A DNA stretch of 64,000 nucleotides from Bacteroidales bacterium. GTDB lineage: Bacteria > Bacteroidota > Bacteroidia > Bacteroidales > Tenuifilaceae. The stretch is taken from the NCBI GenBank assembly GCA_013141385.1, contig JABFRB010000004.1, positions 34,376-98,375 of the forward strand, read 5' to 3'. Shown here piece by piece: positions 1 to 64,000 of this stretch. The translations under genes and the position numbers were made by a program. Position 1 is the stretch's first letter. Every line of letters starts with the position of its first letter. A model generated the notes under the pieces. The model was not told the DNA's origin and ran no database searches. It worked only from the letters and a program-made list of their open reading frames with translations.

Positions 1-2619
1 ACGTCTGGGTATTCCGTGAAGAGTTTTCCATTCCTCAACCTCGCTATTGATATAAAAGGGTGATTTATCAATTTGAATAAGAGGATTAAGGGTTTGGAAG
101 AAGGGCATAACAGGTATTTTTTTGTACTTCATTTGTAAAATGACTTTTAGAACCCCTGCAATTCCAGCTGCACCCTCAGCATGACCTATATGAGCCTTGG
201 CAGATCCAATAGCACAAAACTGCTCCTTACCGGTAAATCGTTTAAATGCCTTTTTAAGGCTATTAATTTCCACAGGATCTCCTAGTTTAGTTCCTGTACC
301 ATGTGCTTCAATATAACTTAATGTGCTTGGATCTATTTGTGCATTCTCCCATGCCTTCAGAATCACATTCTCCTCTCCCACAACGCTTGGTGCAGTCAAT
401 GACGGAGTATATCCTCCATGTAATGCAGCAGATCCTTTAATAACCGCATGTATTTGATCCCCATCCTTTATTGCTTTTTCCAACGGTTTCAGTAAAATGC
501 TCGCAATTCCCTCACCTGGAACATAACCATCTGCTGCCGCATCAAAGGAATGACAGCGTCCCGTTGAAGATAAAACTCCGATACTGGATGAGTATCGATA
601 ATGCATTGAAGATAAGATCAAATTGGCTCCGCCAACAAAAGCTAAACTGCATTCGCCTTTTCTTAAGGCATTGCAGGCATAATGTAAAGCAACCAACGAT
701 GAAGAACATGCAGTGTCGAATGTCAAGCTTGGGCCTTTAAAATCAAAATAAAAAGAAATACGATTGGGAATTACGGTTGCAGCATTGCCAGAACCCACAT
801 AGGGATCTACTGGGAGATTTAACTCAGTCATTCTCTGATTGTAATCATACCAACAGACCCCTATAAAAACTCCAGTGTCAGTTCCTCTTAACCGATTAAT
901 ATATCCAGCATCTTCAGCACAGGCATATATGCTTTGCAAAAGCAAACGATTCTGAGGATCCATCCATTTTGCTTCTCGAGGCGATATACGAAAAAAATTT
1001 GCATCGAATTTATCCACATCGTTAATGAAACTTCCCCATTTGCAATAAGTCTTATCAAGAGTCCTAGGATTTGCATCAAACCAAGGACGATAGTCCCAAT
1101 GATCCATTGGAATTTCTCTGATTAAATCTTTTTTTGTGACGAGATCATTCCAAAATTGATCTAGATTTTGCGACCCTGCAAACGTGCCATGCATACCAAT
1201 AATGGCAATATCCCCTTCACCAAATTTTTCCGATACATCATTTATTACAGAATGTGGATTTGAAGCAAATTTTGTTTTGGTCGAAAATTCATCGGTTTGG
1301 ATCACTTTACTAATGGTTTCAGAACTAATTGATTCTGAAGCAATTTTTTGAGAGTAATTTCCAAAAAACTTGTTCATCAAGTCATGATGTTCTTTGGAAA
1401 AAAATTCGGTAAGCTCATTTATATTGGGATATTCAAAAAATAGACTCTGGCCAAATTCAATACCCGTTTCTTTTTCAATCTCATGAGCCAAAGCGACAAG
1501 ATGAGAGGAATCCAGCCCGAATTCCATCAGATTAGCATTACTGCTTAACCGTTTTGATGCCCCTGGTAAATATTTTTCCAACTTTTGCATCAAGTATTTC
1601 TGTATTTTTCGAGCCATATTCCCAGAATCAGCAAATTTTTCGACATCATTGTCAACCGGGGCTGACATAACCTCTGGTGGGTTCTCTGTCAATCCTGATT
1701 GCGGGAGTGGTTTTACCGATACCTGTGCACTACGGATTCTTTTCATGGAGCATTCCGAAAAATGAGCGACTACCTGAGAATCATCGTCTATAATATCTGC
1801 GTTAAAAAGGATCATCTCGCCGGAATTTTTTACAAGATTTATGGATATCCAGCATTGCTCCAACTTCTTCTTTTTATGAAAAAAAATATCCTTAATTCCA
1901 AAAGGCAGAAACCAGGTATAATTATCCCGACCTATCAAAGGCATAGCAGCCAAGAAAGTGCTTTGGATGATTAACGGGTGTAGTGCGTATTTGTGATTTT
2001 CTTCCTGACTTGTGGCTTGCGAGAGAGCGATCCGTGCGAGTGTCCGGTCGTTCCCCTGGTAAAGACCAACAAGAGTCCTGTAACTGTTCCCCAGATTGAC
2101 CACTATATCGCTGGAATAACAATATGTATAGATGTAATCAAAATCATGTACTTCTTTCAGATCCTTTTGCAGAAATGTTAAATCTGTTTCCTTATTTTCA
2201 AACCGAACCTTTTGCAAACTTCCGGTCGCAGCCTTATTCCATGCTGTATTTTTATCATATCGGTACAGGGCTTGAAAATCTGTTTTCAGTTCTTCTTGAA
2301 CTGGTTCTATTAGCACTTCTATTTTCTGATCTTTTTTTAACTCCACAGGTTTGACGAAATTGAGCTGATGAAGATGGACGTATATTTCCTCCTTAAAAAT
2401 TTCAAAAAAGGCATTGATGGCCAGGCTTCCATAAGTTACCCCGATGAGTACTTGCACATCATTTATGGTATGATCTTTAAGAAAAGGTTCATCATAGGAA
2501 TAAATCTCCGTAGTTAAAGGTGTTTTTTTTAATAATCTTATTTCATTAATAGCTTCACCTACGGTCATCTCTCTGTTCTTTACTCTTTCAAGTATGGAAT
2601 CGTATTCTGTAAAGTTCAT
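1..2619 (-). CDS. trans-AT PKS (PKS3), 3' part cut by window edge: DH-like - ACP - KS
   Basis: I translated this from the minus strand, starting at the ATG at 2617-2619; a purine-rich GGAGGAG stretch lies just upstream. About the first 300 residues look like a dehydratase/hot-dog fold. The first motif is degenerate (DHTINDVQVLIG lacks the Gly and Pro of HxxxGxxxxP), and the second reads HPLIIQ where active DHs have HPxxxD. The domain is therefore probably inactive as a dehydratase, or it is a variant such as an isomerase or pyran synthase. An ACP follows (FGLDSS, Ser near residue 365). Then comes a ketosynthase with the intact Cys (DTACSSS), the first His (EAHGTGT) and the second His (HIGH), so it should elongate. 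The frame runs off the left edge just after the KS core. It follows the NRPS gene and would take over the chain from it. What lies downstream (further modules, thioesterase) is not visible. Confidence 0.93.
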   Translation of the reverse strand, partial: MNFTEYDSILERVKNREMTVGEAINEIRLLKKTPLTTEIYSYDEPFLKDHTINDVQVLIGVTYGSLAINAFFEIFKEEIYVHLHQLNFVKPVELKKDQKIEVLIEPVQEELKTDFQALYRYDKNTAWNKAATGSLQKVRFENKETDLTFLQKDLKEVHDFDYIYTYCYSSDIVVNLGNSYRTLVGLYQGNDRTLARIALSQATSQEENHKYALHPLIIQSTFLAAMPLIGRDNYTWFLPFGIKDIFFHKKKKLEQCWISINLVKNSGEMILFNADIIDDDSQVVAHFSECSMKRIRSAQVSVKPLPQSGLTENPPEVMSAPVDNDVEKFADSGNMARKIQKYLMQKLEKYLPGASKRLSSNANLMEFGLDSSHLVALAHEIEKETGIEFGQSLFFEYPNINELTEFFSKEHHDLMNKFFGNYSQKIASESISSETISKVIQTDEFSTKTKFASNPHSVINDVSEKFGEGDIAIIGMHGTFAGSQNLDQFWNDLVTKKDLIREIPMDHWDYRPWFDANPRTLDKTYCKWGSFINDVDKFDANFFRISPREAKWMDPQNRLLLQSIYACAEDAGYINRLRGTDTGVFIGVCWYDYNQRMTELNLPVDPYVGSGNAATVIPNRISFYFDFKGPSLTFDTACSSSLVALHYACNALRKGECSLAFVGGANLILSSMHYRYSSSIGVLSSTGRCHSFDAAADGYVPGEGIASILLKPLEKAIKDGDQIHAVIKGSAALHGGYTPSLTAPSVVGEENVILKAWENAQIDPSTLSYIEAHGTGTKLGDPVEINSLKKAFKRFTGKEQFCAIGSAKAHIGHAEGAAGIAGVLKVILQMKYKKIPVMPFFQTLNPLIQIDKSPFYINSEVEEWKTLHGIPRR

Positions 2620-3104
2620 TGTTTTCTCCTCCTGTTTTCAGTGTTGCAAAACCTTAGAAATTTTTATTTATTGTTTGATATAACTCACAGGCTCTTTATC
2701 ATGTCTTGATACTCATCGTTATATCCTAAAATACAGCATCCTATATGTTTATAAGCCCCGCCCATCTTCGAATCTTGATCTATAAATATTCTCAAAAAAA
2801 ACAAACAATTTTTTTTCACTCGTGTAATAATAAATTTTATAATCTGAGTTAGTTCTGAAAAAATAATAATACGCTTATTTACAGCTACACAAATTTTTTG
2901 ATCGGTATTGGATGATTGGAACTTATGCGAAGCAGAACTCAACGAAGTTAATAATGGATTTATGAGGTTCTTTCTAACTTGTTTCTTAATTTCACGAAAT
3001 AGATCAAGTTTTCATCAAAAAAAACAACTATTGTGTTCTTGTAACAATACAATTTGAAAATGTAAAAATCCTACGTCAGAGTCTCAATCATTTAAAGGAT
3101 ACAA
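2620..3104. other. 485-bp intergenic gap between NRPS and PKS3
   Basis: Very AT-rich spacer. A minus-strand frame of 85 codons (2685-2942) exists, but it has no recognisable domain, no clear ribosome site and a composition like the spacer around it, so I do not call it a gene. A short stretch near its end loosely resembles the C-domain segment of the NRPS upstream, too weakly to claim a relic. I see no convincing terminator hairpin. The gap could hold a promoter for PKS3. Confidence 0.5.
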
Positions 3105-6100
3105 TCATATATCATGAAGTTTCACTTCAGGGTTATTTGTAACTTGTGTTAATATACGACTGAAAGATTGCATAATATCCGATAGAACTTCTTGCTTAAG
3201 TCGCCCCCCATAAATATAAAGTACTGCTTCTTTATTCTCATTCCGTGTCAAACAAAAAGTAGGCATGGCACTCTCCGCATTATCCCCATTACCCTCAAAG
3301 ACTTTAAACGGAACAACAAGTTCATAATCACCAATGGAACTTACGGAGATATTTCCTTGCTTTTTAATTTCATCATCACCGTAAAACCTTGGTAAAATAT
3401 TTACAAAAGGGGGTAATAATGCTCTGGTTTCCTTCCCATTTAAAAAGGCAGGTAAACTTGCAAAAGTTGCTGTCAAATAATCCTTCATATTCTCTGGACA
3501 AAGCCAAGCAGATTTCCACCTAAGATGCATACTTCCCCCAATAATGGTTGCCAACATTTTATAAAACCACCCTTTCCATCCAACTAAATTAGCACGAAGA
3601 GCATTGTTATAAGGAATAATTGCTGGGCAATTCAGATGATCTAAAGATTCTAAAACCGACTCCCTAACCTGCAACATAAGTTGTTGAAAAGAGTAATCGG
3701 GGTTAATTTGAGTTCGAATAGGGAACATGCTTGCGCTATTCCTTATGCTCTGTTCCTTGGATGCAACTGGTTTCATTGTGGACATTAAAAACGTGATATC
3801 ATGAGACTTGGTCATTGAATACATCAAAGAAATTGATATACTAAGCATTCCCATTCCAAATGAGCATGAATTATCACTACATATTTGGTTTATTTTCTTT
3901 AATAGTTCTTCTGGAATTGTAGCTATTTCAAAAACTTTTTTCCCAGTCGGTTTTTCTCCTGTAAGAAATGATGTTTTAGGTAATCTTAAAAGTTCTGCTC
4001 CTTTTAATTTCTTCTTCCAATATTCCACATCTTTTTGAAAAATCGAAATATGATCAGAACTTCGCTCTATACAAATTTCATCAACAAGTCTTTTCTTTGC
4101 AGTATTAGAATAATAGTAAGTTCCATCCAACTGATTTTGATAAGTTTCGAAAAGATTTGCTACAAATTGTGTTAAGGCACTTGCATCACAAATTGAATGA
4201 GGTAAAGAAATAAAAAGTTGATGCTGTTTTTCGGTTATTTTTGCTAACACTAAACGAATAAGTGGAGTTTCTGAAAAGTTAAAGTTGCCATGAAGCTCTT
4301 TTTCAACTAACTGCAACCACTGTTCTTTAAAATTGTCTTTATCGAGATCGATTAAATCAATAATTCGTACGGCATAAGGCTTGATCAAAGTTTTTTTCTG
4401 CATTGGAATTTTATTCGAAAAGGAATACCATATAGCCTCATGCTTCATAATCAATTCATTAATGGCATTTTGAAAATGATGGTAGTTTAACTCCCCATCA
4501 ATTATAAAAACGTCTGAGATATTATAAGTTTGTTTACTAAACTTCCAAAATAGCCAAAACCCTAACTGCTCAAAACTCAAAGGGATGAGATCTTTTTTTT
4601 GAATATTTAAAACTAAAGAATCACTTTTTTCTTTCGTCTGAAAATTGCTATGCCTTTTTTCAATCAAAACAGCAAGGCGATCTATTGTTGGATAATCAAA
4701 AATATCTTTTACAAACATGTTAATTGCCAACTTATCCTGAATTAGAAAAACAATATTCGTAGCAATAATGGAATTCCCTCCCAAACTAAAGAAATTTTCT
4801 TCAATGCCAATACTATCTAACTTAAAGGCATCACACCATATTTTAATTAGTTTTTCTTCTGTTAAAGTTTTAAAAACTACAAAATCATGTTTCAAATTTG
4901 TCCCTGTACTTTTAGGCAATGGTAGTGCATTATAATCAATTTTTTTATTAGGTGTAAGTGGAAAACTTTCCATTTTTGTAAAATATGAAGGAATCATATA
5001 ATCCGGTAATTTCTTGGCAAGTTGTTCGCGTACATCTTTAATATTTAGGTGCGAACCATCATCGGAAACATAATAAACTACTAAGCGTTTATCCCCAGAA
5101 CCAAACTCCTTAGCACTTACAATTGTTTCTTTTAGACCGGTAACTTCTTTTAGGACAAAGTTTATTTCACTCAATTCAATGCGAAAACCACGAATTTTAA
5201 TTTGATGATCACTCCGACCTAAAAAATTAATTAATCCGTCAGAACTCAAAGAAACTACATCTCCTGTTTTATAAATCCTTTCATTCCTATTAAAAGGGTT
5301 TTGGATAAAAACTTGGCTGGTCAAATCTTCTCTTCCTAGGTAACCTGAAGAAAGTCCATCACCACCAATATACAGTTCTCCAGGCTGGTCAAAAGGAAGC
5401 ATCTCCATGCTCTCTGATAAAATGTAAATTTGTGTATTAGAAATAGGTATGCCAATTGGAACTAATTTTCCATTAGAATAAATGTCTGCGACTGATGGAA
5501 CTCTATACCCTGTTGAATAAACAGTAGTTTCAGTTGGACCATAAAAGTTCCAAAATCCCGAACTCCTTACAAACAATTCTTTCGCCAAATCAGTTTCCAG
5601 AGCTTCTCCTCCAGAAATTATTTTGAGTTTATAATCTGTAGTCCACCCTGCCGACAGCAAAAGTCTCCATGTAACCGGAGTAGCTTGCATGAATGTTGCT
5701 TTCATCTTAACTAGAAGTTCCAATAGAACTTTCCCATCTTGACTATCCTCTTTGGTCACTAAACCAATTTTTGCACCCGACAATAAAGCCGCAAAAACAT
5801 CAATCATTGAAATATCAAACGAAATAGGAATCACGGCTGCAATAGTTTCTCTATTATCGATTGAGCACTCTTTTATCATGTGAAACAAAGTGTTAATCAA
5901 AGAAGCGTGAGTAATACAAATACCTTTAGGTCTACCTGTTGAACCAGAGGTATAAATTGTATAAAGAATTTCACTCGATTTCAAGGGAATTGCAAATACG
6001 GGATTTTTTATAGATGACTGCGAAATTTTTTCTTTCTCCCTGTCCACATTTATTACTGACACACTAGTTAAATGAAGGAATGCCATACTGGGTTCATGAA

Positions 6101-6506
6101 CTAGTATACTATCCATGTTGGAATCTTCAATTATATATTGAATACGATCTTTCGGATAACTTGGATCTAGAGGAACAAAACTAGCTCCCGTTTTCACCAC
6201 AGCTAATAATCCTACTAATAGTTCAACAGATCTCTCAAAAAAGACGCCTATAAACTTGCCAGGCTTTACTCCAGATAATATTAAGTAATGAGCCAATTGA
6301 TTCGCCTGTTCATTCAAGTCTTGAAAGGTAAGCACCCTCCCCTGACATTCTATCGCAATCGATTGAGGTTTTTTTTGGATTTGCTCTTCAATCAATTGAA
6401 TAAGATTTTTCTCCTTAGGATAAGACGCATTTGTTTGATTAATTTTCATAAAAATTCTTTGAACTTCCGTTAATTGGAAGGAATCTTTTTCAAAACTTGT
6501 TTCCAT
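3105..6506 (-). CDS. NRPS: adenylation (glycine-like code) - PCP - C-terminal condensation-like domain
   Basis: 1133 aa. The adenylation domain spans about residues 30-515, with YTSGSTGRPKG (near 185), NFYGPTE, GELYIGG, YKTGD and the terminal Lys motif NKKIDYNALP. Aligning it by eye to the GrsA pocket gives D-I-I-Q-I-G-F-V-Y-K, close to the glycine code DILQLGLIWK, so I predict Gly. The PCP is near residue 577 (LGGNSI). A condensation-superfamily domain follows (about 630-1090). Its HHxxxDG motif reads PHSICDA, which keeps one His and the Asp, and I see no DFGW motif. The order is odd: no C domain precedes A, and the upstream synthase ends in a His-less KS0. Amide formation may use the C-terminal C domain, or that domain may pass the chain to PKS3. 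The ATG start is clear; a 260-bp gap with a PKS3 relic separates it from PKS2. Confidence 0.93.
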   Translation of the reverse strand: METSFEKDSFQLTEVQRIFMKINQTNASYPKEKNLIQLIEEQIQKKPQSIAIECQGRVLTFQDLNEQANQLAHYLILSGVKPGKFIGVFFERSVELLVGLLAVVKTGASFVPLDPSYPKDRIQYIIEDSNMDSILVHEPSMAFLHLTSVSVINVDREKEKISQSSIKNPVFAIPLKSSEILYTIYTSGSTGRPKGICITHASLINTLFHMIKECSIDNRETIAAVIPISFDISMIDVFAALLSGAKIGLVTKEDSQDGKVLLELLVKMKATFMQATPVTWRLLLSAGWTTDYKLKIISGGEALETDLAKELFVRSSGFWNFYGPTETTVYSTGYRVPSVADIYSNGKLVPIGIPISNTQIYILSESMEMLPFDQPGELYIGGDGLSSGYLGREDLTSQVFIQNPFNRNERIYKTGDVVSLSSDGLINFLGRSDHQIKIRGFRIELSEINFVLKEVTGLKETIVSAKEFGSGDKRLVVYYVSDDGSHLNIKDVREQLAKKLPDYMIPSYFTKMESFPLTPNKKIDYNALPLPKSTGTNLKHDFVVFKTLTEEKLIKIWCDAFKLDSIGIEENFFSLGGNSIIATNIVFLIQDKLAINMFVKDIFDYPTIDRLAVLIEKRHSNFQTKEKSDSLVLNIQKKDLIPLSFEQLGFWLFWKFSKQTYNISDVFIIDGELNYHHFQNAINELIMKHEAIWYSFSNKIPMQKKTLIKPYAVRIIDLIDLDKDNFKEQWLQLVEKELHGNFNFSETPLIRLVLAKITEKQHQLFISLPHSICDASALTQFVANLFETYQNQLDGTYYYSNTAKKRLVDEICIERSSDHISIFQKDVEYWKKKLKGAELLRLPKTSFLTGEKPTGKKVFEIATIPEELLKKINQICSDNSCSFGMGMLSISISLMYSMTKSHDITFLMSTMKPVASKEQSIRNSASMFPIRTQINPDYSFQQLMLQVRESVLESLDHLNCPAIIPYNNALRANLVGWKGWFYKMLATIIGGSMHLRWKSAWLCPENMKDYLTATFASLPAFLNGKETRALLPPFVNILPRFYGDDEIKKQGNISVSSIGDYELVVPFKVFEGNGDNAESAMPTFCLTRNENKEAVLYIYGGRLKQEVLSDIMQSFSRILTQVTNNPEVKLHDI

Positions 6507-6649
6507 AACTATTATCCTTAATGTTTTATTGAAATTGTATTGTTTTTAAAACCCTTATGTTTTTAGCCTGATCATTTTGGCATGAAAACACTTCTATATA
6601 AGCTGCAAGGACAACTATAATAAAAAATGTGTGTCTCACAATAATTTTG

Positions 6650-6717
6650 GTGTCACCCTCGATTATTTCTCTATTCTTTACTTTTACAAGTATCGAATAT
6701 TATTCTACATATTTCAT
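6650..6717 (-). pseudogene. Decayed copy of the first ~20 codons of PKS3
   Basis: On the minus strand from the ATG at 6715-6717, the codons align almost gap-free with the start of PKS3 (minus strand from 2619). The shared core is S-I-L-x-x-V-K-N-R-E. The relic has a TAA at codon 6, and similarity fades after about 23 codons. It sits exactly where a gene following PKS2 would start, 50 bp downstream of the PKS2 stop. The simplest reading is that PKS3 (or a duplicate) once followed PKS2 directly and the NRPS gene was inserted later. The alignment is by eye. Confidence 0.72.
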
Positions 6718-6766
6718 TTATTTTAATGATACAATTCCTACCTGATTTAATCTTGATCGCATATTG

Positions 6767-9700
6767 TTATCTTTTAGAATCCAGTATCTCGAAGTGTTCA
6801 AAAACTTCATTCTTTGACAACTCTCCCTTTGATAATTTTTCTAGAATATTACGATAGGATTCCTCGTCGAACTCGGTAGTTCTTGAATTATCTGTAGATG
6901 ATTTAATACTCTGAAAATCAAAATTTTTGAAATGATCAAAAGCATATTTAGGAAGATCTAACCATTGAGTTCCAGTGTATTCATAAATTGACCTAAAATC
7001 AATTGTTTCTCCTTCAATCCAGTACTGTGCTATTTGTTTGTAATCCTTGTTCAGTAAGGATTGTTGAATGGCTGTAGGATCTGTGGAATTTTCAGTCAAC
7101 TTTACATTTGAAAGAGAAGAAAAAAATCCCCCTTCAATAGGGTGACTCATCTGGGTTTTGATCAATTCATCCAGTTTTTGCAATAACTCATCAATTGACG
7201 AAACGACAAACGCAGCTCTGAATTCCAGATTATGATTTATTTTAAATAACGACAAGGCCAAATCATAAATATCTGTTTCGATATTTTTTTCCAAATTACT
7301 CTGCAAAAAGTCCTTTATCTTATCCAGATATCTTATCAAACTCCATTTTGTTTTAGCGGAGAACAGAATGAGTGTTTCTCCATACAAATCCCCACTTTTC
7401 CTTCTAAAGAAATTTTGTTCTATGGGTTCTTCAATAATAACACTAGCATAGGCTCCACCCGCACCAAAAGAGTTAATCATGCTTCGACGGGGCAGATTTT
7501 TCGCATCTTTATCATCCTTGAAGGTATTTGAATCCCAAGGTGTTATAGTTTTCTGGAGATAAAAGGCTGATCCTTCTAATTTGATATTAGGATTTTGAGG
7601 CTGGGCATTGATGGTTGGTACTAGGGTTTTATATTTAAGTTGTAAAAGAACTTTGCAAAGTTGTGATATCCCTGATGCCGCTTCCAAATGTCCTAAATTG
7701 GATTTTACAGAACCAAGTGCGCAAAATTGTTTTTTTCCGGTGTACCGAGCAAAGGCGTTTTTCAAAGCGTTCACTTCAATAAGATCGCCTAACGGCGAAC
7801 CATTGGCTGCAGATTCAACATAACCAATGGTCTCAATATCGATCCCTGACCGATCAATGGCGTTCGTGATTAAATCGGCTTGCTGTTTAGGATCGGGAGC
7901 AGTGAACATCTGCCGTCCACCACTATGATTAATAAAACTTCCTTTAATCACCGCATAAATCCGGTCGCAGTCCTCAATGGCTTTAGATAGAGGTTTTAGC
8001 AGCACAGTGCCCACACCTTCTCCTGGAATATATCCGTCCCCAATGCCAAAACTCATACTCCTATCTTCTTTCCCCAAAAAATGAGCCTGTTCCAGCGCAG
8101 CGTATTTGGATGGATCCAATGTCAAATTAACTCCGCCAGCTAGTGCCATAGAACAGGTCTGTTGCTGAAGGCTCTCACAGGCAAGATGAAGAGCTATCAT
8201 TGAACTGGAGCAGGCCGAATTAACTGCCATGCTCGGCCCGGTAAGATTAAAAAAATGGGAGGTACGATTAGCCGTATTCCATTCCGTTCCATTTGTGCTC
8301 AGTATTGCCTTTTCCGATGAAGGTATATTCCAAGAATACTGGTTGTACATTGTTCCGACAAAGACTCCTACTCCTTTCTGATATCTGTCCTGCAGCTCAT
8401 TCAACCGATCTTTGGAATATCCTGCATCCTCAAAAGTTTCCCAAACAATTTCCAGAAACATACGGGTCTCAGGTGTTAGTTCCAAAACCCTATCCTCTGC
8501 AACTTCAAATAATTGATGATCGAATTTATTTATATTTTTCAGAAACCCACCATAATATTTTTTTTCGGAAGAGTAAAATTCATTCTTTGATAAAGATCTC
8601 AGTAGGGAATTATTCCATCGACTTGTATCTGCCTGAGTAATACAATTGTGTCCGGCTTTTAAATGCTCCCAGAGTTCTTCCAAAGTATCTGAAAGCGGAT
8701 ACCTACCACTCATGCCGATTATTGCAATAGGATCAGAGTCATGCTTTGCCAATGTTAAATCCATTGTTTTTGAAACTCCAAAACGATGTTTTGAATTTGT
8801 TCTCAATGGCAGAGAATCTAATAAAGGTAGTTTCTTCTTTTTCGAACTTTCATTATTGTTATTTACAATACTTGTATTTTTCTCGCTGAACCATTCCTGA
8901 ATTTCATCTGTATGATTCTCCTCTAAGTATCGAACCAATTCATGCATATTGCTGTATTCATACAATAATGTTTTTGGAAGTTCACCAGCAATTTTCTCCA
9001 ACTTTTTGATGATGCTCATCTGCATCAAAGAGTCAATACCATATTTAACAAAAGGCGTTTCCGGCTTTATTTTTTCGGAATCAAGTTTGATCTCATGTGA
9101 TATGATCTCTCTCACGCAGAACAGAATATCTTCTTTCTCACTAACAGAATTGAATGAATTCTTTATTATTTTCGGAGAGCTATCCTCAAACAGTAACTTT
9201 ATTTGACGGACATCTCCTTCTGCAACAAGTACCTGCCCTGCTCCTGAATCCAAACTCTTATACAGGGCATCAATACCGTTTGCTGTCTGTAAGGAAGTCA
9301 TGCCACTCGACTGTTTCATCAAATTTTCGTCTTCAAGACTCATATTCATTCCCCCATCCTTCCAAAGAGGCCAGTTGATTGACAAAGTTTTTCCCCAGCG
9401 CTTATTATCTAATACTAGGTTATTCCGATATTCAGCATAAGCGTCCATGAAAGCATTGGCAGCTGCATAATCTGATTGACCAACATTTCCTGCAAAACCT
9501 GAAAGCGATGAAAAGAGAACAAAAAGATCAAGTTGAATTAACTTAGTAGTTTCATCTAGATTAACTAAGCCAGATACTTTCGGTAATAAAACATCTTTGA
9601 ATTCTTCAACAGTTTTTTTGATAATAAAATTGTCGTGAATAATTCCTGCGGCATGAATAATTCCATTGAGGTTACCAATATCAGTTTGAATGCTTTTGAT

Positions 9701-12700
9701 TAAATCGTCTACCTCTTTTTTAGAAGATATATCCACTCGTTTATAAACTATCCTAGCACCCGCATTTTCCAAATCCTTAAGTTTGGAATCTTTTTCTGAA
9801 CTTAGTTCCGATCTCCCAACTAAGACTATTGTTGCTTTCTTAATCTTTTCAACAATCTCTTGTGCAAATAGTAGACCCAAACCACCTGCTCCACCTGTAA
9901 TAAGGTATATTCCGTTCTCTTTCCAAGGAAAGCGGATTTCCTTTTCTGGAATATTTATTTCTCTTACATCTTGGACAAATCGTCGACGTTTGACATCATC
10001 ATTCGAATAACGTATTCGGGCAGAGTGGGGTATTGAAATACTTTCCCTCAGTATTTCTATTATCTCTTCGGTAGTTTTACCAAAACCAATTTCTATCACT
10101 TGCCCCACAATCAAAGGATTCTCTTTTTGTGCTGTCTTCAATATTCCAGATAATCCAGATAAAAGAAGACTTGCTTCATTTTCTGCTACTATTATCTGAA
10201 TAAATGCTTTTCCTTTGAACTTAGAAATCAGGATGTTCCTAATTTCAGTAAAGATTTTAATGCAACACTCTTCATAATACTTATCGATGGAGGTATCATC
10301 AATTTTAAATGAAAGGCATCGGACTCCTTTCATAGTTTTTTCAATCATCTCCTGTAGACCTGACAAAACATTGTCATCCTTAATGAGAATCAACAAATGC
10401 TGTTCATATACAAAAGATGTTTTTTCCTGAACGTCTATTTCTCGCCAATAAGGTTCCATCAGAAGTACCCCATCCGATACAGGAGAATTCAACGAATCAT
10501 AATTATTATCTTGTGATCGCGCTGTAAAACCTCTCATACAAATGCAAACGCTACCCTCTTCATCAGCAATATCAATATCAAGTTTAATTACTGCATCATC
10601 TGAATTGCTTCCCATTGCATATTTGATGTGCGCCCACATCTTTGGAGTGCAACGGTTATACACCTCCATAGATTCAAGTGCAAATGGCAGCATTGGTTTT
10701 GCCTGTAAATTTTCAATTATGCCCAAAGAACCATCCATATTGTGCTGTTCTTTCGCTAAAAATTCTGATAATCCAGCAAATAACCCTAATGAAGTTTGTA
10801 GGGCAGAATCTAACATGCTCGGATGTAAGACATACTGATCTAGTGTGCTAGAAACAGAGGTTGGAATTGACAAAGAAGCAAGAACTTGATTCATTCCTAT
10901 ATAAACAGCATCGATTCCCTTGTGGCTAGATCCATAGTTTATGCCCATTGAGGAAAACATCTTGTAGTATTGGACAGGCATTACCTTCTGTTGACTACAC
11001 TGCTCTTTAATTGTAGCAAGATCTAAACTAGGTATTTCTCCTCTTTTAATAAATTGTATAACTCCTTGAGAGTGCACAACTTGCTCGTTATCAACTATCT
11101 GCCTAAAAATATCATATATGATATCACCTTTATCATTAGGACTTAAAGTAATTTGAACATCGATAGGTTCTATATCAGATATAAGAGGTTGAATCCATGA
11201 GATGTTCTTAAATCTCATCATCCTATTTTCATCATGCAAATCATTAGTTGAAGTTTCGACAGCTTTACGAGCCATCTCGAGATATACAACCCCTGGTAAG
11301 GTTTTATTCCCGTTGATGACATGATCTGTAAGAAAAAATTCTCTACCAGTCAACATTGTGCTGAAACGCTGCACTGAAAAAGTTGATGTATTTCTTAACT
11401 GTAAATCACAGCCAATAGCTCCTGTGGGTGATGAGAGCGAAGAATAGGTTGCGATTGATCCAAGGGTCATTTTTTCCCTGTCCAACTCAATCCAATATCG
11501 CTCTCTGGCAAACGGGTAACCTGGCAAACTAATACGTTGAGGTTTTAAATCAATATCAGTTTTCTCATATAGTTTATTCCAATCTAATTCCAATCCTGCC
11601 ACCCACAAATCGAGGATCCTGCTGTATTTCTTTTCAATAATCCATTTATTAACCGTTTCTTTTAAATCCTCATCTTTATCGAAGAGAGCTAGGACATTCT
11701 TATCATTTTTACCATGTCCTTGATAAGTATATTCCTGATGTTTGTCGTTAATATAAGCCTCAAGTTTTTCTGTTAATTGATCAACTGAATTCACAAGAAG
11801 ACCAAGGCGTTCCTCCATTGATTCTCTACCCACTTGCAGAGTATAGGCTATATTCCTTAAAAAAAGATGAGGTTTACGAAAATAGCAAGGTATATTTTCT
11901 TGTTCTTCCTTTTCAAAATTCTGTTTTTCAACAAAACATGTATGGTGAAGAAAGGCCAATAAATCTTTAACTTTTTGTTGTAATTGCTCTTTCGTTCGAG
12001 CAGATAATGGAATAATGACATCTATTTGTTCATTTAAATCATCCGAAACAACAAGTCCTTTTGCTTCACTCAAGGTAAATGGAGATATATACTCCTGCAC
12101 TATGATATGTGCATTTGCTCCTCCTGCACCAAATGATGAGACACCCGCTGTACGCGGTATCTCTTCTTTCATTCCATCTATAATGCGCGATAATCGATGC
12201 CACTTTTCTAAATTTTTCTGAACTTTAAACGGTGTTTGACTAAAATTTATTTCAGGGTTAGATACCTCAGAATGAAGTGAAGGTACAAGTTGCTTGTACT
12301 TCATTTGCAGCAATACTTTGGTCAGTCCTGCTGCACCTGCAGCCGACTCACAATGCCCAATATTCGATTTAACTGAACCTAAGGCACAAAATTGCTTTTC
12401 AATATTGGCATTATCACAATTCTCCTTGAAAGCACGAGTTAGCCCTGCAACTTCAATAGGATCACCTAGAGCAGTACCTGTACCATGTGCCTCTATATAA
12501 CTCAATTGCTCTGCCGAGATGCGAGCACGTTCCAATGCTTTGGATACCACTGCCGATTGAACTCTGGGATTGGGTACTGTATAACCGTTAGTTTTTCCTC
12601 CTGCATTAACTGCACTCCCTTTGATAATACCATAAATATGATCTCCGTCCTTTTCGGCCTTACTTAATGGTTTTAAAACAAAAACACCCACTCCTTCAGC

Positions 12701-15700
12701 ATCAATAAAACCATCCGCCTTTTCTCCAAACGCTTTGCATTGATTACCTTCTGATAGCATCGTCATTTCGGTCAATCCTGAAAAATGGATAGGATCAATA
12801 ATCAGGTTTACTCCGCCAACTATAGCACATTCGCTTAATCCGCAGTACATACTTTCTAAAGCCGTGTGTATGGCTGTTAAAGATGAAGAGCAAGCACTGT
12901 CTATCGCCATTGAAGGGCCTTGAAAATTCAAACAGTAGGAAACTCTATTGGCAATAGAATAAAAAGCGGGCTGTTGTCCGTATCTAGAATTCATTACTCC
13001 AACAAACACCCCAATTTTACTAATATCACCCAAACTCTCGGGGGTATAGCCAGCATCCTCTATAGCATGGTAACATGTTTCTAGAAATAGCCGCTCCTGA
13101 GGATCCATTCGTTCCGCTTCTTTTGGGGAGATACTAAAAAACAACGGATCAAATTTGTCAATGTCTTCAATGAAGCCTCCCCATCGGGTATATATTTTTC
13201 CAGATTTTCCTTTTTCAGCATCATAGTAATCTTCCCAATTCCATCGATCTTTAGGAACTTCCGAAATACAATTAATTCCTTTAACCAGATTATCCCAAAA
13301 TTCATTCAGATTTTTCGATTGAGGATATCGCCCACTAAGACCTATAATTGCCACGTCAAAAACTGAGAGATTATAACTAGAAGTTGGAGTTGTACGAATT
13401 GGCTGAGGAGATATTCTGCTAGGAATGCGGTTTGACCAATTTTTAGATATAACTTTTTCATCTTTAGAGGTGAGAACCTTCTCTGACAATCGCTGTTCAG
13501 GTACATCAATAGATATTATTCCCTTTAAAGTTTCCAAGTTGTTCTCTAAAAAATAATCCACTAACCCATTAATTGTTGGTATTTCAAAAAACAGGGTACT
13601 TGTTATATCTGGAAATACTTTGCGCAGTTGATTTGTTAGTTGGACAACTAGAATTGAATCCAATCCATATTCAGTGAGCGGCTGATTAGGACTCAATTGC
13701 TCTGGACCCATTCCCAGAGTTTCAGCAGCAAGTTTCTGGAAATATAAAACACTTTTTTCGAATAAGGTTTCCGATGAAATCGCTTTAATTTTTATTTCTG
13801 GTTTTGGCGATGCAATAACCTGAGTACTGATTTTTTCTTTTACGGCTGCCTTTACTTGCTTATTAAACATCTGACGCACAAAACCATTACTACTTGCAGC
13901 AATAACTTGATGTCCAAAGGAGTGGGCTTCTTGTGCTGGAAAAAATATCGAAGTAAATCCTTCCTCCGCAAGAATTCTCTGCCAATTTTCAGGAGTTAAA
14001 GCTGGGCTGCCGGGCATACGTAAAACTATATCTTTATACAACCACCACCCCTCAAGTAATCCAAAGGTGAGATGGGTAAATAGAGACCATGTGCTGATTT
14101 CGTTTATTAGAAGAACTCCATGATTTTTTAACAAGGCTTTAGCATTTCGCAAAGTATCCCTGAGATATGGTGTGGCATGCAAAACATTAGCAGCAATTAC
14201 AAGATCGTAATTGCCGGCTGAGATTGATTGTGGCAGTAAGGGTTTTGAAACATCAAAAATGGCAGTTCTTAAATTTTGATATTGAGGTTGAAAATTTTGT
14301 TCAGCATGCATCAGAAATGCTTTTGAAAGATCTGTGTAACAGTATTCCACTATAGCATCTCCAAATTCCTGCAATCGAGGAAGTAATTTAACAGTAGTTC
14401 CTCCTGTTCCTGCACCTATTTCTAATACACGGATTTTTTTCTCCTTATTTGATTTCAACTGCTGCCTTAATATTGTAGAAAAGACATCGCCCAACCGCTC
14501 ATTGGAGAAATCCGCTAGAGCGTTGCCTTTATAAATTCCCTCTACAAGGTGCATGGAAGAGTTAGGAAACATAACCTCCGTAGCAGGTCGCTTGCCATTT
14601 AGTATATCAGGCAGGGCTTTTAAACAGGCTTCAAGTAAAGTAATCTGCGAACTTAAGTTGGGATTAACTGCCCAACCTATTTTCTTCGTGTCCCATTCAT
14701 CCCACAATTTTTCGAGATCTTTGACCTCGCGATTCAAAGTTAAATCAGCATTTAGCCACCCATGTTGCTGTAAATAATCTACATTATATTTAAGCCATTG
14801 TTCATAAAATGGAGTAGGAAGTTTTTTCTGTAATAGGTCACTCAGTTTAAAAATTTTTGATCCTATCGGTTCTTGAACAGGCTTGTTAGAAATAAAGAAG
14901 CCCAATAATTTCAAACTGGAGATGAGAATTTCAGTAGCAGCAATTTCCATATCAAATGGTGGCAGTGATGCTTTCAGAATCAATGCTTGCTCTTCGGAAT
15001 TTTGTAAATTTCCGAATCCCTGAATTTCCAAAAACGTAGTCTCGTCTTTGGGATAAAAGGCAACTCCTTCCAGCACTCCAAGGTCTGAAATCGCCCTAAC
15101 ATTGAGACTTTTTATAAATGCCAATTGGGTAAGGTTGGAATTCATAAAAGATTGAAGGGAAAGCATCCCTTCATTAGGTTCAATGGAGCCAATCCCTATT
15201 TGAGCAATACGCTTTTTGTATGATTCATCGGCAACAATTCCTACACTTCCCCAGTATCCCCAGTTTACAATTTTTATTGGATACGAGTGTTGTTGCTGAA
15301 TATATTGCGCAAAACTATCTTTAAATGTACAACCAGCAGCATAATTAGACTGGCCAGGAGCTTTATAGAAAGATTGTAGCGAAGAGAAAAACAGCATGAA
15401 ATCAAGATTCTGCGAGCCGAATACTTTGTCCATATTAATACTGATATCCACTTTTGCAGATAAACCAGCTCTGAATTTTGATTCCTCCATGGCCATGATG
15501 CTTTGATCCTGTAGAATAATTGCAGAATGCACTATACCATTGACAGTTGGATACTTTTCCAAAATCTTTTTAGCAACCTGCTCCATAGCACCATAATCGG
15601 TCGCATCAGCTGAGAAATACAACGGAGTAAATTGACTAAATGATTTTATCTTTGCTACAATTTCTGGGGAGTCTTCATTTTTCCTACCTATCCAGATAAT

Positions 15701-18700
15701 TTGTGCTTGATATTGTTCAATCATAAACCTACTCCAAACTTCGCCAAGCCCTCCTGCTCCACCGACAACAACGTAAACTCCATTAGTTTTGTAAAGAGGT
15801 ATCTCATGCGTTAAGGTTGATGCATAAGCCAATCCATGACTAAACCACTCGCTCTGGCGAAGAGCCAAACCGTTCCCATATTTATCCCAATTCAGAGATA
15901 GACATTCTTCAATTTGAATATGCTCCAATGAATCCAGATCCAGAAGCCTCAAATTCCAATGGGGATACTCTTTGGCTAAACTGCCAATTAATCCAAACAC
16001 ACTAGCATGAGCAGGCTGGATGCGATCATCCTTTTTCACCTTTTGGGTCATGCGAGTAATAATAGTCCATTGGAGATCTTTATAAGCAAAACCTTCAGAT
16101 AGTAACGCTTTGATAATGCGAAATACAGTAAGAACTCCTTGTTCTTGATGGTCAATTATCCGAAAAGAATCTTTATTCGAATTGTCAGTTTCAATTACAT
16201 CAGGTGCAATCCAAAGCAATTGATCAAAGGAACTGTTCTTCAACCCTAATTGAATCTCCTCAATAGTTGGATTTTCGGATAGCTGTAACAAACTGGAATT
16301 GGGGTAAGATTTCTTCACCCAAGTTAAGAGAGACTGTTCGCTTCCCAACAAGAGTATTTTAGCAGAATTTAATAATGCTTCTCTCGTTTCAACATCTTTC
16401 GTAGGGTATACCGAACTCCACACTGGAACCAAGAAATTTAAACCAGTGTTAATTTCCTCCTGACAAGAAACAAATGGCGATTTTTTATTTACTGAATTTA
16501 ACTCCTCTTTCATAATCCGCAAAGAGAACCCACGTATTTCCACACATACATTTCCTATCATATCGCAAAGATCAACATCCATTTTGATGACTGAATGCTC
16601 AGAATTACTAACTGTTTTGTTACTTGGAGAAAAACGCACCCATGCAAACATCTCCTTAGTACACGCAGAGATAACGCGTATTGATTCAAGCGCAAAAGGA
16701 AGCGGTGTTTGGTTGAAAGATTGATTTACATCTCTTTGTGTATCAGTAAAAAAAGTTATAGAGGTTTGTAATGAACTATCCAACATACTAGGATGTAAAA
16801 CATATTCATTAGATGAATCAAGAATTTCAGGTAAGCATAATTGGGCAAGCAATTGATTTTCTCCCTTATAAATCTTAACTATTCCCTGAAATGCAGTACC
16901 ATATTGAAGGCCCATGCGAGCAAAAAGAGGGTAAATATCCTCAGCCTCTATTCTCTTATGTTCCTCCCTAGATTCTATCTGAGATTTGAGCTCTTCAATA
17001 TTAAGTTTGGCTGGGACAAAGGTAAATTGATCCGATTCTGATTCATACATAAATACTGCTTGCCCCTGGCAATGTACAACTCGTTCTGCTTGATCATCCC
17101 GTTGATCACCGTATTGACCACTATAGATTTCAAAATCAATGGAATCATGCTCATTTGCAATTAAAGATATCGAAATCACTTTTTTACTAGCATAATCAAC
17201 CTTCCCATCAATTTTATTTTCATTAAGAACAAAAGGTTGTATCCAAACAACGCTATGCAACTCTACCTTCAAATTACCGTTGGATTTTAGGTTAGCAGGG
17301 ATTGCTTGTTCAACCGCAGCCCGAACCATTTCAAGGTAAGCCATTCCAGGAAGAATTTTTTGTCCTTTAACCTGGTGATCGTTTAGGAAAAATTCATTCC
17401 CCGAGAAAAGGGAGCTAAAACGCTGAACAGATAAATCCGAGGTATTCCGATGAAGTAAAGGGTGAATTTGAGCATCCAATCTCTGATCGCATCTATCTAC
17501 TTCTGCTGATACTGGAATGGGGACATTTTCAAACCAATAATTCTCGCATACGAAAGGATAAGCTGGAGCACTAATCCGTTGTGGTTTAACTTCTCCATAA
17601 ATTTTATTCCAATTAAAATCTAAACCATTTACCCATATTCCAAGAAGTTTATTCCATTTTCCTTTATCAATCCAATTGGTTATAATTGTAGAGAAGTCCT
17701 CATTCACATCAAAGAGAGACAAAAGGTCTTTATCCTGTTTATGGGTTTTACTAACCTGCCCTGTAAATACGCCTTCTATTTCTTTATCTCCTTGAATATA
17801 TCTATGCAGTTTTTCAACAAGTTCATTTGTGGAATGTACAATCAAACCCAATCGATTTTCCATAGCTTCCCTACCCACCTGCAATGTATATCCCAAATCT
17901 GCAAGGTTAATTTCTTTTTGTTCAATCCAGTGTAGTAGCTTTTCTGCATATACTTTTAACCGATTTTCGCTTTTAGCAGAGAGTACTATAATAGCAGGAA
18001 AACTGTTTGAAAGATTAATTTTACTAATGTCATTACTTTCTGGAATATACTCTTCTACTATAATATGAGCGTTCGATCCACCTGCACCAAAAGAAGAAAC
18101 TCCAGCAATACGCGAACAGGTTTTTCCATTGACAATAGGAGATTTCCACTCTCTCAACTCTTGGTTGATAAAAAAGGGTGTTTGAGTAAAATCAATGTTT
18201 GGATTTAATTCATCAGCATGCAAACTTGGAACCAGCTTTTTGTTCTTCATTTGTAATATCACCTTTGTCAATCCTGCAATTCCAGCCGCAGCTTCAAGGT
18301 GACCTACATTCGACTTCACAGAACCGATTGCACAAAAGCCAGTTTCTAAAGTGTTTTTATTAAAGGCTTGTGTTAGTCCACGAATCTCAATTGGATCTCC
18401 CAATTCCGTTCCAGTACCATGAGCTTCAATATAACTAATGGAGCAAGCGTCTATTCCTGCCTTTTCCAGAGTTTCCTGAATGAGTTTGCCTTGCAATTTG
18501 GGATTGGGAACCGTATATCCATTCGTTTTCCCACCATGATTTATGCCTGTGCTGCGAATGACCGCATAAATATTGTCACGATCTTCGATTGCCCGCGAAA
18601 GATTTTTCAATAAAATAGTGCCCACTCCCTCTCCAGGAACATAACCTGTACCTCCTTTTCCAAAACTTCTACATTTTCCATCAACCGATAAAAACTGGCT

Positions 18701-21700
18701 GGCGCAAAGCCCCACGTACGTGTAAGGATGGAGTAACAAATTAACCCCACCAGCAAGAGCCATTTCATTCGGATTATGTCGCAAGTATTCACATGCTTCG
18801 TGTATCGCCGTTAAAGAAGAGGAACACATTGTATCAATAGGCATACTTGGGCCATGAATATTGAGTACATATGAAACCCTATTGGCAACTGAACCAAAGA
18901 GTGTATAAGGATAAATCTTCTTTTTCTCCTTCCAAAGTTCTGGTCCAAAGATGCCAAATTCAGCTCTCGTAATTCCCACAAAAACACCAGTTTTTGTTTC
19001 ACCACCATTTTCAAGTGAAGTGCTTAACCTTTCGCGTGTATATCCAGCATCTTCAAGGGTTTCCCAGCAAGATTGCAAAAAAAGACGTTCGTGCGGATCC
19101 ATGTTCATAGCCTCTCGTGGCGAAATATTGAAGAAAAGTGGATCGAACTCCGAAAAACCTTTCAAAAACCCTCCCCATTTGCAATAACTCTTACCTTGAG
19201 ACACAGCATCTTCCTTGTTTGGGTGATAGAAATCCTTCAATGACCAACGACTTATTGGAATTTCTTCTATTGAGTCTCTACCTGATTTTAAATTTTCCCA
19301 AAACTCGTCAAGATTGGCAGCCTGAGGATAGCGACCGCTGATTCCAATGATTGCAATAGAATCTGAAATTTTTTTCTCACAAAATTGTCCGCTTGACCTA
19401 CCCTTAAGCCAATAAGAACTCTTTCCTTCTTTGGAAGATATCGAACGTGAAGGTGGAAAATCTTTATTGCTTTTTATCTCTGTTGTGTTTGAATGAACAG
19501 GCTGGGTTTCATTATAAAATTCAACCCATTTTGCACATGCATCGAGATTATTTTTAATAAAAAATTCTGAAAGTCCATTAAGTGTTGAATATTCAAAAAA
19601 TAGTGTCTTGGATATTTCACCAAAAACTCGAGAGAATTTCTGATTGAATTGGAGAATCTTAGATGAGTCTATTCCATAATTTTCAAAGTGCTCATCTAGA
19701 TCAATCTGAGAAACAGGTATATTTAACACCTCTCCAAACAAAGATGCTAATTTGAACAATATCTTTTCCCTCAGAAGAGACGATGAGCTACCACTTAAGT
19801 CATTATCTTCATCTTGATGAATCTGATTTTCCTGATAATTAACCTCGAACTTATTCAAACTGCTCGAACTCTTATCAACTGTATTCTCATCTTGTTTAAA
19901 AGGATAAGTAGGAAGACCGTTCATCCTTAGAAATTTCTCCTTAACATCTTCAGGTCTATATAATTCAACCCAGGGAATAAAATTACCTTGTACCCATAGT
20001 TCACCTAATTGTGCCCAATTCTTGACATTGACAGCACTATTTATCTCGGTCTGTTTATGGTATTTCTTCTCCTTTCTCTTTTCTAGTTCTCCATAAAAAA
20101 TAGAATTACTATTTACAAAATCAGCAGGGTGTGCATCCGCATTTTGCTCGTAATTCCACTTCTTCAATAGATTAATCAGCTCATCTTTATTGGTAAAGAC
20201 TACGGCTAATCGAAAATCCATTTCTTCTCTCCCTGTTTGTAGAGTATATGATATTGAATCCATCAAGGAATGAGAATTTTTTTCCAAATAGTCAACCCAT
20301 TTGCTTACATAATCTTTTAACCTCGTTTTACTTTGTGCTGAAAGAACAAAAAGTCTATTATAACAATCTGATTTTATATTACTTACATCAATAGAAGGTG
20401 ATAGATTTTTAACTTTTTTCTCGGGAACATGCTCTTCAATAATGATATGAGCATTTACCCCACTTCCTCCAAAGGTTGAAATGCCAGCCCGTCTGGGTAT
20501 TAACTGTCCATCAACCGAAATAGGTTCCCATGGGGATACCTTTGTCTGTAATTTAAAAGGAATCTGTTCAAAATCAATATTTGGATTCAAACCGCCGAAC
20601 ATCAATGTGGGAGCCAAGGTCTTGTACTTCATGGAGAGGAGCACTTTTGTCAACTGAGACATTCCTGCAGCAGCTTCACAGTGACCAATGTTTGGTTTTA
20701 CAGATCCAATCCTTCGATTGCCTTGAATCTCATTCTGTTTCCCGAAAACATCAGTTAGAGCAGCTATTTCAATGGTATCGCCTATGTCAGACCCATAGGC
20801 AGCAGCTTCGATGTAACTGATTGTTCGAGGATCAAAACCACTCTGCGATAAGGCCTCTTTTATCACAGCCTGTTGCTGTTTTTGATTAGGCCTTCCGAAC
20901 TTGCTCATCCTCCCGTTTTGATTGATTGCGCTTCCACGAATAATTGCATAAATGGAGTCTCCATTCTGAATTGCTTGCGAATAATTTTTTAGAACAACAA
21001 CCCCAACACCTTCTCCAGGAATAAAGCCTTTGCCACCTTTGCAAAAAGCAGCGCTATTGGAATCCTGAGAAAGCATACCTATCCTAGAAAGATAAAGGTA
21101 AATTGAAGGATGAAGGTATAAATTGACACCACCTGCTAAGGCTAAATCACCTTTTCCACTACGGATATATTCACATGCCTCATGGATGGCTGTGAACGAT
21201 GATGAACAATCATTGTCTATTGCAATGCTAGGTCCCTTAAAATCCATGAAATAGGAAACTCTACTAACCATTGAAGATATTGAAGTACTATAGTAGAGTG
21301 ATTCTGCATCCACTGAATAGAGATTGAATCCAATTCGCGAAATACCTCCAAATACTCCTGCTCTTCTACTAATATCTGGAGATAATCCCGAAGGTCGATA
21401 ACCTGCATCTTCCAATGCTCTCCAGCATTCCTCTAAAAATAAAAGTTCTTGAGGATCTATGTATGCTGTTTCTGCATGGGGAATATTAAAAAAAGTGGCG
21501 TCAAAGCAATTGTAATCTTCAATAAATCCGCCCCACTTTCCATAGGACTTCTTCAAATCGATAGCCTCCTTTGGGTTGGCGTGGTAAAATTCTTTCCAAT
21601 CCCATCTTTCTGATGGGATTTCCGAAATACATTTCTTCCCCGATTTTAAATTTTCCCAAAACTCTTCTACACTCTTCGCATTTGGGTATCTACCCGATAA

Positions 21701-22885
21701 ACCAATAATTGCCACATCACAAGATGACACTTCCCCTTGACTTGTATTTCCCTTAGTTGGACTGCTTATCGCTTTACCTCTCTTTTCAAATGAGTCACTC
21801 TTAGGCATACTTTGAAAAGAAGCATTTGAAGACGATACATCGAGAGCTTGACAAATATGGGTAATAATTTGTTTTTCATTTTGAGCATCATTTAAACCAA
21901 TGGGTATTGCTAATCGGATACATTGATTGAGCACGGTTTGTTGCTGATTTCCTACGCTATGAATTCCGCCACGAATGCCCCATCTTTCATATAACATTCT
22001 CAAAAACGATTCTCTTGGATATTTGCGATTCTTAAAACCCTCTATCTCGTTCACCCTAACAAGAATACAATGCCCTACCCCTGGCTGCATAACTGGCACA
22101 TTCCTGAAAGCTAATTCTTCGTGAATTTGTTTTGTTAATCTAAGTTGATTTCGAATCTTGCTCTCCAAATAATTACGATCCTGTAAGGCTTTTAAAATCA
22201 AATTACTATCATGTGCGCTGGTTAAACCACCCTCTATTTTTCCAAGATTTTTTATCGCTACTATTCGTTCCTTGTCCTTTGCTGCTATAAATCCTCCCAG
22301 ATTTAATCCAAAATCCTTGCTTAGGCTACCAAAAACATAATCGGCACAGGACATTATCTCATCAAGAATGGAAAATAAATCTTTATCCCTATAATCCTTT
22401 TCATACTGGCGTATCAATTCAGCATTGCGAAGAATTCGGCTTCCATCCATTACAAATGGTATTTCATATTGCTTCCCCAGCCTAGATATTTCTTTTATCT
22501 GAGCCATGGAAACAGGATATCCACCAGATGCATTGTTGCATAATTCAACCAAAATCATACCCACTTCACCTGACTGTCTTTCAAGAAAGAGTTCAAATGC
22601 TCTCGTATCTATACCTCCCCTGAATATTTGTTTTGAATCAATCGAAAAAATCTCCTGATCAGGAATTTCTACGGGTTCGAATTTGGCCTTTACTTCATTG
22701 TGGAGTGTGGTTTCAAATAAAATATTCTGCAACACCTTTCTTTTCTGAGTGCGAAGGGTTTGAAAAAATAGGCGTTCGGCAATTCTACCTGAAACAGTTA
22801 GTACATAGTGCGGCAAACCTGTTTCAAAAGAAGCATCTTTCGGGTTTCCGAATAAAGCCCGAAAAATTATGTCTTGATTTTCCAT
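6767..22885 (-). CDS. trans-AT PKS (PKS2), 5372 aa, starting with a PLP lyase domain
   Basis: Domain order: PLP beta-eliminating lyase (1-350); KS7 (388-816, condensation-incompetent); ACP7 (Ser ~1072); KS8 (1177-1612); DH (1807-2125); KR (2368-2548); C-methyltransferase (~2680-3000); ACP8 (~3077); KS9 (3177-3595); DH (3828-4125); KR (4325-4488); ACP9 (~4617); KS10 (4717-5148, condensation-incompetent); and a charged C-terminal tail that looks like a docking segment. There is no integral AT, as expected for trans-AT enzymes. The ATG directly follows the TAG of PKS1 (TAGATG), so the two giants are almost certainly translationally coupled. The protein probably receives the chain from PKS1 ACP6 at a sulfur-handling step, adds an alpha-methyl-enoyl and an enoyl unit, and passes the chain to the Gly-loading NRPS. 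Residue positions are estimated from nucleotide positions. Confidence 0.96.
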   Translation of the reverse strand: MENQDIIFRALFGNPKDASFETGLPHYVLTVSGRIAERLFFQTLRTQKRKVLQNILFETTLHNEVKAKFEPVEIPDQEIFSIDSKQIFRGGIDTRAFELFLERQSGEVGMILVELCNNASGGYPVSMAQIKEISRLGKQYEIPFVMDGSRILRNAELIRQYEKDYRDKDLFSILDEIMSCADYVFGSLSKDFGLNLGGFIAAKDKERIVAIKNLGKIEGGLTSAHDSNLILKALQDRNYLESKIRNQLRLTKQIHEELAFRNVPVMQPGVGHCILVRVNEIEGFKNRKYPRESFLRMLYERWGIRGGIHSVGNQQQTVLNQCIRLAIPIGLNDAQNEKQIITHICQALDVSSSNASFQSMPKSDSFEKRGKAISSPTKGNTSQGEVSSCDVAIIGLSGRYPNAKSVEEFWENLKSGKKCISEIPSERWDWKEFYHANPKEAIDLKKSYGKWGGFIEDYNCFDATFFNIPHAETAYIDPQELLFLEECWRALEDAGYRPSGLSPDISRRAGVFGGISRIGFNLYSVDAESLYYSTSISSMVSRVSYFMDFKGPSIAIDNDCSSSFTAIHEACEYIRSGKGDLALAGGVNLYLHPSIYLYLSRIGMLSQDSNSAAFCKGGKGFIPGEGVGVVVLKNYSQAIQNGDSIYAIIRGSAINQNGRMSKFGRPNQKQQQAVIKEALSQSGFDPRTISYIEAAAYGSDIGDTIEIAALTDVFGKQNEIQGNRRIGSVKPNIGHCEAAAGMSQLTKVLLSMKYKTLAPTLMFGGLNPNIDFEQIPFKLQTKVSPWEPISVDGQLIPRRAGISTFGGSGVNAHIIIEEHVPEKKVKNLSPSIDVSNIKSDCYNRLFVLSAQSKTRLKDYVSKWVDYLEKNSHSLMDSISYTLQTGREEMDFRLAVVFTNKDELINLLKKWNYEQNADAHPADFVNSNSIFYGELEKRKEKKYHKQTEINSAVNVKNWAQLGELWVQGNFIPWVELYRPEDVKEKFLRMNGLPTYPFKQDENTVDKSSSSLNKFEVNYQENQIHQDEDNDLSGSSSSLLREKILFKLASLFGEVLNIPVSQIDLDEHFENYGIDSSKILQFNQKFSRVFGEISKTLFFEYSTLNGLSEFFIKNNLDACAKWVEFYNETQPVHSNTTEIKSNKDFPPSRSISSKEGKSSYWLKGRSSGQFCEKKISDSIAIIGISGRYPQAANLDEFWENLKSGRDSIEEIPISRWSLKDFYHPNKEDAVSQGKSYCKWGGFLKGFSEFDPLFFNISPREAMNMDPHERLFLQSCWETLEDAGYTRERLSTSLENGGETKTGVFVGITRAEFGIFGPELWKEKKKIYPYTLFGSVANRVSYVLNIHGPSMPIDTMCSSSLTAIHEACEYLRHNPNEMALAGGVNLLLHPYTYVGLCASQFLSVDGKCRSFGKGGTGYVPGEGVGTILLKNLSRAIEDRDNIYAVIRSTGINHGGKTNGYTVPNPKLQGKLIQETLEKAGIDACSISYIEAHGTGTELGDPIEIRGLTQAFNKNTLETGFCAIGSVKSNVGHLEAAAGIAGLTKVILQMKNKKLVPSLHADELNPNIDFTQTPFFINQELREWKSPIVNGKTCSRIAGVSSFGAGGSNAHIIVEEYIPESNDISKINLSNSFPAIIVLSAKSENRLKVYAEKLLHWIEQKEINLADLGYTLQVGREAMENRLGLIVHSTNELVEKLHRYIQGDKEIEGVFTGQVSKTHKQDKDLLSLFDVNEDFSTIITNWIDKGKWNKLLGIWVNGLDFNWNKIYGEVKPQRISAPAYPFVCENYWFENVPIPVSAEVDRCDQRLDAQIHPLLHRNTSDLSVQRFSSLFSGNEFFLNDHQVKGQKILPGMAYLEMVRAAVEQAIPANLKSNGNLKVELHSVVWIQPFVLNENKIDGKVDYASKKVISISLIANEHDSIDFEIYSGQYGDQRDDQAERVVHCQGQAVFMYESESDQFTFVPAKLNIEELKSQIESREEHKRIEAEDIYPLFARMGLQYGTAFQGIVKIYKGENQLLAQLCLPEILDSSNEYVLHPSMLDSSLQTSITFFTDTQRDVNQSFNQTPLPFALESIRVISACTKEMFAWVRFSPSNKTVSNSEHSVIKMDVDLCDMIGNVCVEIRGFSLRIMKEELNSVNKKSPFVSCQEEINTGLNFLVPVWSSVYPTKDVETREALLNSAKILLLGSEQSLLTWVKKSYPNSSLLQLSENPTIEEIQLGLKNSSFDQLLWIAPDVIETDNSNKDSFRIIDHQEQGVLTVFRIIKALLSEGFAYKDLQWTIITRMTQKVKKDDRIQPAHASVFGLIGSLAKEYPHWNLRLLDLDSLEHIQIEECLSLNWDKYGNGLALRQSEWFSHGLAYASTLTHEIPLYKTNGVYVVVGGAGGLGEVWSRFMIEQYQAQIIWIGRKNEDSPEIVAKIKSFSQFTPLYFSADATDYGAMEQVAKKILEKYPTVNGIVHSAIILQDQSIMAMEESKFRAGLSAKVDISINMDKVFGSQNLDFMLFFSSLQSFYKAPGQSNYAAGCTFKDSFAQYIQQQHSYPIKIVNWGYWGSVGIVADESYKKRIAQIGIGSIEPNEGMLSLQSFMNSNLTQLAFIKSLNVRAISDLGVLEGVAFYPKDETTFLEIQGFGNLQNSEEQALILKASLPPFDMEIAATEILISSLKLLGFFISNKPVQEPIGSKIFKLSDLLQKKLPTPFYEQWLKYNVDYLQQHGWLNADLTLNREVKDLEKLWDEWDTKKIGWAVNPNLSSQITLLEACLKALPDILNGKRPATEVMFPNSSMHLVEGIYKGNALADFSNERLGDVFSTILRQQLKSNKEKKIRVLEIGAGTGGTTVKLLPRLQEFGDAIVEYCYTDLSKAFLMHAEQNFQPQYQNLRTAIFDVSKPLLPQSISAGNYDLVIAANVLHATPYLRDTLRNAKALLKNHGVLLINEISTWSLFTHLTFGLLEGWWLYKDIVLRMPGSPALTPENWQRILAEEGFTSIFFPAQEAHSFGHQVIAASSNGFVRQMFNKQVKAAVKEKISTQVIASPKPEIKIKAISSETLFEKSVLYFQKLAAETLGMGPEQLSPNQPLTEYGLDSILVVQLTNQLRKVFPDITSTLFFEIPTINGLVDYFLENNLETLKGIISIDVPEQRLSEKVLTSKDEKVISKNWSNRIPSRISPQPIRTTPTSSYNLSVFDVAIIGLSGRYPQSKNLNEFWDNLVKGINCISEVPKDRWNWEDYYDAEKGKSGKIYTRWGGFIEDIDKFDPLFFSISPKEAERMDPQERLFLETCYHAIEDAGYTPESLGDISKIGVFVGVMNSRYGQQPAFYSIANRVSYCLNFQGPSMAIDSACSSSLTAIHTALESMYCGLSECAIVGGVNLIIDPIHFSGLTEMTMLSEGNQCKAFGEKADGFIDAEGVGVFVLKPLSKAEKDGDHIYGIIKGSAVNAGGKTNGYTVPNPRVQSAVVSKALERARISAEQLSYIEAHGTGTALGDPIEVAGLTRAFKENCDNANIEKQFCALGSVKSNIGHCESAAGAAGLTKVLLQMKYKQLVPSLHSEVSNPEINFSQTPFKVQKNLEKWHRLSRIIDGMKEEIPRTAGVSSFGAGGANAHIIVQEYISPFTLSEAKGLVVSDDLNEQIDVIIPLSARTKEQLQQKVKDLLAFLHHTCFVEKQNFEKEEQENIPCYFRKPHLFLRNIAYTLQVGRESMEERLGLLVNSVDQLTEKLEAYINDKHQEYTYQGHGKNDKNVLALFDKDEDLKETVNKWIIEKKYSRILDLWVAGLELDWNKLYEKTDIDLKPQRISLPGYPFARERYWIELDREKMTLGSIATYSSLSSPTGAIGCDLQLRNTSTFSVQRFSTMLTGREFFLTDHVINGNKTLPGVVYLEMARKAVETSTNDLHDENRMMRFKNISWIQPLISDIEPIDVQITLSPNDKGDIIYDIFRQIVDNEQVVHSQGVIQFIKRGEIPSLDLATIKEQCSQQKVMPVQYYKMFSSMGINYGSSHKGIDAVYIGMNQVLASLSIPTSVSSTLDQYVLHPSMLDSALQTSLGLFAGLSEFLAKEQHNMDGSLGIIENLQAKPMLPFALESMEVYNRCTPKMWAHIKYAMGSNSDDAVIKLDIDIADEEGSVCICMRGFTARSQDNNYDSLNSPVSDGVLLMEPYWREIDVQEKTSFVYEQHLLILIKDDNVLSGLQEMIEKTMKGVRCLSFKIDDTSIDKYYEECCIKIFTEIRNILISKFKGKAFIQIIVAENEASLLLSGLSGILKTAQKENPLIVGQVIEIGFGKTTEEIIEILRESISIPHSARIRYSNDDVKRRRFVQDVREINIPEKEIRFPWKENGIYLITGGAGGLGLLFAQEIVEKIKKATIVLVGRSELSSEKDSKLKDLENAGARIVYKRVDISSKKEVDDLIKSIQTDIGNLNGIIHAAGIIHDNFIIKKTVEEFKDVLLPKVSGLVNLDETTKLIQLDLFVLFSSLSGFAGNVGQSDYAAANAFMDAYAEYRNNLVLDNKRWGKTLSINWPLWKDGGMNMSLEDENLMKQSSGMTSLQTANGIDALYKSLDSGAGQVLVAEGDVRQIKLLFEDSSPKIIKNSFNSVSEKEDILFCVREIISHEIKLDSEKIKPETPFVKYGIDSLMQMSIIKKLEKIAGELPKTLLYEYSNMHELVRYLEENHTDEIQEWFSEKNTSIVNNNNESSKKKKLPLLDSLPLRTNSKHRFGVSKTMDLTLAKHDSDPIAIIGMSGRYPLSDTLEELWEHLKAGHNCITQADTSRWNNSLLRSLSKNEFYSSEKKYYGGFLKNINKFDHQLFEVAEDRVLELTPETRMFLEIVWETFEDAGYSKDRLNELQDRYQKGVGVFVGTMYNQYSWNIPSSEKAILSTNGTEWNTANRTSHFFNLTGPSMAVNSACSSSMIALHLACESLQQQTCSMALAGGVNLTLDPSKYAALEQAHFLGKEDRSMSFGIGDGYIPGEGVGTVLLKPLSKAIEDCDRIYAVIKGSFINHSGGRQMFTAPDPKQQADLITNAIDRSGIDIETIGYVESAANGSPLGDLIEVNALKNAFARYTGKKQFCALGSVKSNLGHLEAASGISQLCKVLLQLKYKTLVPTINAQPQNPNIKLEGSAFYLQKTITPWDSNTFKDDKDAKNLPRRSMINSFGAGGAYASVIIEEPIEQNFFRRKSGDLYGETLILFSAKTKWSLIRYLDKIKDFLQSNLEKNIETDIYDLALSLFKINHNLEFRAAFVVSSIDELLQKLDELIKTQMSHPIEGGFFSSLSNVKLTENSTDPTAIQQSLLNKDYKQIAQYWIEGETIDFRSIYEYTGTQWLDLPKYAFDHFKNFDFQSIKSSTDNSRTTEFDEESYRNILEKLSKGELSKNEVFEHFEILDSKR
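7430..8745 (-). other. KS10 of PKS2: non-elongating KS0 at the C-terminus
   Basis: The active-site Cys is present (NSACSSS), but the first catalytic His motif HGTGT is replaced by AANGSPLGD; the second His (NLGH) is kept. Loss of this His is the hallmark of condensation-incompetent KS0 domains, which transfer acyl chains without extending them. The domain sits next to the C-less adenylation domain of the following NRPS and probably relays the chain to glycine attachment. A post-KS linker and a tail ending FEILDSKR follow. Confidence 0.85.
8910..13360 (-). other. PKS2 module 9: KS - DH - KR - ACP
   Basis: KS9 has DSACSSS, EAHGTGT and NIGH, so it should elongate. The DH has DHVINGNKTLPG (HxxxGxxxxP) and HPSMLDSALQ and should be active. 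The KR has a GGAGGLG nucleotide site and SSLSG...YAAAN with the catalytic Tyr. The ACP Ser is in YGIDSL. The expected product is a trans- or cis-alpha,beta-enoyl intermediate. Confidence 0.88.
13530..19360 (-). other. PKS2 module 8: KS - DH - KR - C-methyltransferase - ACP
   Basis: KS8 is intact (DTMCSSS, EAHGTGT, NVGH). The DH keeps DHQVKGQKILPG and HPSMLDSSLQ. The KR keeps GGAGGLG and the Ser/Tyr pair in SSLQSF...NYAAG. The C-methyltransferase has the SAM loop VLEIGAGTGG near residue 2822 and a C-terminal ANVLHAT segment typical of PKS cMTs. The ACP Ser is in YGLDSI. The expected unit is an alpha-methylated enoyl extension. Confidence 0.88.
19530..21725 (-). other. PKS2 module 7: condensation-incompetent KS7 (KS0) - ACP
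   Basis: KS7 has an unusual DNDCSSS around the nucleophile. HGTGT is replaced by AAAYGSDIGD, so the first His is missing; the second (NIGH) remains. It should translocate rather than extend. The ACP follows (YGIDSS, Ser ~1072) with no reductive domains between. It sits directly after the PLP lyase domain, so the module looks like a modification stop where an acyl chain is held without elongation. Confidence 0.82.
21840..22885 (-). other. PLP-dependent beta-eliminating lyase (SH-like) domain at the N-terminus of PKS2
   Basis: Residues 1-350 form a fold-type-I PLP enzyme resembling the tryptophanase/tyrosine phenol-lyase/beta-eliminating lyase group. Visible landmarks are VELCNNASGG near 115-120, the cofactor Asp in FVMDGSRI, the Schiff-base Lys190 in SLSKDFGLNLGG, and EGGLTSAHDS after it. 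In leinamycin-type assembly lines (LnmJ) a PLP cysteine lyase (SH) domain releases a thiol from a cysteine-derived adduct on the chain, and it is preceded by a domain of unknown function. Here the lyase is at the N-terminus, and the domain before it is the C-terminus of PKS1. I infer that it cleaves a C-S bond of a cysteinyl adduct. Sequence identity to LnmJ-SH cannot be tested here, and other beta-eliminations are possible. Confidence 0.82.
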
Positions 22886-25800
22886 CTAAACTCTATCCGT
22901 TAAATCCTTAATTCTTCTATTTATAAAATCGTAATTAAGATGAGGCCATGAATCGCTAATCAAATCCAATTGAATATCCTTTTCATCTAGTTGTGTAGTA
23001 TCGAAAAATTCATCTGGGATTTCGTCTGAAATTTTTACTGGTGATGAAGATGTTGTAAGTGTATCTATCTGATTATCTACAAACGTATTTGAATTAGAAA
23101 CACTATTCTGCATCAAATCATTAACTTCATGAGAGGTAATCCCTTGCTTAAAAAACTGACTTAAACAATCAATTATGGTTTGTTTGCTACTTTCTTTATT
23201 TCTATACAAATACACAGGGTACTCTTGCGGACGATACTTGTTCTTGTATTGATGATTCAATGCTCCAACCTGAAATAGTAAAGCAAGTTGACCTTTCGCA
23301 TTACTAATTAAGTTCCAACTTTGGTAATCGCTAAACCCTTCATCTGGTTCAAAAAGTTTCCATGTCAATCCAAGGCTGAATTCACGGTGCTTCTCCTTGG
23401 CAAGTTGCTTTACTATTTCAACCGTTGTAAATTCTGTACCACCCAAAGGAGCATCAGGGAGGTAATACTCCTGATCCATTAGGTATCCCTTCTCAATTGG
23501 GCTAATCAAAATGATATTTTGTAATTCATTGTTTACATAAGTTAGGAAAATACGATACCTCTTCCAAAGATTACCGCTATCAATATCTTTCAATGTAACC
23601 TCTACGTTATTAACCACTTTCTTCTTTTCGCACCAAGCATAAATTACATTTTGAATCTCACGATTCGTTTTTGCATCGGAATGCAGGTATTCAACCGTTT
23701 TGCAGTCTCCCTGCTCTTTAAAGCGATTTATTAAATATCGTAATCGCCTCATTTTATTTCCTTCAAGCGAGAAATTCCCAAGATCAACAATCGTTTGTAC
23801 AACACCTACGGGAGTGGAAAGCAATCCATATTTCTGTTCCAAATCGATTTTCCGTTTTCCAGAATGATCTAAATAACAAAATTGATAGCCGTTTTGACTG
23901 CAATATTTTAGGAATAGATCTATCAACTCGCTTTCACGAGACACTCCACTCTCTTTCGCCCTAAAGCTTGTAGCAAAAATGAATTGCTTATCTTTCAGAA
24001 AATGGAAAAAACACTTTTTCTTCTCAGACATAAAAAGGAAAGGCCACATTTCTGCGAGAGCCCCATCCTGATTATCATTCCCCTTGATTTCGTTAACTAA
24101 GTGAAAAAAATCGCTTGTAGGAGTGATTTCACTTTTGGCAACGATTTGATATTCGGAAAGATGCTTATTTAGGTTTTCATTACCATAATGTTTTCTTGAA
24201 AATTCTGCAAGTTTGCGTAAAGGTTGCTCTTGCTTAATGAATGGTGATTCCGATGAAGGAACAGAACACACAGATACTATCTTCTGATTGTAATCCTGAA
24301 TTAGATATTCGCCGAGATCTGAGATATTTTCGTATTCGAAGAAAATCGTTTTCGGGACGCTTCCCATGTCTTTTTCTAATTCTCTAATCAGATTCAAGGC
24401 CATGATGGAATCCATGCCGTAACTGCTAAATGAGGAGTTCTCATCAATTCTATTTTTTGGTACTCCCAAAACCTTATGAAAAACGTTTTTCAGATACTCT
24501 TTCACACGTTCTCTAAATTCATCTTCGGAAGAGAATAATTCAGTTTCATGAATATCGTTTTTACTTTGAACTTCTTTTCTCGCTTCATTCTGGGTTTCAA
24601 TTTGCTGATATGTTTCAATTTTTTTAAGAGGTTTATTGATTGTTTCTCGAATTTTGGATAATTCACCTTCCATAATAATCACATGTGCTTCATCGGATTC
24701 AAGAGCATGGTAAAAAGCTTTAATGCCTGATGAAGTATCCATAGCACTCATTCCAGTTTCATTGGCAATAGTTTCTTCGGTTTTAAAATCAATCTTCATT
24801 CCCCCTTCTTTCCATAAAGGCCAGCCAATAGATATAATTCTGTAGGATGTTATTCCTTGTTTAAAAAGGTCGTTATGATATTGGGCAAAAGCATCCATGA
24901 AAGCATTGGCGGCTGAATAATCAACCTGTCCAATATTCCCATAAGCACCAGAAACAGAAGAGAATAGAACCATAAAATCTAAATCAACATCCCTTACAGC
25001 TTCTTCGAGATTAATTACTCCTTTCACCTTTGGAGCTAACACCTCCTTAAATTCTTCTGAACTTTTATTTAAGATAAAATTATCTCTTATTACTCCTGCA
25101 CAATGGATAATTCCATTTAAACCTCCCCATTCATTTTTAATTTCTTTAACGAGTTGTTTTACCGCTTCTTTATCCTGAATATCAACTTGTTTATAAAGAA
25201 TATTCACACCTATTTTTTTGAACTCACTGAGTGCTGCCTGTTTCTCTAGGTCTAACTTCGACCTACCAGTTAAAATTAGGGTAATCCCACGTCTATTTTG
25301 TGTCAAAGGGTTTTGAGTAACTTTCGATGCTATCTCTTTAGCAAAAATAAACCCCAGACCACCGATTCCTCCTGTTATCAAATAAACACCACCCTGTTTC
25401 CAAGGAATTCTAGGGTTTTCAGAAACTTTATCTATCTCTTTAAAGGAAGCGATCAAACATTTCTCAACTCGAGAATTTGTTTCATGGAAAGATTTTTCTT
25501 CACCATTATGATAGCATATTTTAAGTTCTGAAGGACATTGGGAATTTTCCTGAAGTTTAGCAACGATTCTTTCAACAGATTCATACTCATTTATTGTGAT
25601 AACTTGCCCAAACAATTTTGGGTTTTCGAGATGAGCCGTTGCCAAAATTCCAGATAGGGCTGAGAATAATTGGTAAGTTCCACGAACAGGAACAAGAACC
25701 TGAAACAAAACAGGATATTTCTGCTTTTGTAAAAGGAGTTTTTTAATGTTCTCGAACAATTGAATGGAATATGATTCAAATAGTTCATCCATATTGGTAT

Positions 25801-28800
25801 CACTGGATTCAAAAGCGATAAAAGAAGCCTCTGGTAGCAATTGCGAGCATTGCTGAAAAAGAGTTTTATCAGGATTACACCAGAAAACTTTATGATCAGC
25901 GGAGAGTTTATTGCTTATGCTTATTTCAGGCGATATTATATCCCTTTCCTTCCAATCAGGTCTGAACATAAGAAAACCATGGGTTCCATCTGCAATAGGT
26001 TTTCTTTTTTCCTCTCTATTTCCGTTCAATACTCGGGATGAGTATCCACGCATTTTTATGCAGATTTTCTCTTTTTCATCACATAAATCGATATCCAATT
26101 TCGTTTGCTGTGAACTATGAGGTGCTATCCCCGAATTACTCGAAAAACGAATCCAAGCCCACATCGATTCTGTACATGCATCTCTTATTTCCATATTTTC
26201 AAGAGCAAAAGGTAAGAGAGGAGGAAGAATTACGCCATTCCCTGTTTTGCTGTTTTTATCCTTTTCCACTCCAAATAGACCAATAGCAGCTTGAAGTGCC
26301 GAGTCCATTATGCTGGGATGGATGGTAAATTGATGCTTTGTATGAATTATAGAGGAAGGAAGTTGTAATCTAACCACAACCTCATGTTCTCCATTAGGAT
26401 TTAACCCTTTAAAAATATTTTCAATAGCTCGGAAGGAATTACCATATGAGAAACCCATTTTTTCAAATGCTTCGTAATACTCCGTTGAACTATATCCATT
26501 TTGATTGTCAATATCACTGTTTTCCGATAAACTCTTTATTCTATTTCGTAAAACATCGATATCTAAAAACTTGTCTGATTTACTTTCTACATATTGATCA
26601 TCAAAAATTATGCATACCATTCCTTCGCTGTGAACAAGAGGCTCTCCCAGAGATTCTTCCGTAAAGATTTGGAATGGAATATTTATATTAGAATTTTGCG
26701 TGGTATTAAATTGATTATTAAATGCATCGTCCAATTTTTCAGGAAAAATACGAATATGAACCATTTTAGGGTTCATTACAGCTATGGGACGAATCCATAC
26801 TACATTTTTAAGAAATACTAATGGCTTTTCAGCAATTTCTCCTAACGTTTGTCTAACTGCTTCATAGGCCATTTCAAGATATGCTACACCAGGCAAAATT
26901 CTTTCACCCTTTACCTGATGATCTTTAAGAAAGAATTCCTCGCCTGTAAAAAAGGAACTATACCGCTGGGAAAAGAAATCTGATTTGTTTTGGTGAATCA
27001 AAGGATGCAACTCAGGCAAACTTTTCCGATCTGCATTTGAGTAATTTACTAAACTATCTGTTTTAGCAGTTTGTCTGCTTGCAGTAAACCAATATCTCTC
27101 CTTTGCAAAAGGGTATGTCGGAAGGCTAATACGTTGGGGTTTAAAATTATCATAGAGTCTAATCCAATCCAAATTCAAACCTTTTACCCACAAGTCTAGT
27201 ATTCTAAAGAATTTTTTCTGAATAATCCATTTATCAATTGTTTCTTGTAAGTCTGTATCAATACTAAAGAGAGCCAATGTTTCTTTATTGCGTTTTACTT
27301 GTCCCTGATAAAAGCCCTCAATTTGCTTCTCCCCATTGATAAAAGCCCTCAGTTTCTCAACCAGCTCAACAACAGAACTAACTACAAAACCTAAGCGTTC
27401 CTCCATTGCCTCTCTGCCAACTTGAAGTGTATAGGCCAATTCATACAAATCAATACCGCTTTGCGATTCTGCATTTTGTGATTCCAAATGACTCTTGCAT
27501 GTCAGAAAATCTAATAAATCATTCGCTTTTTTTAACAGTTGTTCTCTTGTTTTAGCTGAAAGAGGTATAATGATATCGCCGCTTATTCTGGTTTCTGTAT
27601 GTCTGAATTTTTGATTCAATGAGGGTATGAATTCCTTAACAACTATGTGTGCATTGGTTCCGCTATGACCAAAAGAATTTAGAGCCGCCATACGTGCTGA
27701 TCCATTTGGGGATATCCAATTGGATTTCTGTAGATTAATGTAAAACGGAGAATCCTTGAATTCAATCAAAGGATTGATAGATTTAAAATTCAATAACTTA
27801 GGAATCTGTTTGTATTGCATTGACAGCAGAATTTTTATCAACCCTGCAACTCCTGCTGCTGCTGAAGTATGTCCGATGTGCGATTTTGCACTTCCAACTG
27901 CACAATACTCCTGTTTATCAGTAAATTTATTAAAAGCTCTTACCAAGGCATTCGCCTCCACAGGATCTCCCAATTTGGTTCCTGTACCGTGAGCCTCAAC
28001 GTATGTGATTTGCTCAGAGTTAATATTGAATTTTCGATAAATATCAGTAATCAATTCTTCTTGGGCTGTTCCATTTGGAGCAGTAATTCCATTGCTTGCC
28101 CCATCCTGATTAATTCCTGTTCCGCAAATTACTCCATAAATATGATCGCCAGAAGCAACAACATCCTCTAAACGTTTTAAGACAACCAATCCTATTCCTT
28201 CCGAGATAATAGTGCCATCCCCTGCATTTTCAAAAGTATAACAGCGTCCACTTGTGGAGAGCATTTCAATCTCATCTAAATGAATTTGAGTATTATGATC
28301 CATGCTTGCGTGAACTCCGCCTGCTAATGCAAGATCTGTTTCATAATTCCTGAGACTTTCACAGGCCAAATGAATTGCTACTCCCGATGAAGAACAACCC
28401 GTATTGACAATAAAAGCAGGACCATTTAGATTAATAAAATATGATAAACGGGAAGCTATGATTGCATCTGAATAGCCTGTAAAACTTTCACCAATATATC
28501 CCGATGGTTCTGCACCAATAAAAACTCCAGTTTTAGATCCCGAAAGATCTTTTGGATTATAACCTGCATCTTCAATAGCCTTCCAACCTTCCTGTAAAAC
28601 CAAACGTTGGTGAGGGTTCATTGACACCGCTTCTCTAGGAGAAATATTGAAAAACAGGGGATCAAAACAATCCCTATCCTTAAGAATACCTCCCCATTTA
28701 CAACGCGTTTTCCCGGATTGCTTTTCAGTGCTGTAATAAAGACTTTGATCTAAATAATGAGCCGGAAGTTCCTCAACACCGTCAATTCCTTGAATTAAAT

Positions 28801-31800
28801 TTTCCCAGAATTCTTTTACATTTTCTGCTTTTGGAAACTGACCCGACATTCCAATCACAGCAATTTCCACATTTTTTGGATCACAAATTTTGGATTCATC
28901 CGTCAATTCATGGTTGAGAACCACCTGCTGTGATGATGTAATACGATCATCATCAATCCATTCATTCTTAATTTTTGAAATATACTTACTTAATCTGTTT
29001 ACTGATGAATATTCGAAAATAACAGCAGTATTCAGAGAAAGAGACAGTTTCTTATTAAGTTGATCAATAAAATTAGTCCCCGAAAGCGAATCTATGCCGT
29101 AATCTGAAAAAGCAATATCGGGATCGATATTTTCAGGGGGCATCTTCAAAGTAGCAGTAAGGCAACTAAGAATAGAAGTCAGAATATATTCCTTTATATT
29201 TTGTGGGGGAATAACTGTCTGAGTCGGTTTACAAAGCAAATCGTTATTACTCTTGTTTACTGAAGTGATTTCACCTACTGATTGTGATGATAATATTTCA
29301 TACGAATCACGACTATCGGTCAGTACAAAGAGCTTTTCTTTTTTGCAATTAATCAATGATTCTGATGATGGCGATACTTTCATGCATAAAACTTGCTGAA
29401 GTCTACCAACCTGCAATTCGTTTATAAAGTGTTCAAAGCATACAAAACCATCCAGATCTTCCAAAGCATAAATATTTTCAGCTGATTTTTTCTCGATCCG
29501 ATGAAGAGATTTTTTCCAAAAACCCCAGTTAATTATTCCTACTGGAAATTTAGCACTACTTCTGAGATATTGCACAAGACAATCAGCATGAGTAATACCG
29601 CTAGCATATGCTGGATACTTTGCTGCTCCAGTAAAAGAATAGGCTTGACCAGAAGAGAAATAACACATAAAATCAAGAGATTCATACTCCAATGCTTTAA
29701 AAAAAATCCAACTTCCCAGAGTCTTCACATTTGAGACTTCCATGAATTCTCTTTCCGATATTTGATCGAGAAGACATTCATGACCATCGGCCATACCAGA
29801 ATAAATAGCTCCATTAATTTTATGGTATTTATTTTTAATAACCTGTATAGCCCGCTGCATCGAATCCAAATCTGTTAAGTCTCCCTCAACATATAATGGC
29901 TTTTCGGCATATCCTTCAAACTGTTGGAGTGCTACTTGTATTTTCTCAGTCTTATACTCGCTCCGTCCTATCCAAACTACAATTGCATTATACTTTTGAA
30001 TTAAATGATGTGTAATAATTTGACCAACGGTACCACTTCCACCTACTAGGAGATACACTCCTTTTTGTCGAAAAGGAGATGGAGCAATTGAATTCCAGCA
30101 CAACTTGTAAAAAACCTGACGGTATCGCTTCCCTGATCTAATTTTATAAAGTTCACCTCGATTGGAAGGTGGTTCGCTGATAATAGTAGAAAATAAATTT
30201 TCATGTTTTGACTGATCCTTTAAATCTTCAATGGACAAATCAAGATTTCTCACTTTGAATGAGTAGTTTCCCTGAGCCAGAGAGTAAGCAATACCAGATA
30301 AGCCAGAACCCCAAGAATTACTCTGAGAATTGTCTACGGAATAGTGATCTACTGAAAGAATATAAGTGTCGATTCTTTCCTGTATCTTTTGTTTAAGGCT
30401 TTTTATGAGGCGCAATAATTGTATTTCGTTGCGTTCCTGATGGGATTTCAGCTCTTGTAATGAATCAAATTCATGTGCCTCCTCAAACGATGATAGAAAA
30501 TAACATGTATCAATTCTATCCATTTTTCCAATGCAGGTCTGGAATCCTTCCTGATCTTGAATGCCACGATACCACTCATTTTCGGAAATCTGTTTTGTTT
30601 CATTTGCCAAGCGGACAATAAGCACTTTGCAATTCTTATCCTTTTCGTAATACCTCAGAATTGTTTTTTCGAATTCTAATGAAGAACCACAGCAGACAAT
30701 CAAAATTGCATTTTGTATTATTGGGCTTTGCTTTAAAACCTTCTCTTCTTCCCATTTACAGACATAACTCATTCCATCCCAATATCTTTTGGGTGTCTCC
30801 TTTAAGAGCGTTTTAGCGGATGCAACAACAGAATTGCCAGACTCTAAACTTTCATTCTTTGTAACCGTTTCGGCATTATCATTATCGAGCCAATACCTCA
30901 CTTTAGCAAAAGGATAACAAGGTAGGCTAATACGTTTGGGTTTGTGATTGCGATAAAGTTTATTCCAATCCAAATCCATACCCAAAACCCAGATTTTTAG
31001 AAGTTTTGATAGTTTCTTCTGCTCAAGCAATTTATCGATGACAATTCCTTTTACCTCCTCGTCCTCGCCAATGAAATTTATAGCCTCTTTATTACGTTTC
31101 GACACCCCCTGATAAAACCACTCGATATCCTGCTCTCCCTGAATATATGATTGAAGTTTTTCGGTCAGTTCTGCCATAGTACTAACTAAAAAGCCCAAAC
31201 GTTCTTCCATTGCCTCTCTACCTATTTGCAAAGTATATGCAATCTCAGCAAGATTGAGATATGATTCTTCCCTACGAATGAAAATCGATAAATCCTTAAC
31301 CACCTGCCTTAACTGTTCAGGGGATTTGGCAGATAGAGGGATAATGAACTGAGATTTTATTTTATGTACTTGCTTTTCAGTATGATTCTCATCCGAAAAT
31401 AAATTGGGATGAGTCGTTTGTTGTTGAAATTCCTCGTCATCTTTGCTTGCAGAAACTGATATGTCAACATATTCTTGCACAACAAGATGGGCGTTAGTAC
31501 CGCTGAAACCGAAGGAACTAATAGCCGCCTGACGTCTTCGATCACTCTCTAATTTCCATTCCTGCAACTGATTATTGATATAAAAAGGACTATCCTTCAG
31601 AACTATATGTTCATTTAATTTTTCAAAATTAATGGTTGGTGGTAACTGCTTGTGTTTCAATGCCAATAGGAGTTTGATAAACCCAGAAATTCCAGCCGCA
31701 GATAAACAATGGCCTATATTACTCTTTACAGAACCTAAGGCACAATAACTATTTTTACAAGTATATTTTTTGAAGGCCTCTTTCAGTCCTTCAATCTCAA

Positions 31801-34800
31801 TTGGATCTCCCAGTTTTGTTCCAGTCCCATGTGCTTCAACTAGCTGAATATTCGCAGGGTCAATCCGATATTTATCATAAATTTCACACAATAGCCGCAT
31901 TTGAGAAACTGGGCTTGGTGCAGTAATTCCATTGGTTTTTCCATCCTGATTTATACCCCAACCTTGAATAACACCATATACTCTATCCCCATCTCTCTCG
32001 GCATCTGTCAATCTTTTTAACAGCACTACACCCACTCCTTCGCTGGGTACAAAACCGTTTGCTCTCTCATCAAAGGTGTAACATTTGCCATCAGGTGAAA
32101 GCATTCCTGCCTGTGCAGTCATTGTATGCATTGAAGGTCCAGGTATCACACAAACTCCACCAGCCAAAGCTAAATCGCTGCCACCAGAAATAAGGCTATC
32201 GCAAGCACTGGCTATAGCAACCAGTGAAGAAGAACATGCTGTATCAATCGCTATACTAGGGCCTTGCAGATTCAAAAAATAAGATATACGCGCAGCCAAA
32301 ATAGAGATTGTTCCGCCTGTAAAATCAAGAGCCTGTGGTTTACGATTCGGAAATAAATGATGGTAATCGCTAGTGCCACAGCCTACAAATACGCCACATC
32401 TACTACCTGATAATGATTTAGGATTATATCCAGCGTCTTCAATTGTATGCCAACAGTTCTGTAAAAACAAGCGCTGCTGGGGATCCATACTCTCGGCCTC
32501 CATGGGTGATATATTAAAAAATAGAGGATCAAAAAGATCATATTCATCCAAAGCACCCATCCACTTGCTATTGGTTTTTCCAGGAAGCACTTTTCCCTCA
32601 CTATAATATAAATCATTATCCCATCTCCCTTGAGGAATTTCGCTAATACAATCAATACCCATTGCGATATTATGCCAATATTCATCCAAATTCTTGGCTT
32701 TAGGGAATTGTCCAGCCATCCCAATTACGGCAATGGCTTGTAACTTATCATTAGAATATGCTTTCTGATTGTATTCAGAGGATAATTTCTGAGTCCTTGA
32801 ACTAATATCGTGTTTCAATGAAAAAACTTCACCTAGAGCAATACTGCTCTGCGCTACACCTGCCCTAGTTGTCTCAGAAATGGAAGGTTTTTCTAGCGAA
32901 TTTTCGTTTCGAATTGACACATCTTGACTTCCTAGTACATTATAATTATCTGTAATACCTGTAACATATTGGCAAAACTGATTCAGTGTAGGATAGCTAT
33001 AAATGCTTGAAGCTTGAATGGATGTTTTATATTTTTCATTGATTTTGCGAATCCAACTCACACCCATAATCGAATCTAAACCCAAATCTAAAAATTGAGC
33101 GTTTTCATCAATTTCGTGAACTTGCATGTGCAATTCGTTAGCCAAAAGTTTTTTAAGATTTGTTTTTATCAAATCAAATTTTTCTACATCCAACAAAGTG
33201 GATGATCTTTCTAAAGTGACCTGCTTTTCTATTGCTTTTTCATCTAATTTAACTTGACCACAATTCTGCCCCTCTACATTCAAGAAGTTATTCTGAATAT
33301 GCTCTAAGGTTTCGGGCTGACCTACAAAAGTTTTTTGATGCATTTCCACCTCAAGTCGATAAGTCTCATCAATTTCAATGCGTAAATGGTGTGTTAATTG
33401 ATGTTTAAGTTGAATGAGAAAACTTCGAGAGTTTTTGGCTATTCGTTGCGCTAAACTCATGGCAGCAGGTAAAACTTGCTCCCTAGGCAATATTGGTATC
33501 TGTATTCCTCTGTATTTTAATTCACGACCACTGTATTCTTGAGCAGTAAGTAATGTTTCACGTGCTAGGTTATATCCAGTTTTGTAAGGAAAAATCAACG
33601 TAGCTCCGGCTCCTGGTGTAAACCCATAGTTCATATAAGGGCTTACATACTTGCTTTCTTCGCTCATAATAGCAAAATCTGCAAACATACCAAGTACCCA
33701 TCCAGCACCTATTCCATGTCCCTGCATGGCAGCAATCACAGGGATATGGCAATCCATGGTCAACTGAAAAACTCTATTATCCGTAAATTGAACACGTCCC
33801 TTATGAATAGCCAACAATGATTCTCTAGTCCCTCCAGAAGAAAAATAATGTCCATACCCTGTAAGAACAACCACCTTGTAATAAGGTGTTTGCTCTATAT
33901 GCCTAAAAACTTCATGAAGCCCGTCCATTAGTGTATCTGAGAACATGTTCTTGGCTTCCTGATCTACCATCTTTATCACTAAAATTCCTTGGGGATAAAC
34001 ATTAGCCTCAATAACTTTGGATTTAAGGGCAACAGCTGATGGTTGGTTGGTCAATGGATTTGAATTTTTATCCGATTCTTCGTTTGCAATGGTTGATGAA
34101 TCCTTCAAACTCAACCACGGTGAGTCCGACAAAAGGTTTAACCTTTCACGAATACTCAAAACTGTTTCGGTTTTCCATGACTCCAACGTACTAAGTGGCA
34201 TTCTTGCCCAAGTTTTTGCCAGTTTTAAAGCTGTTGGTAAAACCTGATTTTGTTCAGCAACAATAAGTGCTTTTACTCTATTTTTCAGTTCGTTACCTGT
34301 ATATCCATCAGCAGTAAATAGTATCTCCTGAACTGGGAGACCTAATCGATATGAAAAAATTGCAATAGCTTGTTTAATTAATTCAGTTCCTGAAATAGTT
34401 TCTTGTAATAGATTATCAGTTAACCAATTCAAAGAATATCTACCATTTTCGTTGTACACGCATGCATCGCAAAACTGGCTGATAAACCACGCAGGACTTT
34501 CTGCTCCTAAATCTAAAGTCATAATAATAGGAACGGGCAATTCGAAAATTAGTCGCTGTAAATCCAACAAGTATTGATACAAAACTCCTTGTTTTGTATC
34601 TGGAATAAAATCAACATATTCACTAGTTAAGACTATTGCAGAATAATCCGATGTACTCTCTTTTTTAACTTGAGAAAAAACATAAGCCAAATCCGATACT
34701 AATTCGTCTATTACATATTCTTTATTTCCTTCCGTTTCTTTTGCCTTGCATATTTTGACAACTAGTATTTTTTTCTCATGAATCTCTAATTGAATGAACG

Positions 34801-37800
34801 GAGAAGGGGAATTTAAATTATAATCAACTCCTCTAGATTGATCATTATTAGAAATCGTTGGATTTATTGTATCCAATTTACAAGCCAAATCGATAATGTA
34901 ACGCGATAAATGTTGCTTTAAAAGTCGAAGTGAATCTTGCGATTTACTTGCTAGGTTCAATGCCAACTTTTGTGCATATCCCTCTACTTCCTCACCAGAA
35001 AGCACTGGACATGTCCATCCTTTTTCAAAAAGTTGCATACCAGTGTAACCTTTGGAAGAAATCCCATTCAGATAGAGGAAATCAGTTGCACAAACATCTC
35101 CTAATTGTTCTTTAAAAAGACGTGTAACACTTTTATTAGGGAAAATTCCCGCATCTAAGTCAGTGTAAGTATACTTTGCCTCACTATTGTAAATCGAAAA
35201 ATCGCACAAATTTCCAATTAGAAAACCAACGCCGGTGGCACTTCCTCTCATAGCGGCAATGGTAGGATAAGGAAATGAAGCAAGAATTTGATATAATTTT
35301 TGTTTTAACGCTTCATTGTCATAATCACTATGATGTTCTTTGCTGCTATTTATCCTGTCAATTTCATTTACTATTGACTCTATTTCATCGGATAAGAAAG
35401 AATATTTATTTCCTTTGATTATCAAAACCTTAATCAAGGGTTCTTGTTTCATTCTTTCCAAAACCGAAATAAATTGGTTAACTAAATCGGAGGAAAGTGC
35501 ATTATTTCTTTTTGCTGTATTTATTTGAATTATGAAAATGCCATTCCCATTGTCCAAAAGATCGACAAAATCTGACTCCTGATTTTCTTTGATTAATGCT
35601 GATTGGGAAAATGTATCTGAAAGCCTAACTATTGGAATTCTTTGAATAGAATGTTCTGAATTCCATTCCTTTACCATATCTACTTTATTGGGAGCAACAA
35701 GAGAAATGCCTTCTGCTCTTTTTACATTTGTAATAGGCTGCAAAGGCAACGTTTCTAGGTCTTGCTCAGAGCGTTTTCCTGTTTCAGAAAAATTTTCTTG
35801 TAGTGAATCATTCAATTCATGATTATGGGAGTCGACTCCGTCCAACCAGTATCTTTTTTTAGCAAAGGGATAAAGCGGTAGGTCTACTCTACAGGGTTTT
35901 ATATCATCATAAAGTTTGTTCCAATCCCAATCTATACCCCTAATCCACAATTCAATTAACTTGGAAATCTTTTTACGAGCAATCCATTTTTCTATAGCCT
36001 CTTTCATCTCGTCATCATCACGGATGAAACTTATATCATCCTGATTTTGCTCCACGCGTCCCTTGTAAGTATCCTCAATGTATTCTTTATTAATAAAGGC
36101 TTGAAGTTTCTCTTCCAGTTGATCAATGGAGTTTACAATAAACCCTAAACGTTCTTTCATTGCTTCCCGCCCAACCTGCAGTGTAAAGGCGACCTCGGCA
36201 AGATTAAGGTTTTTATCTTTTTTGCGAATAAATGCTAATAAATCGCAAACCTTTTGTTGCAATTGATCTTGAGTTTTTGCCGATAGAGGAATAATTACCC
36301 TAGAAGTATATACATTGTCAAGAGACATAGATTCATGCGAATTTGGGTGTTCTTCTACAACAGCATGGGCATTGGTGCCACCAAACCCAAATGAACTTAT
36401 TGCTGCTTGTCTCCTTAAAGCACCATTAAGTTCCCAATTCTGCAATTGGTTATTGATATAAAAAGGGCTCTCATTTAAATCGATATGCTCATTCTGATGT
36501 TCATAGTTGATTGTTGGCGGCAATTTCCTGTATTTTAAAGCCAATAAGAGTTTAATGAATCCTGCAATCCCAGCAGCTGTCAATGTATGACCGATATTGC
36601 TCTTTACCGAACCAAGGGCACAATAACCATTTTTAGAAGTATATTTCTTAAATGATTCTTTAAGCGCCTCAATTTCGATAGGATCACCCAATTGAGTACC
36701 AGTGCCATGTGCTTCAATCAGTTGAATATTGCCAGGATCGATTCGATATTTATCGTAAACATCACATTGGAGACACGTCTGAGATTCTGGATTTGGAGCG
36801 GTTATACCATTTGTTTTTCCATCCTGATTGACAGCCCAACCTTTAATAACACCGTAAATCCTGTCATTATCCCTTTCAGCATCTTTCAATCTCTTCAAGA
36901 CCACAACTCCAACAGCCTCTCCAGGGACAAAACCATTGGCTCTTTTATCGAAAGTATAACATAAGCCGTCTGGAGAGAGCATTCCTGCCTGAGAAGTCAT
37001 AATGTGCATAGCAGGTCCTGACATAATACAAATTCCACCTGCCAGAGCCATATCACTGTTCCCAGAGATGAGACTATCACACGCATTAGCCAATGCCACA
37101 AGAGATGAAGAACACGCTGTATCAATTGATAAACATGGCCCTTTCAAGTTCAAAAAATATGAAATACGCGAGGCTAAAATAGAAGTTGATCCACCTAATA
37201 AGCCATGAGCACTTAATTCAACTTCTGGTGAAAGACGATGATAATCACCTGTACTACAACCAACAAATACGCCGCATTTTTTTCCCGACAAAGAATTAGC
37301 ACTATACCCAGCATCTTCAATACCGTGCCAGCAAGTTTGTAAAAATAGGCGTTGCTGAGGATCCATGCACTCAGCTTCTGCTGGTGAGATATTAAAAAAA
37401 GAGGGATCAAAGAGATCGTATTCATCTAAGACTCCCATCCACTTACTATAACTCTTCCCTGGCAAAATTCCTCCCTTGTTATAGTAGTTACCTATGTCCC
37501 AACGCTTTTTTGGAATTTCGCTAATACAATTTTCTCCACTAGCAATATTCTGCCAATACTCATCAATATTTTTAGCTTTGGGAAATTGACCTGCCATGCC
37601 AATCACCGCTATGGCTTCTTCATGGGGAACTGTAGGTAAATTAAAATTTGCTTTTGAGAATGACTGAGCATTTTTTTGTTTCGACTTTTCTTTTTGTTTG
37701 CACAATTTACGGAGGCACTCCTCGGTCAGATCGGTCATTTCCTTCGCCTCATGGCTAATCACAACTTTACCAACATGTTTGCCCTGATTTACAAAGTATA

Positions 37801-40800
37801 GGGCTTGGGCGAGTTCATGAACTGGATAAATGCGCGAAACGATGGGTACAATCTGCTCATTCTCTACCAGATTTTTCATCGTTGTTAACATTTGATGGCA
37901 AGGGAAATTCGAGTCTTGAACTGTGGCCAGCCTGCGTATATCGATACTATAAAAAGATTGGTTTTCCAATAGAGCAGATAAATCAAGTTTTGAACTGGTC
38001 TTTAAAGCATGTACAGCGAGTTCTAAGTATCGTCCAGAAGGTGCCAGACAATCCAACCCTCGCTGAATAGCTTCGCCCGAAAGCATGTTTAATACCACAT
38101 CTACTCCACTATTATTAGTAAATTTGTGAATCTCTTTATCAAATTCAGAATTATAATTCAGTATATGAGAAACGCCCAATCTTCTGAGGAAAGCTGCTTT
38201 TTCTTCCTTACTCGTAGTAGCAAATGGAATTGCCCCTCTCAGCAATGCTAATTGCAGAGCCATTAACCCCACACCACCAGTTGCAGTATGAATCAAGACA
38301 GATTCTCCTCCGCCTAGTTTGGCTAATTCAAAAGCATACTGAGCAGTGATAAAGGCAACTGGCAGACTACATGCTTCTCCGAAAGAGATATTCTCTGGTT
38401 TGCGCACTGCAAACACTTCCGGCACATTAACATGAGATGCGTGACCTCCCATAAACTTACCAGTGAGGGCTATTACCTGATCTCCTAATTGAAAGCGAGT
38501 AACTAGATTACCTAACTCAACTACTACTCCTGATACTTCAAATCCTGGAACAAAAGGATACTTAGGCATTGTAGGATATAATCCATTGACACACAAAGTA
38601 TCTGGGAAATTCACAGCAGAGGCTTTAACTTCAATACATATCTCATTTGATTCTAAAGAGGGAGGTGTCCATGGTTGAAATTCAAGGTTATCCAAAGAAG
38701 TTGTGGGCTCTGTAAGAACAAACCCATACGGGTCAACAGAGGAAAAACGAATCCGTTGCTTTTTGCTTTCCTCCCTTTCATTTCCCTGAGAATCACCTAA
38801 CTTTAGAAGTGATTGGTGGTTTTCATCGATATAAAATTGTTCCTCTTTACCCCATGCCGAATGAAATCTATCTCTCTGAGCCGACATCGCTTTTTCAGAA
38901 ATAGAAGAAGATGAAGTTTCAGGCTTAACATCTTTTTCTATTTCGTTAAGATAATTCTCCTGAAGGAATTGGGCTAACCTATTTACCGTAGAATGCTCAT
39001 AAATTTTAGCCGCTGTTAAATTGATACCATATTTCTTATTAATAATGCGAACCCATTCTACTCCAACTATGGAATCCAAGCCGAGTTCAACAAATGATTT
39101 ATTGACATCTATATCTGAATCGAAAAGGTAAAGAGCTTGTGCTAGGCTGTGTTTCAATTGCTGTCTTAATTGCTCCAAACTCATCCCATTTGACTCCTTC
39201 ACTGTTGCTTGATTTTTCTTTTCAAGTAAATACTGTGAAGGTGTTATTATTGGTTTGGCATTTATTTCTGTTACATCAAGATATTTCTCTTGAAGAAACT
39301 GGGCTAAGTTATTCACTGTAGAATGCTCATAAATTCTAGCCGCTGTTATATTTATGCTATATTTCTTATTAAGATCGCGCACCCATTCTACACCAACTAT
39401 GGAATCCAAGCCGAGATCAACAAATGATTTATTGACATCTATATCTGAATCGGAAAGGTAAAGAGCTTGTGCTAGGCTGTGTTTCAATTGCTGTCTCAAT
39501 TGCTCCAAACTAATTCTATTGGATTCATTCACTGATATTTCGCTTCTCTCTTCTCGCAATTGTGTTGATGAATAAGTCAAATTCACATCTGTTATATTCA
39601 TCTCTCTTTTTTGAAGATTTAGTTGTGTAGATCTATTTTCTTTTCCAAATTGAGGTGAACTTTTATCTCCAGCCCAATGGCGTTCTCTTGCAAAGGGATA
39701 AGTAGGAGCACTTATACGGTAAGGTTTTTCATCGCTATATAATTTCTGCCAGTCAATATCAATACCTTTTACCCAAAGAGCAAGTAGACCATTATAATCA
39801 TTATCGAGGAACAGTTTCTCAATAAAATCATGCAAGTCTTCATCCGTTTTAAATGTTTCAGCAAACTCGTGTTTGCGCTTTGCTTGTCCGATGTATATTC
39901 CATCTTTTTCTTCTCCACTCTCAATATAACTCTGGAGTTTTTCCGAAAATTCCTTGATCGTATAAACGATGAAACCTGCTCGTTCTTCCATCGCTCCACG
40001 TCCTACCTGCAATGTATAGGCAAGGTTAACTAGATTGATGGAAGAATTTATGTCGTACGAATCTTGATCCAAAAGATCAAGTTCTTTACTATTTTGAATG
40101 AATTGTTGCAAACTCAGTGCATAATCGCGCAAACGGTCACGGTTTTTAGCGGAAAGCGGAATGATCACAGGAACTATCGAAGCAATATTTTTGCTATATT
40201 GTTGGGGTGAAACAAACTCTTCGATAACCAAATGGGCATTGGTTCCACTAAAACCAAAGGAACTTACCGTTGCTATCCTCCTTTTACCAGCATCAACTAT
40301 CCAGTCTCGGTATTCTGTGTTTACATAAAATGGAGTTTCCTCTATTCTGATATGCTCGTTAGCTTCTTCATAGTGCAATGAAGGAACATACTTCTTGTGT
40401 CTCATACAAAGCAGAACTTTAATCAATCCTGCCACACCCGCCGCATAACCCGAATGACCCATATTGGTTTTTATGGATCCTATCGGGCAAATTTGTTTTT
40501 TATTAGTATACTTCCTAAATGCCTTTGTGAGTGCACGGATCTCAATAGGATCTCCCAACGGAGTGGCTGTCCCATGAGCTTCTACATAGCTTATATCCGT
40601 TGGGTTAATATTAAACTTCTCATAGATATTGGTGAGCAATTCTTCTTGAGCAAGCGCACTCGGTGCAGTAATTCCATTGGTTTTACCGTCCTGATTAAAA
40701 TCAGAACCCTTTATTACACCTGCAATGGAATCCCCATCCCTAATAGCATCTTCCAAGGGTTTTAGCAGAACAACACCACAACCCTCTGAAAAAACAGTTC

Positions 40801-43800
40801 CATCAGCTGATTTGTCAAAAGAGGCACATCTTCCTTTTTCCGACTGCATTCCGATTTGATAAGTGAGAATGTGCATCAAAGGAGTGAAGTTTAAATAAAT
40901 ACCTCCAGCTAAGGCTAAATCATTTTCTCCATTTCTAATACTTTCACAAGCTAAGTGAATTGCAGCCAAAGACGAAGAACATGCCGTATCAATTGCTAAT
41001 GCGGGTCCTTTTAGATTTAAAAAATACGATATCCGGGCAGCCAAAATAGCACTTGATGTCCCAGGAAAGGTCTGAGCCATTGTATCCTGCGAATGTAATG
41101 CTAGAACCCTACCATAATCACTAGTGGAACAACCAACATAAACACCGCATTTTTTATCGGTCAATGAAGATGGTGAATACCCTGCATCTTCAATTGCCTT
41201 CCACGCTTCTTCTAAGAAAACACGTTGTTGAGGATCCATTAATTGTGCCTCATGAGATGTAATATCAAAAAAAGAGGCATCAAATCGATCAACATCATCT
41301 ACAAATCCGCTACGTTTTAGAGGTGCAGTATGTTTTTGAGTAGGATCTGGGTGATACCAGTCTTTGAATTCAGGCCAACGATGCTTAGGAACGTCTTCAA
41401 TACAATGAACACCTTTTTTTAGTACTTCCCAAAATTCGCGAATATCTTTGCTGGAAGGGTATCGACAAGACATTCCCACTATAGCAACGTCCCTAGTTTT
41501 TTCCGGCTTAAAGGAATCTACTTGATTGGGGGTTTTTACTTTTAAATCGCCAATTGATTTAATCGAATTTCGTATTGCATCTTCTTTTACCCGCTGAAGT
41601 TTAATAGTTTCGACACTAAACACAACTTGATTAGATTCATCAACTATTTCAAAAAACAATTCGATACTATCTTCTTTAATATCTTTAATTTCAGCATTAC
41701 AATAATAGACCATGCCTGTAAAAGTCCCAGCAATAAATAGATTGTCTATTTTATAGGGCAAAAAGGCATCATCATTTACTTCGTATTGTTTAGACAATTG
41801 AAAAGGGCCAAAACTCATAACTGTTGCAAGCCCACCACTAATAATCGAAGGCTTAAGCAAAAAACTATCTTCTTTTTCAATCAATCGAATCTCGCTCTGC
41901 GCATTCCGACTGCCAAACGAAAGTTTTTGTAAAGTCTTATAAAACGTTCCAACTCTAATATTTTTTGAAGAATAAGGAAGATAATCTTTGACATTGACCT
42001 CAACTAAATCGTTGATTGCGTGCTTTTCGTATTCGGAATACAATTGTTGTTTTTCATCAGCGGGATAAATAAAACCGCTCACATGCACTTTCTCCTCGCT
42101 AATATGATCTGATAAGCTCGACTTAACTACAAACCTGAATCCTTTATCTTTTTGCTTATAAAAAATTATTCTTACATAATGATTTATACCATCTTTTCCA
42201 ACAAGAGGATTTACAATAGAAACATCTTTTAGAACAATTGATGATTTGGTTTTAAAACAATTTGTAAACGCAGCATAAACGAATTCAATATAAGCATCGG
42301 TTGGTAACACACATTCTCCGAAAACAAAATGCTCCCTTAAGCAGATATTGTTTTTAAGATTAATGATGAATTTTACTGACAATTCATTATTACCTTCGAA
42401 ACTTTCCTTAACCGTTTCACTAAATTGATGCTCTGACTCAAATAAAGGAATAACCCTTTCTTCTGTAGGGTTTTCCTTAACTTGGGTTCTCATCTCATTT
42501 TCCAAAAATTTTGAAAATCTTATAATATTAGGGTAACTATAAATCTCTGTAGAGATTATTTTAAGTCCATATTCCTTATTCAAACTCTTAATCCATTCCA
42601 CTCCAACAATGGAATCAAGTCCCATATCTGTAAATGGTTTGATAGGATCAACGTCCTTCGGTTCCATATACAAGGCCTTTGCCAAGCTTAGTATAAGTTC
42701 TTTTTGCAAAGATTCGCTGGAGCGTTTTTTGGGGAATTTCTCTTGCTCGTTTAAATTTGTTTTAACTAAGGGTTTAACTGGAATTGGAGTTCTATCTATA
42801 ACTTCGGAAAATTCATTTGATAGTTTAATTTTTTGCGGTTTACCAATTGAAGATGCTAAGGGAAAAGAAAGATTCGAAGAATTATGCTCCACAGATTGTA
42901 ATAAATTAAAAGAAACAATATCCGAATCACTACTCTTGGTTTGAAAGTGACGTGATGTTTGTTTTACATCAGGCCAATAATGCTCTTTAGCAAAGGGATA
43001 GGTTGGTAATCTTAGGCGCTGAGGTTTAATATTTCCATAAAATTTTCCCCAATCAAAATCAGCTCCTTTCACCCATATTTCAAGAAGTTTGGAAAGTTTT
43101 TTATTTGTAATCCATTTATCAATAGTTTCCTTCATATCATCATCCTGATAAATAGTATTCATATTATCAGAATGCACCACATGTCCTTGATATAGATCCT
43201 CTAAATCATCGCCAATTACATAAGACTGCAATTTTTCAATCAACTGCTCAATTGAACAAACAATGAAACCTAAACGTTCATCCATGGCATCCCTACCTAC
43301 CTGCAAAGTATAGGCAATAGAAAGCAAATTCATACTGATGAAACTATTTTCTCTGCGAATAAAATCAAGTAAGTCGACTACTTTCTGCTTCAACTGTTCC
43401 TGAGTTCTTGCTGAAAGAGGAATAATAACTGATGAGTTACTGGATGATGGCAAATTACTCATCGGCAAAAATTCCTTGATAACTACATGGGCATTGGTAC
43501 CGCTCCGCCCAAAGGCACTTACCGCTCCTGTGAGAGGTTTATTCTGCTCCCTTTTCCATTCACATGTTTTTTTATTTACAAAAAAGGGACTATCAGTCCA
43601 ATTAATATATTCGTTTTCTTCCTCACAATTAACGCTTGCAGGGATTTTGTGGTTTTCTATCCCTTTTAAAAGACTTACAACGCTAACTAAACCTGAAGCC
43701 GCTAAGGTGTGCCCGAAGTTACTCTTGCAACTAGTTAGCGCACAATAAGGATACTGCTTTTTGTAAATATTTTTACTATTCAATAAAGCAAATGTGCTAT

Positions 43801-46800
43801 TAAGTGCATCTACCTCCACAGGATCTCCAAGTTTTGTACCTGTGCCATGCGCAACAAGATGGGTGATGTCAAAAGCATTAATTCCAAAACGAGAGTAAAT
43901 ATTCTCTATTAATTCTGCCTGTCTTTTCCCGCTAGGAGCTGTAACACTAGTTGTCTTCCCATCGAAATTAATGCCGCTAGCTATGATTGTACCATAAATA
44001 GAATCCCCAGCCGTAATTGCAGCCGAAAGCGGTTTGAGCATTAGTACCACTACGGCTTCTCCCACTCCTATGCCATTAGCTTTATTCGAAAAACTATAAC
44101 ATTGTCCATCTTCAGAGAGCATTCCTGCTTCACTCATCATAATATAATCTGATGGTGAAAGTGTAAGCGAGATACCTGCCACTAGAGCCCCTTTACATTC
44201 CCCTTGCTGTAAACTCGACACAGCCTGATGAAGAGCAACCAATCCTGATGAACAAGCTGTATTGGTAGCAATTGTTGGACCACTTAAATCTAGAAAATAG
44301 GAGAGTCGTGAAGAGATCATTGCACTACCACTTGTTGTCACTCCATTTTTCTCCGAGATCAAATGATAATGACTCTCCTCCATTCCTACAAAAACACCTA
44401 TATTTTCTCCACAAAGTGATTGCGGAGATATCCCTGCATCTTCTATTGCTTTATAAGCCTCCATCAACAATAAGCGCTCTCCGGGATCCATCTCCATAGC
44501 TTCGCGTGGCGAAATTCCAAAAAACATAGGGTCAAACTCATCTACACCATCAATAACGCCTCCTTTATTGGTGGTGATTTTATTGCGACTATCTCCAACT
44601 ACAGTAAAATAATCCCTCCAATCCCAGCGTGTAGCTGGAATTTCTGCAATGGCATTTCTACCTTCCGCAAGCAAAGTCCACAACTCTTCAACAGTCCTTG
44701 CTTGAGGGAAACAACCAGACATTCCTATAATGGCAATTGGCTCAAAGTGCGAATTACTTCCTACATTGTTCAATTCTGAACTTTTATCATTCACATCTAC
44801 CTTAGATTGAATATGGAAAGAGTTTACATTTAGAGTGTTACTCAAAATATTCGAATCAGAAATATCGGTCTGAAGATGTTTGTAAAAATTTTGCAATTGG
44901 GCAAAGTGTTCCGTTATGTAATAATGAACCAGATGTTTAATTGTTGTCCTTTTAAAAAATAATGCGGGGGTTACATGTATTCCAAAATTAGCAGTCAAAA
45001 GTTTGGCAAACTCACCTAATCGGATTGAATCAAAACCAAAATCCATTAAACTCGTTAATTCATCAATTTTGGCAGGTGATAATTTTAAACATGCAGAAAT
45101 CAATTGTTTTATATCTCGCAAGAGGCATTCTTCTAAGGAAAAACCCTGATAGGAGAAACGTTCTTTAGGTACTTCAAACTTAAGAACAGGCATGGTGTCA
45201 GAAACTCCAAAGAATAGTTCTGAGCGATAAAATTGCTTTAAAATAGAATTAACTCGATCAACATTTCCAGTCATAACAAGTGTCTGCTGATGATCTGCCT
45301 GCAAAAGATATTGCCATATATCTATTCCGTCAGCAGTTGATAAAACACTTTGTCCACTATACTTCAAATTCATTTCAATCTGATCACGACCGCCTAAACT
45401 AATACTACCTTCCTGCCATAGAGGCCAGTTAACAACTATTGTTCTACCCAATTGTTCCTTAGTTTTCTGGCGATAATACCCATGTGCCATTAAAAAACGA
45501 TTTGCAATTGCATAATCGCAACGTCCTAAGTCACCCAACATTGCGGATGTAGAAGAAAAGTAACAAATAAAATCTAAGTTCCTAGCACCAAGTATTTCAT
45601 CTAACAGCATGGTTCCAACGGTTTTGGAACTCAAGACTGCCTCAGTTTCAGTTGGAGATTTTTCGTAAAAAGCCTTTACGGAGTCAACACCCGCAGCGTG
45701 AATAACTCCAGATAAGTCAAGAGGCAACTCTTTACCCAAATCTATCATTGCCATCCTATCACATATATCAACAGAGTGGTATTGCACTTCTCTTGCACCT
45801 ACCTGTCTTAATATCTCCACCAGTTCTTGGATTTCAGGGGACATTGACCGCCTACCCACAAGAATCAATTTTGCTTGATATTTTTCAGCTAGATAATTGG
45901 CGAATTTGAAACCCAGAGCACCACAACCACCTGTAATCAGATAACTACCACTTTGCTTAATAACTGGCTCTTGCTTTGTCTTATTTAAATCAATAGGTTT
46001 TAAGGATAATGTAAATCTTCGACCTTCTTTATACCAAAGAACACCGCTCATTTGGGTTGCATCCAACAATTGTTGAAGCGTAAATTGGGATATATCTGAG
46101 TATAACAATGTGCATTTCACATGAGGCAAAAGTAACCTTAAGGATCTCTCAAATCCAATCCAAGAATAATCCCAGCAGGTGTTTGCAAGAGAAGGATCAT
46201 AATGACCTACCAAAGTAAGATGATAATTAATATTTTGCCATACCCTAACGGTCTTAAACAATTGAAATAGAATTTGAACTCCAACTTCTCCCCTATCTTT
46301 TGCCCATGTATAAACAACTTTCAGTAATGGGTTTCTTCTATCCAAATATTGATGAACCTGATCGAAAACTTTCTCTAAATCAGACAGATCATTAAAACGG
46401 CAATAAAAAGTTCTTTCATCTCTTTTTTCGAAATGATCAGCCTCGATTACTACAAAAGCATTTGCTAAATGTTCCGATTCAGTATCGTTTTCAATTTGCT
46501 TTTGAAATTCTGTATCGATAAAGAGTAGATATTGATCGGATTTATTATCTAGTTTAACTTGTGAAATTGGTTGCGCTTCCCAATATTCTTGAAAAAAAAG
46601 TTCTTTCTGTATTTCTTTAATCAAGATCGCTTGTTCATTAGAGATAACGTGATCTTCTTGCTCATTGCCAAAAGTATCTATCCAATATCTGTCCTTCGCA
46701 AAAGGATATGTGGGTAGACCTATACATTGTGGGTTGTTCTTGTCATCAATGTCATTGTAGAGTCTCTTCCAATCAATATCGACACCGGTCGTCCAGACTA

Positions 46801-49800
46801 TTCCAAGCTGATTCCAGTCCTTTTCGCATATCGCCCGCTCAATTAATTTTTTTCCAGTCTGCCCTTGCAATAAGGACGGAATGTTTGCGTTAGAGGAACT
46901 GATCTGCCCTGACCAGACATTGGGATCATCTTTACCGTTCAACCACAGTTTCAGTTTGCATTGCAAATCATGCCAGTCTTTAACTTTGATTGCCAAACGC
47001 TGCTTCATGGCTGTTCTACCAACCTGCCAACTATAAATCGCATCAATAAAATTAACATCTCCAGCATTCTTTTCTGCCCAATCTATCACCTGCTGAGCAT
47101 AAACTTGTAAGCGTTCACGATCTACCGCCGAAAGAACAAACAAGTAACTATCGCATGACCAAGTATTTATTTCTGAATGTTTATTAATGACATATTCCTG
47201 CACAACAACATGTGCATTTGCTCCACCAGATCCAAAACTGCTCACCCCTGCCACTCGTGGATACTTTGCATCCCAATTCTGATGTCTTTCCTGAATATAA
47301 AAAGGAGTATCCTCTAAAATGATCCTAGGATTTAATTGCGTGAAATTTAAATTTGCAGGCAATTGCCTATATTTCAAACTCAAAATTACTTTGAGTAAAC
47401 CAGTAATCCCAGCGGCTGATTCAAGATGTCCCATATTACTCTTAATGGAACCTATCCCACATTTGGATTGACCCTCTGGTTTCAAATGAGACCATGCAGT
47501 TTTAATACCTTCTACTTCAATTGGATCCCCTAAAGGAGTACCTGTACCATGGGCTTCTATATAAGTAATGTCATTTGCTGATACTCCTGCACTCCTCCAT
47601 GCTGCAACCAACAACTCACCTTGCTTTTGAGGATTAGGAACAGTTAAACCAGCCGCTAATCCTCCATGATTTATTGCACTACCCTTAATCACAGCATAAA
47701 TTTGATTTCGATCCCGAACAGCATCGGATAGCGGCTTGAGTAACAACATTACAGCTCCCTCTGAACGCACATATCCATTTGCCTGAGAATCAAAAACCTT
47801 GCACCTTGCATCTGGAGATAGCATGCCGGCTTTATAATATGCAATGGAAAGTTCAGGATAACATATGAAATTTACTCCGCCTACAAATGCCATTGAACAT
47901 TCGCCTGCACGCAAGGATTGAATAGCCGTATGTAAGGCCACCAGAGAAGATGAGCAAGCAGTATCAATAAGCAAACTTGGACCTGCAAAATCGAAAAAAT
48001 ATGAGATCCTGTTTGCTAAAATGGCAAGTGAGGATCCAATTGCATGATGAGCCTCAGTCTCTAATTTTGCATCTTGAATCAGTCTACCATAGTCGCTATT
48101 GCTAGCTCCAATAAAAACACCAGTACTTGTATTTTTCAAGGCAGATGGTAACAGAGTTGCATTTTCAATGCATGACCAAGTTAATTCAAGCAGAATACGT
48201 TGTTGGGGATCAGTAATTTGCGCTTCAGCAGGAGAAATGCGAAAAAAAGAGGCATCAAAAGTATCCCCATCTTTGATAAAACCGCCCCTATCAATACCTG
48301 ATTTGTCAGCACTCATGGGCCATGCTCCTCTTTCATTGGGATAAGAACTGATAACAGAGCACCCTGAAGCGAGCATCTGCCATAATTGATCCTGTGTTTC
48401 AATACCGCCAGGGAGTCTACAGGAAACCCCGATAATAGCAATATCAGATGAAAGATTTTTTTCAATATTTTCATCAAAAGCAACAACTTGCCTGGGTAGT
48501 TTTTTTTCTGTCTGTTTTATATGATTTCCAGTTATTGTGATTGAACTCGTTGAATGAAGAAGAACTATCAAATAGTCGATCACTTTACGCATACTATTAT
48601 ATTGGAAAAAAAATCCAGGATGCAATTCCCGATTAAATTTTGCTGCAATTTGCTGTTGCAAGACTAGCAAATCAGATGAGTTAAGTCCCATCTCCATAAG
48701 AGGGTGCTCGAGGTCTAATGCTTTTTCAGGCGTATTCAGCAAAATGTTTACAATGCCTTCCAAAAAAAGACGAATGTGCTCTGGATTTATAGGAACTTGC
48801 GAATTATTTTCATCCATTTGTTTTTCGCCTGTATCGCATCTTTGATTCCATCTAACCCTTTGGTAAACATTATATTCTACTAAAACACCATAACCTTGAT
48901 TAGCATTATCACGTGGTCTATAATTGGCCAAAGGTTTGACAATTTTTGCACCGTGCATATAATGAAAGGCTAATATAGGATCCTGCTTGTACCCCTCTTG
49001 TTGAATATATTGCTCAAAAGATTGGTTTCTTTCAACATCATAATTTTTGCACAGAGTCACACCAATAATCTTAGTAATCCCTACCATAAGACTGCATCTC
49101 TGCAACATAAACTCTAGCAATTGGTCGCCATAACCAAAATTCTGAACATTTGGATTGATATTGACTGCCAGCAATTGAATAATAGAGCCTGATGCCTGAT
49201 GCAATTCCTGAATATTTGTAGCATTATATTTTTCTAACGCATCAGTATTAGCAATACGCTGACTGTAGATTACACCCAAAACCCGACCCTCCTTTACCAA
49301 AACAAATTGGCCTTGCGGATATTGTTGCAGGCGCATGCGAATTTGTTGATGGGGGGATCGTAATTGTTTTGGCCAGCAGAGTTCTTCCAACTGATAAAGA
49401 CTTTCCAAATCTTCCATGGCGGCAAAACGGATTATATAATCCCGTTTAGTCAAGTGATGAAGGCTTATTCTGCAAAAATCTGCCATTTTCGGATAACGTT
49501 TCGCAGGATATGAGTTAAACAATCCTGCATTTGCAGCCAGAGTTATAAAAACTTCGGCAGTGATTAAGTATTGGTGTGAAAAATAGTGTATTGTATCGAA
49601 ATAGAAGTTTTCTGATTTGTCTATATTCCTATGAACAATTTGGGCTGGTAAAGCATGCGCCTCTAAAATAAGTAAATCCGATCCAAAGATATTTTGAGCC
49701 CAAGAAGACAAGTGTCTCTTCCAATGACTTAAAACTGTAAAACTACTGAGCAACTGACCATGCTGATCAAGGTAGTAACTGGGATGTTCACCTGCTAGAA

Positions 49801-50974
49801 TATCTAGTCCTCTGTCAATCAACCGTTTCGAGTCATCTAGGAAAAGGACATCATTTGTATCGATAGAAATGTTATGATCCAAGAAAGAGCGAAGATGAAG
49901 AACCTGCACTCCATTTAATCCAAACTTCTCTAAAGTTTGATTGATTTCATCTGGTTTATTAATATCACCTAAAAAGGTAATATGTTTAATACCAAGTGAG
50001 GTTAATGTGTTTTCAGTTTCTTTCAGAGCCTGCAGATTATAATCAACACCGATCAAATCCAGTGAAAATAATTCTAAATTCTGTCCACGAACTGTATGTT
50101 CTTTAATAGTTTGATAAATCTCCTTGAGCAGAGAGCCATCACCACAACCAACATCAATAATCGACTTGGGCTGTAGTTCCAACGGAAACTGGTTAAAAAT
50201 ATCGATTACAGTTTGACGAATATCTTTAAAATACGTTCCGTGTTGTAGTTCGTTAGAAACTAAATTAAGTTGTCTATCCAAATGACTTTCTTCACCATGC
50301 TGGTTTATGCTAAAAACTCGCTTACAATTCCCAAATAAAAGATCTTCCATTTCAGCAAGCATAGGTCTATACGAAGCTGCAATGTCAAATACGCTTGTCT
50401 CCAGCATGTATTTACCTGCATTGGTCAGTTGGTTTCTATCGACTGACAGCCATTGCTGCTGAATAAATAATTTTTCTATTGCTTGAGCAAGCAGTACATC
50501 CCTTTTCTTAATTTCTTCAATTAATTTATCCTGCTCCAGTTCTCTCAATACAAGAATCAATGGGAGGATGACGGCACCTTGCATCAGTTTTGATGAAAGT
50601 TTCTTTTTCATTTGCATGTGAAAAAAAACTGAACTTATTTTTTCACTAAGTATACTTGCATTTATTGGCTGCTGTACCAATTGTTTTAAATCAATTGCAT
50701 AAAGCGGACTCAGATTCAAGCAAAAGGAATCATAATCTGCTTGCTCAGTTATTTGATAAGCGTCTCTGGTATTTTTTTCAAGCCAACCTAGCGACTCAAG
50801 AGCCTGAAGCGCAATTGTAAAATAGCCCTCATTTGCTTTAAGATTTTTAATAAGCCATGAACGTTCCTTAAATTTATTCTTATTGAATAATTCGAACAAT
50901 CCATGTTTCCGACACGCCTCAATAATAGGGGTGGCGACATAACCATGGCAATAGATATTTAACGAACTTAACAT
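22886..50974 (-). CDS. Giant trans-AT PKS (PKS1), 9362 aa, MT-GNAT loading plus six modules and a DUF2156-like domain
   Basis: About 1.05 MDa. Order by approximate residue: methyltransferase (1-480); GNAT (505-712); ACP0 (~761); KS1 (841-1262), KR (1640-1850), ACP1 (~1980); KS2 (2078-2501), ACP2 (~2788), DH-like (2840-3130); KS3 (3161-3586), ACP3a/3b (~3858, ~3968), ER (4080-4405); KS4 (4455-4873), ECHa (5145-5368), ECHb (5391-5611), ECHc (5653-5898), ACP4 (~5966); KS5 (6080-6503), KR (6976-7155), ACP5 (~7295); KS6 (7370-7778), DH (7985-8300), KR (8528-8708), ACP6 (~8853); DUF2156-like (8985-9250). There are no AT domains. The gene starts at an ATG after a roughly 0.7-kb region of repeats and ends in TAG directly abutting the PKS2 ATG. 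It initiates the chain and performs all predicted beta-branching. Confidence 0.97.
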   Translation of the reverse strand: MLSSLNIYCHGYVATPIIEACRKHGLFELFNKNKFKERSWLIKNLKANEGYFTIALQALESLGWLEKNTRDAYQITEQADYDSFCLNLSPLYAIDLKQLVQQPINASILSEKISSVFFHMQMKKKLSSKLMQGAVILPLILVLRELEQDKLIEEIKKRDVLLAQAIEKLFIQQQWLSVDRNQLTNAGKYMLETSVFDIAASYRPMLAEMEDLLFGNCKRVFSINQHGEESHLDRQLNLVSNELQHGTYFKDIRQTVIDIFNQFPLELQPKSIIDVGCGDGSLLKEIYQTIKEHTVRGQNLELFSLDLIGVDYNLQALKETENTLTSLGIKHITFLGDINKPDEINQTLEKFGLNGVQVLHLRSFLDHNISIDTNDVLFLDDSKRLIDRGLDILAGEHPSYYLDQHGQLLSSFTVLSHWKRHLSSWAQNIFGSDLLILEAHALPAQIVHRNIDKSENFYFDTIHYFSHQYLITAEVFITLAANAGLFNSYPAKRYPKMADFCRISLHHLTKRDYIIRFAAMEDLESLYQLEELCWPKQLRSPHQQIRMRLQQYPQGQFVLVKEGRVLGVIYSQRIANTDALEKYNATNIQELHQASGSIIQLLAVNINPNVQNFGYGDQLLEFMLQRCSLMVGITKIIGVTLCKNYDVERNQSFEQYIQQEGYKQDPILAFHYMHGAKIVKPLANYRPRDNANQGYGVLVEYNVYQRVRWNQRCDTGEKQMDENNSQVPINPEHIRLFLEGIVNILLNTPEKALDLEHPLMEMGLNSSDLLVLQQQIAAKFNRELHPGFFFQYNSMRKVIDYLIVLLHSTSSITITGNHIKQTEKKLPRQVVAFDENIEKNLSSDIAIIGVSCRLPGGIETQDQLWQMLASGCSVISSYPNERGAWPMSADKSGIDRGGFIKDGDTFDASFFRISPAEAQITDPQQRILLELTWSCIENATLLPSALKNTSTGVFIGASNSDYGRLIQDAKLETEAHHAIGSSLAILANRISYFFDFAGPSLLIDTACSSSLVALHTAIQSLRAGECSMAFVGGVNFICYPELSIAYYKAGMLSPDARCKVFDSQANGYVRSEGAVMLLLKPLSDAVRDRNQIYAVIKGSAINHGGLAAGLTVPNPQKQGELLVAAWRSAGVSANDITYIEAHGTGTPLGDPIEVEGIKTAWSHLKPEGQSKCGIGSIKSNMGHLESAAGITGLLKVILSLKYRQLPANLNFTQLNPRIILEDTPFYIQERHQNWDAKYPRVAGVSSFGSGGANAHVVVQEYVINKHSEINTWSCDSYLFVLSAVDRERLQVYAQQVIDWAEKNAGDVNFIDAIYSWQVGRTAMKQRLAIKVKDWHDLQCKLKLWLNGKDDPNVWSGQISSSNANIPSLLQGQTGKKLIERAICEKDWNQLGIVWTTGVDIDWKRLYNDIDDKNNPQCIGLPTYPFAKDRYWIDTFGNEQEDHVISNEQAILIKEIQKELFFQEYWEAQPISQVKLDNKSDQYLLFIDTEFQKQIENDTESEHLANAFVVIEADHFEKRDERTFYCRFNDLSDLEKVFDQVHQYLDRRNPLLKVVYTWAKDRGEVGVQILFQLFKTVRVWQNINYHLTLVGHYDPSLANTCWDYSWIGFERSLRLLLPHVKCTLLYSDISQFTLQQLLDATQMSGVLWYKEGRRFTLSLKPIDLNKTKQEPVIKQSGSYLITGGCGALGFKFANYLAEKYQAKLILVGRRSMSPEIQELVEILRQVGAREVQYHSVDICDRMAMIDLGKELPLDLSGVIHAAGVDSVKAFYEKSPTETEAVLSSKTVGTMLLDEILGARNLDFICYFSSTSAMLGDLGRCDYAIANRFLMAHGYYRQKTKEQLGRTIVVNWPLWQEGSISLGGRDQIEMNLKYSGQSVLSTADGIDIWQYLLQADHQQTLVMTGNVDRVNSILKQFYRSELFFGVSDTMPVLKFEVPKERFSYQGFSLEECLLRDIKQLISACLKLSPAKIDELTSLMDFGFDSIRLGEFAKLLTANFGIHVTPALFFKRTTIKHLVHYYITEHFAQLQNFYKHLQTDISDSNILSNTLNVNSFHIQSKVDVNDKSSELNNVGSNSHFEPIAIIGMSGCFPQARTVEELWTLLAEGRNAIAEIPATRWDWRDYFTVVGDSRNKITTNKGGVIDGVDEFDPMFFGISPREAMEMDPGERLLLMEAYKAIEDAGISPQSLCGENIGVFVGMEESHYHLISEKNGVTTSGSAMISSRLSYFLDLSGPTIATNTACSSGLVALHQAVSSLQQGECKGALVAGISLTLSPSDYIMMSEAGMLSEDGQCYSFSNKANGIGVGEAVVVLMLKPLSAAITAGDSIYGTIIASGINFDGKTTSVTAPSGKRQAELIENIYSRFGINAFDITHLVAHGTGTKLGDPVEVDALNSTFALLNSKNIYKKQYPYCALTSCKSNFGHTLAASGLVSVVSLLKGIENHKIPASVNCEEENEYINWTDSPFFVNKKTCEWKREQNKPLTGAVSAFGRSGTNAHVVIKEFLPMSNLPSSSNSSVIIPLSARTQEQLKQKVVDLLDFIRRENSFISMNLLSIAYTLQVGRDAMDERLGFIVCSIEQLIEKLQSYVIGDDLEDLYQGHVVHSDNMNTIYQDDDMKETIDKWITNKKLSKLLEIWVKGADFDWGKFYGNIKPQRLRLPTYPFAKEHYWPDVKQTSRHFQTKSSDSDIVSFNLLQSVEHNSSNLSFPLASSIGKPQKIKLSNEFSEVIDRTPIPVKPLVKTNLNEQEKFPKKRSSESLQKELILSLAKALYMEPKDVDPIKPFTDMGLDSIVGVEWIKSLNKEYGLKIISTEIYSYPNIIRFSKFLENEMRTQVKENPTEERVIPLFESEHQFSETVKESFEGNNELSVKFIINLKNNICLREHFVFGECVLPTDAYIEFVYAAFTNCFKTKSSIVLKDVSIVNPLVGKDGINHYVRIIFYKQKDKGFRFVVKSSLSDHISEEKVHVSGFIYPADEKQQLYSEYEKHAINDLVEVNVKDYLPYSSKNIRVGTFYKTLQKLSFGSRNAQSEIRLIEKEDSFLLKPSIISGGLATVMSFGPFQLSKQYEVNDDAFLPYKIDNLFIAGTFTGMVYYCNAEIKDIKEDSIELFFEIVDESNQVVFSVETIKLQRVKEDAIRNSIKSIGDLKVKTPNQVDSFKPEKTRDVAIVGMSCRYPSSKDIREFWEVLKKGVHCIEDVPKHRWPEFKDWYHPDPTQKHTAPLKRSGFVDDVDRFDASFFDITSHEAQLMDPQQRVFLEEAWKAIEDAGYSPSSLTDKKCGVYVGCSTSDYGRVLALHSQDTMAQTFPGTSSAILAARISYFLNLKGPALAIDTACSSSLAAIHLACESIRNGENDLALAGGIYLNFTPLMHILTYQIGMQSEKGRCASFDKSADGTVFSEGCGVVLLKPLEDAIRDGDSIAGVIKGSDFNQDGKTNGITAPSALAQEELLTNIYEKFNINPTDISYVEAHGTATPLGDPIEIRALTKAFRKYTNKKQICPIGSIKTNMGHSGYAAGVAGLIKVLLCMRHKKYVPSLHYEEANEHIRIEETPFYVNTEYRDWIVDAGKRRIATVSSFGFSGTNAHLVIEEFVSPQQYSKNIASIVPVIIPLSAKNRDRLRDYALSLQQFIQNSKELDLLDQDSYDINSSINLVNLAYTLQVGRGAMEERAGFIVYTIKEFSEKLQSYIESGEEKDGIYIGQAKRKHEFAETFKTDEDLHDFIEKLFLDNDYNGLLALWVKGIDIDWQKLYSDEKPYRISAPTYPFARERHWAGDKSSPQFGKENRSTQLNLQKREMNITDVNLTYSSTQLREERSEISVNESNRISLEQLRQQLKHSLAQALYLSDSDIDVNKSFVDLGLDSIVGVEWVRDLNKKYSINITAARIYEHSTVNNLAQFLQEKYLDVTEINAKPIITPSQYLLEKKNQATVKESNGMSLEQLRQQLKHSLAQALYLFDSDIDVNKSFVELGLDSIVGVEWVRIINKKYGINLTAAKIYEHSTVNRLAQFLQENYLNEIEKDVKPETSSSSISEKAMSAQRDRFHSAWGKEEQFYIDENHQSLLKLGDSQGNEREESKKQRIRFSSVDPYGFVLTEPTTSLDNLEFQPWTPPSLESNEICIEVKASAVNFPDTLCVNGLYPTMPKYPFVPGFEVSGVVVELGNLVTRFQLGDQVIALTGKFMGGHASHVNVPEVFAVRKPENISFGEACSLPVAFITAQYAFELAKLGGGESVLIHTATGGVGLMALQLALLRGAIPFATTSKEEKAAFLRRLGVSHILNYNSEFDKEIHKFTNNSGVDVVLNMLSGEAIQRGLDCLAPSGRYLELAVHALKTSSKLDLSALLENQSFYSIDIRRLATVQDSNFPCHQMLTTMKNLVENEQIVPIVSRIYPVHELAQALYFVNQGKHVGKVVISHEAKEMTDLTEECLRKLCKQKEKSKQKNAQSFSKANFNLPTVPHEEAIAVIGMAGQFPKAKNIDEYWQNIASGENCISEIPKKRWDIGNYYNKGGILPGKSYSKWMGVLDEYDLFDPSFFNISPAEAECMDPQQRLFLQTCWHGIEDAGYSANSLSGKKCGVFVGCSTGDYHRLSPEVELSAHGLLGGSTSILASRISYFLNLKGPCLSIDTACSSSLVALANACDSLISGNSDMALAGGICIMSGPAMHIMTSQAGMLSPDGLCYTFDKRANGFVPGEAVGVVVLKRLKDAERDNDRIYGVIKGWAVNQDGKTNGITAPNPESQTCLQCDVYDKYRIDPGNIQLIEAHGTGTQLGDPIEIEALKESFKKYTSKNGYCALGSVKSNIGHTLTAAGIAGFIKLLLALKYRKLPPTINYEHQNEHIDLNESPFYINNQLQNWELNGALRRQAAISSFGFGGTNAHAVVEEHPNSHESMSLDNVYTSRVIIPLSAKTQDQLQQKVCDLLAFIRKKDKNLNLAEVAFTLQVGREAMKERLGFIVNSIDQLEEKLQAFINKEYIEDTYKGRVEQNQDDISFIRDDDEMKEAIEKWIARKKISKLIELWIRGIDWDWNKLYDDIKPCRVDLPLYPFAKKRYWLDGVDSHNHELNDSLQENFSETGKRSEQDLETLPLQPITNVKRAEGISLVAPNKVDMVKEWNSEHSIQRIPIVRLSDTFSQSALIKENQESDFVDLLDNGNGIFIIQINTAKRNNALSSDLVNQFISVLERMKQEPLIKVLIIKGNKYSFLSDEIESIVNEIDRINSSKEHHSDYDNEALKQKLYQILASFPYPTIAAMRGSATGVGFLIGNLCDFSIYNSEAKYTYTDLDAGIFPNKSVTRLFKEQLGDVCATDFLYLNGISSKGYTGMQLFEKGWTCPVLSGEEVEGYAQKLALNLASKSQDSLRLLKQHLSRYIIDLACKLDTINPTISNNDQSRGVDYNLNSPSPFIQLEIHEKKILVVKICKAKETEGNKEYVIDELVSDLAYVFSQVKKESTSDYSAIVLTSEYVDFIPDTKQGVLYQYLLDLQRLIFELPVPIIMTLDLGAESPAWFISQFCDACVYNENGRYSLNWLTDNLLQETISGTELIKQAIAIFSYRLGLPVQEILFTADGYTGNELKNRVKALIVAEQNQVLPTALKLAKTWARMPLSTLESWKTETVLSIRERLNLLSDSPWLSLKDSSTIANEESDKNSNPLTNQPSAVALKSKVIEANVYPQGILVIKMVDQEAKNMFSDTLMDGLHEVFRHIEQTPYYKVVVLTGYGHYFSSGGTRESLLAIHKGRVQFTDNRVFQLTMDCHIPVIAAMQGHGIGAGWVLGMFADFAIMSEESKYVSPYMNYGFTPGAGATLIFPYKTGYNLARETLLTAQEYSGRELKYRGIQIPILPREQVLPAAMSLAQRIAKNSRSFLIQLKHQLTHHLRIEIDETYRLEVEMHQKTFVGQPETLEHIQNNFLNVEGQNCGQVKLDEKAIEKQVTLERSSTLLDVEKFDLIKTNLKKLLANELHMQVHEIDENAQFLDLGLDSIMGVSWIRKINEKYKTSIQASSIYSYPTLNQFCQYVTGITDNYNVLGSQDVSIRNENSLEKPSISETTRAGVAQSSIALGEVFSLKHDISSRTQKLSSEYNQKAYSNDKLQAIAVIGMAGQFPKAKNLDEYWHNIAMGIDCISEIPQGRWDNDLYYSEGKVLPGKTNSKWMGALDEYDLFDPLFFNISPMEAESMDPQQRLFLQNCWHTIEDAGYNPKSLSGSRCGVFVGCGTSDYHHLFPNRKPQALDFTGGTISILAARISYFLNLQGPSIAIDTACSSSLVAIASACDSLISGGSDLALAGGVCVIPGPSMHTMTAQAGMLSPDGKCYTFDERANGFVPSEGVGVVLLKRLTDAERDGDRVYGVIQGWGINQDGKTNGITAPSPVSQMRLLCEIYDKYRIDPANIQLVEAHGTGTKLGDPIEIEGLKEAFKKYTCKNSYCALGSVKSNIGHCLSAAGISGFIKLLLALKHKQLPPTINFEKLNEHIVLKDSPFYINNQLQEWKLESDRRRQAAISSFGFSGTNAHLVVQEYVDISVSASKDDEEFQQQTTHPNLFSDENHTEKQVHKIKSQFIIPLSAKSPEQLRQVVKDLSIFIRREESYLNLAEIAYTLQIGREAMEERLGFLVSTMAELTEKLQSYIQGEQDIEWFYQGVSKRNKEAINFIGEDEEVKGIVIDKLLEQKKLSKLLKIWVLGMDLDWNKLYRNHKPKRISLPCYPFAKVRYWLDNDNAETVTKNESLESGNSVVASAKTLLKETPKRYWDGMSYVCKWEEEKVLKQSPIIQNAILIVCCGSSLEFEKTILRYYEKDKNCKVLIVRLANETKQISENEWYRGIQDQEGFQTCIGKMDRIDTCYFLSSFEEAHEFDSLQELKSHQERNEIQLLRLIKSLKQKIQERIDTYILSVDHYSVDNSQSNSWGSGLSGIAYSLAQGNYSFKVRNLDLSIEDLKDQSKHENLFSTIISEPPSNRGELYKIRSGKRYRQVFYKLCWNSIAPSPFRQKGVYLLVGGSGTVGQIITHHLIQKYNAIVVWIGRSEYKTEKIQVALQQFEGYAEKPLYVEGDLTDLDSMQRAIQVIKNKYHKINGAIYSGMADGHECLLDQISEREFMEVSNVKTLGSWIFFKALEYESLDFMCYFSSGQAYSFTGAAKYPAYASGITHADCLVQYLRSSAKFPVGIINWGFWKKSLHRIEKKSAENIYALEDLDGFVCFEHFINELQVGRLQQVLCMKVSPSSESLINCKKEKLFVLTDSRDSYEILSSQSVGEITSVNKSNNDLLCKPTQTVIPPQNIKEYILTSILSCLTATLKMPPENIDPDIAFSDYGIDSLSGTNFIDQLNKKLSLSLNTAVIFEYSSVNRLSKYISKIKNEWIDDDRITSSQQVVLNHELTDESKICDPKNVEIAVIGMSGQFPKAENVKEFWENLIQGIDGVEELPAHYLDQSLYYSTEKQSGKTRCKWGGILKDRDCFDPLFFNISPREAVSMNPHQRLVLQEGWKAIEDAGYNPKDLSGSKTGVFIGAEPSGYIGESFTGYSDAIIASRLSYFINLNGPAFIVNTGCSSSGVAIHLACESLRNYETDLALAGGVHASMDHNTQIHLDEIEMLSTSGRCYTFENAGDGTIISEGIGLVVLKRLEDVVASGDHIYGVICGTGINQDGASNGITAPNGTAQEELITDIYRKFNINSEQITYVEAHGTGTKLGDPVEANALVRAFNKFTDKQEYCAVGSAKSHIGHTSAAAGVAGLIKILLSMQYKQIPKLLNFKSINPLIEFKDSPFYINLQKSNWISPNGSARMAALNSFGHSGTNAHIVVKEFIPSLNQKFRHTETRISGDIIIPLSAKTREQLLKKANDLLDFLTCKSHLESQNAESQSGIDLYELAYTLQVGREAMEERLGFVVSSVVELVEKLRAFINGEKQIEGFYQGQVKRNKETLALFSIDTDLQETIDKWIIQKKFFRILDLWVKGLNLDWIRLYDNFKPQRISLPTYPFAKERYWFTASRQTAKTDSLVNYSNADRKSLPELHPLIHQNKSDFFSQRYSSFFTGEEFFLKDHQVKGERILPGVAYLEMAYEAVRQTLGEIAEKPLVFLKNVVWIRPIAVMNPKMVHIRIFPEKLDDAFNNQFNTTQNSNINIPFQIFTEESLGEPLVHSEGMVCIIFDDQYVESKSDKFLDIDVLRNRIKSLSENSDIDNQNGYSSTEYYEAFEKMGFSYGNSFRAIENIFKGLNPNGEHEVVVRLQLPSSIIHTKHQFTIHPSIMDSALQAAIGLFGVEKDKNSKTGNGVILPPLLPFALENMEIRDACTESMWAWIRFSSNSGIAPHSSQQTKLDIDLCDEKEKICIKMRGYSSRVLNGNREEKRKPIADGTHGFLMFRPDWKERDIISPEISISNKLSADHKVFWCNPDKTLFQQCSQLLPEASFIAFESSDTNMDELFESYSIQLFENIKKLLLQKQKYPVLFQVLVPVRGTYQLFSALSGILATAHLENPKLFGQVITINEYESVERIVAKLQENSQCPSELKICYHNGEEKSFHETNSRVEKCLIASFKEIDKVSENPRIPWKQGGVYLITGGIGGLGFIFAKEIASKVTQNPLTQNRRGITLILTGRSKLDLEKQAALSEFKKIGVNILYKQVDIQDKEAVKQLVKEIKNEWGGLNGIIHCAGVIRDNFILNKSSEEFKEVLAPKVKGVINLEEAVRDVDLDFMVLFSSVSGAYGNIGQVDYSAANAFMDAFAQYHNDLFKQGITSYRIISIGWPLWKEGGMKIDFKTEETIANETGMSAMDTSSGIKAFYHALESDEAHVIIMEGELSKIRETINKPLKKIETYQQIETQNEARKEVQSKNDIHETELFSSEDEFRERVKEYLKNVFHKVLGVPKNRIDENSSFSSYGMDSIMALNLIRELEKDMGSVPKTIFFEYENISDLGEYLIQDYNQKIVSVCSVPSSESPFIKQEQPLRKLAEFSRKHYGNENLNKHLSEYQIVAKSEITPTSDFFHLVNEIKGNDNQDGALAEMWPFLFMSEKKKCFFHFLKDKQFIFATSFRAKESGVSRESELIDLFLKYCSQNGYQFCYLDHSGKRKIDLEQKYGLLSTPVGVVQTIVDLGNFSLEGNKMRRLRYLINRFKEQGDCKTVEYLHSDAKTNREIQNVIYAWCEKKKVVNNVEVTLKDIDSGNLWKRYRIFLTYVNNELQNIILISPIEKGYLMDQEYYLPDAPLGGTEFTTVEIVKQLAKEKHREFSLGLTWKLFEPDEGFSDYQSWNLISNAKGQLALLFQVGALNHQYKNKYRPQEYPVYLYRNKESSKQTIIDCLSQFFKQGITSHEVNDLMQNSVSNSNTFVDNQIDTLTTSSSPVKISDEIPDEFFDTTQLDEKDIQLDLISDSWPHLNYDFINRRIKDLTDRV
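23195..24010 (-). other. DUF2156 / LPG-synthase-C-like (aminoacyl-tRNA transferase fold) domain at the C-terminus of PKS1
   Basis: Residues ~8985-9250 match the tandem-GNAT fold of phosphatidylglycerol lysyltransferase C-terminal domains (DUF2156, MprF-like). The signature FSLEGNKMRRLRY followed by an N-R-F-K-E-Q-G segment is typical of the family. So are a W-C-E-K-K-K stretch, a P-D-A-P-x-G segment and F-S-L-G-L near 9206. Characterised relatives transfer an amino acid from aminoacyl-tRNA to lipid, and valanimycin VlmA, described as related, uses seryl-tRNA. Here the domain is fused after ACP6 and abuts, across the stop/start junction, a Cys-lyase-like domain; six tRNA-Cys genes lie in the same cluster. 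I infer a cysteinyl-tRNA-dependent step on the ACP6-bound chain. The family call is by eye; the substrate is inference. Confidence 0.8.
24290..28870 (-). other. PKS1 module 6: KS - DH - KR - ACP
   Basis: KS6 uses NTGCSSS with EAHGTGT and HIGH, so it should extend. The DH has DHQVKGERILPG and HPSIMDSALQ. The KR has GGIGGLG and SSVSGAYGN...YSAAN. The ACP Ser is in YGMDSI. The intermediate leaving this module should be an alpha,beta-enoyl thioester, a suitable acceptor for thiol addition by the DUF/SH station that follows. Confidence 0.87.
28970..32745 (-). other. PKS1 module 5: KS - KR - ACP
   Basis: KS5 has DTACSSS, EAHGTGT and NIGH. It is strikingly similar to KS4 (shared Q-F-P-K-A-K-N and D-E-Y-W segments), suggesting module duplication. 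The KR shows GGSGTVG and the Ser/Tyr pair in SSGQAYSFTG...YASG. The ACP is YGIDSL. The module has no DH, so a beta-hydroxy unit is expected. Confidence 0.86.
32950..37620 (-). other. PKS1 module 4: KS - three tandem crotonase (ECH) domains - beta-branch-type ACP
   Basis: KS4 is intact (DTACSSS, EAHGTGT, NIGH). Three crotonase-fold domains follow. ECHa (~34860-35560) has a SATGVGF oxyanion-type loop. ECHb (~34130-34810) lacks recognisable oxyanion glycines (LGAESPAWF) and is probably dead or structural. ECHc (~33280-34030) closely resembles the discrete ECH2 of this cluster (HGIGAGWVLGMFADF, YGFTPGAGATLI). The ACP has the beta-branching signature LGLDSIMGVSW, with Trp six residues after the Ser. 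There is no KR, so a beta-keto substrate is available for HMGS-type branching with in-line processing. Confidence 0.86.
37755..41495 (-). other. PKS1 module 3: KS - tandem beta-branch ACPs - enoylreductase
   Basis: KS3 is intact (DTACSSS, EAHGTAT, NMGH). Two nearly identical ACPs follow, each with LGLDSIVGVEW (Trp flag). A medium-chain-dehydrogenase-type ER comes next (GFEVSGVVVELG near its N-terminal half, HTATGGVGLMALQ nucleotide site). There is no KR. The combination suggests beta-branching on tandem ACPs followed by reduction of the branch double bond, as known for ER domains tied to HMGS cassettes. Confidence 0.86.
38960..39520 (-). repeat. 330-bp direct repeat encoding tandem ACP domains
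   Basis: The stretch around 38964-39185 recurs at about 39294-39515 with only scattered differences, an offset of 330 bp. Long identical runs flank the phosphopantetheine Ser codon. It reads as a recent or gene-converted in-frame duplication of one ACP with its linker. Confidence 0.85.
41590..44745 (-). other. PKS1 module 2: KS - beta-branch ACP - DH-like domain
   Basis: KS2 has NTACSSG with VAHGTGT and NFGH and should be active. The ACP has MGLDSIVGVEW, with the Trp flag. A DH-fold domain comes after the ACP. It keeps HFVFGECVLP (HxxxGxxxxP), but the second motif reads KPSIISGGL, so the catalytic Asp and preceding His are gone. DH-like domains without the Asp are known as double-bond-shifting or otherwise non-dehydrating variants. 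There is no KR, so the keto group is free for branching. Confidence 0.82.
44900..48455 (-). other. PKS1 module 1: KS - KR - ACP
   Basis: KS1 is complete (DTACSSS at about residue 1006, EAHGTGT, NMGH). The KR has GGCGALG and SSTSAMLG...YAIAN. The ACP Ser is in FGFDSI. This is the first extension, giving a beta-hydroxy unit. Confidence 0.87.
48560..50974 (-). other. Loading module: methyltransferase - GNAT - ACP
   Basis: The first ~480 residues form a SAM methyltransferase with a winged-helix-like N-terminus and the SAM loop SIIDVGCGDGSL near 271. A GNAT domain follows (505-712; acetyl-CoA-site-like region NFGYGDQLLEFML). Next is an ACP whose Ser is in MGLNSSD. GNAT starters occur in pederin/onnamide/psymberin and curacin loading modules. 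MT-GNAT fusions (AprA, GphF type) methylate malonyl before decarboxylation to give propionyl or isobutyryl starters. I therefore predict a propionyl- or isobutyryl-type starter, with acetyl as the fallback. Confidence 0.8.
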
Positions 50975-51113
50975 TTTATTTACAATGTAGTATCATAATG
51001 GTAATTAGTGTCTGCAAGAAAACCACAGATAACCTTAATCAGAGGGATTGTAAAGAAATCTGCACTTTGAAAAATCTGAGGTTTCTTTATCGGGATCGAA
51101 ACTATATTTGGTT

Positions 51114-51126
51114 TGTCCAATGGACA
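51114..51126. promoter_or_regulatory. Perfect palindrome TGTCCA-A-TGGACA upstream of PKS1
   Basis: A 6+1+6 palindrome 140 bp upstream of the PKS1 start. Half-sites of the same sequence (ATGGACA / TGTCCAT) occur as the arms of an inverted repeat upstream of the HMGS gene (63590-63604 and 63797-63811). It could be an operator shared by the two transcription units; no regulator gene is in the window. Confidence 0.35.
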
Positions 51127-51248
51127 CTTGGTTTTAGAGATATAATAATAACTGGCTAATTTGAGATTCGAGATGAAAAATGTAAGATTATATCAATTCA
51201 TAGAAAACTTGCAATTTTTAACATATGGATTTTTAGAGACATAGAATT

Positions 51249-51281
51249 ATTCCTCAAAAAAATATGAGTTTTTTGAGGAAT
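51249..51281. terminator. 13-bp stem hairpin
   Basis: ATTCCTCAAAAAA pairs perfectly with TTTTTTGAGGAAT around a 7-nt loop. In the minus direction the stem ends in A/T pairs, giving a weak intrinsic-terminator look. It may end or attenuate transcripts arriving from the AT/tRNA region before PKS1. Confidence 0.45.
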
Positions 51282-51418
51282 TATCTTTTCTTGCAGATAC
51301 TAATTATCATTTGAACAACAGATATTTTCATTCAAATGCTAAAGTTTGGATGATCCAATTCAAACGTGAGCAGGGACAACAGTGTTCTAACCAAAGGCAT
51401 CAATGGAATATCAAAAGA

Positions 51419-51548
51419 GGGTATCCAAAAAACCCATTTTTTTGAAGATCCTCATTGCGAACGAATAGAAGCAATCTGCTGATCAGAAGAAGATTGTCTC
51501 TGTCGTTCCTACTTCGCAATGATGGTTTTCTAGGTTTTTTGAATACCC
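51419..51548. repeat. ~130-bp palindromic element with terminal inverted repeats
   Basis: GGGTATCCAAAAAACC at the left pairs imperfectly with GGTTTTTTGAATACCC at the right. Internal arms TCATTGCGAA / TTCGCAATGA and GAAGCAATCT / AGATTGTCTC also pair. The fold and the ATTGCGA / TCGCAAT content resemble dispersed hairpin repeats common in bacterial intergenic DNA. There is no coding potential. Confidence 0.65.
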
Positions 51549-51582
51549 TCCATATTCTGGAAGAAAAACTACTTTCTATGAT

Positions 51583-51650
51583 TTATTCCACAGGCTTCAC
51601 TTCCCTTAAATCGAAATAACCGTTATACCCCTTTAAATAGATCGCTATTG
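51583..51650 (-). pseudogene. Relic of the 3' end of a third trans-AT gene
   Basis: The minus-strand frame ending at the TAA at 51583-51585 encodes KGYNGYFDLREVKPVE. That is the conserved C-terminus of both intact malonyl-AT genes (51829-53028 and 58046-59257). Upstream similarity is lost within about 20-25 codons. It begins just 3' of tRNA copy 1. It is evidence of a third AT copy or a recombination scar. Confidence 0.8.
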
Positions 51651-51674
51651 ATAAAACTTTTAGCACATTTTTTG

Positions 51675-51747
51675 AGGCACCGAGTGGATTCGAACCACTG
51701 AAATAAGGTCTTGCGAACCTTTCCCTTAACCACTTGAGTACGGCGCC
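51675..51747 (-). tRNA. tRNA-Cys(GCA), copy 1, with C33
   Basis: 73 nt, full cloverleaf. The acceptor is GGCGCCG/CGGTGCC with a G4-U69 wobble. The D-arm has G18G19 and an A13-A22 mismatch as in E. coli tRNA-Cys. The anticodon stem is AAGGT/ACCTT, the T-arm AGTGG/CCACT and the discriminator U73. The loop is T-C-G-C-A-A-G, so the anticodon is GCA and position 33 is C instead of U. CCA is not encoded. It lies between the AT gene and an AT relic, co-directional with both. Confidence 0.88.
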
Positions 51748-51753
51748 TTTTTT

Positions 51754-51773
51754 CATTGCCCGCTAGGGCAATG
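51754..51773. repeat. Perfect 8-bp-stem hairpin just 5' of tRNA copy 1
   Basis: CATTGCCC and GGGCAATG flank a 4-nt loop, seven bases from the first base of the tRNA. No T-run follows on the minus strand, so it is not an obvious terminator. It could help processing of the tRNA from an operon transcript. Confidence 0.5.
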
Positions 51774-51828
51774 GGAAGTAACAAAAAGTAATGATTGCTT
51801 ACTTCATTTATTTATGATGAAATCTAAA

Positions 51829-53028
51829 CTACTTTACTGGTTTCACCTCCCTAAGATCGAAGTACCCATTGTAACCTTTCATATAGACTGCTGCCCTATG
51901 ACCAAATAGCACTACCGCCTCGGTACGGGTTTCTAACTCCGTATCGTAGAGTTCTGAGGTTACCTTAGTTCCTATTGGATAGGTTTTGTTCCAGTTCTCA
52001 ACCATACTTTGCGGATCTTGCTGTCCTTTTTGCTTTGATGCAGGCTTTTCTTTCTTGGATTCCAACTCCTTGTTCTTTGCCGATGCCTCAACTTTGGGAT
52101 TATCCAATACATTATCAAGGCTTTGCTCCTTATTAGATTCGATTTCCTGCTTGGGTTGATCCTTGGTAGGTTTTACGTTTGGAACGTAATCTTTCTTAAT
52201 CGTTCTAATTAACTTAGTAAGAACATCTCCCACTCCAAGTTCCTCAATTTCCATCTCACCCTGATCCAATATATATGTAATACTATCCGACCACCTTACA
52301 CAGTTGGATATCTGATCTATTAGGTTTTGAGCAACCTTTTCTGGCTCATATGGTTTACCTGTAACATTTGCAATTACTGGTATTTCTGGTTTAGAAAATT
52401 TTGTTTTCTTTACGTGTTTTCCAAACTCAGCTTCAGCCTCTTTCATATAACGTGAGTGAAACGCCCCGCTAGTATTCAATGGAATGAACATAGTATTTGC
52501 TTTTTGAAAAAACGCCTGCGAATTATTTACTTCTTCTTTTAAACCGGAAATTACGATTTGATTGGGAGAATTATGATTAGCAATATCAATAGTTGTAAGA
52601 TTAGCTTCTTTCAAAATTTCCTGAATTTGCTTTTCAGAAGAGTTTATAATTGCTGCCATCCCACCATTCTTAGCTTGGCTCATTAGTTCACCTCTCTTTT
52701 TAACCAGTTTAAGACCATCCTCAAAGCTAAATACTCCAGCTGCCTGTAATGCATTATACTCACCTAAACTATGACCTGCTACAAAATCGGGTTTTTTTCC
52801 ATCATCCTTAATTTTTTTTTGATAGGACAAAGCATTCACTACATACAGTGCTGGCTGAGTATACTGGGTTTGACCTAATTTTTGTTCGGGATCGTTTAGG
52901 CAAAGTTCTTTAATTGAATATCCCAAAATATCATCTGCCTGTTTAGTCAACTCTGCAAAATCATCAAATAGAGTCCCTCCCATTCCTTTTTTTTGTGATC
53001 CTTGGCCTGGAAATACGTATGTTTTCAT
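51829..53028 (-). CDS. trans-acting malonyl-CoA acyltransferase with C-terminal extension (copy A)
   Basis: FabD-fold AT: FPGQGSQ at the N-terminus, the nucleophile in GHSLGEYNAL, QSAKNGG-like core, and GAFHSRYM with the second catalytic His. It should load malonyl onto the AT-less modules. I place the start at the ATG at 53028; an upstream in-frame TTG would add three residues, but the paralogous copy starts exactly here. The catalytic domain (~280 aa) is followed by a charged, low-complexity linker. A conserved ~60-residue tail ends in GYNGYFDLREVKP and is shared with copy B. This tail is not part of standard trans-ATs; it may be a docking domain. It follows the decarboxylating KS by about 45 bp. 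Confidence 0.93.
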   Translation of the reverse strand: MKTYVFPGQGSQKKGMGGTLFDDFAELTKQADDILGYSIKELCLNDPEQKLGQTQYTQPALYVVNALSYQKKIKDDGKKPDFVAGHSLGEYNALQAAGVFSFEDGLKLVKKRGELMSQAKNGGMAAIINSSEKQIQEILKEANLTTIDIANHNSPNQIVISGLKEEVNNSQAFFQKANTMFIPLNTSGAFHSRYMKEAEAEFGKHVKKTKFSKPEIPVIANVTGKPYEPEKVAQNLIDQISNCVRWSDSITYILDQGEMEIEELGVGDVLTKLIRTIKKDYVPNVKPTKDQPKQEIESNKEQSLDNVLDNPKVEASAKNKELESKKEKPASKQKGQQDPQSMVENWNKTYPIGTKVTSELYDTELETRTEAVVLFGHRAAVYMKGYNGYFDLREVKPVK

Positions 53029-53074
53029 AATTTTCAATTTATTTAATCGAGTTATTTTCTCATTAATACAAATC

Positions 53075-54355
53075 TTATTCTGTTCTATGTTTTAATACTA
53101 TAGATGTGTTTATTCCACCAAAACCAAAAGAATTACTCATGGCAACATCAATTCGGTGATTAATCGCTTCGACACCACAGAATTTTAGATCTTTACGAAT
53201 TGGCTCTTCCAAATTTTTATTTGGGTGAATAAACCCTTCTCTCATCTGTAATACAGTAGCTATTGCCTCAACTATTCCTGCAGAATATAAACAATGACCA
53301 GTTAAGCCTTTAGTAGCATTTAACCACAAATCCGAAGTGTGGTTTCCGAATACATGGCTAATGGCCTCTGCCTCTGTTATATCTCCCAAAGATGATGAAC
53401 TTCCATGTGTATTTAAATAATCAACCTCTGAGGCTGAAATTCCGCTCTGGGCTAAAGCCGAGAGCATAGCTTTTATTTCACCATTTACATTAGGGTTTGA
53501 TGAACTATTACTATCAAGGTTTATTGAACTACCTATGATTTCGGCTTGGAATGGAACCCCTCTTTGGGCTGCACTTGATTCAGACTCAAGAATAACACAT
53601 GCACAAGCTTGTCCATATATAAATCCTTCATGCTGAGTATCAAATGGACGACAAGCTTTATCTGGCTGATTAGAGTATTTTTTTCCTCCCATGGCTCCAA
53701 TATTAATAAATCCTTGAATATCCATAGGGGACAGATCAGCAACAATACCAACCACTAAACATACATCTACCAAACCGAAAAGAACTTGCTGATAACCTTT
53801 AATTATACCCACATTTCCAGTTGCAGAGGCACCACCAACAACAAATCCTTCGCCTTTGATGTCGAATAACTCACTTAGAATCCCCACTTGATTTGTCTCT
53901 AAAAACTCAAGCGCATATCGGGGGGAAAGATACTCAGGGTTTTCCCTAAATTTTGGAATTAAATTGTATTGGTAGTTTTGAGTACCGTTTTGCCCGGCTA
54001 TAATCAGTCCTATTCTTTCTGGTAAAGTTTTGTTGCTGAATAACTGTGCATTTTGCCATGCTTCTAATGCAGATATTATGGATGTTCGAATAGCAAAAGG
54101 TGCTCTTTGTCCTAACCGCTTAGCATCAGCCAATGTTTTTTCAGGTACGCCTTGAAAACGATTTAGTAATTCTGAAAAGGAAAAATTCTGAATTTCAGCA
54201 GCAATATCAACTGATATCTTTGGCTCTTTTATGCTTGTCGCTTGCTTAATACCGGATTTCCCATTTTTCAAAGAATTACAAAATATAGAAACATTATCAC
54301 CTATGGAAGAAACTATTCCCATCCCGGTAATTCCGACTTTATTTCTCATCAACAT
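53075..54355 (-). CDS. Decarboxylating ketosynthase of the HMGS beta-branching cassette (PksF-like)
   Basis: 426 aa with a FabF-like KS fold. The nucleophile position reads GGASATGN, Ser in place of Cys. The His motifs remain as NTHGSSS and TKGLTGH. Cys-to-Ser KS enzymes in beta-branching cassettes decarboxylate malonyl-ACP to acetyl-ACP for the HMG synthase. The C-terminus has SNSFGFGGINTS. The first ATG has a GAGG at good spacing; a second ATG two codons later is possible. It lies between the ACP donor gene and AT copy A, the classic cassette neighbours. Confidence 0.92.
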   Translation of the reverse strand: MLMRNKVGITGMGIVSSIGDNVSIFCNSLKNGKSGIKQATSIKEPKISVDIAAEIQNFSFSELLNRFQGVPEKTLADAKRLGQRAPFAIRTSIISALEAWQNAQLFSNKTLPERIGLIIAGQNGTQNYQYNLIPKFRENPEYLSPRYALEFLETNQVGILSELFDIKGEGFVVGGASATGNVGIIKGYQQVLFGLVDVCLVVGIVADLSPMDIQGFINIGAMGGKKYSNQPDKACRPFDTQHEGFIYGQACACVILESESSAAQRGVPFQAEIIGSSINLDSNSSSNPNVNGEIKAMLSALAQSGISASEVDYLNTHGSSSSLGDITEAEAISHVFGNHTSDLWLNATKGLTGHCLYSAGIVEAIATVLQMREGFIHPNKNLEEPIRKDLKFCGVEAINHRIDVAMSNSFGFGGINTSIVLKHRTE

Positions 54356-54428
54356 TATTTACCTCGTATTACTTAAAATAGTTAAGGCTAATCTGTACTC
54401 TATTGCAATTGATGGTAAATCGTAATTC

Positions 54429-54677
54429 TTATTTATTGGCATAATTTTCGACTAGTACATCAACCATTCCCTCGATGTTGCTGACCTGTGCAAAACTCAT
54501 TAATGGTATTTTCAGGCCTAGCTCTTCCATTGACATCGTAACGACTTCCATCCGATCGATTGAGTTTGCCCCCAGATCTTTTAATGCTTTTTCAATAGTA
54601 ATCATCTCAGGTTTTACATCTGGAAGAACCTCCATGATAACATTTTTAACTACTCCGTAAACGTGTTCTTTTGACAT
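54429..54677 (-). CDS. Discrete acyl carrier protein for beta-branching (AcpK-like)
   Basis: 82 aa. The phosphopantetheine Ser is in LGANSIDRMEVV. It begins MSKEH and is typical of the stand-alone ACP that carries malonyl/acetyl between the decarboxylating KS and the HMG synthase. It lies directly upstream of that KS and directly downstream of tRNA-Cys copy 2. Its 5' leader and first four codons recur as relics between the tRNA copies upstream. There is no obvious Shine-Dalgarno (AAGAAGAAG before the ATG). Confidence 0.92.
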   Translation of the reverse strand: MSKEHVYGVVKNVIMEVLPDVKPEMITIEKALKDLGANSIDRMEVVTMSMEELGLKIPLMSFAQVSNIEGMVDVLVENYANK

Positions 54678-54720
54678 AATTCTTCTTCTTTTAGATTAAT
54701 AATTTCAGTAAATTCCTTCG

Positions 54721-54792
54721 AGGCGCCGAGTGGATTCGAACCACTGTATAAGGTCTTGCAAACCTTTCCCTTAGCCACTTGAGTACGGCACC
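54721..54792 (-). tRNA. tRNA-Cys(GCA), copy 2, the only one with canonical U33
   Basis: 72 nt. The acceptor is GGTGCCG/CGGCGCC (U3-G70 wobble, G4-C69). The anticodon loop is T-T-G-C-A-A-G, so U33 is present. The variable region has 4 nt, the T-arm matches the other copies, and the discriminator is U73. The D-loop has C at position 20 where the others have T. It sits immediately 5' of the ACP gene. Confidence 0.9.
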
Positions 54793-54799
54793 TTACTTA

Positions 54800-54856
54800 T
54801 TACTGTTTACTAGAGCAAAGAAGAATATCAAAGTCAATAAAACACTCCTTTGACAT
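54800..54856 (-). CDS. 18-codon ORF (MSKECFID...), ACP-start relic or leader peptide
   Basis: ATG at 54856, TAA at 54800-54802. The first four residues and the leader match the ACP gene start. It contains two Cys codons (positions 5 and 14) and lies between tRNA copies 3 and 2. Its twin at 54981-55037 has the same length, with four base differences and two amino-acid changes. Probably a remnant of an ACP duplication; a Cys-sensing leader peptide is a less likely alternative. Confidence 0.4.
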   Translation of the reverse strand: MSKECFIDFDILLCSSKQ

Positions 54857-54901
54857 AATTCTCTCTTCCTTTAAGAATGCTGTATTTAAAGATTACTCTT
54901 G

Positions 54902-54973
54902 AGGCACCGAGTGGATTCGAACCACTGCATAAGGTCTTGCGAACCTTTCCCTTAACCACTTGAGTACGGTGCC
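54902..54973 (-). tRNA. tRNA-Cys(GCA), copy 3, with C33
   Basis: 72 nt. The acceptor is GGCACCG/CGGTGCC, in which A4-U69 replaces the G4-C69 or G4-U69 of other copies, a structure-preserving change. The anticodon loop is T-C-G-C-A-A-G. The variable region has 4 nt (ATGC), and the discriminator is U73. First unit of the tandem duplication. Confidence 0.88.
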
Positions 54974-54980
54974 TTGTTTA

Positions 54981-55037
54981 TTACTGTTTACTAGAGCAAA
55001 GGAGAGTATCTAGGTCAATAAAACACTCCTTTGACAT
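54981..55037 (-). CDS. 18-codon ORF twin (MSKECFID...), ACP-start relic or leader peptide
   Basis: ATG at 55037, TAA at 54981-54983, between tRNA copies 4 and 3. It has the same frame and length as the ORF at 54800-54856, with both Cys codons kept. The preserved frame is notable but is based on only two copies. Confidence 0.38.
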   Translation of the reverse strand: MSKECFIDLDTLLCSSKQ

Positions 55038-55082
55038 AACTCTCTCTTTCTTTAAGAATGCTGTATTTAAAGATTACTCTTG

Positions 55083-55154
55083 AGGCACCGAGTGGATTCG
55101 AACCACTGCATAAGGTCTTGCGAACCTTTCCCTTAACCACTTGAGTACGGTGCC
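55083..55154 (-). tRNA. tRNA-Cys(GCA), copy 4, with C33
   Basis: 72 nt, identical in sequence to copy 3 within the mature tRNA as far as I can read. The acceptor is GGCACCG/CGGTGCC, the loop T-C-G-C-A-A-G, and the discriminator U73. Second unit of the tandem duplication. Confidence 0.88.
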
Positions 55155-55258
55155 TTTTTTTTTGTAACTGATGGTTTTAACAATGAGGTATATCAAATTC
55201 GTAAAAATGACATAATTCCCTCTTTTTTTAATTATTCTGTACTAATAGACTTTTATTG
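55155..55258 (-). other. Spacer between tRNA copies 4 and 5 with decayed ACP leader
   Basis: It carries a GACATAATTCCCTCTTT segment like the leader of the ACP gene, and an ATG whose frame stops after six codons (MSFLRI). It looks like a third, more decayed ACP-start relic. Confidence 0.5.
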
Positions 55259-55331
55259 AGGCGCCGAGTGGATTCGAACCACTGAAATAAGGTCTTGCGA
55301 ACCTTTCCCTTAACCACTTGAGTACGGCGCC
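55259..55331 (-). tRNA. tRNA-Cys(GCA), copy 5, with C33
   Basis: 73 nt. The acceptor GGCGCCG/CGGCGCC is fully Watson-Crick with G4-C69. The loop is T-C-G-C-A-A-G, the variable region has 5 nt (ATTTC), and the discriminator is U73. It lies 64 bp downstream of the metallo-hydrolase gene. Confidence 0.88.
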
Positions 55332-55395
55332 TTTCTTTTTTATTAGTGATATGGTTTACATCACTTTTTACGGTAATCAAATATTATATAAATAC

Positions 55396-56130
55396 TTAAC
55401 AAAAATCAAAAAATTTAAATATGTTTTGCCCTTTTCTTAAACGATATTTAGCAAAGTCATTTTCGTTTTTAAATTGCAGATATATATTATCCTTTAATAG
55501 AAGTGAAAACTTTTGACCTGGCGGTTTCCCGTAATTATGGCCAGGGAAAACATTCGTTTCTGGTTTAAGCCTGCTTTTTAGATGCTCCAAACTTGCCCAC
55601 ATAGTGTGGGCGGCTTGTGTACCAGAACACAAGCCACAACCTTCTGCAAACAGGGTATCGCCAGTAAATAAATTATCTCCTACTAGGTAACAAACACTTC
55701 CAGATGTATGGCCTGGCGTAAGTATAGGTTGAATCAGCATATTACCAACTGGCCATGGGATTTCATCTATACCAACCAATTGCTGAGCATAAAATCCTGA
55801 TGTCACTATTTCTTCATTAGACATCCATATTGGACAATGGTATTTTGCTGCTAGGGGCTTGGCTAAATGAATGTGGTCAGGATGGGAATGAGTTAGTAAA
55901 ATTCCACTCAGACTTGTTTGAGTACTCGCTAAGGCCTGATCTATTTTGTCCATCTCCCACGCTGGATCTACAATAACAGATTGATTGTTAACAGGATCAA
56001 TTACTAGATAATTGTAATTGATCATAAACATACATGTCATTTTCAACACAACAACTTGTGGTACAATCTCACAACACTCTATACCTCTATAATCTTTATT
56101 CATTATTAAATCGCCAAGTTTCATTAACAT
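55396..56130 (-). CDS. Metallo-beta-lactamase-fold acyl hydrolase (BaeB/PksB-like)
   Basis: 244 aa with the metal motif THSHPDHIHL (HxHxDH), a later GHTSGS and FTGDTLF, and PGHNYG near the C-terminus: a glyoxalase-II-like hydrolase. In trans-AT clusters such proteins (BaeB) hydrolyse stalled acyl chains from ACPs. It is flanked by tRNA-Cys copies 6 (upstream) and 5 (downstream), all co-directional. The first ATG follows an AT-rich leader with no Shine-Dalgarno; the ATG at residue 10 (MNKDYRG) is an equally possible start. An unusual extra ~25 residues precede the fold. Confidence 0.88.
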   Translation of the reverse strand: MLMKLGDLIMNKDYRGIECCEIVPQVVVLKMTCMFMINYNYLVIDPVNNQSVIVDPAWEMDKIDQALASTQTSLSGILLTHSHPDHIHLAKPLAAKYHCPIWMSNEEIVTSGFYAQQLVGIDEIPWPVGNMLIQPILTPGHTSGSVCYLVGDNLFTGDTLFAEGCGLCSGTQAAHTMWASLEHLKSRLKPETNVFPGHNYGKPPGQKFSLLLKDNIYLQFKNENDFAKYRLRKGQNIFKFFDFC

Positions 56131-56170
56131 CTAAATTAATCTGTTTAAACTTGTTAACGCATTTTTTTAG

Positions 56171-56243
56171 AGGCACCGAGTGGATTCGAACCACTGAAAT
56201 AAGGTCTTGCGAACCTTTCCCTTAACCACTTGAGTACGGTGCC
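56171..56243 (-). tRNA. tRNA-Cys(GCA), copy 6, with C33
   Basis: 73 nt. The acceptor is GGCACCG/CGGTGCC with A4-U69. The loop is T-C-G-C-A-A-G, the variable region is ATTTC, the T-arm AGTGG/CCACT, and the discriminator U73. First of the series in transcription order, 40 bp upstream of the metallo-hydrolase ATG. Confidence 0.88.
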
Positions 56244-56668
56244 ATGGTTAAATATTTTTAAACCCCAATGTTCATTGAATACTTATAGATTTTCCTTAGC
56301 GTTTTTTTCATTGTACAAAATATCTATTAACTCTCCAAGGTTTACAATTTTTCGAATAAAATCGTACACGGCATCAGAAAAAATATCCTCATCATATAAT
56401 CGGAAATTTTAATCGGAGTATGACTTTTGATGTCATAGTTGCTTCGACTTTACCATTCCTAAATCTTTGAATATTATCGTTTCATTGCAATTAGAAAATC
56501 ACTTTACATCCTAATAGCAAGAGAGATGGCAGCATAATGTAAAACCTCAATATTTTCCCTGTCATATCCTCAAAAATTGTCATTTTAATTACACGAAGAG
56601 GACTCCCATACCTTTTAAGCGTTGAATCAAAAGTTCACCTTTGAGAGCTTAGTCAATTCAAACACTCA
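56244..56668. other. 425-bp intergenic region between sulfotransferase and tRNA copy 6
   Basis: AT-rich with no frame I would call a gene on either strand. A promoter for the tRNA/hydrolase/ACP block could lie here, but I cannot identify a Bacteroidota-type -7/-33 pair with confidence. Confidence 0.45.
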
Positions 56669-57934
56669 TTACTGCTTAAAGAAACGTTTGTTATATGCGG
56701 CAAAACGCTCACGAACCTGTTCCTCTTTCAACCCGAATTGCTCCAAACTATATTGGTGCTTGCCGTGCTTATGTTGGCAATTTTCAGCAAGGAATAATTT
56801 CATCTGCTGTTCGACAGAAGATGACCATGTTAGTCCGCACTGATCATACAAATCGCGCATGGTGGCAATTGGGTCAACAACCAGATCTTTATAATTTCTG
56901 TCAATAAAACGCACTTTAGAATCCGGGTTAGATTCAGCCTGTTTGCGGTCTTCCATGGCCTGATCAATCCATAATCCAATCAAATCCAAAGTGAATTGTC
57001 CCACTTTTTCTGGAAGAACCTTATCATGAAAAATTGACCAAGATGTCATAAACAGACTGGCTGCTGATGGAATCGTTTCTATTGGATCACGGTGTAGATG
57101 GATAATACAGGCATCAGGGTAGACCTGCATCAAAGATTTCAGTGAACGAAGATGCCCCGGGGCTTTCAATACCCACCTCTCCCCACGATTCCGGTATTGA
57201 AGCAATTGAAGTTGTTTTTTATGTCGTTCATAAAGAGGTCGCAGAGGTTGCTTATTCAACCATTGATAATAGTCTGGCAGATCGAACTCTACCATCAAAG
57301 AATCGCTTATTAAATCATTCTCGAAGAGAAGGATGCATTCATCAGGCAGGCGCGCTCCAAGTTCATGAATCGCCTTGAGCTGTGGGGCAATCCTGTATAC
57401 CATGCTGAGTTTTTTCTCTGCTTTCTGAATACGCTGGTCAGTTGCATCGGTCTCCTTCTCTGGTGGCGGACATGGACGCTCCATTTCCCAGTACTTCGGA
57501 CTCCTCAGTCTTGTATCCTGAGCAAATAATCGTTGAAGAAGCGTTGTTCCTGTTCTCGGCAGACCTGTTATAAAAATTGGCCGTTCGATGGGCTGCTCGA
57601 GAATATCAGGAGAGGCGGCAAGCGTTGCGTCTATCTGTAAACGATTCGAAACACGCTCCATGATCAAATTTCGAAAGGCTATTCGCCCCATAGGCTTAAA
57701 ACTGGGCTGCTGATTTGCGCTTTGCACTAGCACTTCAAGTGGTTCTCGAAATGAATCATCTATGATATTATTGATCTCGGAGTTCACCATAGCCTTCTGA
57801 ATTATGGTTTCGGCATTCGCATCACCTACACGTATACCGATAGAACGGAGCAACCGCCCCACCATGTTGAAGATGCTAAATATTAATAAAATTATTCTAT
57901 CTGACGGTTTCACTGACGGCTGTTTATTCTCCAT
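56669..57934 (-). CDS. PAPS-dependent sulfotransferase
   Basis: 421 aa, Sulfotransfer family. The 5'-phosphosulfate loop is FITGLPRTGTTLLQRLF, and the 3'-phosphate-binding segment is IIHLHRDPIETIPS. A second conserved region is WVLKAPGHLRSL. It should transfer sulfate from PAPS to a hydroxyl or similar group. Within this cluster it may tailor the polyketide, or make a sulfate leaving group. Base composition and codon use look markedly less AT-rich than its neighbours, and gaps of 110 bp upstream and 425 bp downstream separate it, which suggests later acquisition. It is not fused to a thioesterase as in curacin-type ST-TE pairs. Confidence 0.9.
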   Translation of the reverse strand: MENKQPSVKPSDRIILLIFSIFNMVGRLLRSIGIRVGDANAETIIQKAMVNSEINNIIDDSFREPLEVLVQSANQQPSFKPMGRIAFRNLIMERVSNRLQIDATLAASPDILEQPIERPIFITGLPRTGTTLLQRLFAQDTRLRSPKYWEMERPCPPPEKETDATDQRIQKAEKKLSMVYRIAPQLKAIHELGARLPDECILLFENDLISDSLMVEFDLPDYYQWLNKQPLRPLYERHKKQLQLLQYRNRGERWVLKAPGHLRSLKSLMQVYPDACIIHLHRDPIETIPSAASLFMTSWSIFHDKVLPEKVGQFTLDLIGLWIDQAMEDRKQAESNPDSKVRFIDRNYKDLVVDPIATMRDLYDQCGLTWSSSVEQQMKLFLAENCQHKHGKHQYSLEQFGLKEEQVRERFAAYNKRFFKQ

Positions 57935-58045
57935 TTTTTTATTCTTAATTTATTGATTCTGGTATTCGAAAATTCTGTATAAACTTTTTATATTTCTTGT
58001 TTAAATAAAACGTTTACATGAAATGTGTTGTAGAAGAACCTCTGC

Positions 58046-59257
58046 TTAAGATTTTGAGGGATTAATAGGCTTCACTTCCCTTAAATCGAAATAACCGTTA
58101 TAACCCTTCATATAAACCGCCGCCCGGTGACCAAAAAGTAACATTGCCTCAGTTCTAGTTTCTAATTCTGTATCATAAAAGTCTGAGATTACTTTAGTTC
58201 CTACCGAATAGTCCTTATTCCATTGCTCAACCATATTTTTCGGGTCAAGAATTTCCTTTGATTCAACTGCTGGTTTTTCTTTTTTTGACTCTGACTCTTT
58301 GCTAATTACTGATGTTTCCACTTTCGAATTATCTGATGTGGTTTTGTCACTTTTCTCCTTGGTGGATTTGGCTTTTTGTTCGGGTTGATCCTCTGTAGGT
58401 TTTCCATTAGGAACGTATTCTTTTTTTATTGATCTAATTAATTTTGTCAGAACATCTCCTACTCCCAACTCTTCAAATTCCATCTCTCCCTTATCCAGTA
58501 AGTATTGAATGCTCTCAGCCCATCTTACGCAATTGGACATCTGATCAATTAAATTTTGAGAAATCTTTGTTGACCCGTATGGTTTGCCTGTTACATTGGC
58601 TATTACCGGGATATTGGGTTTTGAGAATTTTGTTTCCTTTACAAATTTACCAAATTCTGTTTCGGCCTCTTTCATATAGCGAGAGTGAAAAGCCCCGCTA
58701 GTATTTAACGGAATGAACATGGCATTTGCTTTTCCGAAATATGGCTGTGAATTATTAATATCTTCTTTCAACCCAGAAATGACGATTTGTGATGGAGAGT
58801 TAAGATTCGCAATGTCTATTGTGGTCAGATTCGCATCTTTCAGAATTTCCTGAATCTGTTGTTCTGTAGAATTTATAATAGCTGCCATCCCTCCGTTCTT
58901 GGCTTGGCTCATTAGTTCTCCTCTTTTTTTAACCAATTTCAGTCCATCCTCAAAACTAAATACTCCAGCAGCATATAATGCGTTATATTCTCCGAGGCTA
59001 TGCCCTGCTAAAAAATCGGGTAATTTCTCGTCATCCTTAATTTTCTTCTGGTATGACAGGGCATTCACTACATAAAGTGCTGGCTGAGTATATTGGGTTT
59101 GATTCAATTTTTTATCAGGATCGTCCAAACAAAGTTCCTTTATCGAATATCCCAATATGATATCAGCTTGTTTTGTTAAATCAGGGAATTCATCAAACAG
59201 GTTTTCGCCCATTCCTTTTCTTTGTGATCCTTGGCCTGGAAATACGTATGTTTTCAT
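58046..59257 (-). CDS. trans-acting malonyl-CoA acyltransferase with C-terminal extension (copy B)
   Basis: 403 aa, a close paralogue of the AT at 51829-53028 along its full length. It has FPGQGSQ, GHSLGEYNAL and GAFHSRYM, then a Lys/Ser/Glu-rich variable linker and the conserved tail with GYNGYFDLREVKP. Catalytic residues are intact, so it is probably a functional second malonyl-AT. The sequence just upstream is homologous to the 3' end of the decarboxylating KS, showing that the KS-AT pair was duplicated as a block. The ATG aligns with the start chosen for copy A. Confidence 0.93.
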   Translation of the reverse strand: MKTYVFPGQGSQRKGMGENLFDEFPDLTKQADIILGYSIKELCLDDPDKKLNQTQYTQPALYVVNALSYQKKIKDDEKLPDFLAGHSLGEYNALYAAGVFSFEDGLKLVKKRGELMSQAKNGGMAAIINSTEQQIQEILKDANLTTIDIANLNSPSQIVISGLKEDINNSQPYFGKANAMFIPLNTSGAFHSRYMKEAETEFGKFVKETKFSKPNIPVIANVTGKPYGSTKISQNLIDQMSNCVRWAESIQYLLDKGEMEFEELGVGDVLTKLIRSIKKEYVPNGKPTEDQPEQKAKSTKEKSDKTTSDNSKVETSVISKESESKKEKPAVESKEILDPKNMVEQWNKDYSVGTKVISDFYDTELETRTEAMLLFGHRAAVYMKGYNGYFDLREVKPINPSKS

Positions 59258-59312
59258 AACTTTCTACTTGTTTAATCGAGTTATTTTCTTATTAATATTA
59301 TTTTACCTGCCC

Positions 59313-59385
59313 CACACTTTAAATACGATAGATGTGCTTATTCCACAAAAACCAAATAAATTATTTATTACTATAGACATTATAC
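59313..59385 (-). pseudogene. Relic of the 3' end of a second decarboxylating KS
   Basis: This minus-strand sequence aligns with the last ~25 codons of the KS gene at 53075 (the segment encoding SFGFGGINTSIVLK), with many substitutions. The spacer between it and AT copy B also matches the KS-AT copy A spacer (shared TTTAATCGAGTTATTTTC). The rest of the KS is gone; 59386-59617 holds no gene I can recognise. Confidence 0.8.
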
Positions 59386-59617
59386 TGATTAGATTATAAT
59401 CATGCTGATTATCAGTGCTAAATATTACCAACTGATGCTTAATCTATATAAATTTAATGTCAATTTCAAAATTAAACTTTAATGTTCGTATATATTCGAT
59501 TTATTCTTTAGCAAAAGCTCCTTTAAGGAAAAACATTATTTCTTTATCAGGAAAATCTATTTTTTCTGCTCACAGATATGAATTACAAAAATATTGTGAA
59601 TAAAACTAGCCTTTCTT

Positions 59618-60583
59618 TTATACTAGTGCCTCTTCCGATAAACTGATTCCCAATTTCTCTATAGCTTTCAAATCATTTCCAAATTGATTTATCATTTGTA
59701 AAGAAATGGAACGGGAATCAGATGAAAGTATATACTTAACAAAAGTAGCCAGAGTTCCACTTGGACCTACATCGATAAAAATATAATCCCCCTTTTTAAG
59801 CATCCATTCAATTGTTTTCATAAAATCGACCGGGTATCGGATAACTTCCCAGAAATAATTCTTACTAATCTCATGGAGTGTCTCATTTTTCAATGAAGAA
59901 ATCATTGGAATACCGATGGAAGATATATTTAATTTTGAGATCATCTGATTAAACTCCGATTCAATGGGATCTATTAGTTCCGTATGAAAACCATATTTGA
60001 CCGGTAATTTTTGAGAGATTAAATTCATTTTATTCAAACCTTCTTGAAGATTCCTAATATCACTGGACAAACCGCTCACCACAAAACTCCTCTGAAAGTT
60101 TTTCCCAGTGACCCAACAGTTTTTAAAAAGGTCGGGGAATTCAGTCGTAATTTCTAACGATTCAATTACAGCCAGCATCTCTACTTGTGGCGTATTTTCT
60201 TCAGCAAGCCTTGCCATACCAACTACTACCTCAATACCTTCTTCCAATGAAATAGCCCCAGAAACAACAGATGCTGTTATCTCCCCAAGACTGTATCCCA
60301 GCAGAAAATCGGGTTGAACACCCATTTCCATGAGTACACGAACCAGACTGTATTCAATACATAACAATGCTGGATTAGTATATAAAAGATGGTCAAATGA
60401 TTCACTTTTTTTGCGCCCAGAATAAAGGATATCAATCAAAGAGATTTGAATATGAGGTTGAACTATTTTATCACAATGATCCATCCATAATTTGAATTGT
60501 GCATGATTTTCATAGAGCTCTTTTCCCATGTGATAGTATTGAGAACCCTGACCCGAAAACATAAATATGATCTGTCTATTCAT
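59618..60583 (-). CDS. PksD/PedC-type acyltransferase, probable acyl hydrolase
   Basis: FabD fold with MFSGQGSQYYHMG, a nucleophile motif GYSLGE (Tyr for the usual His before Ser) and YGFHTELI where malonyl-ATs have GAFHS. This branch of trans-AT enzymes typically acts as an acyl hydrolase clearing short or aberrant chains from ACPs rather than loading malonyl. I take the ATG at 60583 (MNRQIIF); a longer reading from an upstream TTG is less likely. It is separated from ECH2 by about 120 bp and from AT copy B by the KS relic region. Confidence 0.87.
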   Translation of the reverse strand: MNRQIIFMFSGQGSQYYHMGKELYENHAQFKLWMDHCDKIVQPHIQISLIDILYSGRKKSESFDHLLYTNPALLCIEYSLVRVLMEMGVQPDFLLGYSLGEITASVVSGAISLEEGIEVVVGMARLAEENTPQVEMLAVIESLEITTEFPDLFKNCWVTGKNFQRSFVVSGLSSDIRNLQEGLNKMNLISQKLPVKYGFHTELIDPIESEFNQMISKLNISSIGIPMISSLKNETLHEISKNYFWEVIRYPVDFMKTIEWMLKKGDYIFIDVGPSGTLATFVKYILSSDSRSISLQMINQFGNDLKAIEKLGISLSEEALV

Positions 60584-60707
60584 TGAAATATTCGTAAATC
60601 GTAATGTTTTTTCCAAAACCAAAACAACTATTAACTTCTTGTATTTATCTAACTCTATATCTGAATGAAATTAAAAACATTGTCATGCTTTTTATTATAT
60701 CCTCAAA

Positions 60708-61457
60708 TCAATTTCCAAATAAAGTCTTGATTCGCTCTCTCACCTCTGGTTGATGGAATGTTTTTTCATGCATTACTAATTCCTGATCGATCACCTTTGA
60801 AAGTCCTTCACGGAGGTAGGCAACCAAATGATCTTTTAAAGTAACGAGTGATACTCTCGGTTTCTCTGCAATATTTATGGCCAAGTCCAAAGCATACTCC
60901 ATTACTTGTTCCCTCGGAAGAACTGGAAAAGCAATTCCTCTCTTCTGCAACTCTTCTCCACGGTAAGTCCTAGCTGAAAACATCATTTCTTCAGCTAAGC
61001 TAATTCCCAACTTTTGGGGAAGGATTAGGGTGGCTCCCATACCCGGTGTAAAGCCGTATTTCATAAAGTTGGTGGCATAAATACTCTCCCGACTTAAAAT
61101 CACAAAATCAGCAAACATCCCCATCACAAAACCACCTCCAATTCCATGTCCCTGCATTGCCGAAATAACTGGTATAGGACAGTTCAATGCCAAACTGTAA
61201 AGATCATGATCCGTAAATTTTGCTTTACCATCAGAAAGATCGAGCAATATTTCTTTAGTACCTCCACTGGCAAAATAGCTATCATAGCCAGTTAAAATTA
61301 CTACTTTATATTGGGTTTGGGTTTTGATAGTTTCAAAAGCATCGATTAAGCCATCTGTCATCTCGTTAGAGAATGTATTCTTATTAACTTTATCTTGCAT
61401 TTTGAGTTGAATAATTCCATTACCCACCTCACTCAGTTCAATGACCTGATTTGACAT
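60708..61457 (-). CDS. Crotonase ECH2, decarboxylase of the beta-branching cassette (PksI-like)
   Basis: Crotonase fold with the oxyanion loop HGIGGGFVMGMFADF and YGFTPGMGATLILP, very close to ECHc inside PKS1. ECH2 enzymes decarboxylate 3-methylglutaconyl-ACP to leave the beta-methyl branch. The best start is the ATG at 61457, three bases after the ECH1 stop and preceded by GGGAGGG; an earlier TTG would overlap ECH1. It is coupled to ECH1. Confidence 0.92.
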   Translation of the reverse strand: MSNQVIELSEVGNGIIQLKMQDKVNKNTFSNEMTDGLIDAFETIKTQTQYKVVILTGYDSYFASGGTKEILLDLSDGKAKFTDHDLYSLALNCPIPVISAMQGHGIGGGFVMGMFADFVILSRESIYATNFMKYGFTPGMGATLILPQKLGISLAEEMMFSARTYRGEELQKRGIAFPVLPREQVMEYALDLAINIAEKPRVSLVTLKDHLVAYLREGLSKVIDQELVMHEKTFHQPEVRERIKTLFGN

Positions 61458-61459
61458 AT

Positions 61460-62242
61460 CTAATTTCCCTCCCAAGGGAATTGTCCCGTCAATACGTACT
61501 GTGCAATCTTTTCCATGTTATTTTGATCGGAAAATACTTCTATATTAGCTTCAAGTGCTTTGGATTTAGATTTCACAAGAACTTCATCCAAAGTACTCAT
61601 GTACCGTTTGTAACGAGAAATCCCTGTCTTGGAAAGCCGTCTTAGTCGTAATAAATGTTTTCTCAGCAAATTTTCACTCTTCTCTTCATAGGCATCCACC
61701 AATCCCCAATCATGAGCCTGTTTTGCTGATATAGGTTGTGTCATCAGGGTCATATAATTCGCTTTTGAGAAGCCCATTCTGCGAATCAAAAATGGTAAAA
61801 CACAGGCTGGCATCAGTCCAAAAAGTAGTTCAGATAAACTGAATACTGCCTTCTCTTCACATAGCACTACATCACACGCTGCAACAAAACCAACACCTCC
61901 GGCATTAGCCTTCCCTCTAACATGAGCAATCGTGATATAGGGACCAAAAGCCAGTTTTAACCACAAATTATACAAAGGTTCAGGATTTTGTTCTTCGTGT
62001 TTTTCTACATTTGTAAGATTTTTTTGAATCCCCTTAAAGTCTGCACCAAAACAAAACACTTCTGGTGAACCTTCTAACACAACAATTTTTATAGACTCTT
62101 CGCACAGTGCAAGCACTTTGGTAAACTCATCAATCAAGCAGTCATTAATTGTGTTGTTCTCCTCCGGGCGATGTATTTGAATAAAACAAACATCAGAATC
62201 AAATCTGACCCGAATCGTTTCATATGTTCTTGTTATATCCAT
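61460..62242 (-). CDS. Crotonase ECH1, dehydratase of the beta-branching cassette (PksH-like)
   Basis: 260 aa. The oxyanion loop is ANAGGVGFVAACDVVL and the catalytic-region segment is SLSELLFGLMPA. ECH1 dehydrates the HMG-type adduct on the ACP. Its start overlaps the HMGS stop by about 10 nt, and its stop nearly touches the ECH2 start, so the HMGS-ECH1-ECH2 trio is one translationally coupled unit. Confidence 0.93.
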   Translation of the reverse strand: MDITRTYETIRVRFDSDVCFIQIHRPEENNTINDCLIDEFTKVLALCEESIKIVVLEGSPEVFCFGADFKGIQKNLTNVEKHEEQNPEPLYNLWLKLAFGPYITIAHVRGKANAGGVGFVAACDVVLCEEKAVFSLSELLFGLMPACVLPFLIRRMGFSKANYMTLMTQPISAKQAHDWGLVDAYEEKSENLLRKHLLRLRRLSKTGISRYKRYMSTLDEVLVKSKSKALEANIEVFSDQNNMEKIAQYVLTGQFPWEGN

Positions 62243-63489
62243 TCGTACACTCTATGAAATTCTTTTATCTCTTTTAAAAATAGTATTTCTTTGCCCTGAG
62301 CTTTTCTAGCTTGAGGAATGAAACTCGTATCTAAAATTACGTTTCTTGTACCAAATTTTACTGCGTTGCTTCCCACAAGCAGGTTATCGTATTCTTTCAT
62401 CGACAACTCATATCTTTTATCCAGATGGTCTTTAATTTTGAGTGCTCTCAATCGTTCCTGACCTTCTTTTCTGGCAACACCACTAAAAAATTCCGAACAA
62501 CAGCCAGACCCATAAGAAAAACAACCTATCCTTTGAGGTGTTTCAAAATTACCATGATCAATTGTACTAGCAAGAGACAACATAGCTGTAGCTCCCATAA
62601 TATTGGCTACACGCTGACAATAGATCAGGCTCGGAGTTACTCGACGTTGAAAATCTTCCTCGATCTCTTCTGGTTTAGCCCTAACTATTTTACGCATCAA
62701 GTTGCGATGGGCTCCCTTAACCATACCTCCGAAAGGAGTGTGAAAAGCCAAATAGCCGAAACTCTTTGTTAGGTCAACACCTTCAACTCGTTTTTTATAT
62801 TCAAGAAATGCGTTTTCACAACAATCTAGATAAGAAAGCAATGATAAGTCAGAATCTCCAGCATCTCCATCTGCTGTAGGTCGACATGTATCCATCACTT
62901 CATAACCATAATAACCATTTGCACCAACATCTATCTGAAAAACATATGGTTTATCACTTACCAGTACTGCTACAGATCCAGAACCGTTACTGGGTTCTGC
63001 AAAAGACCAATCCTGCGTGAGTGCATCACCTCCTTCTTCAACCATAAAGCGAGAAACATCCGCAGCAATCACCAAAGCTTTAGCTCCTGGGGAAGCCTGA
63101 GACAAAATAAAATTGATTGCCATTTGTAAACCAGCCACACCCGAATAACAAGCGTTTTTTATTTCAAACAAACGACAATTACGATTTAAACCCAAATGAT
63201 GATGAAAATATGTGCTCAACGATTTACCAAAATCAAAAGCCGATTCTGTACAGGAAATGACAAGTTCAATACGATCTTTTTCTTCCGGACTCAGAGCGTC
63301 AACAATTGGTTTAGCCGCATTTACTCCAAAGGTAATAGGATCTTCATATGGCAAGGCTACGGTTTTCTCATTCATCAGAAGATTTTTAAATCGAGTTGTA
63401 TCCAACTTACGATGTTCAGCAAGTTTTTCCACATTTAAGTAAGCAGTTCCTGCGAAAACATTCATTGCTTCAATTCCAACTATACTCAT
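62233..63489 (-). CDS. HMG-CoA synthase-like enzyme of the beta-branching cassette (PksG-like)
   Basis: 418 aa with the nucleophile in NACYSG, the FHTPFGGMVKGAHR region and the GSGCCSEFFSG segment near the C-terminus. It adds an acetyl-ACP carbanion to a beta-keto group on the chain, starting beta-alkylation on the Trp-flagged ACPs of PKS1. An AAGGA lies at good distance from the ATG, making it one of the few genes here with a Shine-Dalgarno. It is the first gene of the operon in the window. Confidence 0.95.
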   Translation of the reverse strand: MSIVGIEAMNVFAGTAYLNVEKLAEHRKLDTTRFKNLLMNEKTVALPYEDPITFGVNAAKPIVDALSPEEKDRIELVISCTESAFDFGKSLSTYFHHHLGLNRNCRLFEIKNACYSGVAGLQMAINFILSQASPGAKALVIAADVSRFMVEEGGDALTQDWSFAEPSNGSGSVAVLVSDKPYVFQIDVGANGYYGYEVMDTCRPTADGDAGDSDLSLLSYLDCCENAFLEYKKRVEGVDLTKSFGYLAFHTPFGGMVKGAHRNLMRKIVRAKPEEIEEDFQRRVTPSLIYCQRVANIMGATAMLSLASTIDHGNFETPQRIGCFSYGSGCCSEFFSGVARKEGQERLRALKIKDHLDKRYELSMKEYDNLLVGSNAVKFGTRNVILDTSFIPQARKAQGKEILFLKEIKEFHRVYEWI

Positions 63490-63589
63490 AGTATTTTTCC
63501 TTATGTTAGATTATTAGAAAGATGTTTTTATTTTAAAATTGTTAATGCTATTCCTTATTTTATGATTTTGGAAAATATTTTTCGGCTTA

Positions 63590-63811
63590 ATGGACATTTT
63601 TAATGCTTAATATATTCTGAAAACTTTACTATTATTGACTCATATGGAATTCAAAACTTTCAATGGAGTCTTAAATTTATTCAAGCAAACTGTTGAAATG
63701 AGAATCACCTACCAAATGCTCCGTCTCTCAAAGTTATTTCTCATTTCAACAGTTCATCATAATCATCATATTTTTTTGTAATTCATATCAAAAAATATTA
63801 AAAATGTCCAT
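63590..63811. repeat. Nested inverted repeats upstream of the HMGS operon
   Basis: The outer arms ATGGACATTTTTAAT (63590-63604) and ATTAAAAATGTCCAT (63797-63811) are perfect 15-bp complements. The inner arms AACTGTTGAAATGAGAA (63688-63704) and TTCTCATTTCAACAGTT (63738-63754) are perfect 17-bp complements around a 33-nt loop. There is no gene inside. It could be a MITE-like element or a control region of the operon that starts 100 bp downstream. Confidence 0.65.
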
Positions 63812-63944
63812 TGTAATAAAATTATCTTGTACTTTATAAAATTTACTTATTAATGCGAATTAAGGGTTGAAACTACTTTACTAATTGGCTAGTTAAATAT
63901 TTGAAAATCAATAAAATAGTGTCGGGAATATTTGTTTAAAACAT

Positions 63945-64000
63945 TGGGAATCAGTATCTTAAACGATTAATCTCACTTAATCCGTCTAAGCATGATTCCC
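63945..64000. repeat. Inverted repeat at the right window edge
   Basis: GGGAATCA pairs with TGATTCCC at the very end of the window, and intervening GATTAA/TTAATC-like arms can also pair. It could be a terminator or a mobile-element end that continues beyond the window. Between 63812 and this point I see no gene. Confidence 0.35.

Follow-up and report, generated by a model that had tools for sequence, protein, structure and literature searches.

We consider it probable, at roughly two chances in three, that the DUF domain of the polyketide synthase (PKS) described here takes cysteine from Cys-tRNA, and that the tRNA-Cys genes of its cluster, five of six lacking U33, would set this supply aside for the synthase and keep it from the ribosome. 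The cluster lies in the window (the whole stretch of 64,000 nucleotides that was analyzed), where the DUF domain is paired with an SH lyase domain. The fold predicted for the DUF domain and the recurrence of its pairing with tRNA genes in other bacteria together make it likely that these tRNAs deliver cysteine, and sulfur with it, to a polyketide instead of to proteins. Somewhat less firmly, we favor the broader view that DUF-SH PKSs are tRNA-fed, the DUF domain acting as a (persulfidated) cysteinyl-tRNA transferase on an ACP-bound chain, and that several phyla repeatedly recruited tRNA-Cys copies, many without U33, as dedicated non-ribosomal sulfur donors.

The DUF-SH pair and its gene cluster

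The features of the cluster are collected in Table 1. PKS1 begins with an AprA-like methyltransferase, and in the domain scan its modules were without AT domains. The free-standing ketosynthase is presumably part of the HMGS (beta-branching) cassette. The earlier note had described PKS1 as ending in a DUF2156/LPG-synthase-C-like domain and the next protein as opening with a PLP beta-eliminating lyase domain, and both assignments were borne out: the end of PKS1 matches PF09924 with 75.7 bits (E 4e-21; gathering cut-off 27.5 bits, passed) and the start of PKS2 matches PF01212 Beta_elim_lyase with E 1e-26. PF09924 is followed directly by PF01212, the pair being split between two abutting genes. 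The carrier in front of the DUF domain had, however, been named ACP6; as fragment scans count eight carrier domains in PKS1, it is the eighth. By sequence, the closest solved structure to SH is 9cen_A ('Polyketide Synthase Protein', E 1e-28), which we take to be a leinamycin-family SH structure, followed by tryptophanases and tyrosine phenol-lyases. The lysine of the SH motif is presumably the PLP-binding residue. Elsewhere in this genome, a single frame of 5,004 aa close to the end of contig C12 encodes another DUF-SH pair; no tRNA was found in the 32 kb read there, and the contig ends close to the DUF domain.

Table 1 Features of the cluster in the window
Feature	Position	Strand	Remarks
PKS2	6767-22885	(-)	5,372 aa; SH lyase domain first, then KS
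SH core in PKS2	22151-22822	(-)	PF01212 Beta_elim_lyase; PLP lyase; S-L-S-K-D motif
PKS1	22886-50974	(-)	Frame of 9,362 aa; ends KS-DH-KR-ACP-DUF
DUF	23204-23932	(-)	PF09924 LPG_synthase_C / DUF2156; C-terminus of PKS1
ACP adjoining DUF, N-terminal side	24302-24499	(-)	PF00550; PKS1 residues 8826-8891
tRNA-Cys(GCA)	51674-51747	(-)	C33
Free-standing acyltransferase	51829-53037	(-)	PF00698
Free-standing ketosynthase	53075-54355	(-)	Domain match
Free-standing ACP	54429-54677	(-)	PF00550
tRNA-Cys(GCA)	54720-54792	(-)	U33; sole U33 copy among the six
tRNA-Cys(GCA)	54901-54973	(-)	C33
tRNA-Cys(GCA)	55082-55154	(-)	C33
tRNA-Cys(GCA)	55258-55331	(-)	C33
Metallo-beta-lactamase-fold hydrolase	55396-56130	(-)	PF00753
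tRNA-Cys(GCA)	56170-56243	(-)	C33
Sulfotransferase-family protein	56669-57934	(-)	PF13469
Free-standing acyltransferase	58046-59257	(-)	PF00698
Free-standing acyltransferase	59618-60622	(-)	PF00698
Enoyl-CoA hydratase-like gene	60708-61475	(-)	
Enoyl-CoA hydratase-like gene	61460-62242	(-)	
HMG-CoA-synthase-like gene (HMGS), beta-branching cassette	62233-63489	(-)	tblastn to annotated HMGS genes

The DUF domain is predicted to adopt the fold of aminoacyl-tRNA transferases (L-PGS/A-PGS/FemX type), and the PF09924/FemX-type fold, whose absence the earlier note had held would speak against its reading, is thus the one predicted. The domain contains an invariant motif, N9240-x-Q-[FY]-K9244, and the catalytic-type lysine of N-x-x-[FY]-K (K294) is unchanged in 38 of 38; its equivalence to K329 of DhpH-C comes from motif spacing and not from superposition of DhpH-C. 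Proteins P0001-P0024 were gathered in searches restricted by protein length and are no census. The suspected kinship with the DUF-SH pair of leinamycin synthases also held, as LnmJ (Q8GGP2) ends in DUF2156-PLP3 (PMC3870968) and as in three annotated plasmid clusters of actinobacteria relatives of the DUF adjoin LnmK-family genes.

tRNA-Cys genes in this and related clusters

ARAGORN and Rfam agree on the six tRNA-Cys genes that had been noticed in the cluster, all of them on the PKS strand. The genome has 48 tRNA genes, of which seven are tRNA-Cys, six of these in this cluster, and every other anticodon is present in at most three copies. This concentration of tRNA-Cys exceeds chance. The replacement of U33 by C33 in five of the six had not been remarked in the earlier note. 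An ARAGORN artefact was considered and rejected, as Rfam confirms the six genes of the window and the bracketed stem pairs are standard in 39 cluster tRNAs. When cluster tRNAs were paired by fixed positions, two T.T mismatches were seen, at acceptor pair 6 (in G460) and at 49-65 (in G462).

Among 45 cluster tRNA-Cys copies, the GCA anticodon is present in every one (ARAGORN), as are the identity elements U73 and G2-C71, and C3-G70 is found in 36 (elements as given in PMC9976931). The three cluster copies from Acidobacteriota are the only ones whose D loop lacks a GG, and two Acidobacteriota arrays contain eight non-Cys tRNAs that are also without U33. By pairwise identities, the Bacteroidota cluster tRNAs are one family, and therefore their 37 copies, like the genus comparison given below, do not represent independent events.

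It could be argued that the copies merely top up translation, for PKS production or under stress, or that they were left behind by integrating elements which make use of tRNA genes, and the retention of U33 in all five Pseudomonadota cluster tRNAs and in all four of F. imtechensis, as well as the close relatives of the cluster tRNAs in Acidobacteriota tRNA arrays, would fit such an origin. We hold this to be quite improbable, however, as position 33 is C, G or A in 26 of the 45 copies and a change of the T-stem pair 51-63 is fixed in 37/37 Bacteroidota copies, yet Cys identity is retained. Most copies also lie inside the gene cluster and on the PKS strand, and tRNA-Cys alone exceeds three copies in the genome of the window.

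The position of the genes bears on another possibility, namely that the cluster uses Cys-tRNA but not through the DUF domain, for example as a substrate of the metallo-hydrolase or as a regulatory sensor of cysteine charging. All 14 Bacteroidota-type clusters that contain tRNAs have a tRNA-Cys no more than about 250 bases ahead of the metallo-hydrolase gene. The Kordia hydrolase, though, stands in the same place without a tRNA, in Acidobacteriota and Pseudomonadota no hydrolase match was seen next to the tRNAs, and it is the DUF that is the aminoacyl-tRNA-transferase-fold domain common to these clusters, so that we give this possibility the least weight of all. Relatives of the acyltransferase at 59618-60622 also adjoin tRNA-Cys genes, in many other clusters.

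Clusters with and without linked tRNA-Cys

The link between DUF-SH clusters and nearby tRNA-Cys genes recurs in several lineages and in at least 19 of 77 DUF genomes (a lower bound, as weaker extra tRNA-Cys copies may be missed), while 58 of 77 have none among the matches listed. DUF and tRNA lie on separate contigs in 8 of 21 genomes. Most other genomes have zero to three tRNA matches among those listed, and one (G375) has seven, weaker, matches. The cluster parts read in G012, G022, G030 and G033 contain no tRNA. The 58 genomes include three of Kordia, whose cluster shares nearly all other genes, and the 11 Actinomycetota genomes described below. The proposal of the earlier note, that Cys-tRNA feeds sulfur insertion, is supported in part, by the DUF-SH kinship, the predicted aminoacyl-tRNA-transferase fold and the recurring tRNA-Cys link, but its simple version is strained by the genomes without linked tRNA-Cys, Kordia included.

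Leinamycin-type actinobacterial clusters were also considered as carriers of tRNA-Cys, and this idea was dropped: in a comparison that was not exhaustive, none was found within 10 kb of DUF, and in the 11 Actinomycetota genomes compared the tRNA-Cys genes are on contigs that differ in length from that of DUF. As for tRNAs being a general mark of HMGS cassettes, the plasmid control settles nothing, since no tRNA was found within 20 kb in nine DUF-negative HMGS plasmid clusters (nine of 17 such records examined) and none within 20 kb in four DUF-positive actinobacterial plasmid clusters either, so that the two kinds cannot be separated. In the genus of G462, HMGS of this type occurs in only two genomes without DUF; one (G670) has a single tRNA-Cys, and the other (G639) has a second tRNA-Cys, with U33, around which the 14 kb read showed no gene of the cluster. 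Extra tRNA-Cys outside clusters proves little, because a second tRNA-Cys stands apart from the cluster genes in two Massilia genomes, and ordinary tRNA-Cys occurs in two or three copies in several Actinomycetota.

The many genomes without a linked copy, together with the four DUF-positive plasmid clusters, would be expected if the DUF used cysteine or thiocysteine in free form for a conjugate addition to the enoyl-ACP, without any tRNA, and the tRNA-Cys genes were incidental passengers. This is the published proposal for the leinamycin family (available parts of PMC8479088 and PMC7618002); the former proposes free thiocysteine as the source and gives a 50- to 106-fold preference of SH for thiocysteine adducts. 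We nonetheless regard it as unlikely, although the strongest of the competing readings, as the linked extra tRNA-Cys genes occur in several lineages, at differing positions and apparently from separate sources, and as the predicted fold and the motif of the DUF are of the aminoacyl-tRNA transferase type.

Proposed sulfur route and known systems

If Cys-tRNA is the donor, charging of the cluster tRNAs, all of which keep the GCA anticodon and U73, would fall to the housekeeping CysRS. The ribosome would then make poor use of the charged tRNA, given the loss of U33 and the altered T-stem pair 51-63. The DUF would move the cysteinyl unit onto the chain on the neighboring ACP, predicted from the module order KS-DH-KR-ACP-DUF to be an enoyl or beta-hydroxyacyl thioester. 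This would give a beta-carbon S-cysteinyl adduct, either by thiol addition with the amino acid still bound to tRNA or by esterification of the beta-hydroxyl followed by exchange. The SH lyase would finally cut the cysteine C-S bond to leave -SH, or -SSH if the tRNA bears cysteine persulfide. Such delivery could be reconciled with the thiocysteine preference of SH, as tRNA-bound cysteine persulfide is a reported product of E. coli CysRS (PMC5660078, available part). DUF clusters without tRNA-Cys would draw on the general Cys-tRNA pool.

For the leinamycin family, the role of DUF in sulfur insertion is hypothesized or proposed only, in the available parts of PMC8479088 (2021) and PMC7618002 (2024). 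A Cys-tRNA donor, if true, would give DUF a concrete function and name a source of activated cysteine, and it would tie the primary translation machinery to polyketide assembly. Altered-anticodon-loop tRNA-Cys genes would then serve as a genome-mining mark for sulfur-bearing polyketides.

The leinamycin-family DUF-SH PKSs (LnmJ, GnmT, WsmR) resemble the present system in the order ACP, DUF2156/PF09924, PLP beta-eliminating lyase, and in their free-standing ATs and HMGS cassette. In the window, however, the pair is divided, PKS1 ending with the DUF and PKS2 beginning with SH, and six tRNA-Cys genes belong to the cluster; the word 'tRNA' is absent from the main texts of PMC8479088, PMC7618002 and PMC3870968. 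LPG/APG synthases (MprF C-domain) and FemX/PacB/DhpH-type transferases share the double-GNAT-like fold (predicted for DUF), the N..[FY]K motif and a conserved M-x-R-L-R helix, whereas the DUF sits in a PKS beside an ACP, is paired with a C-S lyase and is predicted to insert sulfur instead of leaving a lasting aminoacyl ester or amide. In PEARL pathways, TglB (3-thiaglutamate) likewise draws the cysteine for a natural product from Cys-tRNA(Cys) (available parts of PMC12945691 and PMC9016710), but TglB is a LanB-like enzyme working on a peptide scaffold, and the PMC12945691 passage describes no cluster-encoded tRNA genes. The non-proteinogenic tRNA-Gly of Staphylococcus aureus, used for FemXAB, also shows extra copies with identity kept and proposed ribosome-avoiding features (PMC4052509, available part); its copies differ by weak EF-Tu pairs and by the lack of G18G19, whereas the alterations here are the loss of U33 and the change at 51-63.

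Gene cluster of the window and its genome

The earlier note had proposed Cys-tRNA as sulfur donor from three items, a DUF2156/LPG-synthase-C-like end of PKS1, a lyase start of the following protein and six tRNA-Cys genes inside the cluster, and all three were recovered in our searches (see table). The final module of PKS1 has the order KS-DH-KR-ACP (KS, ketosynthase; ACP, carrier) and is followed by PF09924, here termed DUF, and the next gene, PKS2, begins with PF01212 (Beta_elim_lyase), here termed SH, with KS domains after it. The label ACP6 for the carrier before DUF is not borne out, as fragment scans of PKS1 give eight carrier domains. The tRNA-Cys genes are interspersed with acyltransferase (AT), KS, ACP and metallo-hydrolase genes; upstream of their region lie a sulfotransferase, two further ATs, two enoyl-CoA hydratase-like (ECH) genes and an HMG-CoA-synthase-like (HMGS) gene. 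Three of the tRNA-Cys copies, at exact 181-bp spacing with similar intervening sequence, look as after tandem duplication of the tRNA plus flank. The domains at the PKS1 start suggest an unusual starter unit, and an NRPS protein is encoded between PKS2 and the following PKS gene.

Positions of the features discussed (unprefixed positions are those of the window)
Feature	Position	Strand	Basis
PKS1, polyketide synthase, 9,362 aa	22886-50974	-	reading frame
PF09924 (LPG_synthase_C) in PKS1	23204-23932	-	domain search
Six tRNA-Cys(GCA) genes	51674-56243	-, as PKS strand	tRNA searches
Three evenly spaced tRNA-Cys copies	54720-55154		
PKS1 start: AprA-like N-terminal, winged-helix, methyltransferase region	47975-50974		PF23526, PF23589, PF23525
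Adenylation-carrier-condensation NRPS protein	3105-6506		
Sole other tRNA-Cys of the window's genome	C21:92117		
Second DUF-SH pair of the window's genome	C12:81345-82151		
tRNA-like pair, Fulvivirga	L081:1606-1759; L106:7554-7706		
Cys-like tRNA read as tRNA-Tyr, Caballeronia udeis	G004:C16:24477-24547		
tRNA arrays, two Acidobacteriota genomes	L129:232-7103; L131:6653-10665		
tRNA-Cys with A33 outside a recognised cluster (L132)	G021:C58:18612		

Every one of the 48 tRNA genes (Rfam) in the window's genome was identified, and six of its seven tRNA-Cys genes are in the window cluster. A second DUF-SH pair (L034; ACP-DUF-SH-KS in a 5,004-aa frame close to a contig end) probably forms the beginning of the window's giant cluster, judged from F. 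imtechensis and Sporocytophaga, the contigs being unjoined.

Occurrence of tRNA-Cys genes with DUF-SH clusters

Scanning genome contigs with an alignment of DUF sequences gave 105 relatives, of which 80 loci were kept. Within about 10 kb of DUF, tRNA-Cys genes were found at two of the 80 loci, both in Acidobacteriota (one gene at L097, two at L109). A tRNA-Cys model was then built and run on the whole genomes to which the loci belong (40 + 38, one repeated, thus 77 distinct; loci L057 and L059 fall outside this set). The earlier note had suggested a search of DUF-SH clusters for nearby tRNA-Cys genes; at least 19 of the 77 genomes have an extra tRNA-Cys in the cluster or at its edge. The positive genomes are, in Bacteroidota, F. 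marina, F. imtechensis, a Sporocytophaga MAG, a Bacteroidales MAG, along with eight that share a genus with Aquimarina sp. AU58 (G019, G023, G024, G460-G463, G466); in Acidobacteriota, G021 and G027; and in Pseudomonadota, Caballeronia udeis (G004), Paraburkholderia humisilvae (G028), Steroidobacter gossypii (G029), Peristeroidobacter (G017) and Steroidobacter agaridevorans (G455). Together with the window's genome and G674, these 19 form the 21-genome set used below.

DUF and the cluster tRNA are on one contig in 13 of the 21 genomes; in the other eight, DUF is on another contig and the tRNA contig bears other cluster genes. Where the whole run was read (G015 and G020), the DUF-SH synthase opens the cluster; the tRNAs, flanked by an AT and the metallo-hydrolase, come 77-84 kb further along the same strand. 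The weakest cases are G017 and G455, whose tRNA-Cys lies a few kb beyond the last recognised cluster gene on the opposite strand, and G028, whose tRNA-Cys is on the strand opposite its DUF.

In the genus of G462, DUF occurs in 9 of 66 genomes, and a second tRNA-Cys (E<=1e-16) is found in 9/9 genomes with DUF vs 1/57 without (Fisher p 3e-10), where it should be considered that the nine have one inherited cluster and are thus not nine events. The exception, G639, has a U33 second tRNA-Cys, and the 14 kb read there contain no cluster gene. As only two genomes without DUF carry HMGS of this type, the genus test cannot separate DUF from the remaining cluster. In the window's order, DUF is present in 1 of 393 genomes, the window's own, which is also the only one with a tRNA-Cys above 79 bits among the matches listed. 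Of 17 plasmid HMGS records that lack DUF, nine were checked over 41 kb each, and none contained a tRNA; four plasmid records with DUF likewise had none, and this control therefore does not discriminate.

Three observations stand against a DUF-tRNA link. Three Kordia genomes have the same gene order (DUF-SH, HMGS, AT, metallo-hydrolase, KS, AT) and lack any intervening tRNA; 11 Actinomycetota genomes have their tRNA-Cys genes on contigs other than that of DUF; and two Massilia genomes have a second tRNA-Cys, with U33, away from cluster genes.

Some further loci are of note. Three homologous synthases (P0001, P0002, P0020) each have two DUF domains and one SH domain. Two Fulvivirga genomes have a tRNA-like gene pair, read as tRNA-???, upstream of the DUF-SH gene; with their 8-base anticodon loops (read as CTCTTCAT/CTCTTCAC and CTCTGGGA), these resemble tRNAs for Glu and Pro that carry one additional base after position 33. 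In Caballeronia udeis, a gene with a Cys-tRNA-like body and anticodon GTA (L249), read as tRNA-Tyr, lies close to the cluster tRNA-Cys on the other strand.

Sequence and origin of the cluster tRNAs

All 45 cluster tRNA-Cys genes of the 21 genomes have the GCA anticodon, U73 and G2-C71, given as bacterial cysteine identity elements in PMC9976931. Stem pairs are standard (801/801 bracketed pairs in 39 cluster tRNAs), and a fixed-position check of the stems gave two T.T mismatches. The U-turn with U33 serves A-site binding. Position 33 is C, G or A in 26 of the 45 cluster genes (15 of 21 genomes; five of six in the window); of 68 other tRNA-Cys genes, 67 have U there. PMC5372741 likewise describes U33 as part of the U-turn used in A-site binding. 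The lone exception among the 68, L132, has A33, sits 0.9 kb from the end of its contig, where no PKS gene was seen, and is nearly identical to the cluster copy at L097; it could be a broken part of a DUF-type cluster. As many copies are near-identical (41 distinct sequences among the 68, 35 among the 45), p-values calculated on them overstate independence.

The Bacteroidota cluster copies all have U-A at T-stem pair 51-63 (37/37), vs C-G in 18/18 others of that phylum, which may be one inherited change. PMC4052509 names 51-63 as an EF-Tu-sensitive position. The three cluster copies at L097 and L109 have a D loop without GG and the T-loop TGCAATT; these traits are common to the array tRNA-Cys of the same genome, while the loss of U33 is not. 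The large Acidobacteriota arrays, which include tRNA-Cys with this unusual T-loop, also contain several other tRNAs without U33, eight in all being found.

When cluster tRNAs were compared with the window copies and with the other tRNA-Cys of their own genome, those of Bacteroidota, with 78-100% and 64-82% identity, respectively, form one family. Acidobacteriota cluster tRNAs are 58-60% identical to the window's and 90-92% to tRNA-Cys in their own array, those of G004, G028 and G029 share 87-90% identity with the other tRNA-Cys of their genome, and those of G017 and G455 have a common fifth type, 69% to either. From these pairwise identities, we read at least four recruitments of tRNA-Cys.

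Proposed pathway and known systems

The fold, the motif, the neighbouring domains and the linkage lead us to infer a pathway in which CysRS would charge the cluster tRNA, DUF would bind the charged tRNA beside the ACP, the cysteinyl unit would become an S-adduct at the beta carbon of the chain, and SH would then cleave the C-S bond. As GNAT-type enzymes transfer an acyl group, esterification of the beta-hydroxyl, elimination and thiol addition would be as possible a route to the adduct as direct thia-Michael addition from Cys-tRNA. The donor could also be a persulfidated Cys-tRNA, because SH domains favour thiocysteine adducts (PMC8479088) and E. coli CysRS is reported to load cysteine persulfides and polysulfides onto tRNA at over 80% (PMC5660078).

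DUF-SH synthases, the DUF2156 naming, aminoacyl-tRNA transferases in natural products and dedicated tRNAs for cell walls are already known. No report of a DUF-tRNA link, or of tRNA-Cys genes tied to DUF-SH clusters, was found in searches of open-licence literature. For the proposed DUF reaction, PacB is an existing precedent, as it performs aminoacyl-tRNA-dependent addition to a growing NRPS chain, and its substrate is carrier-bound.
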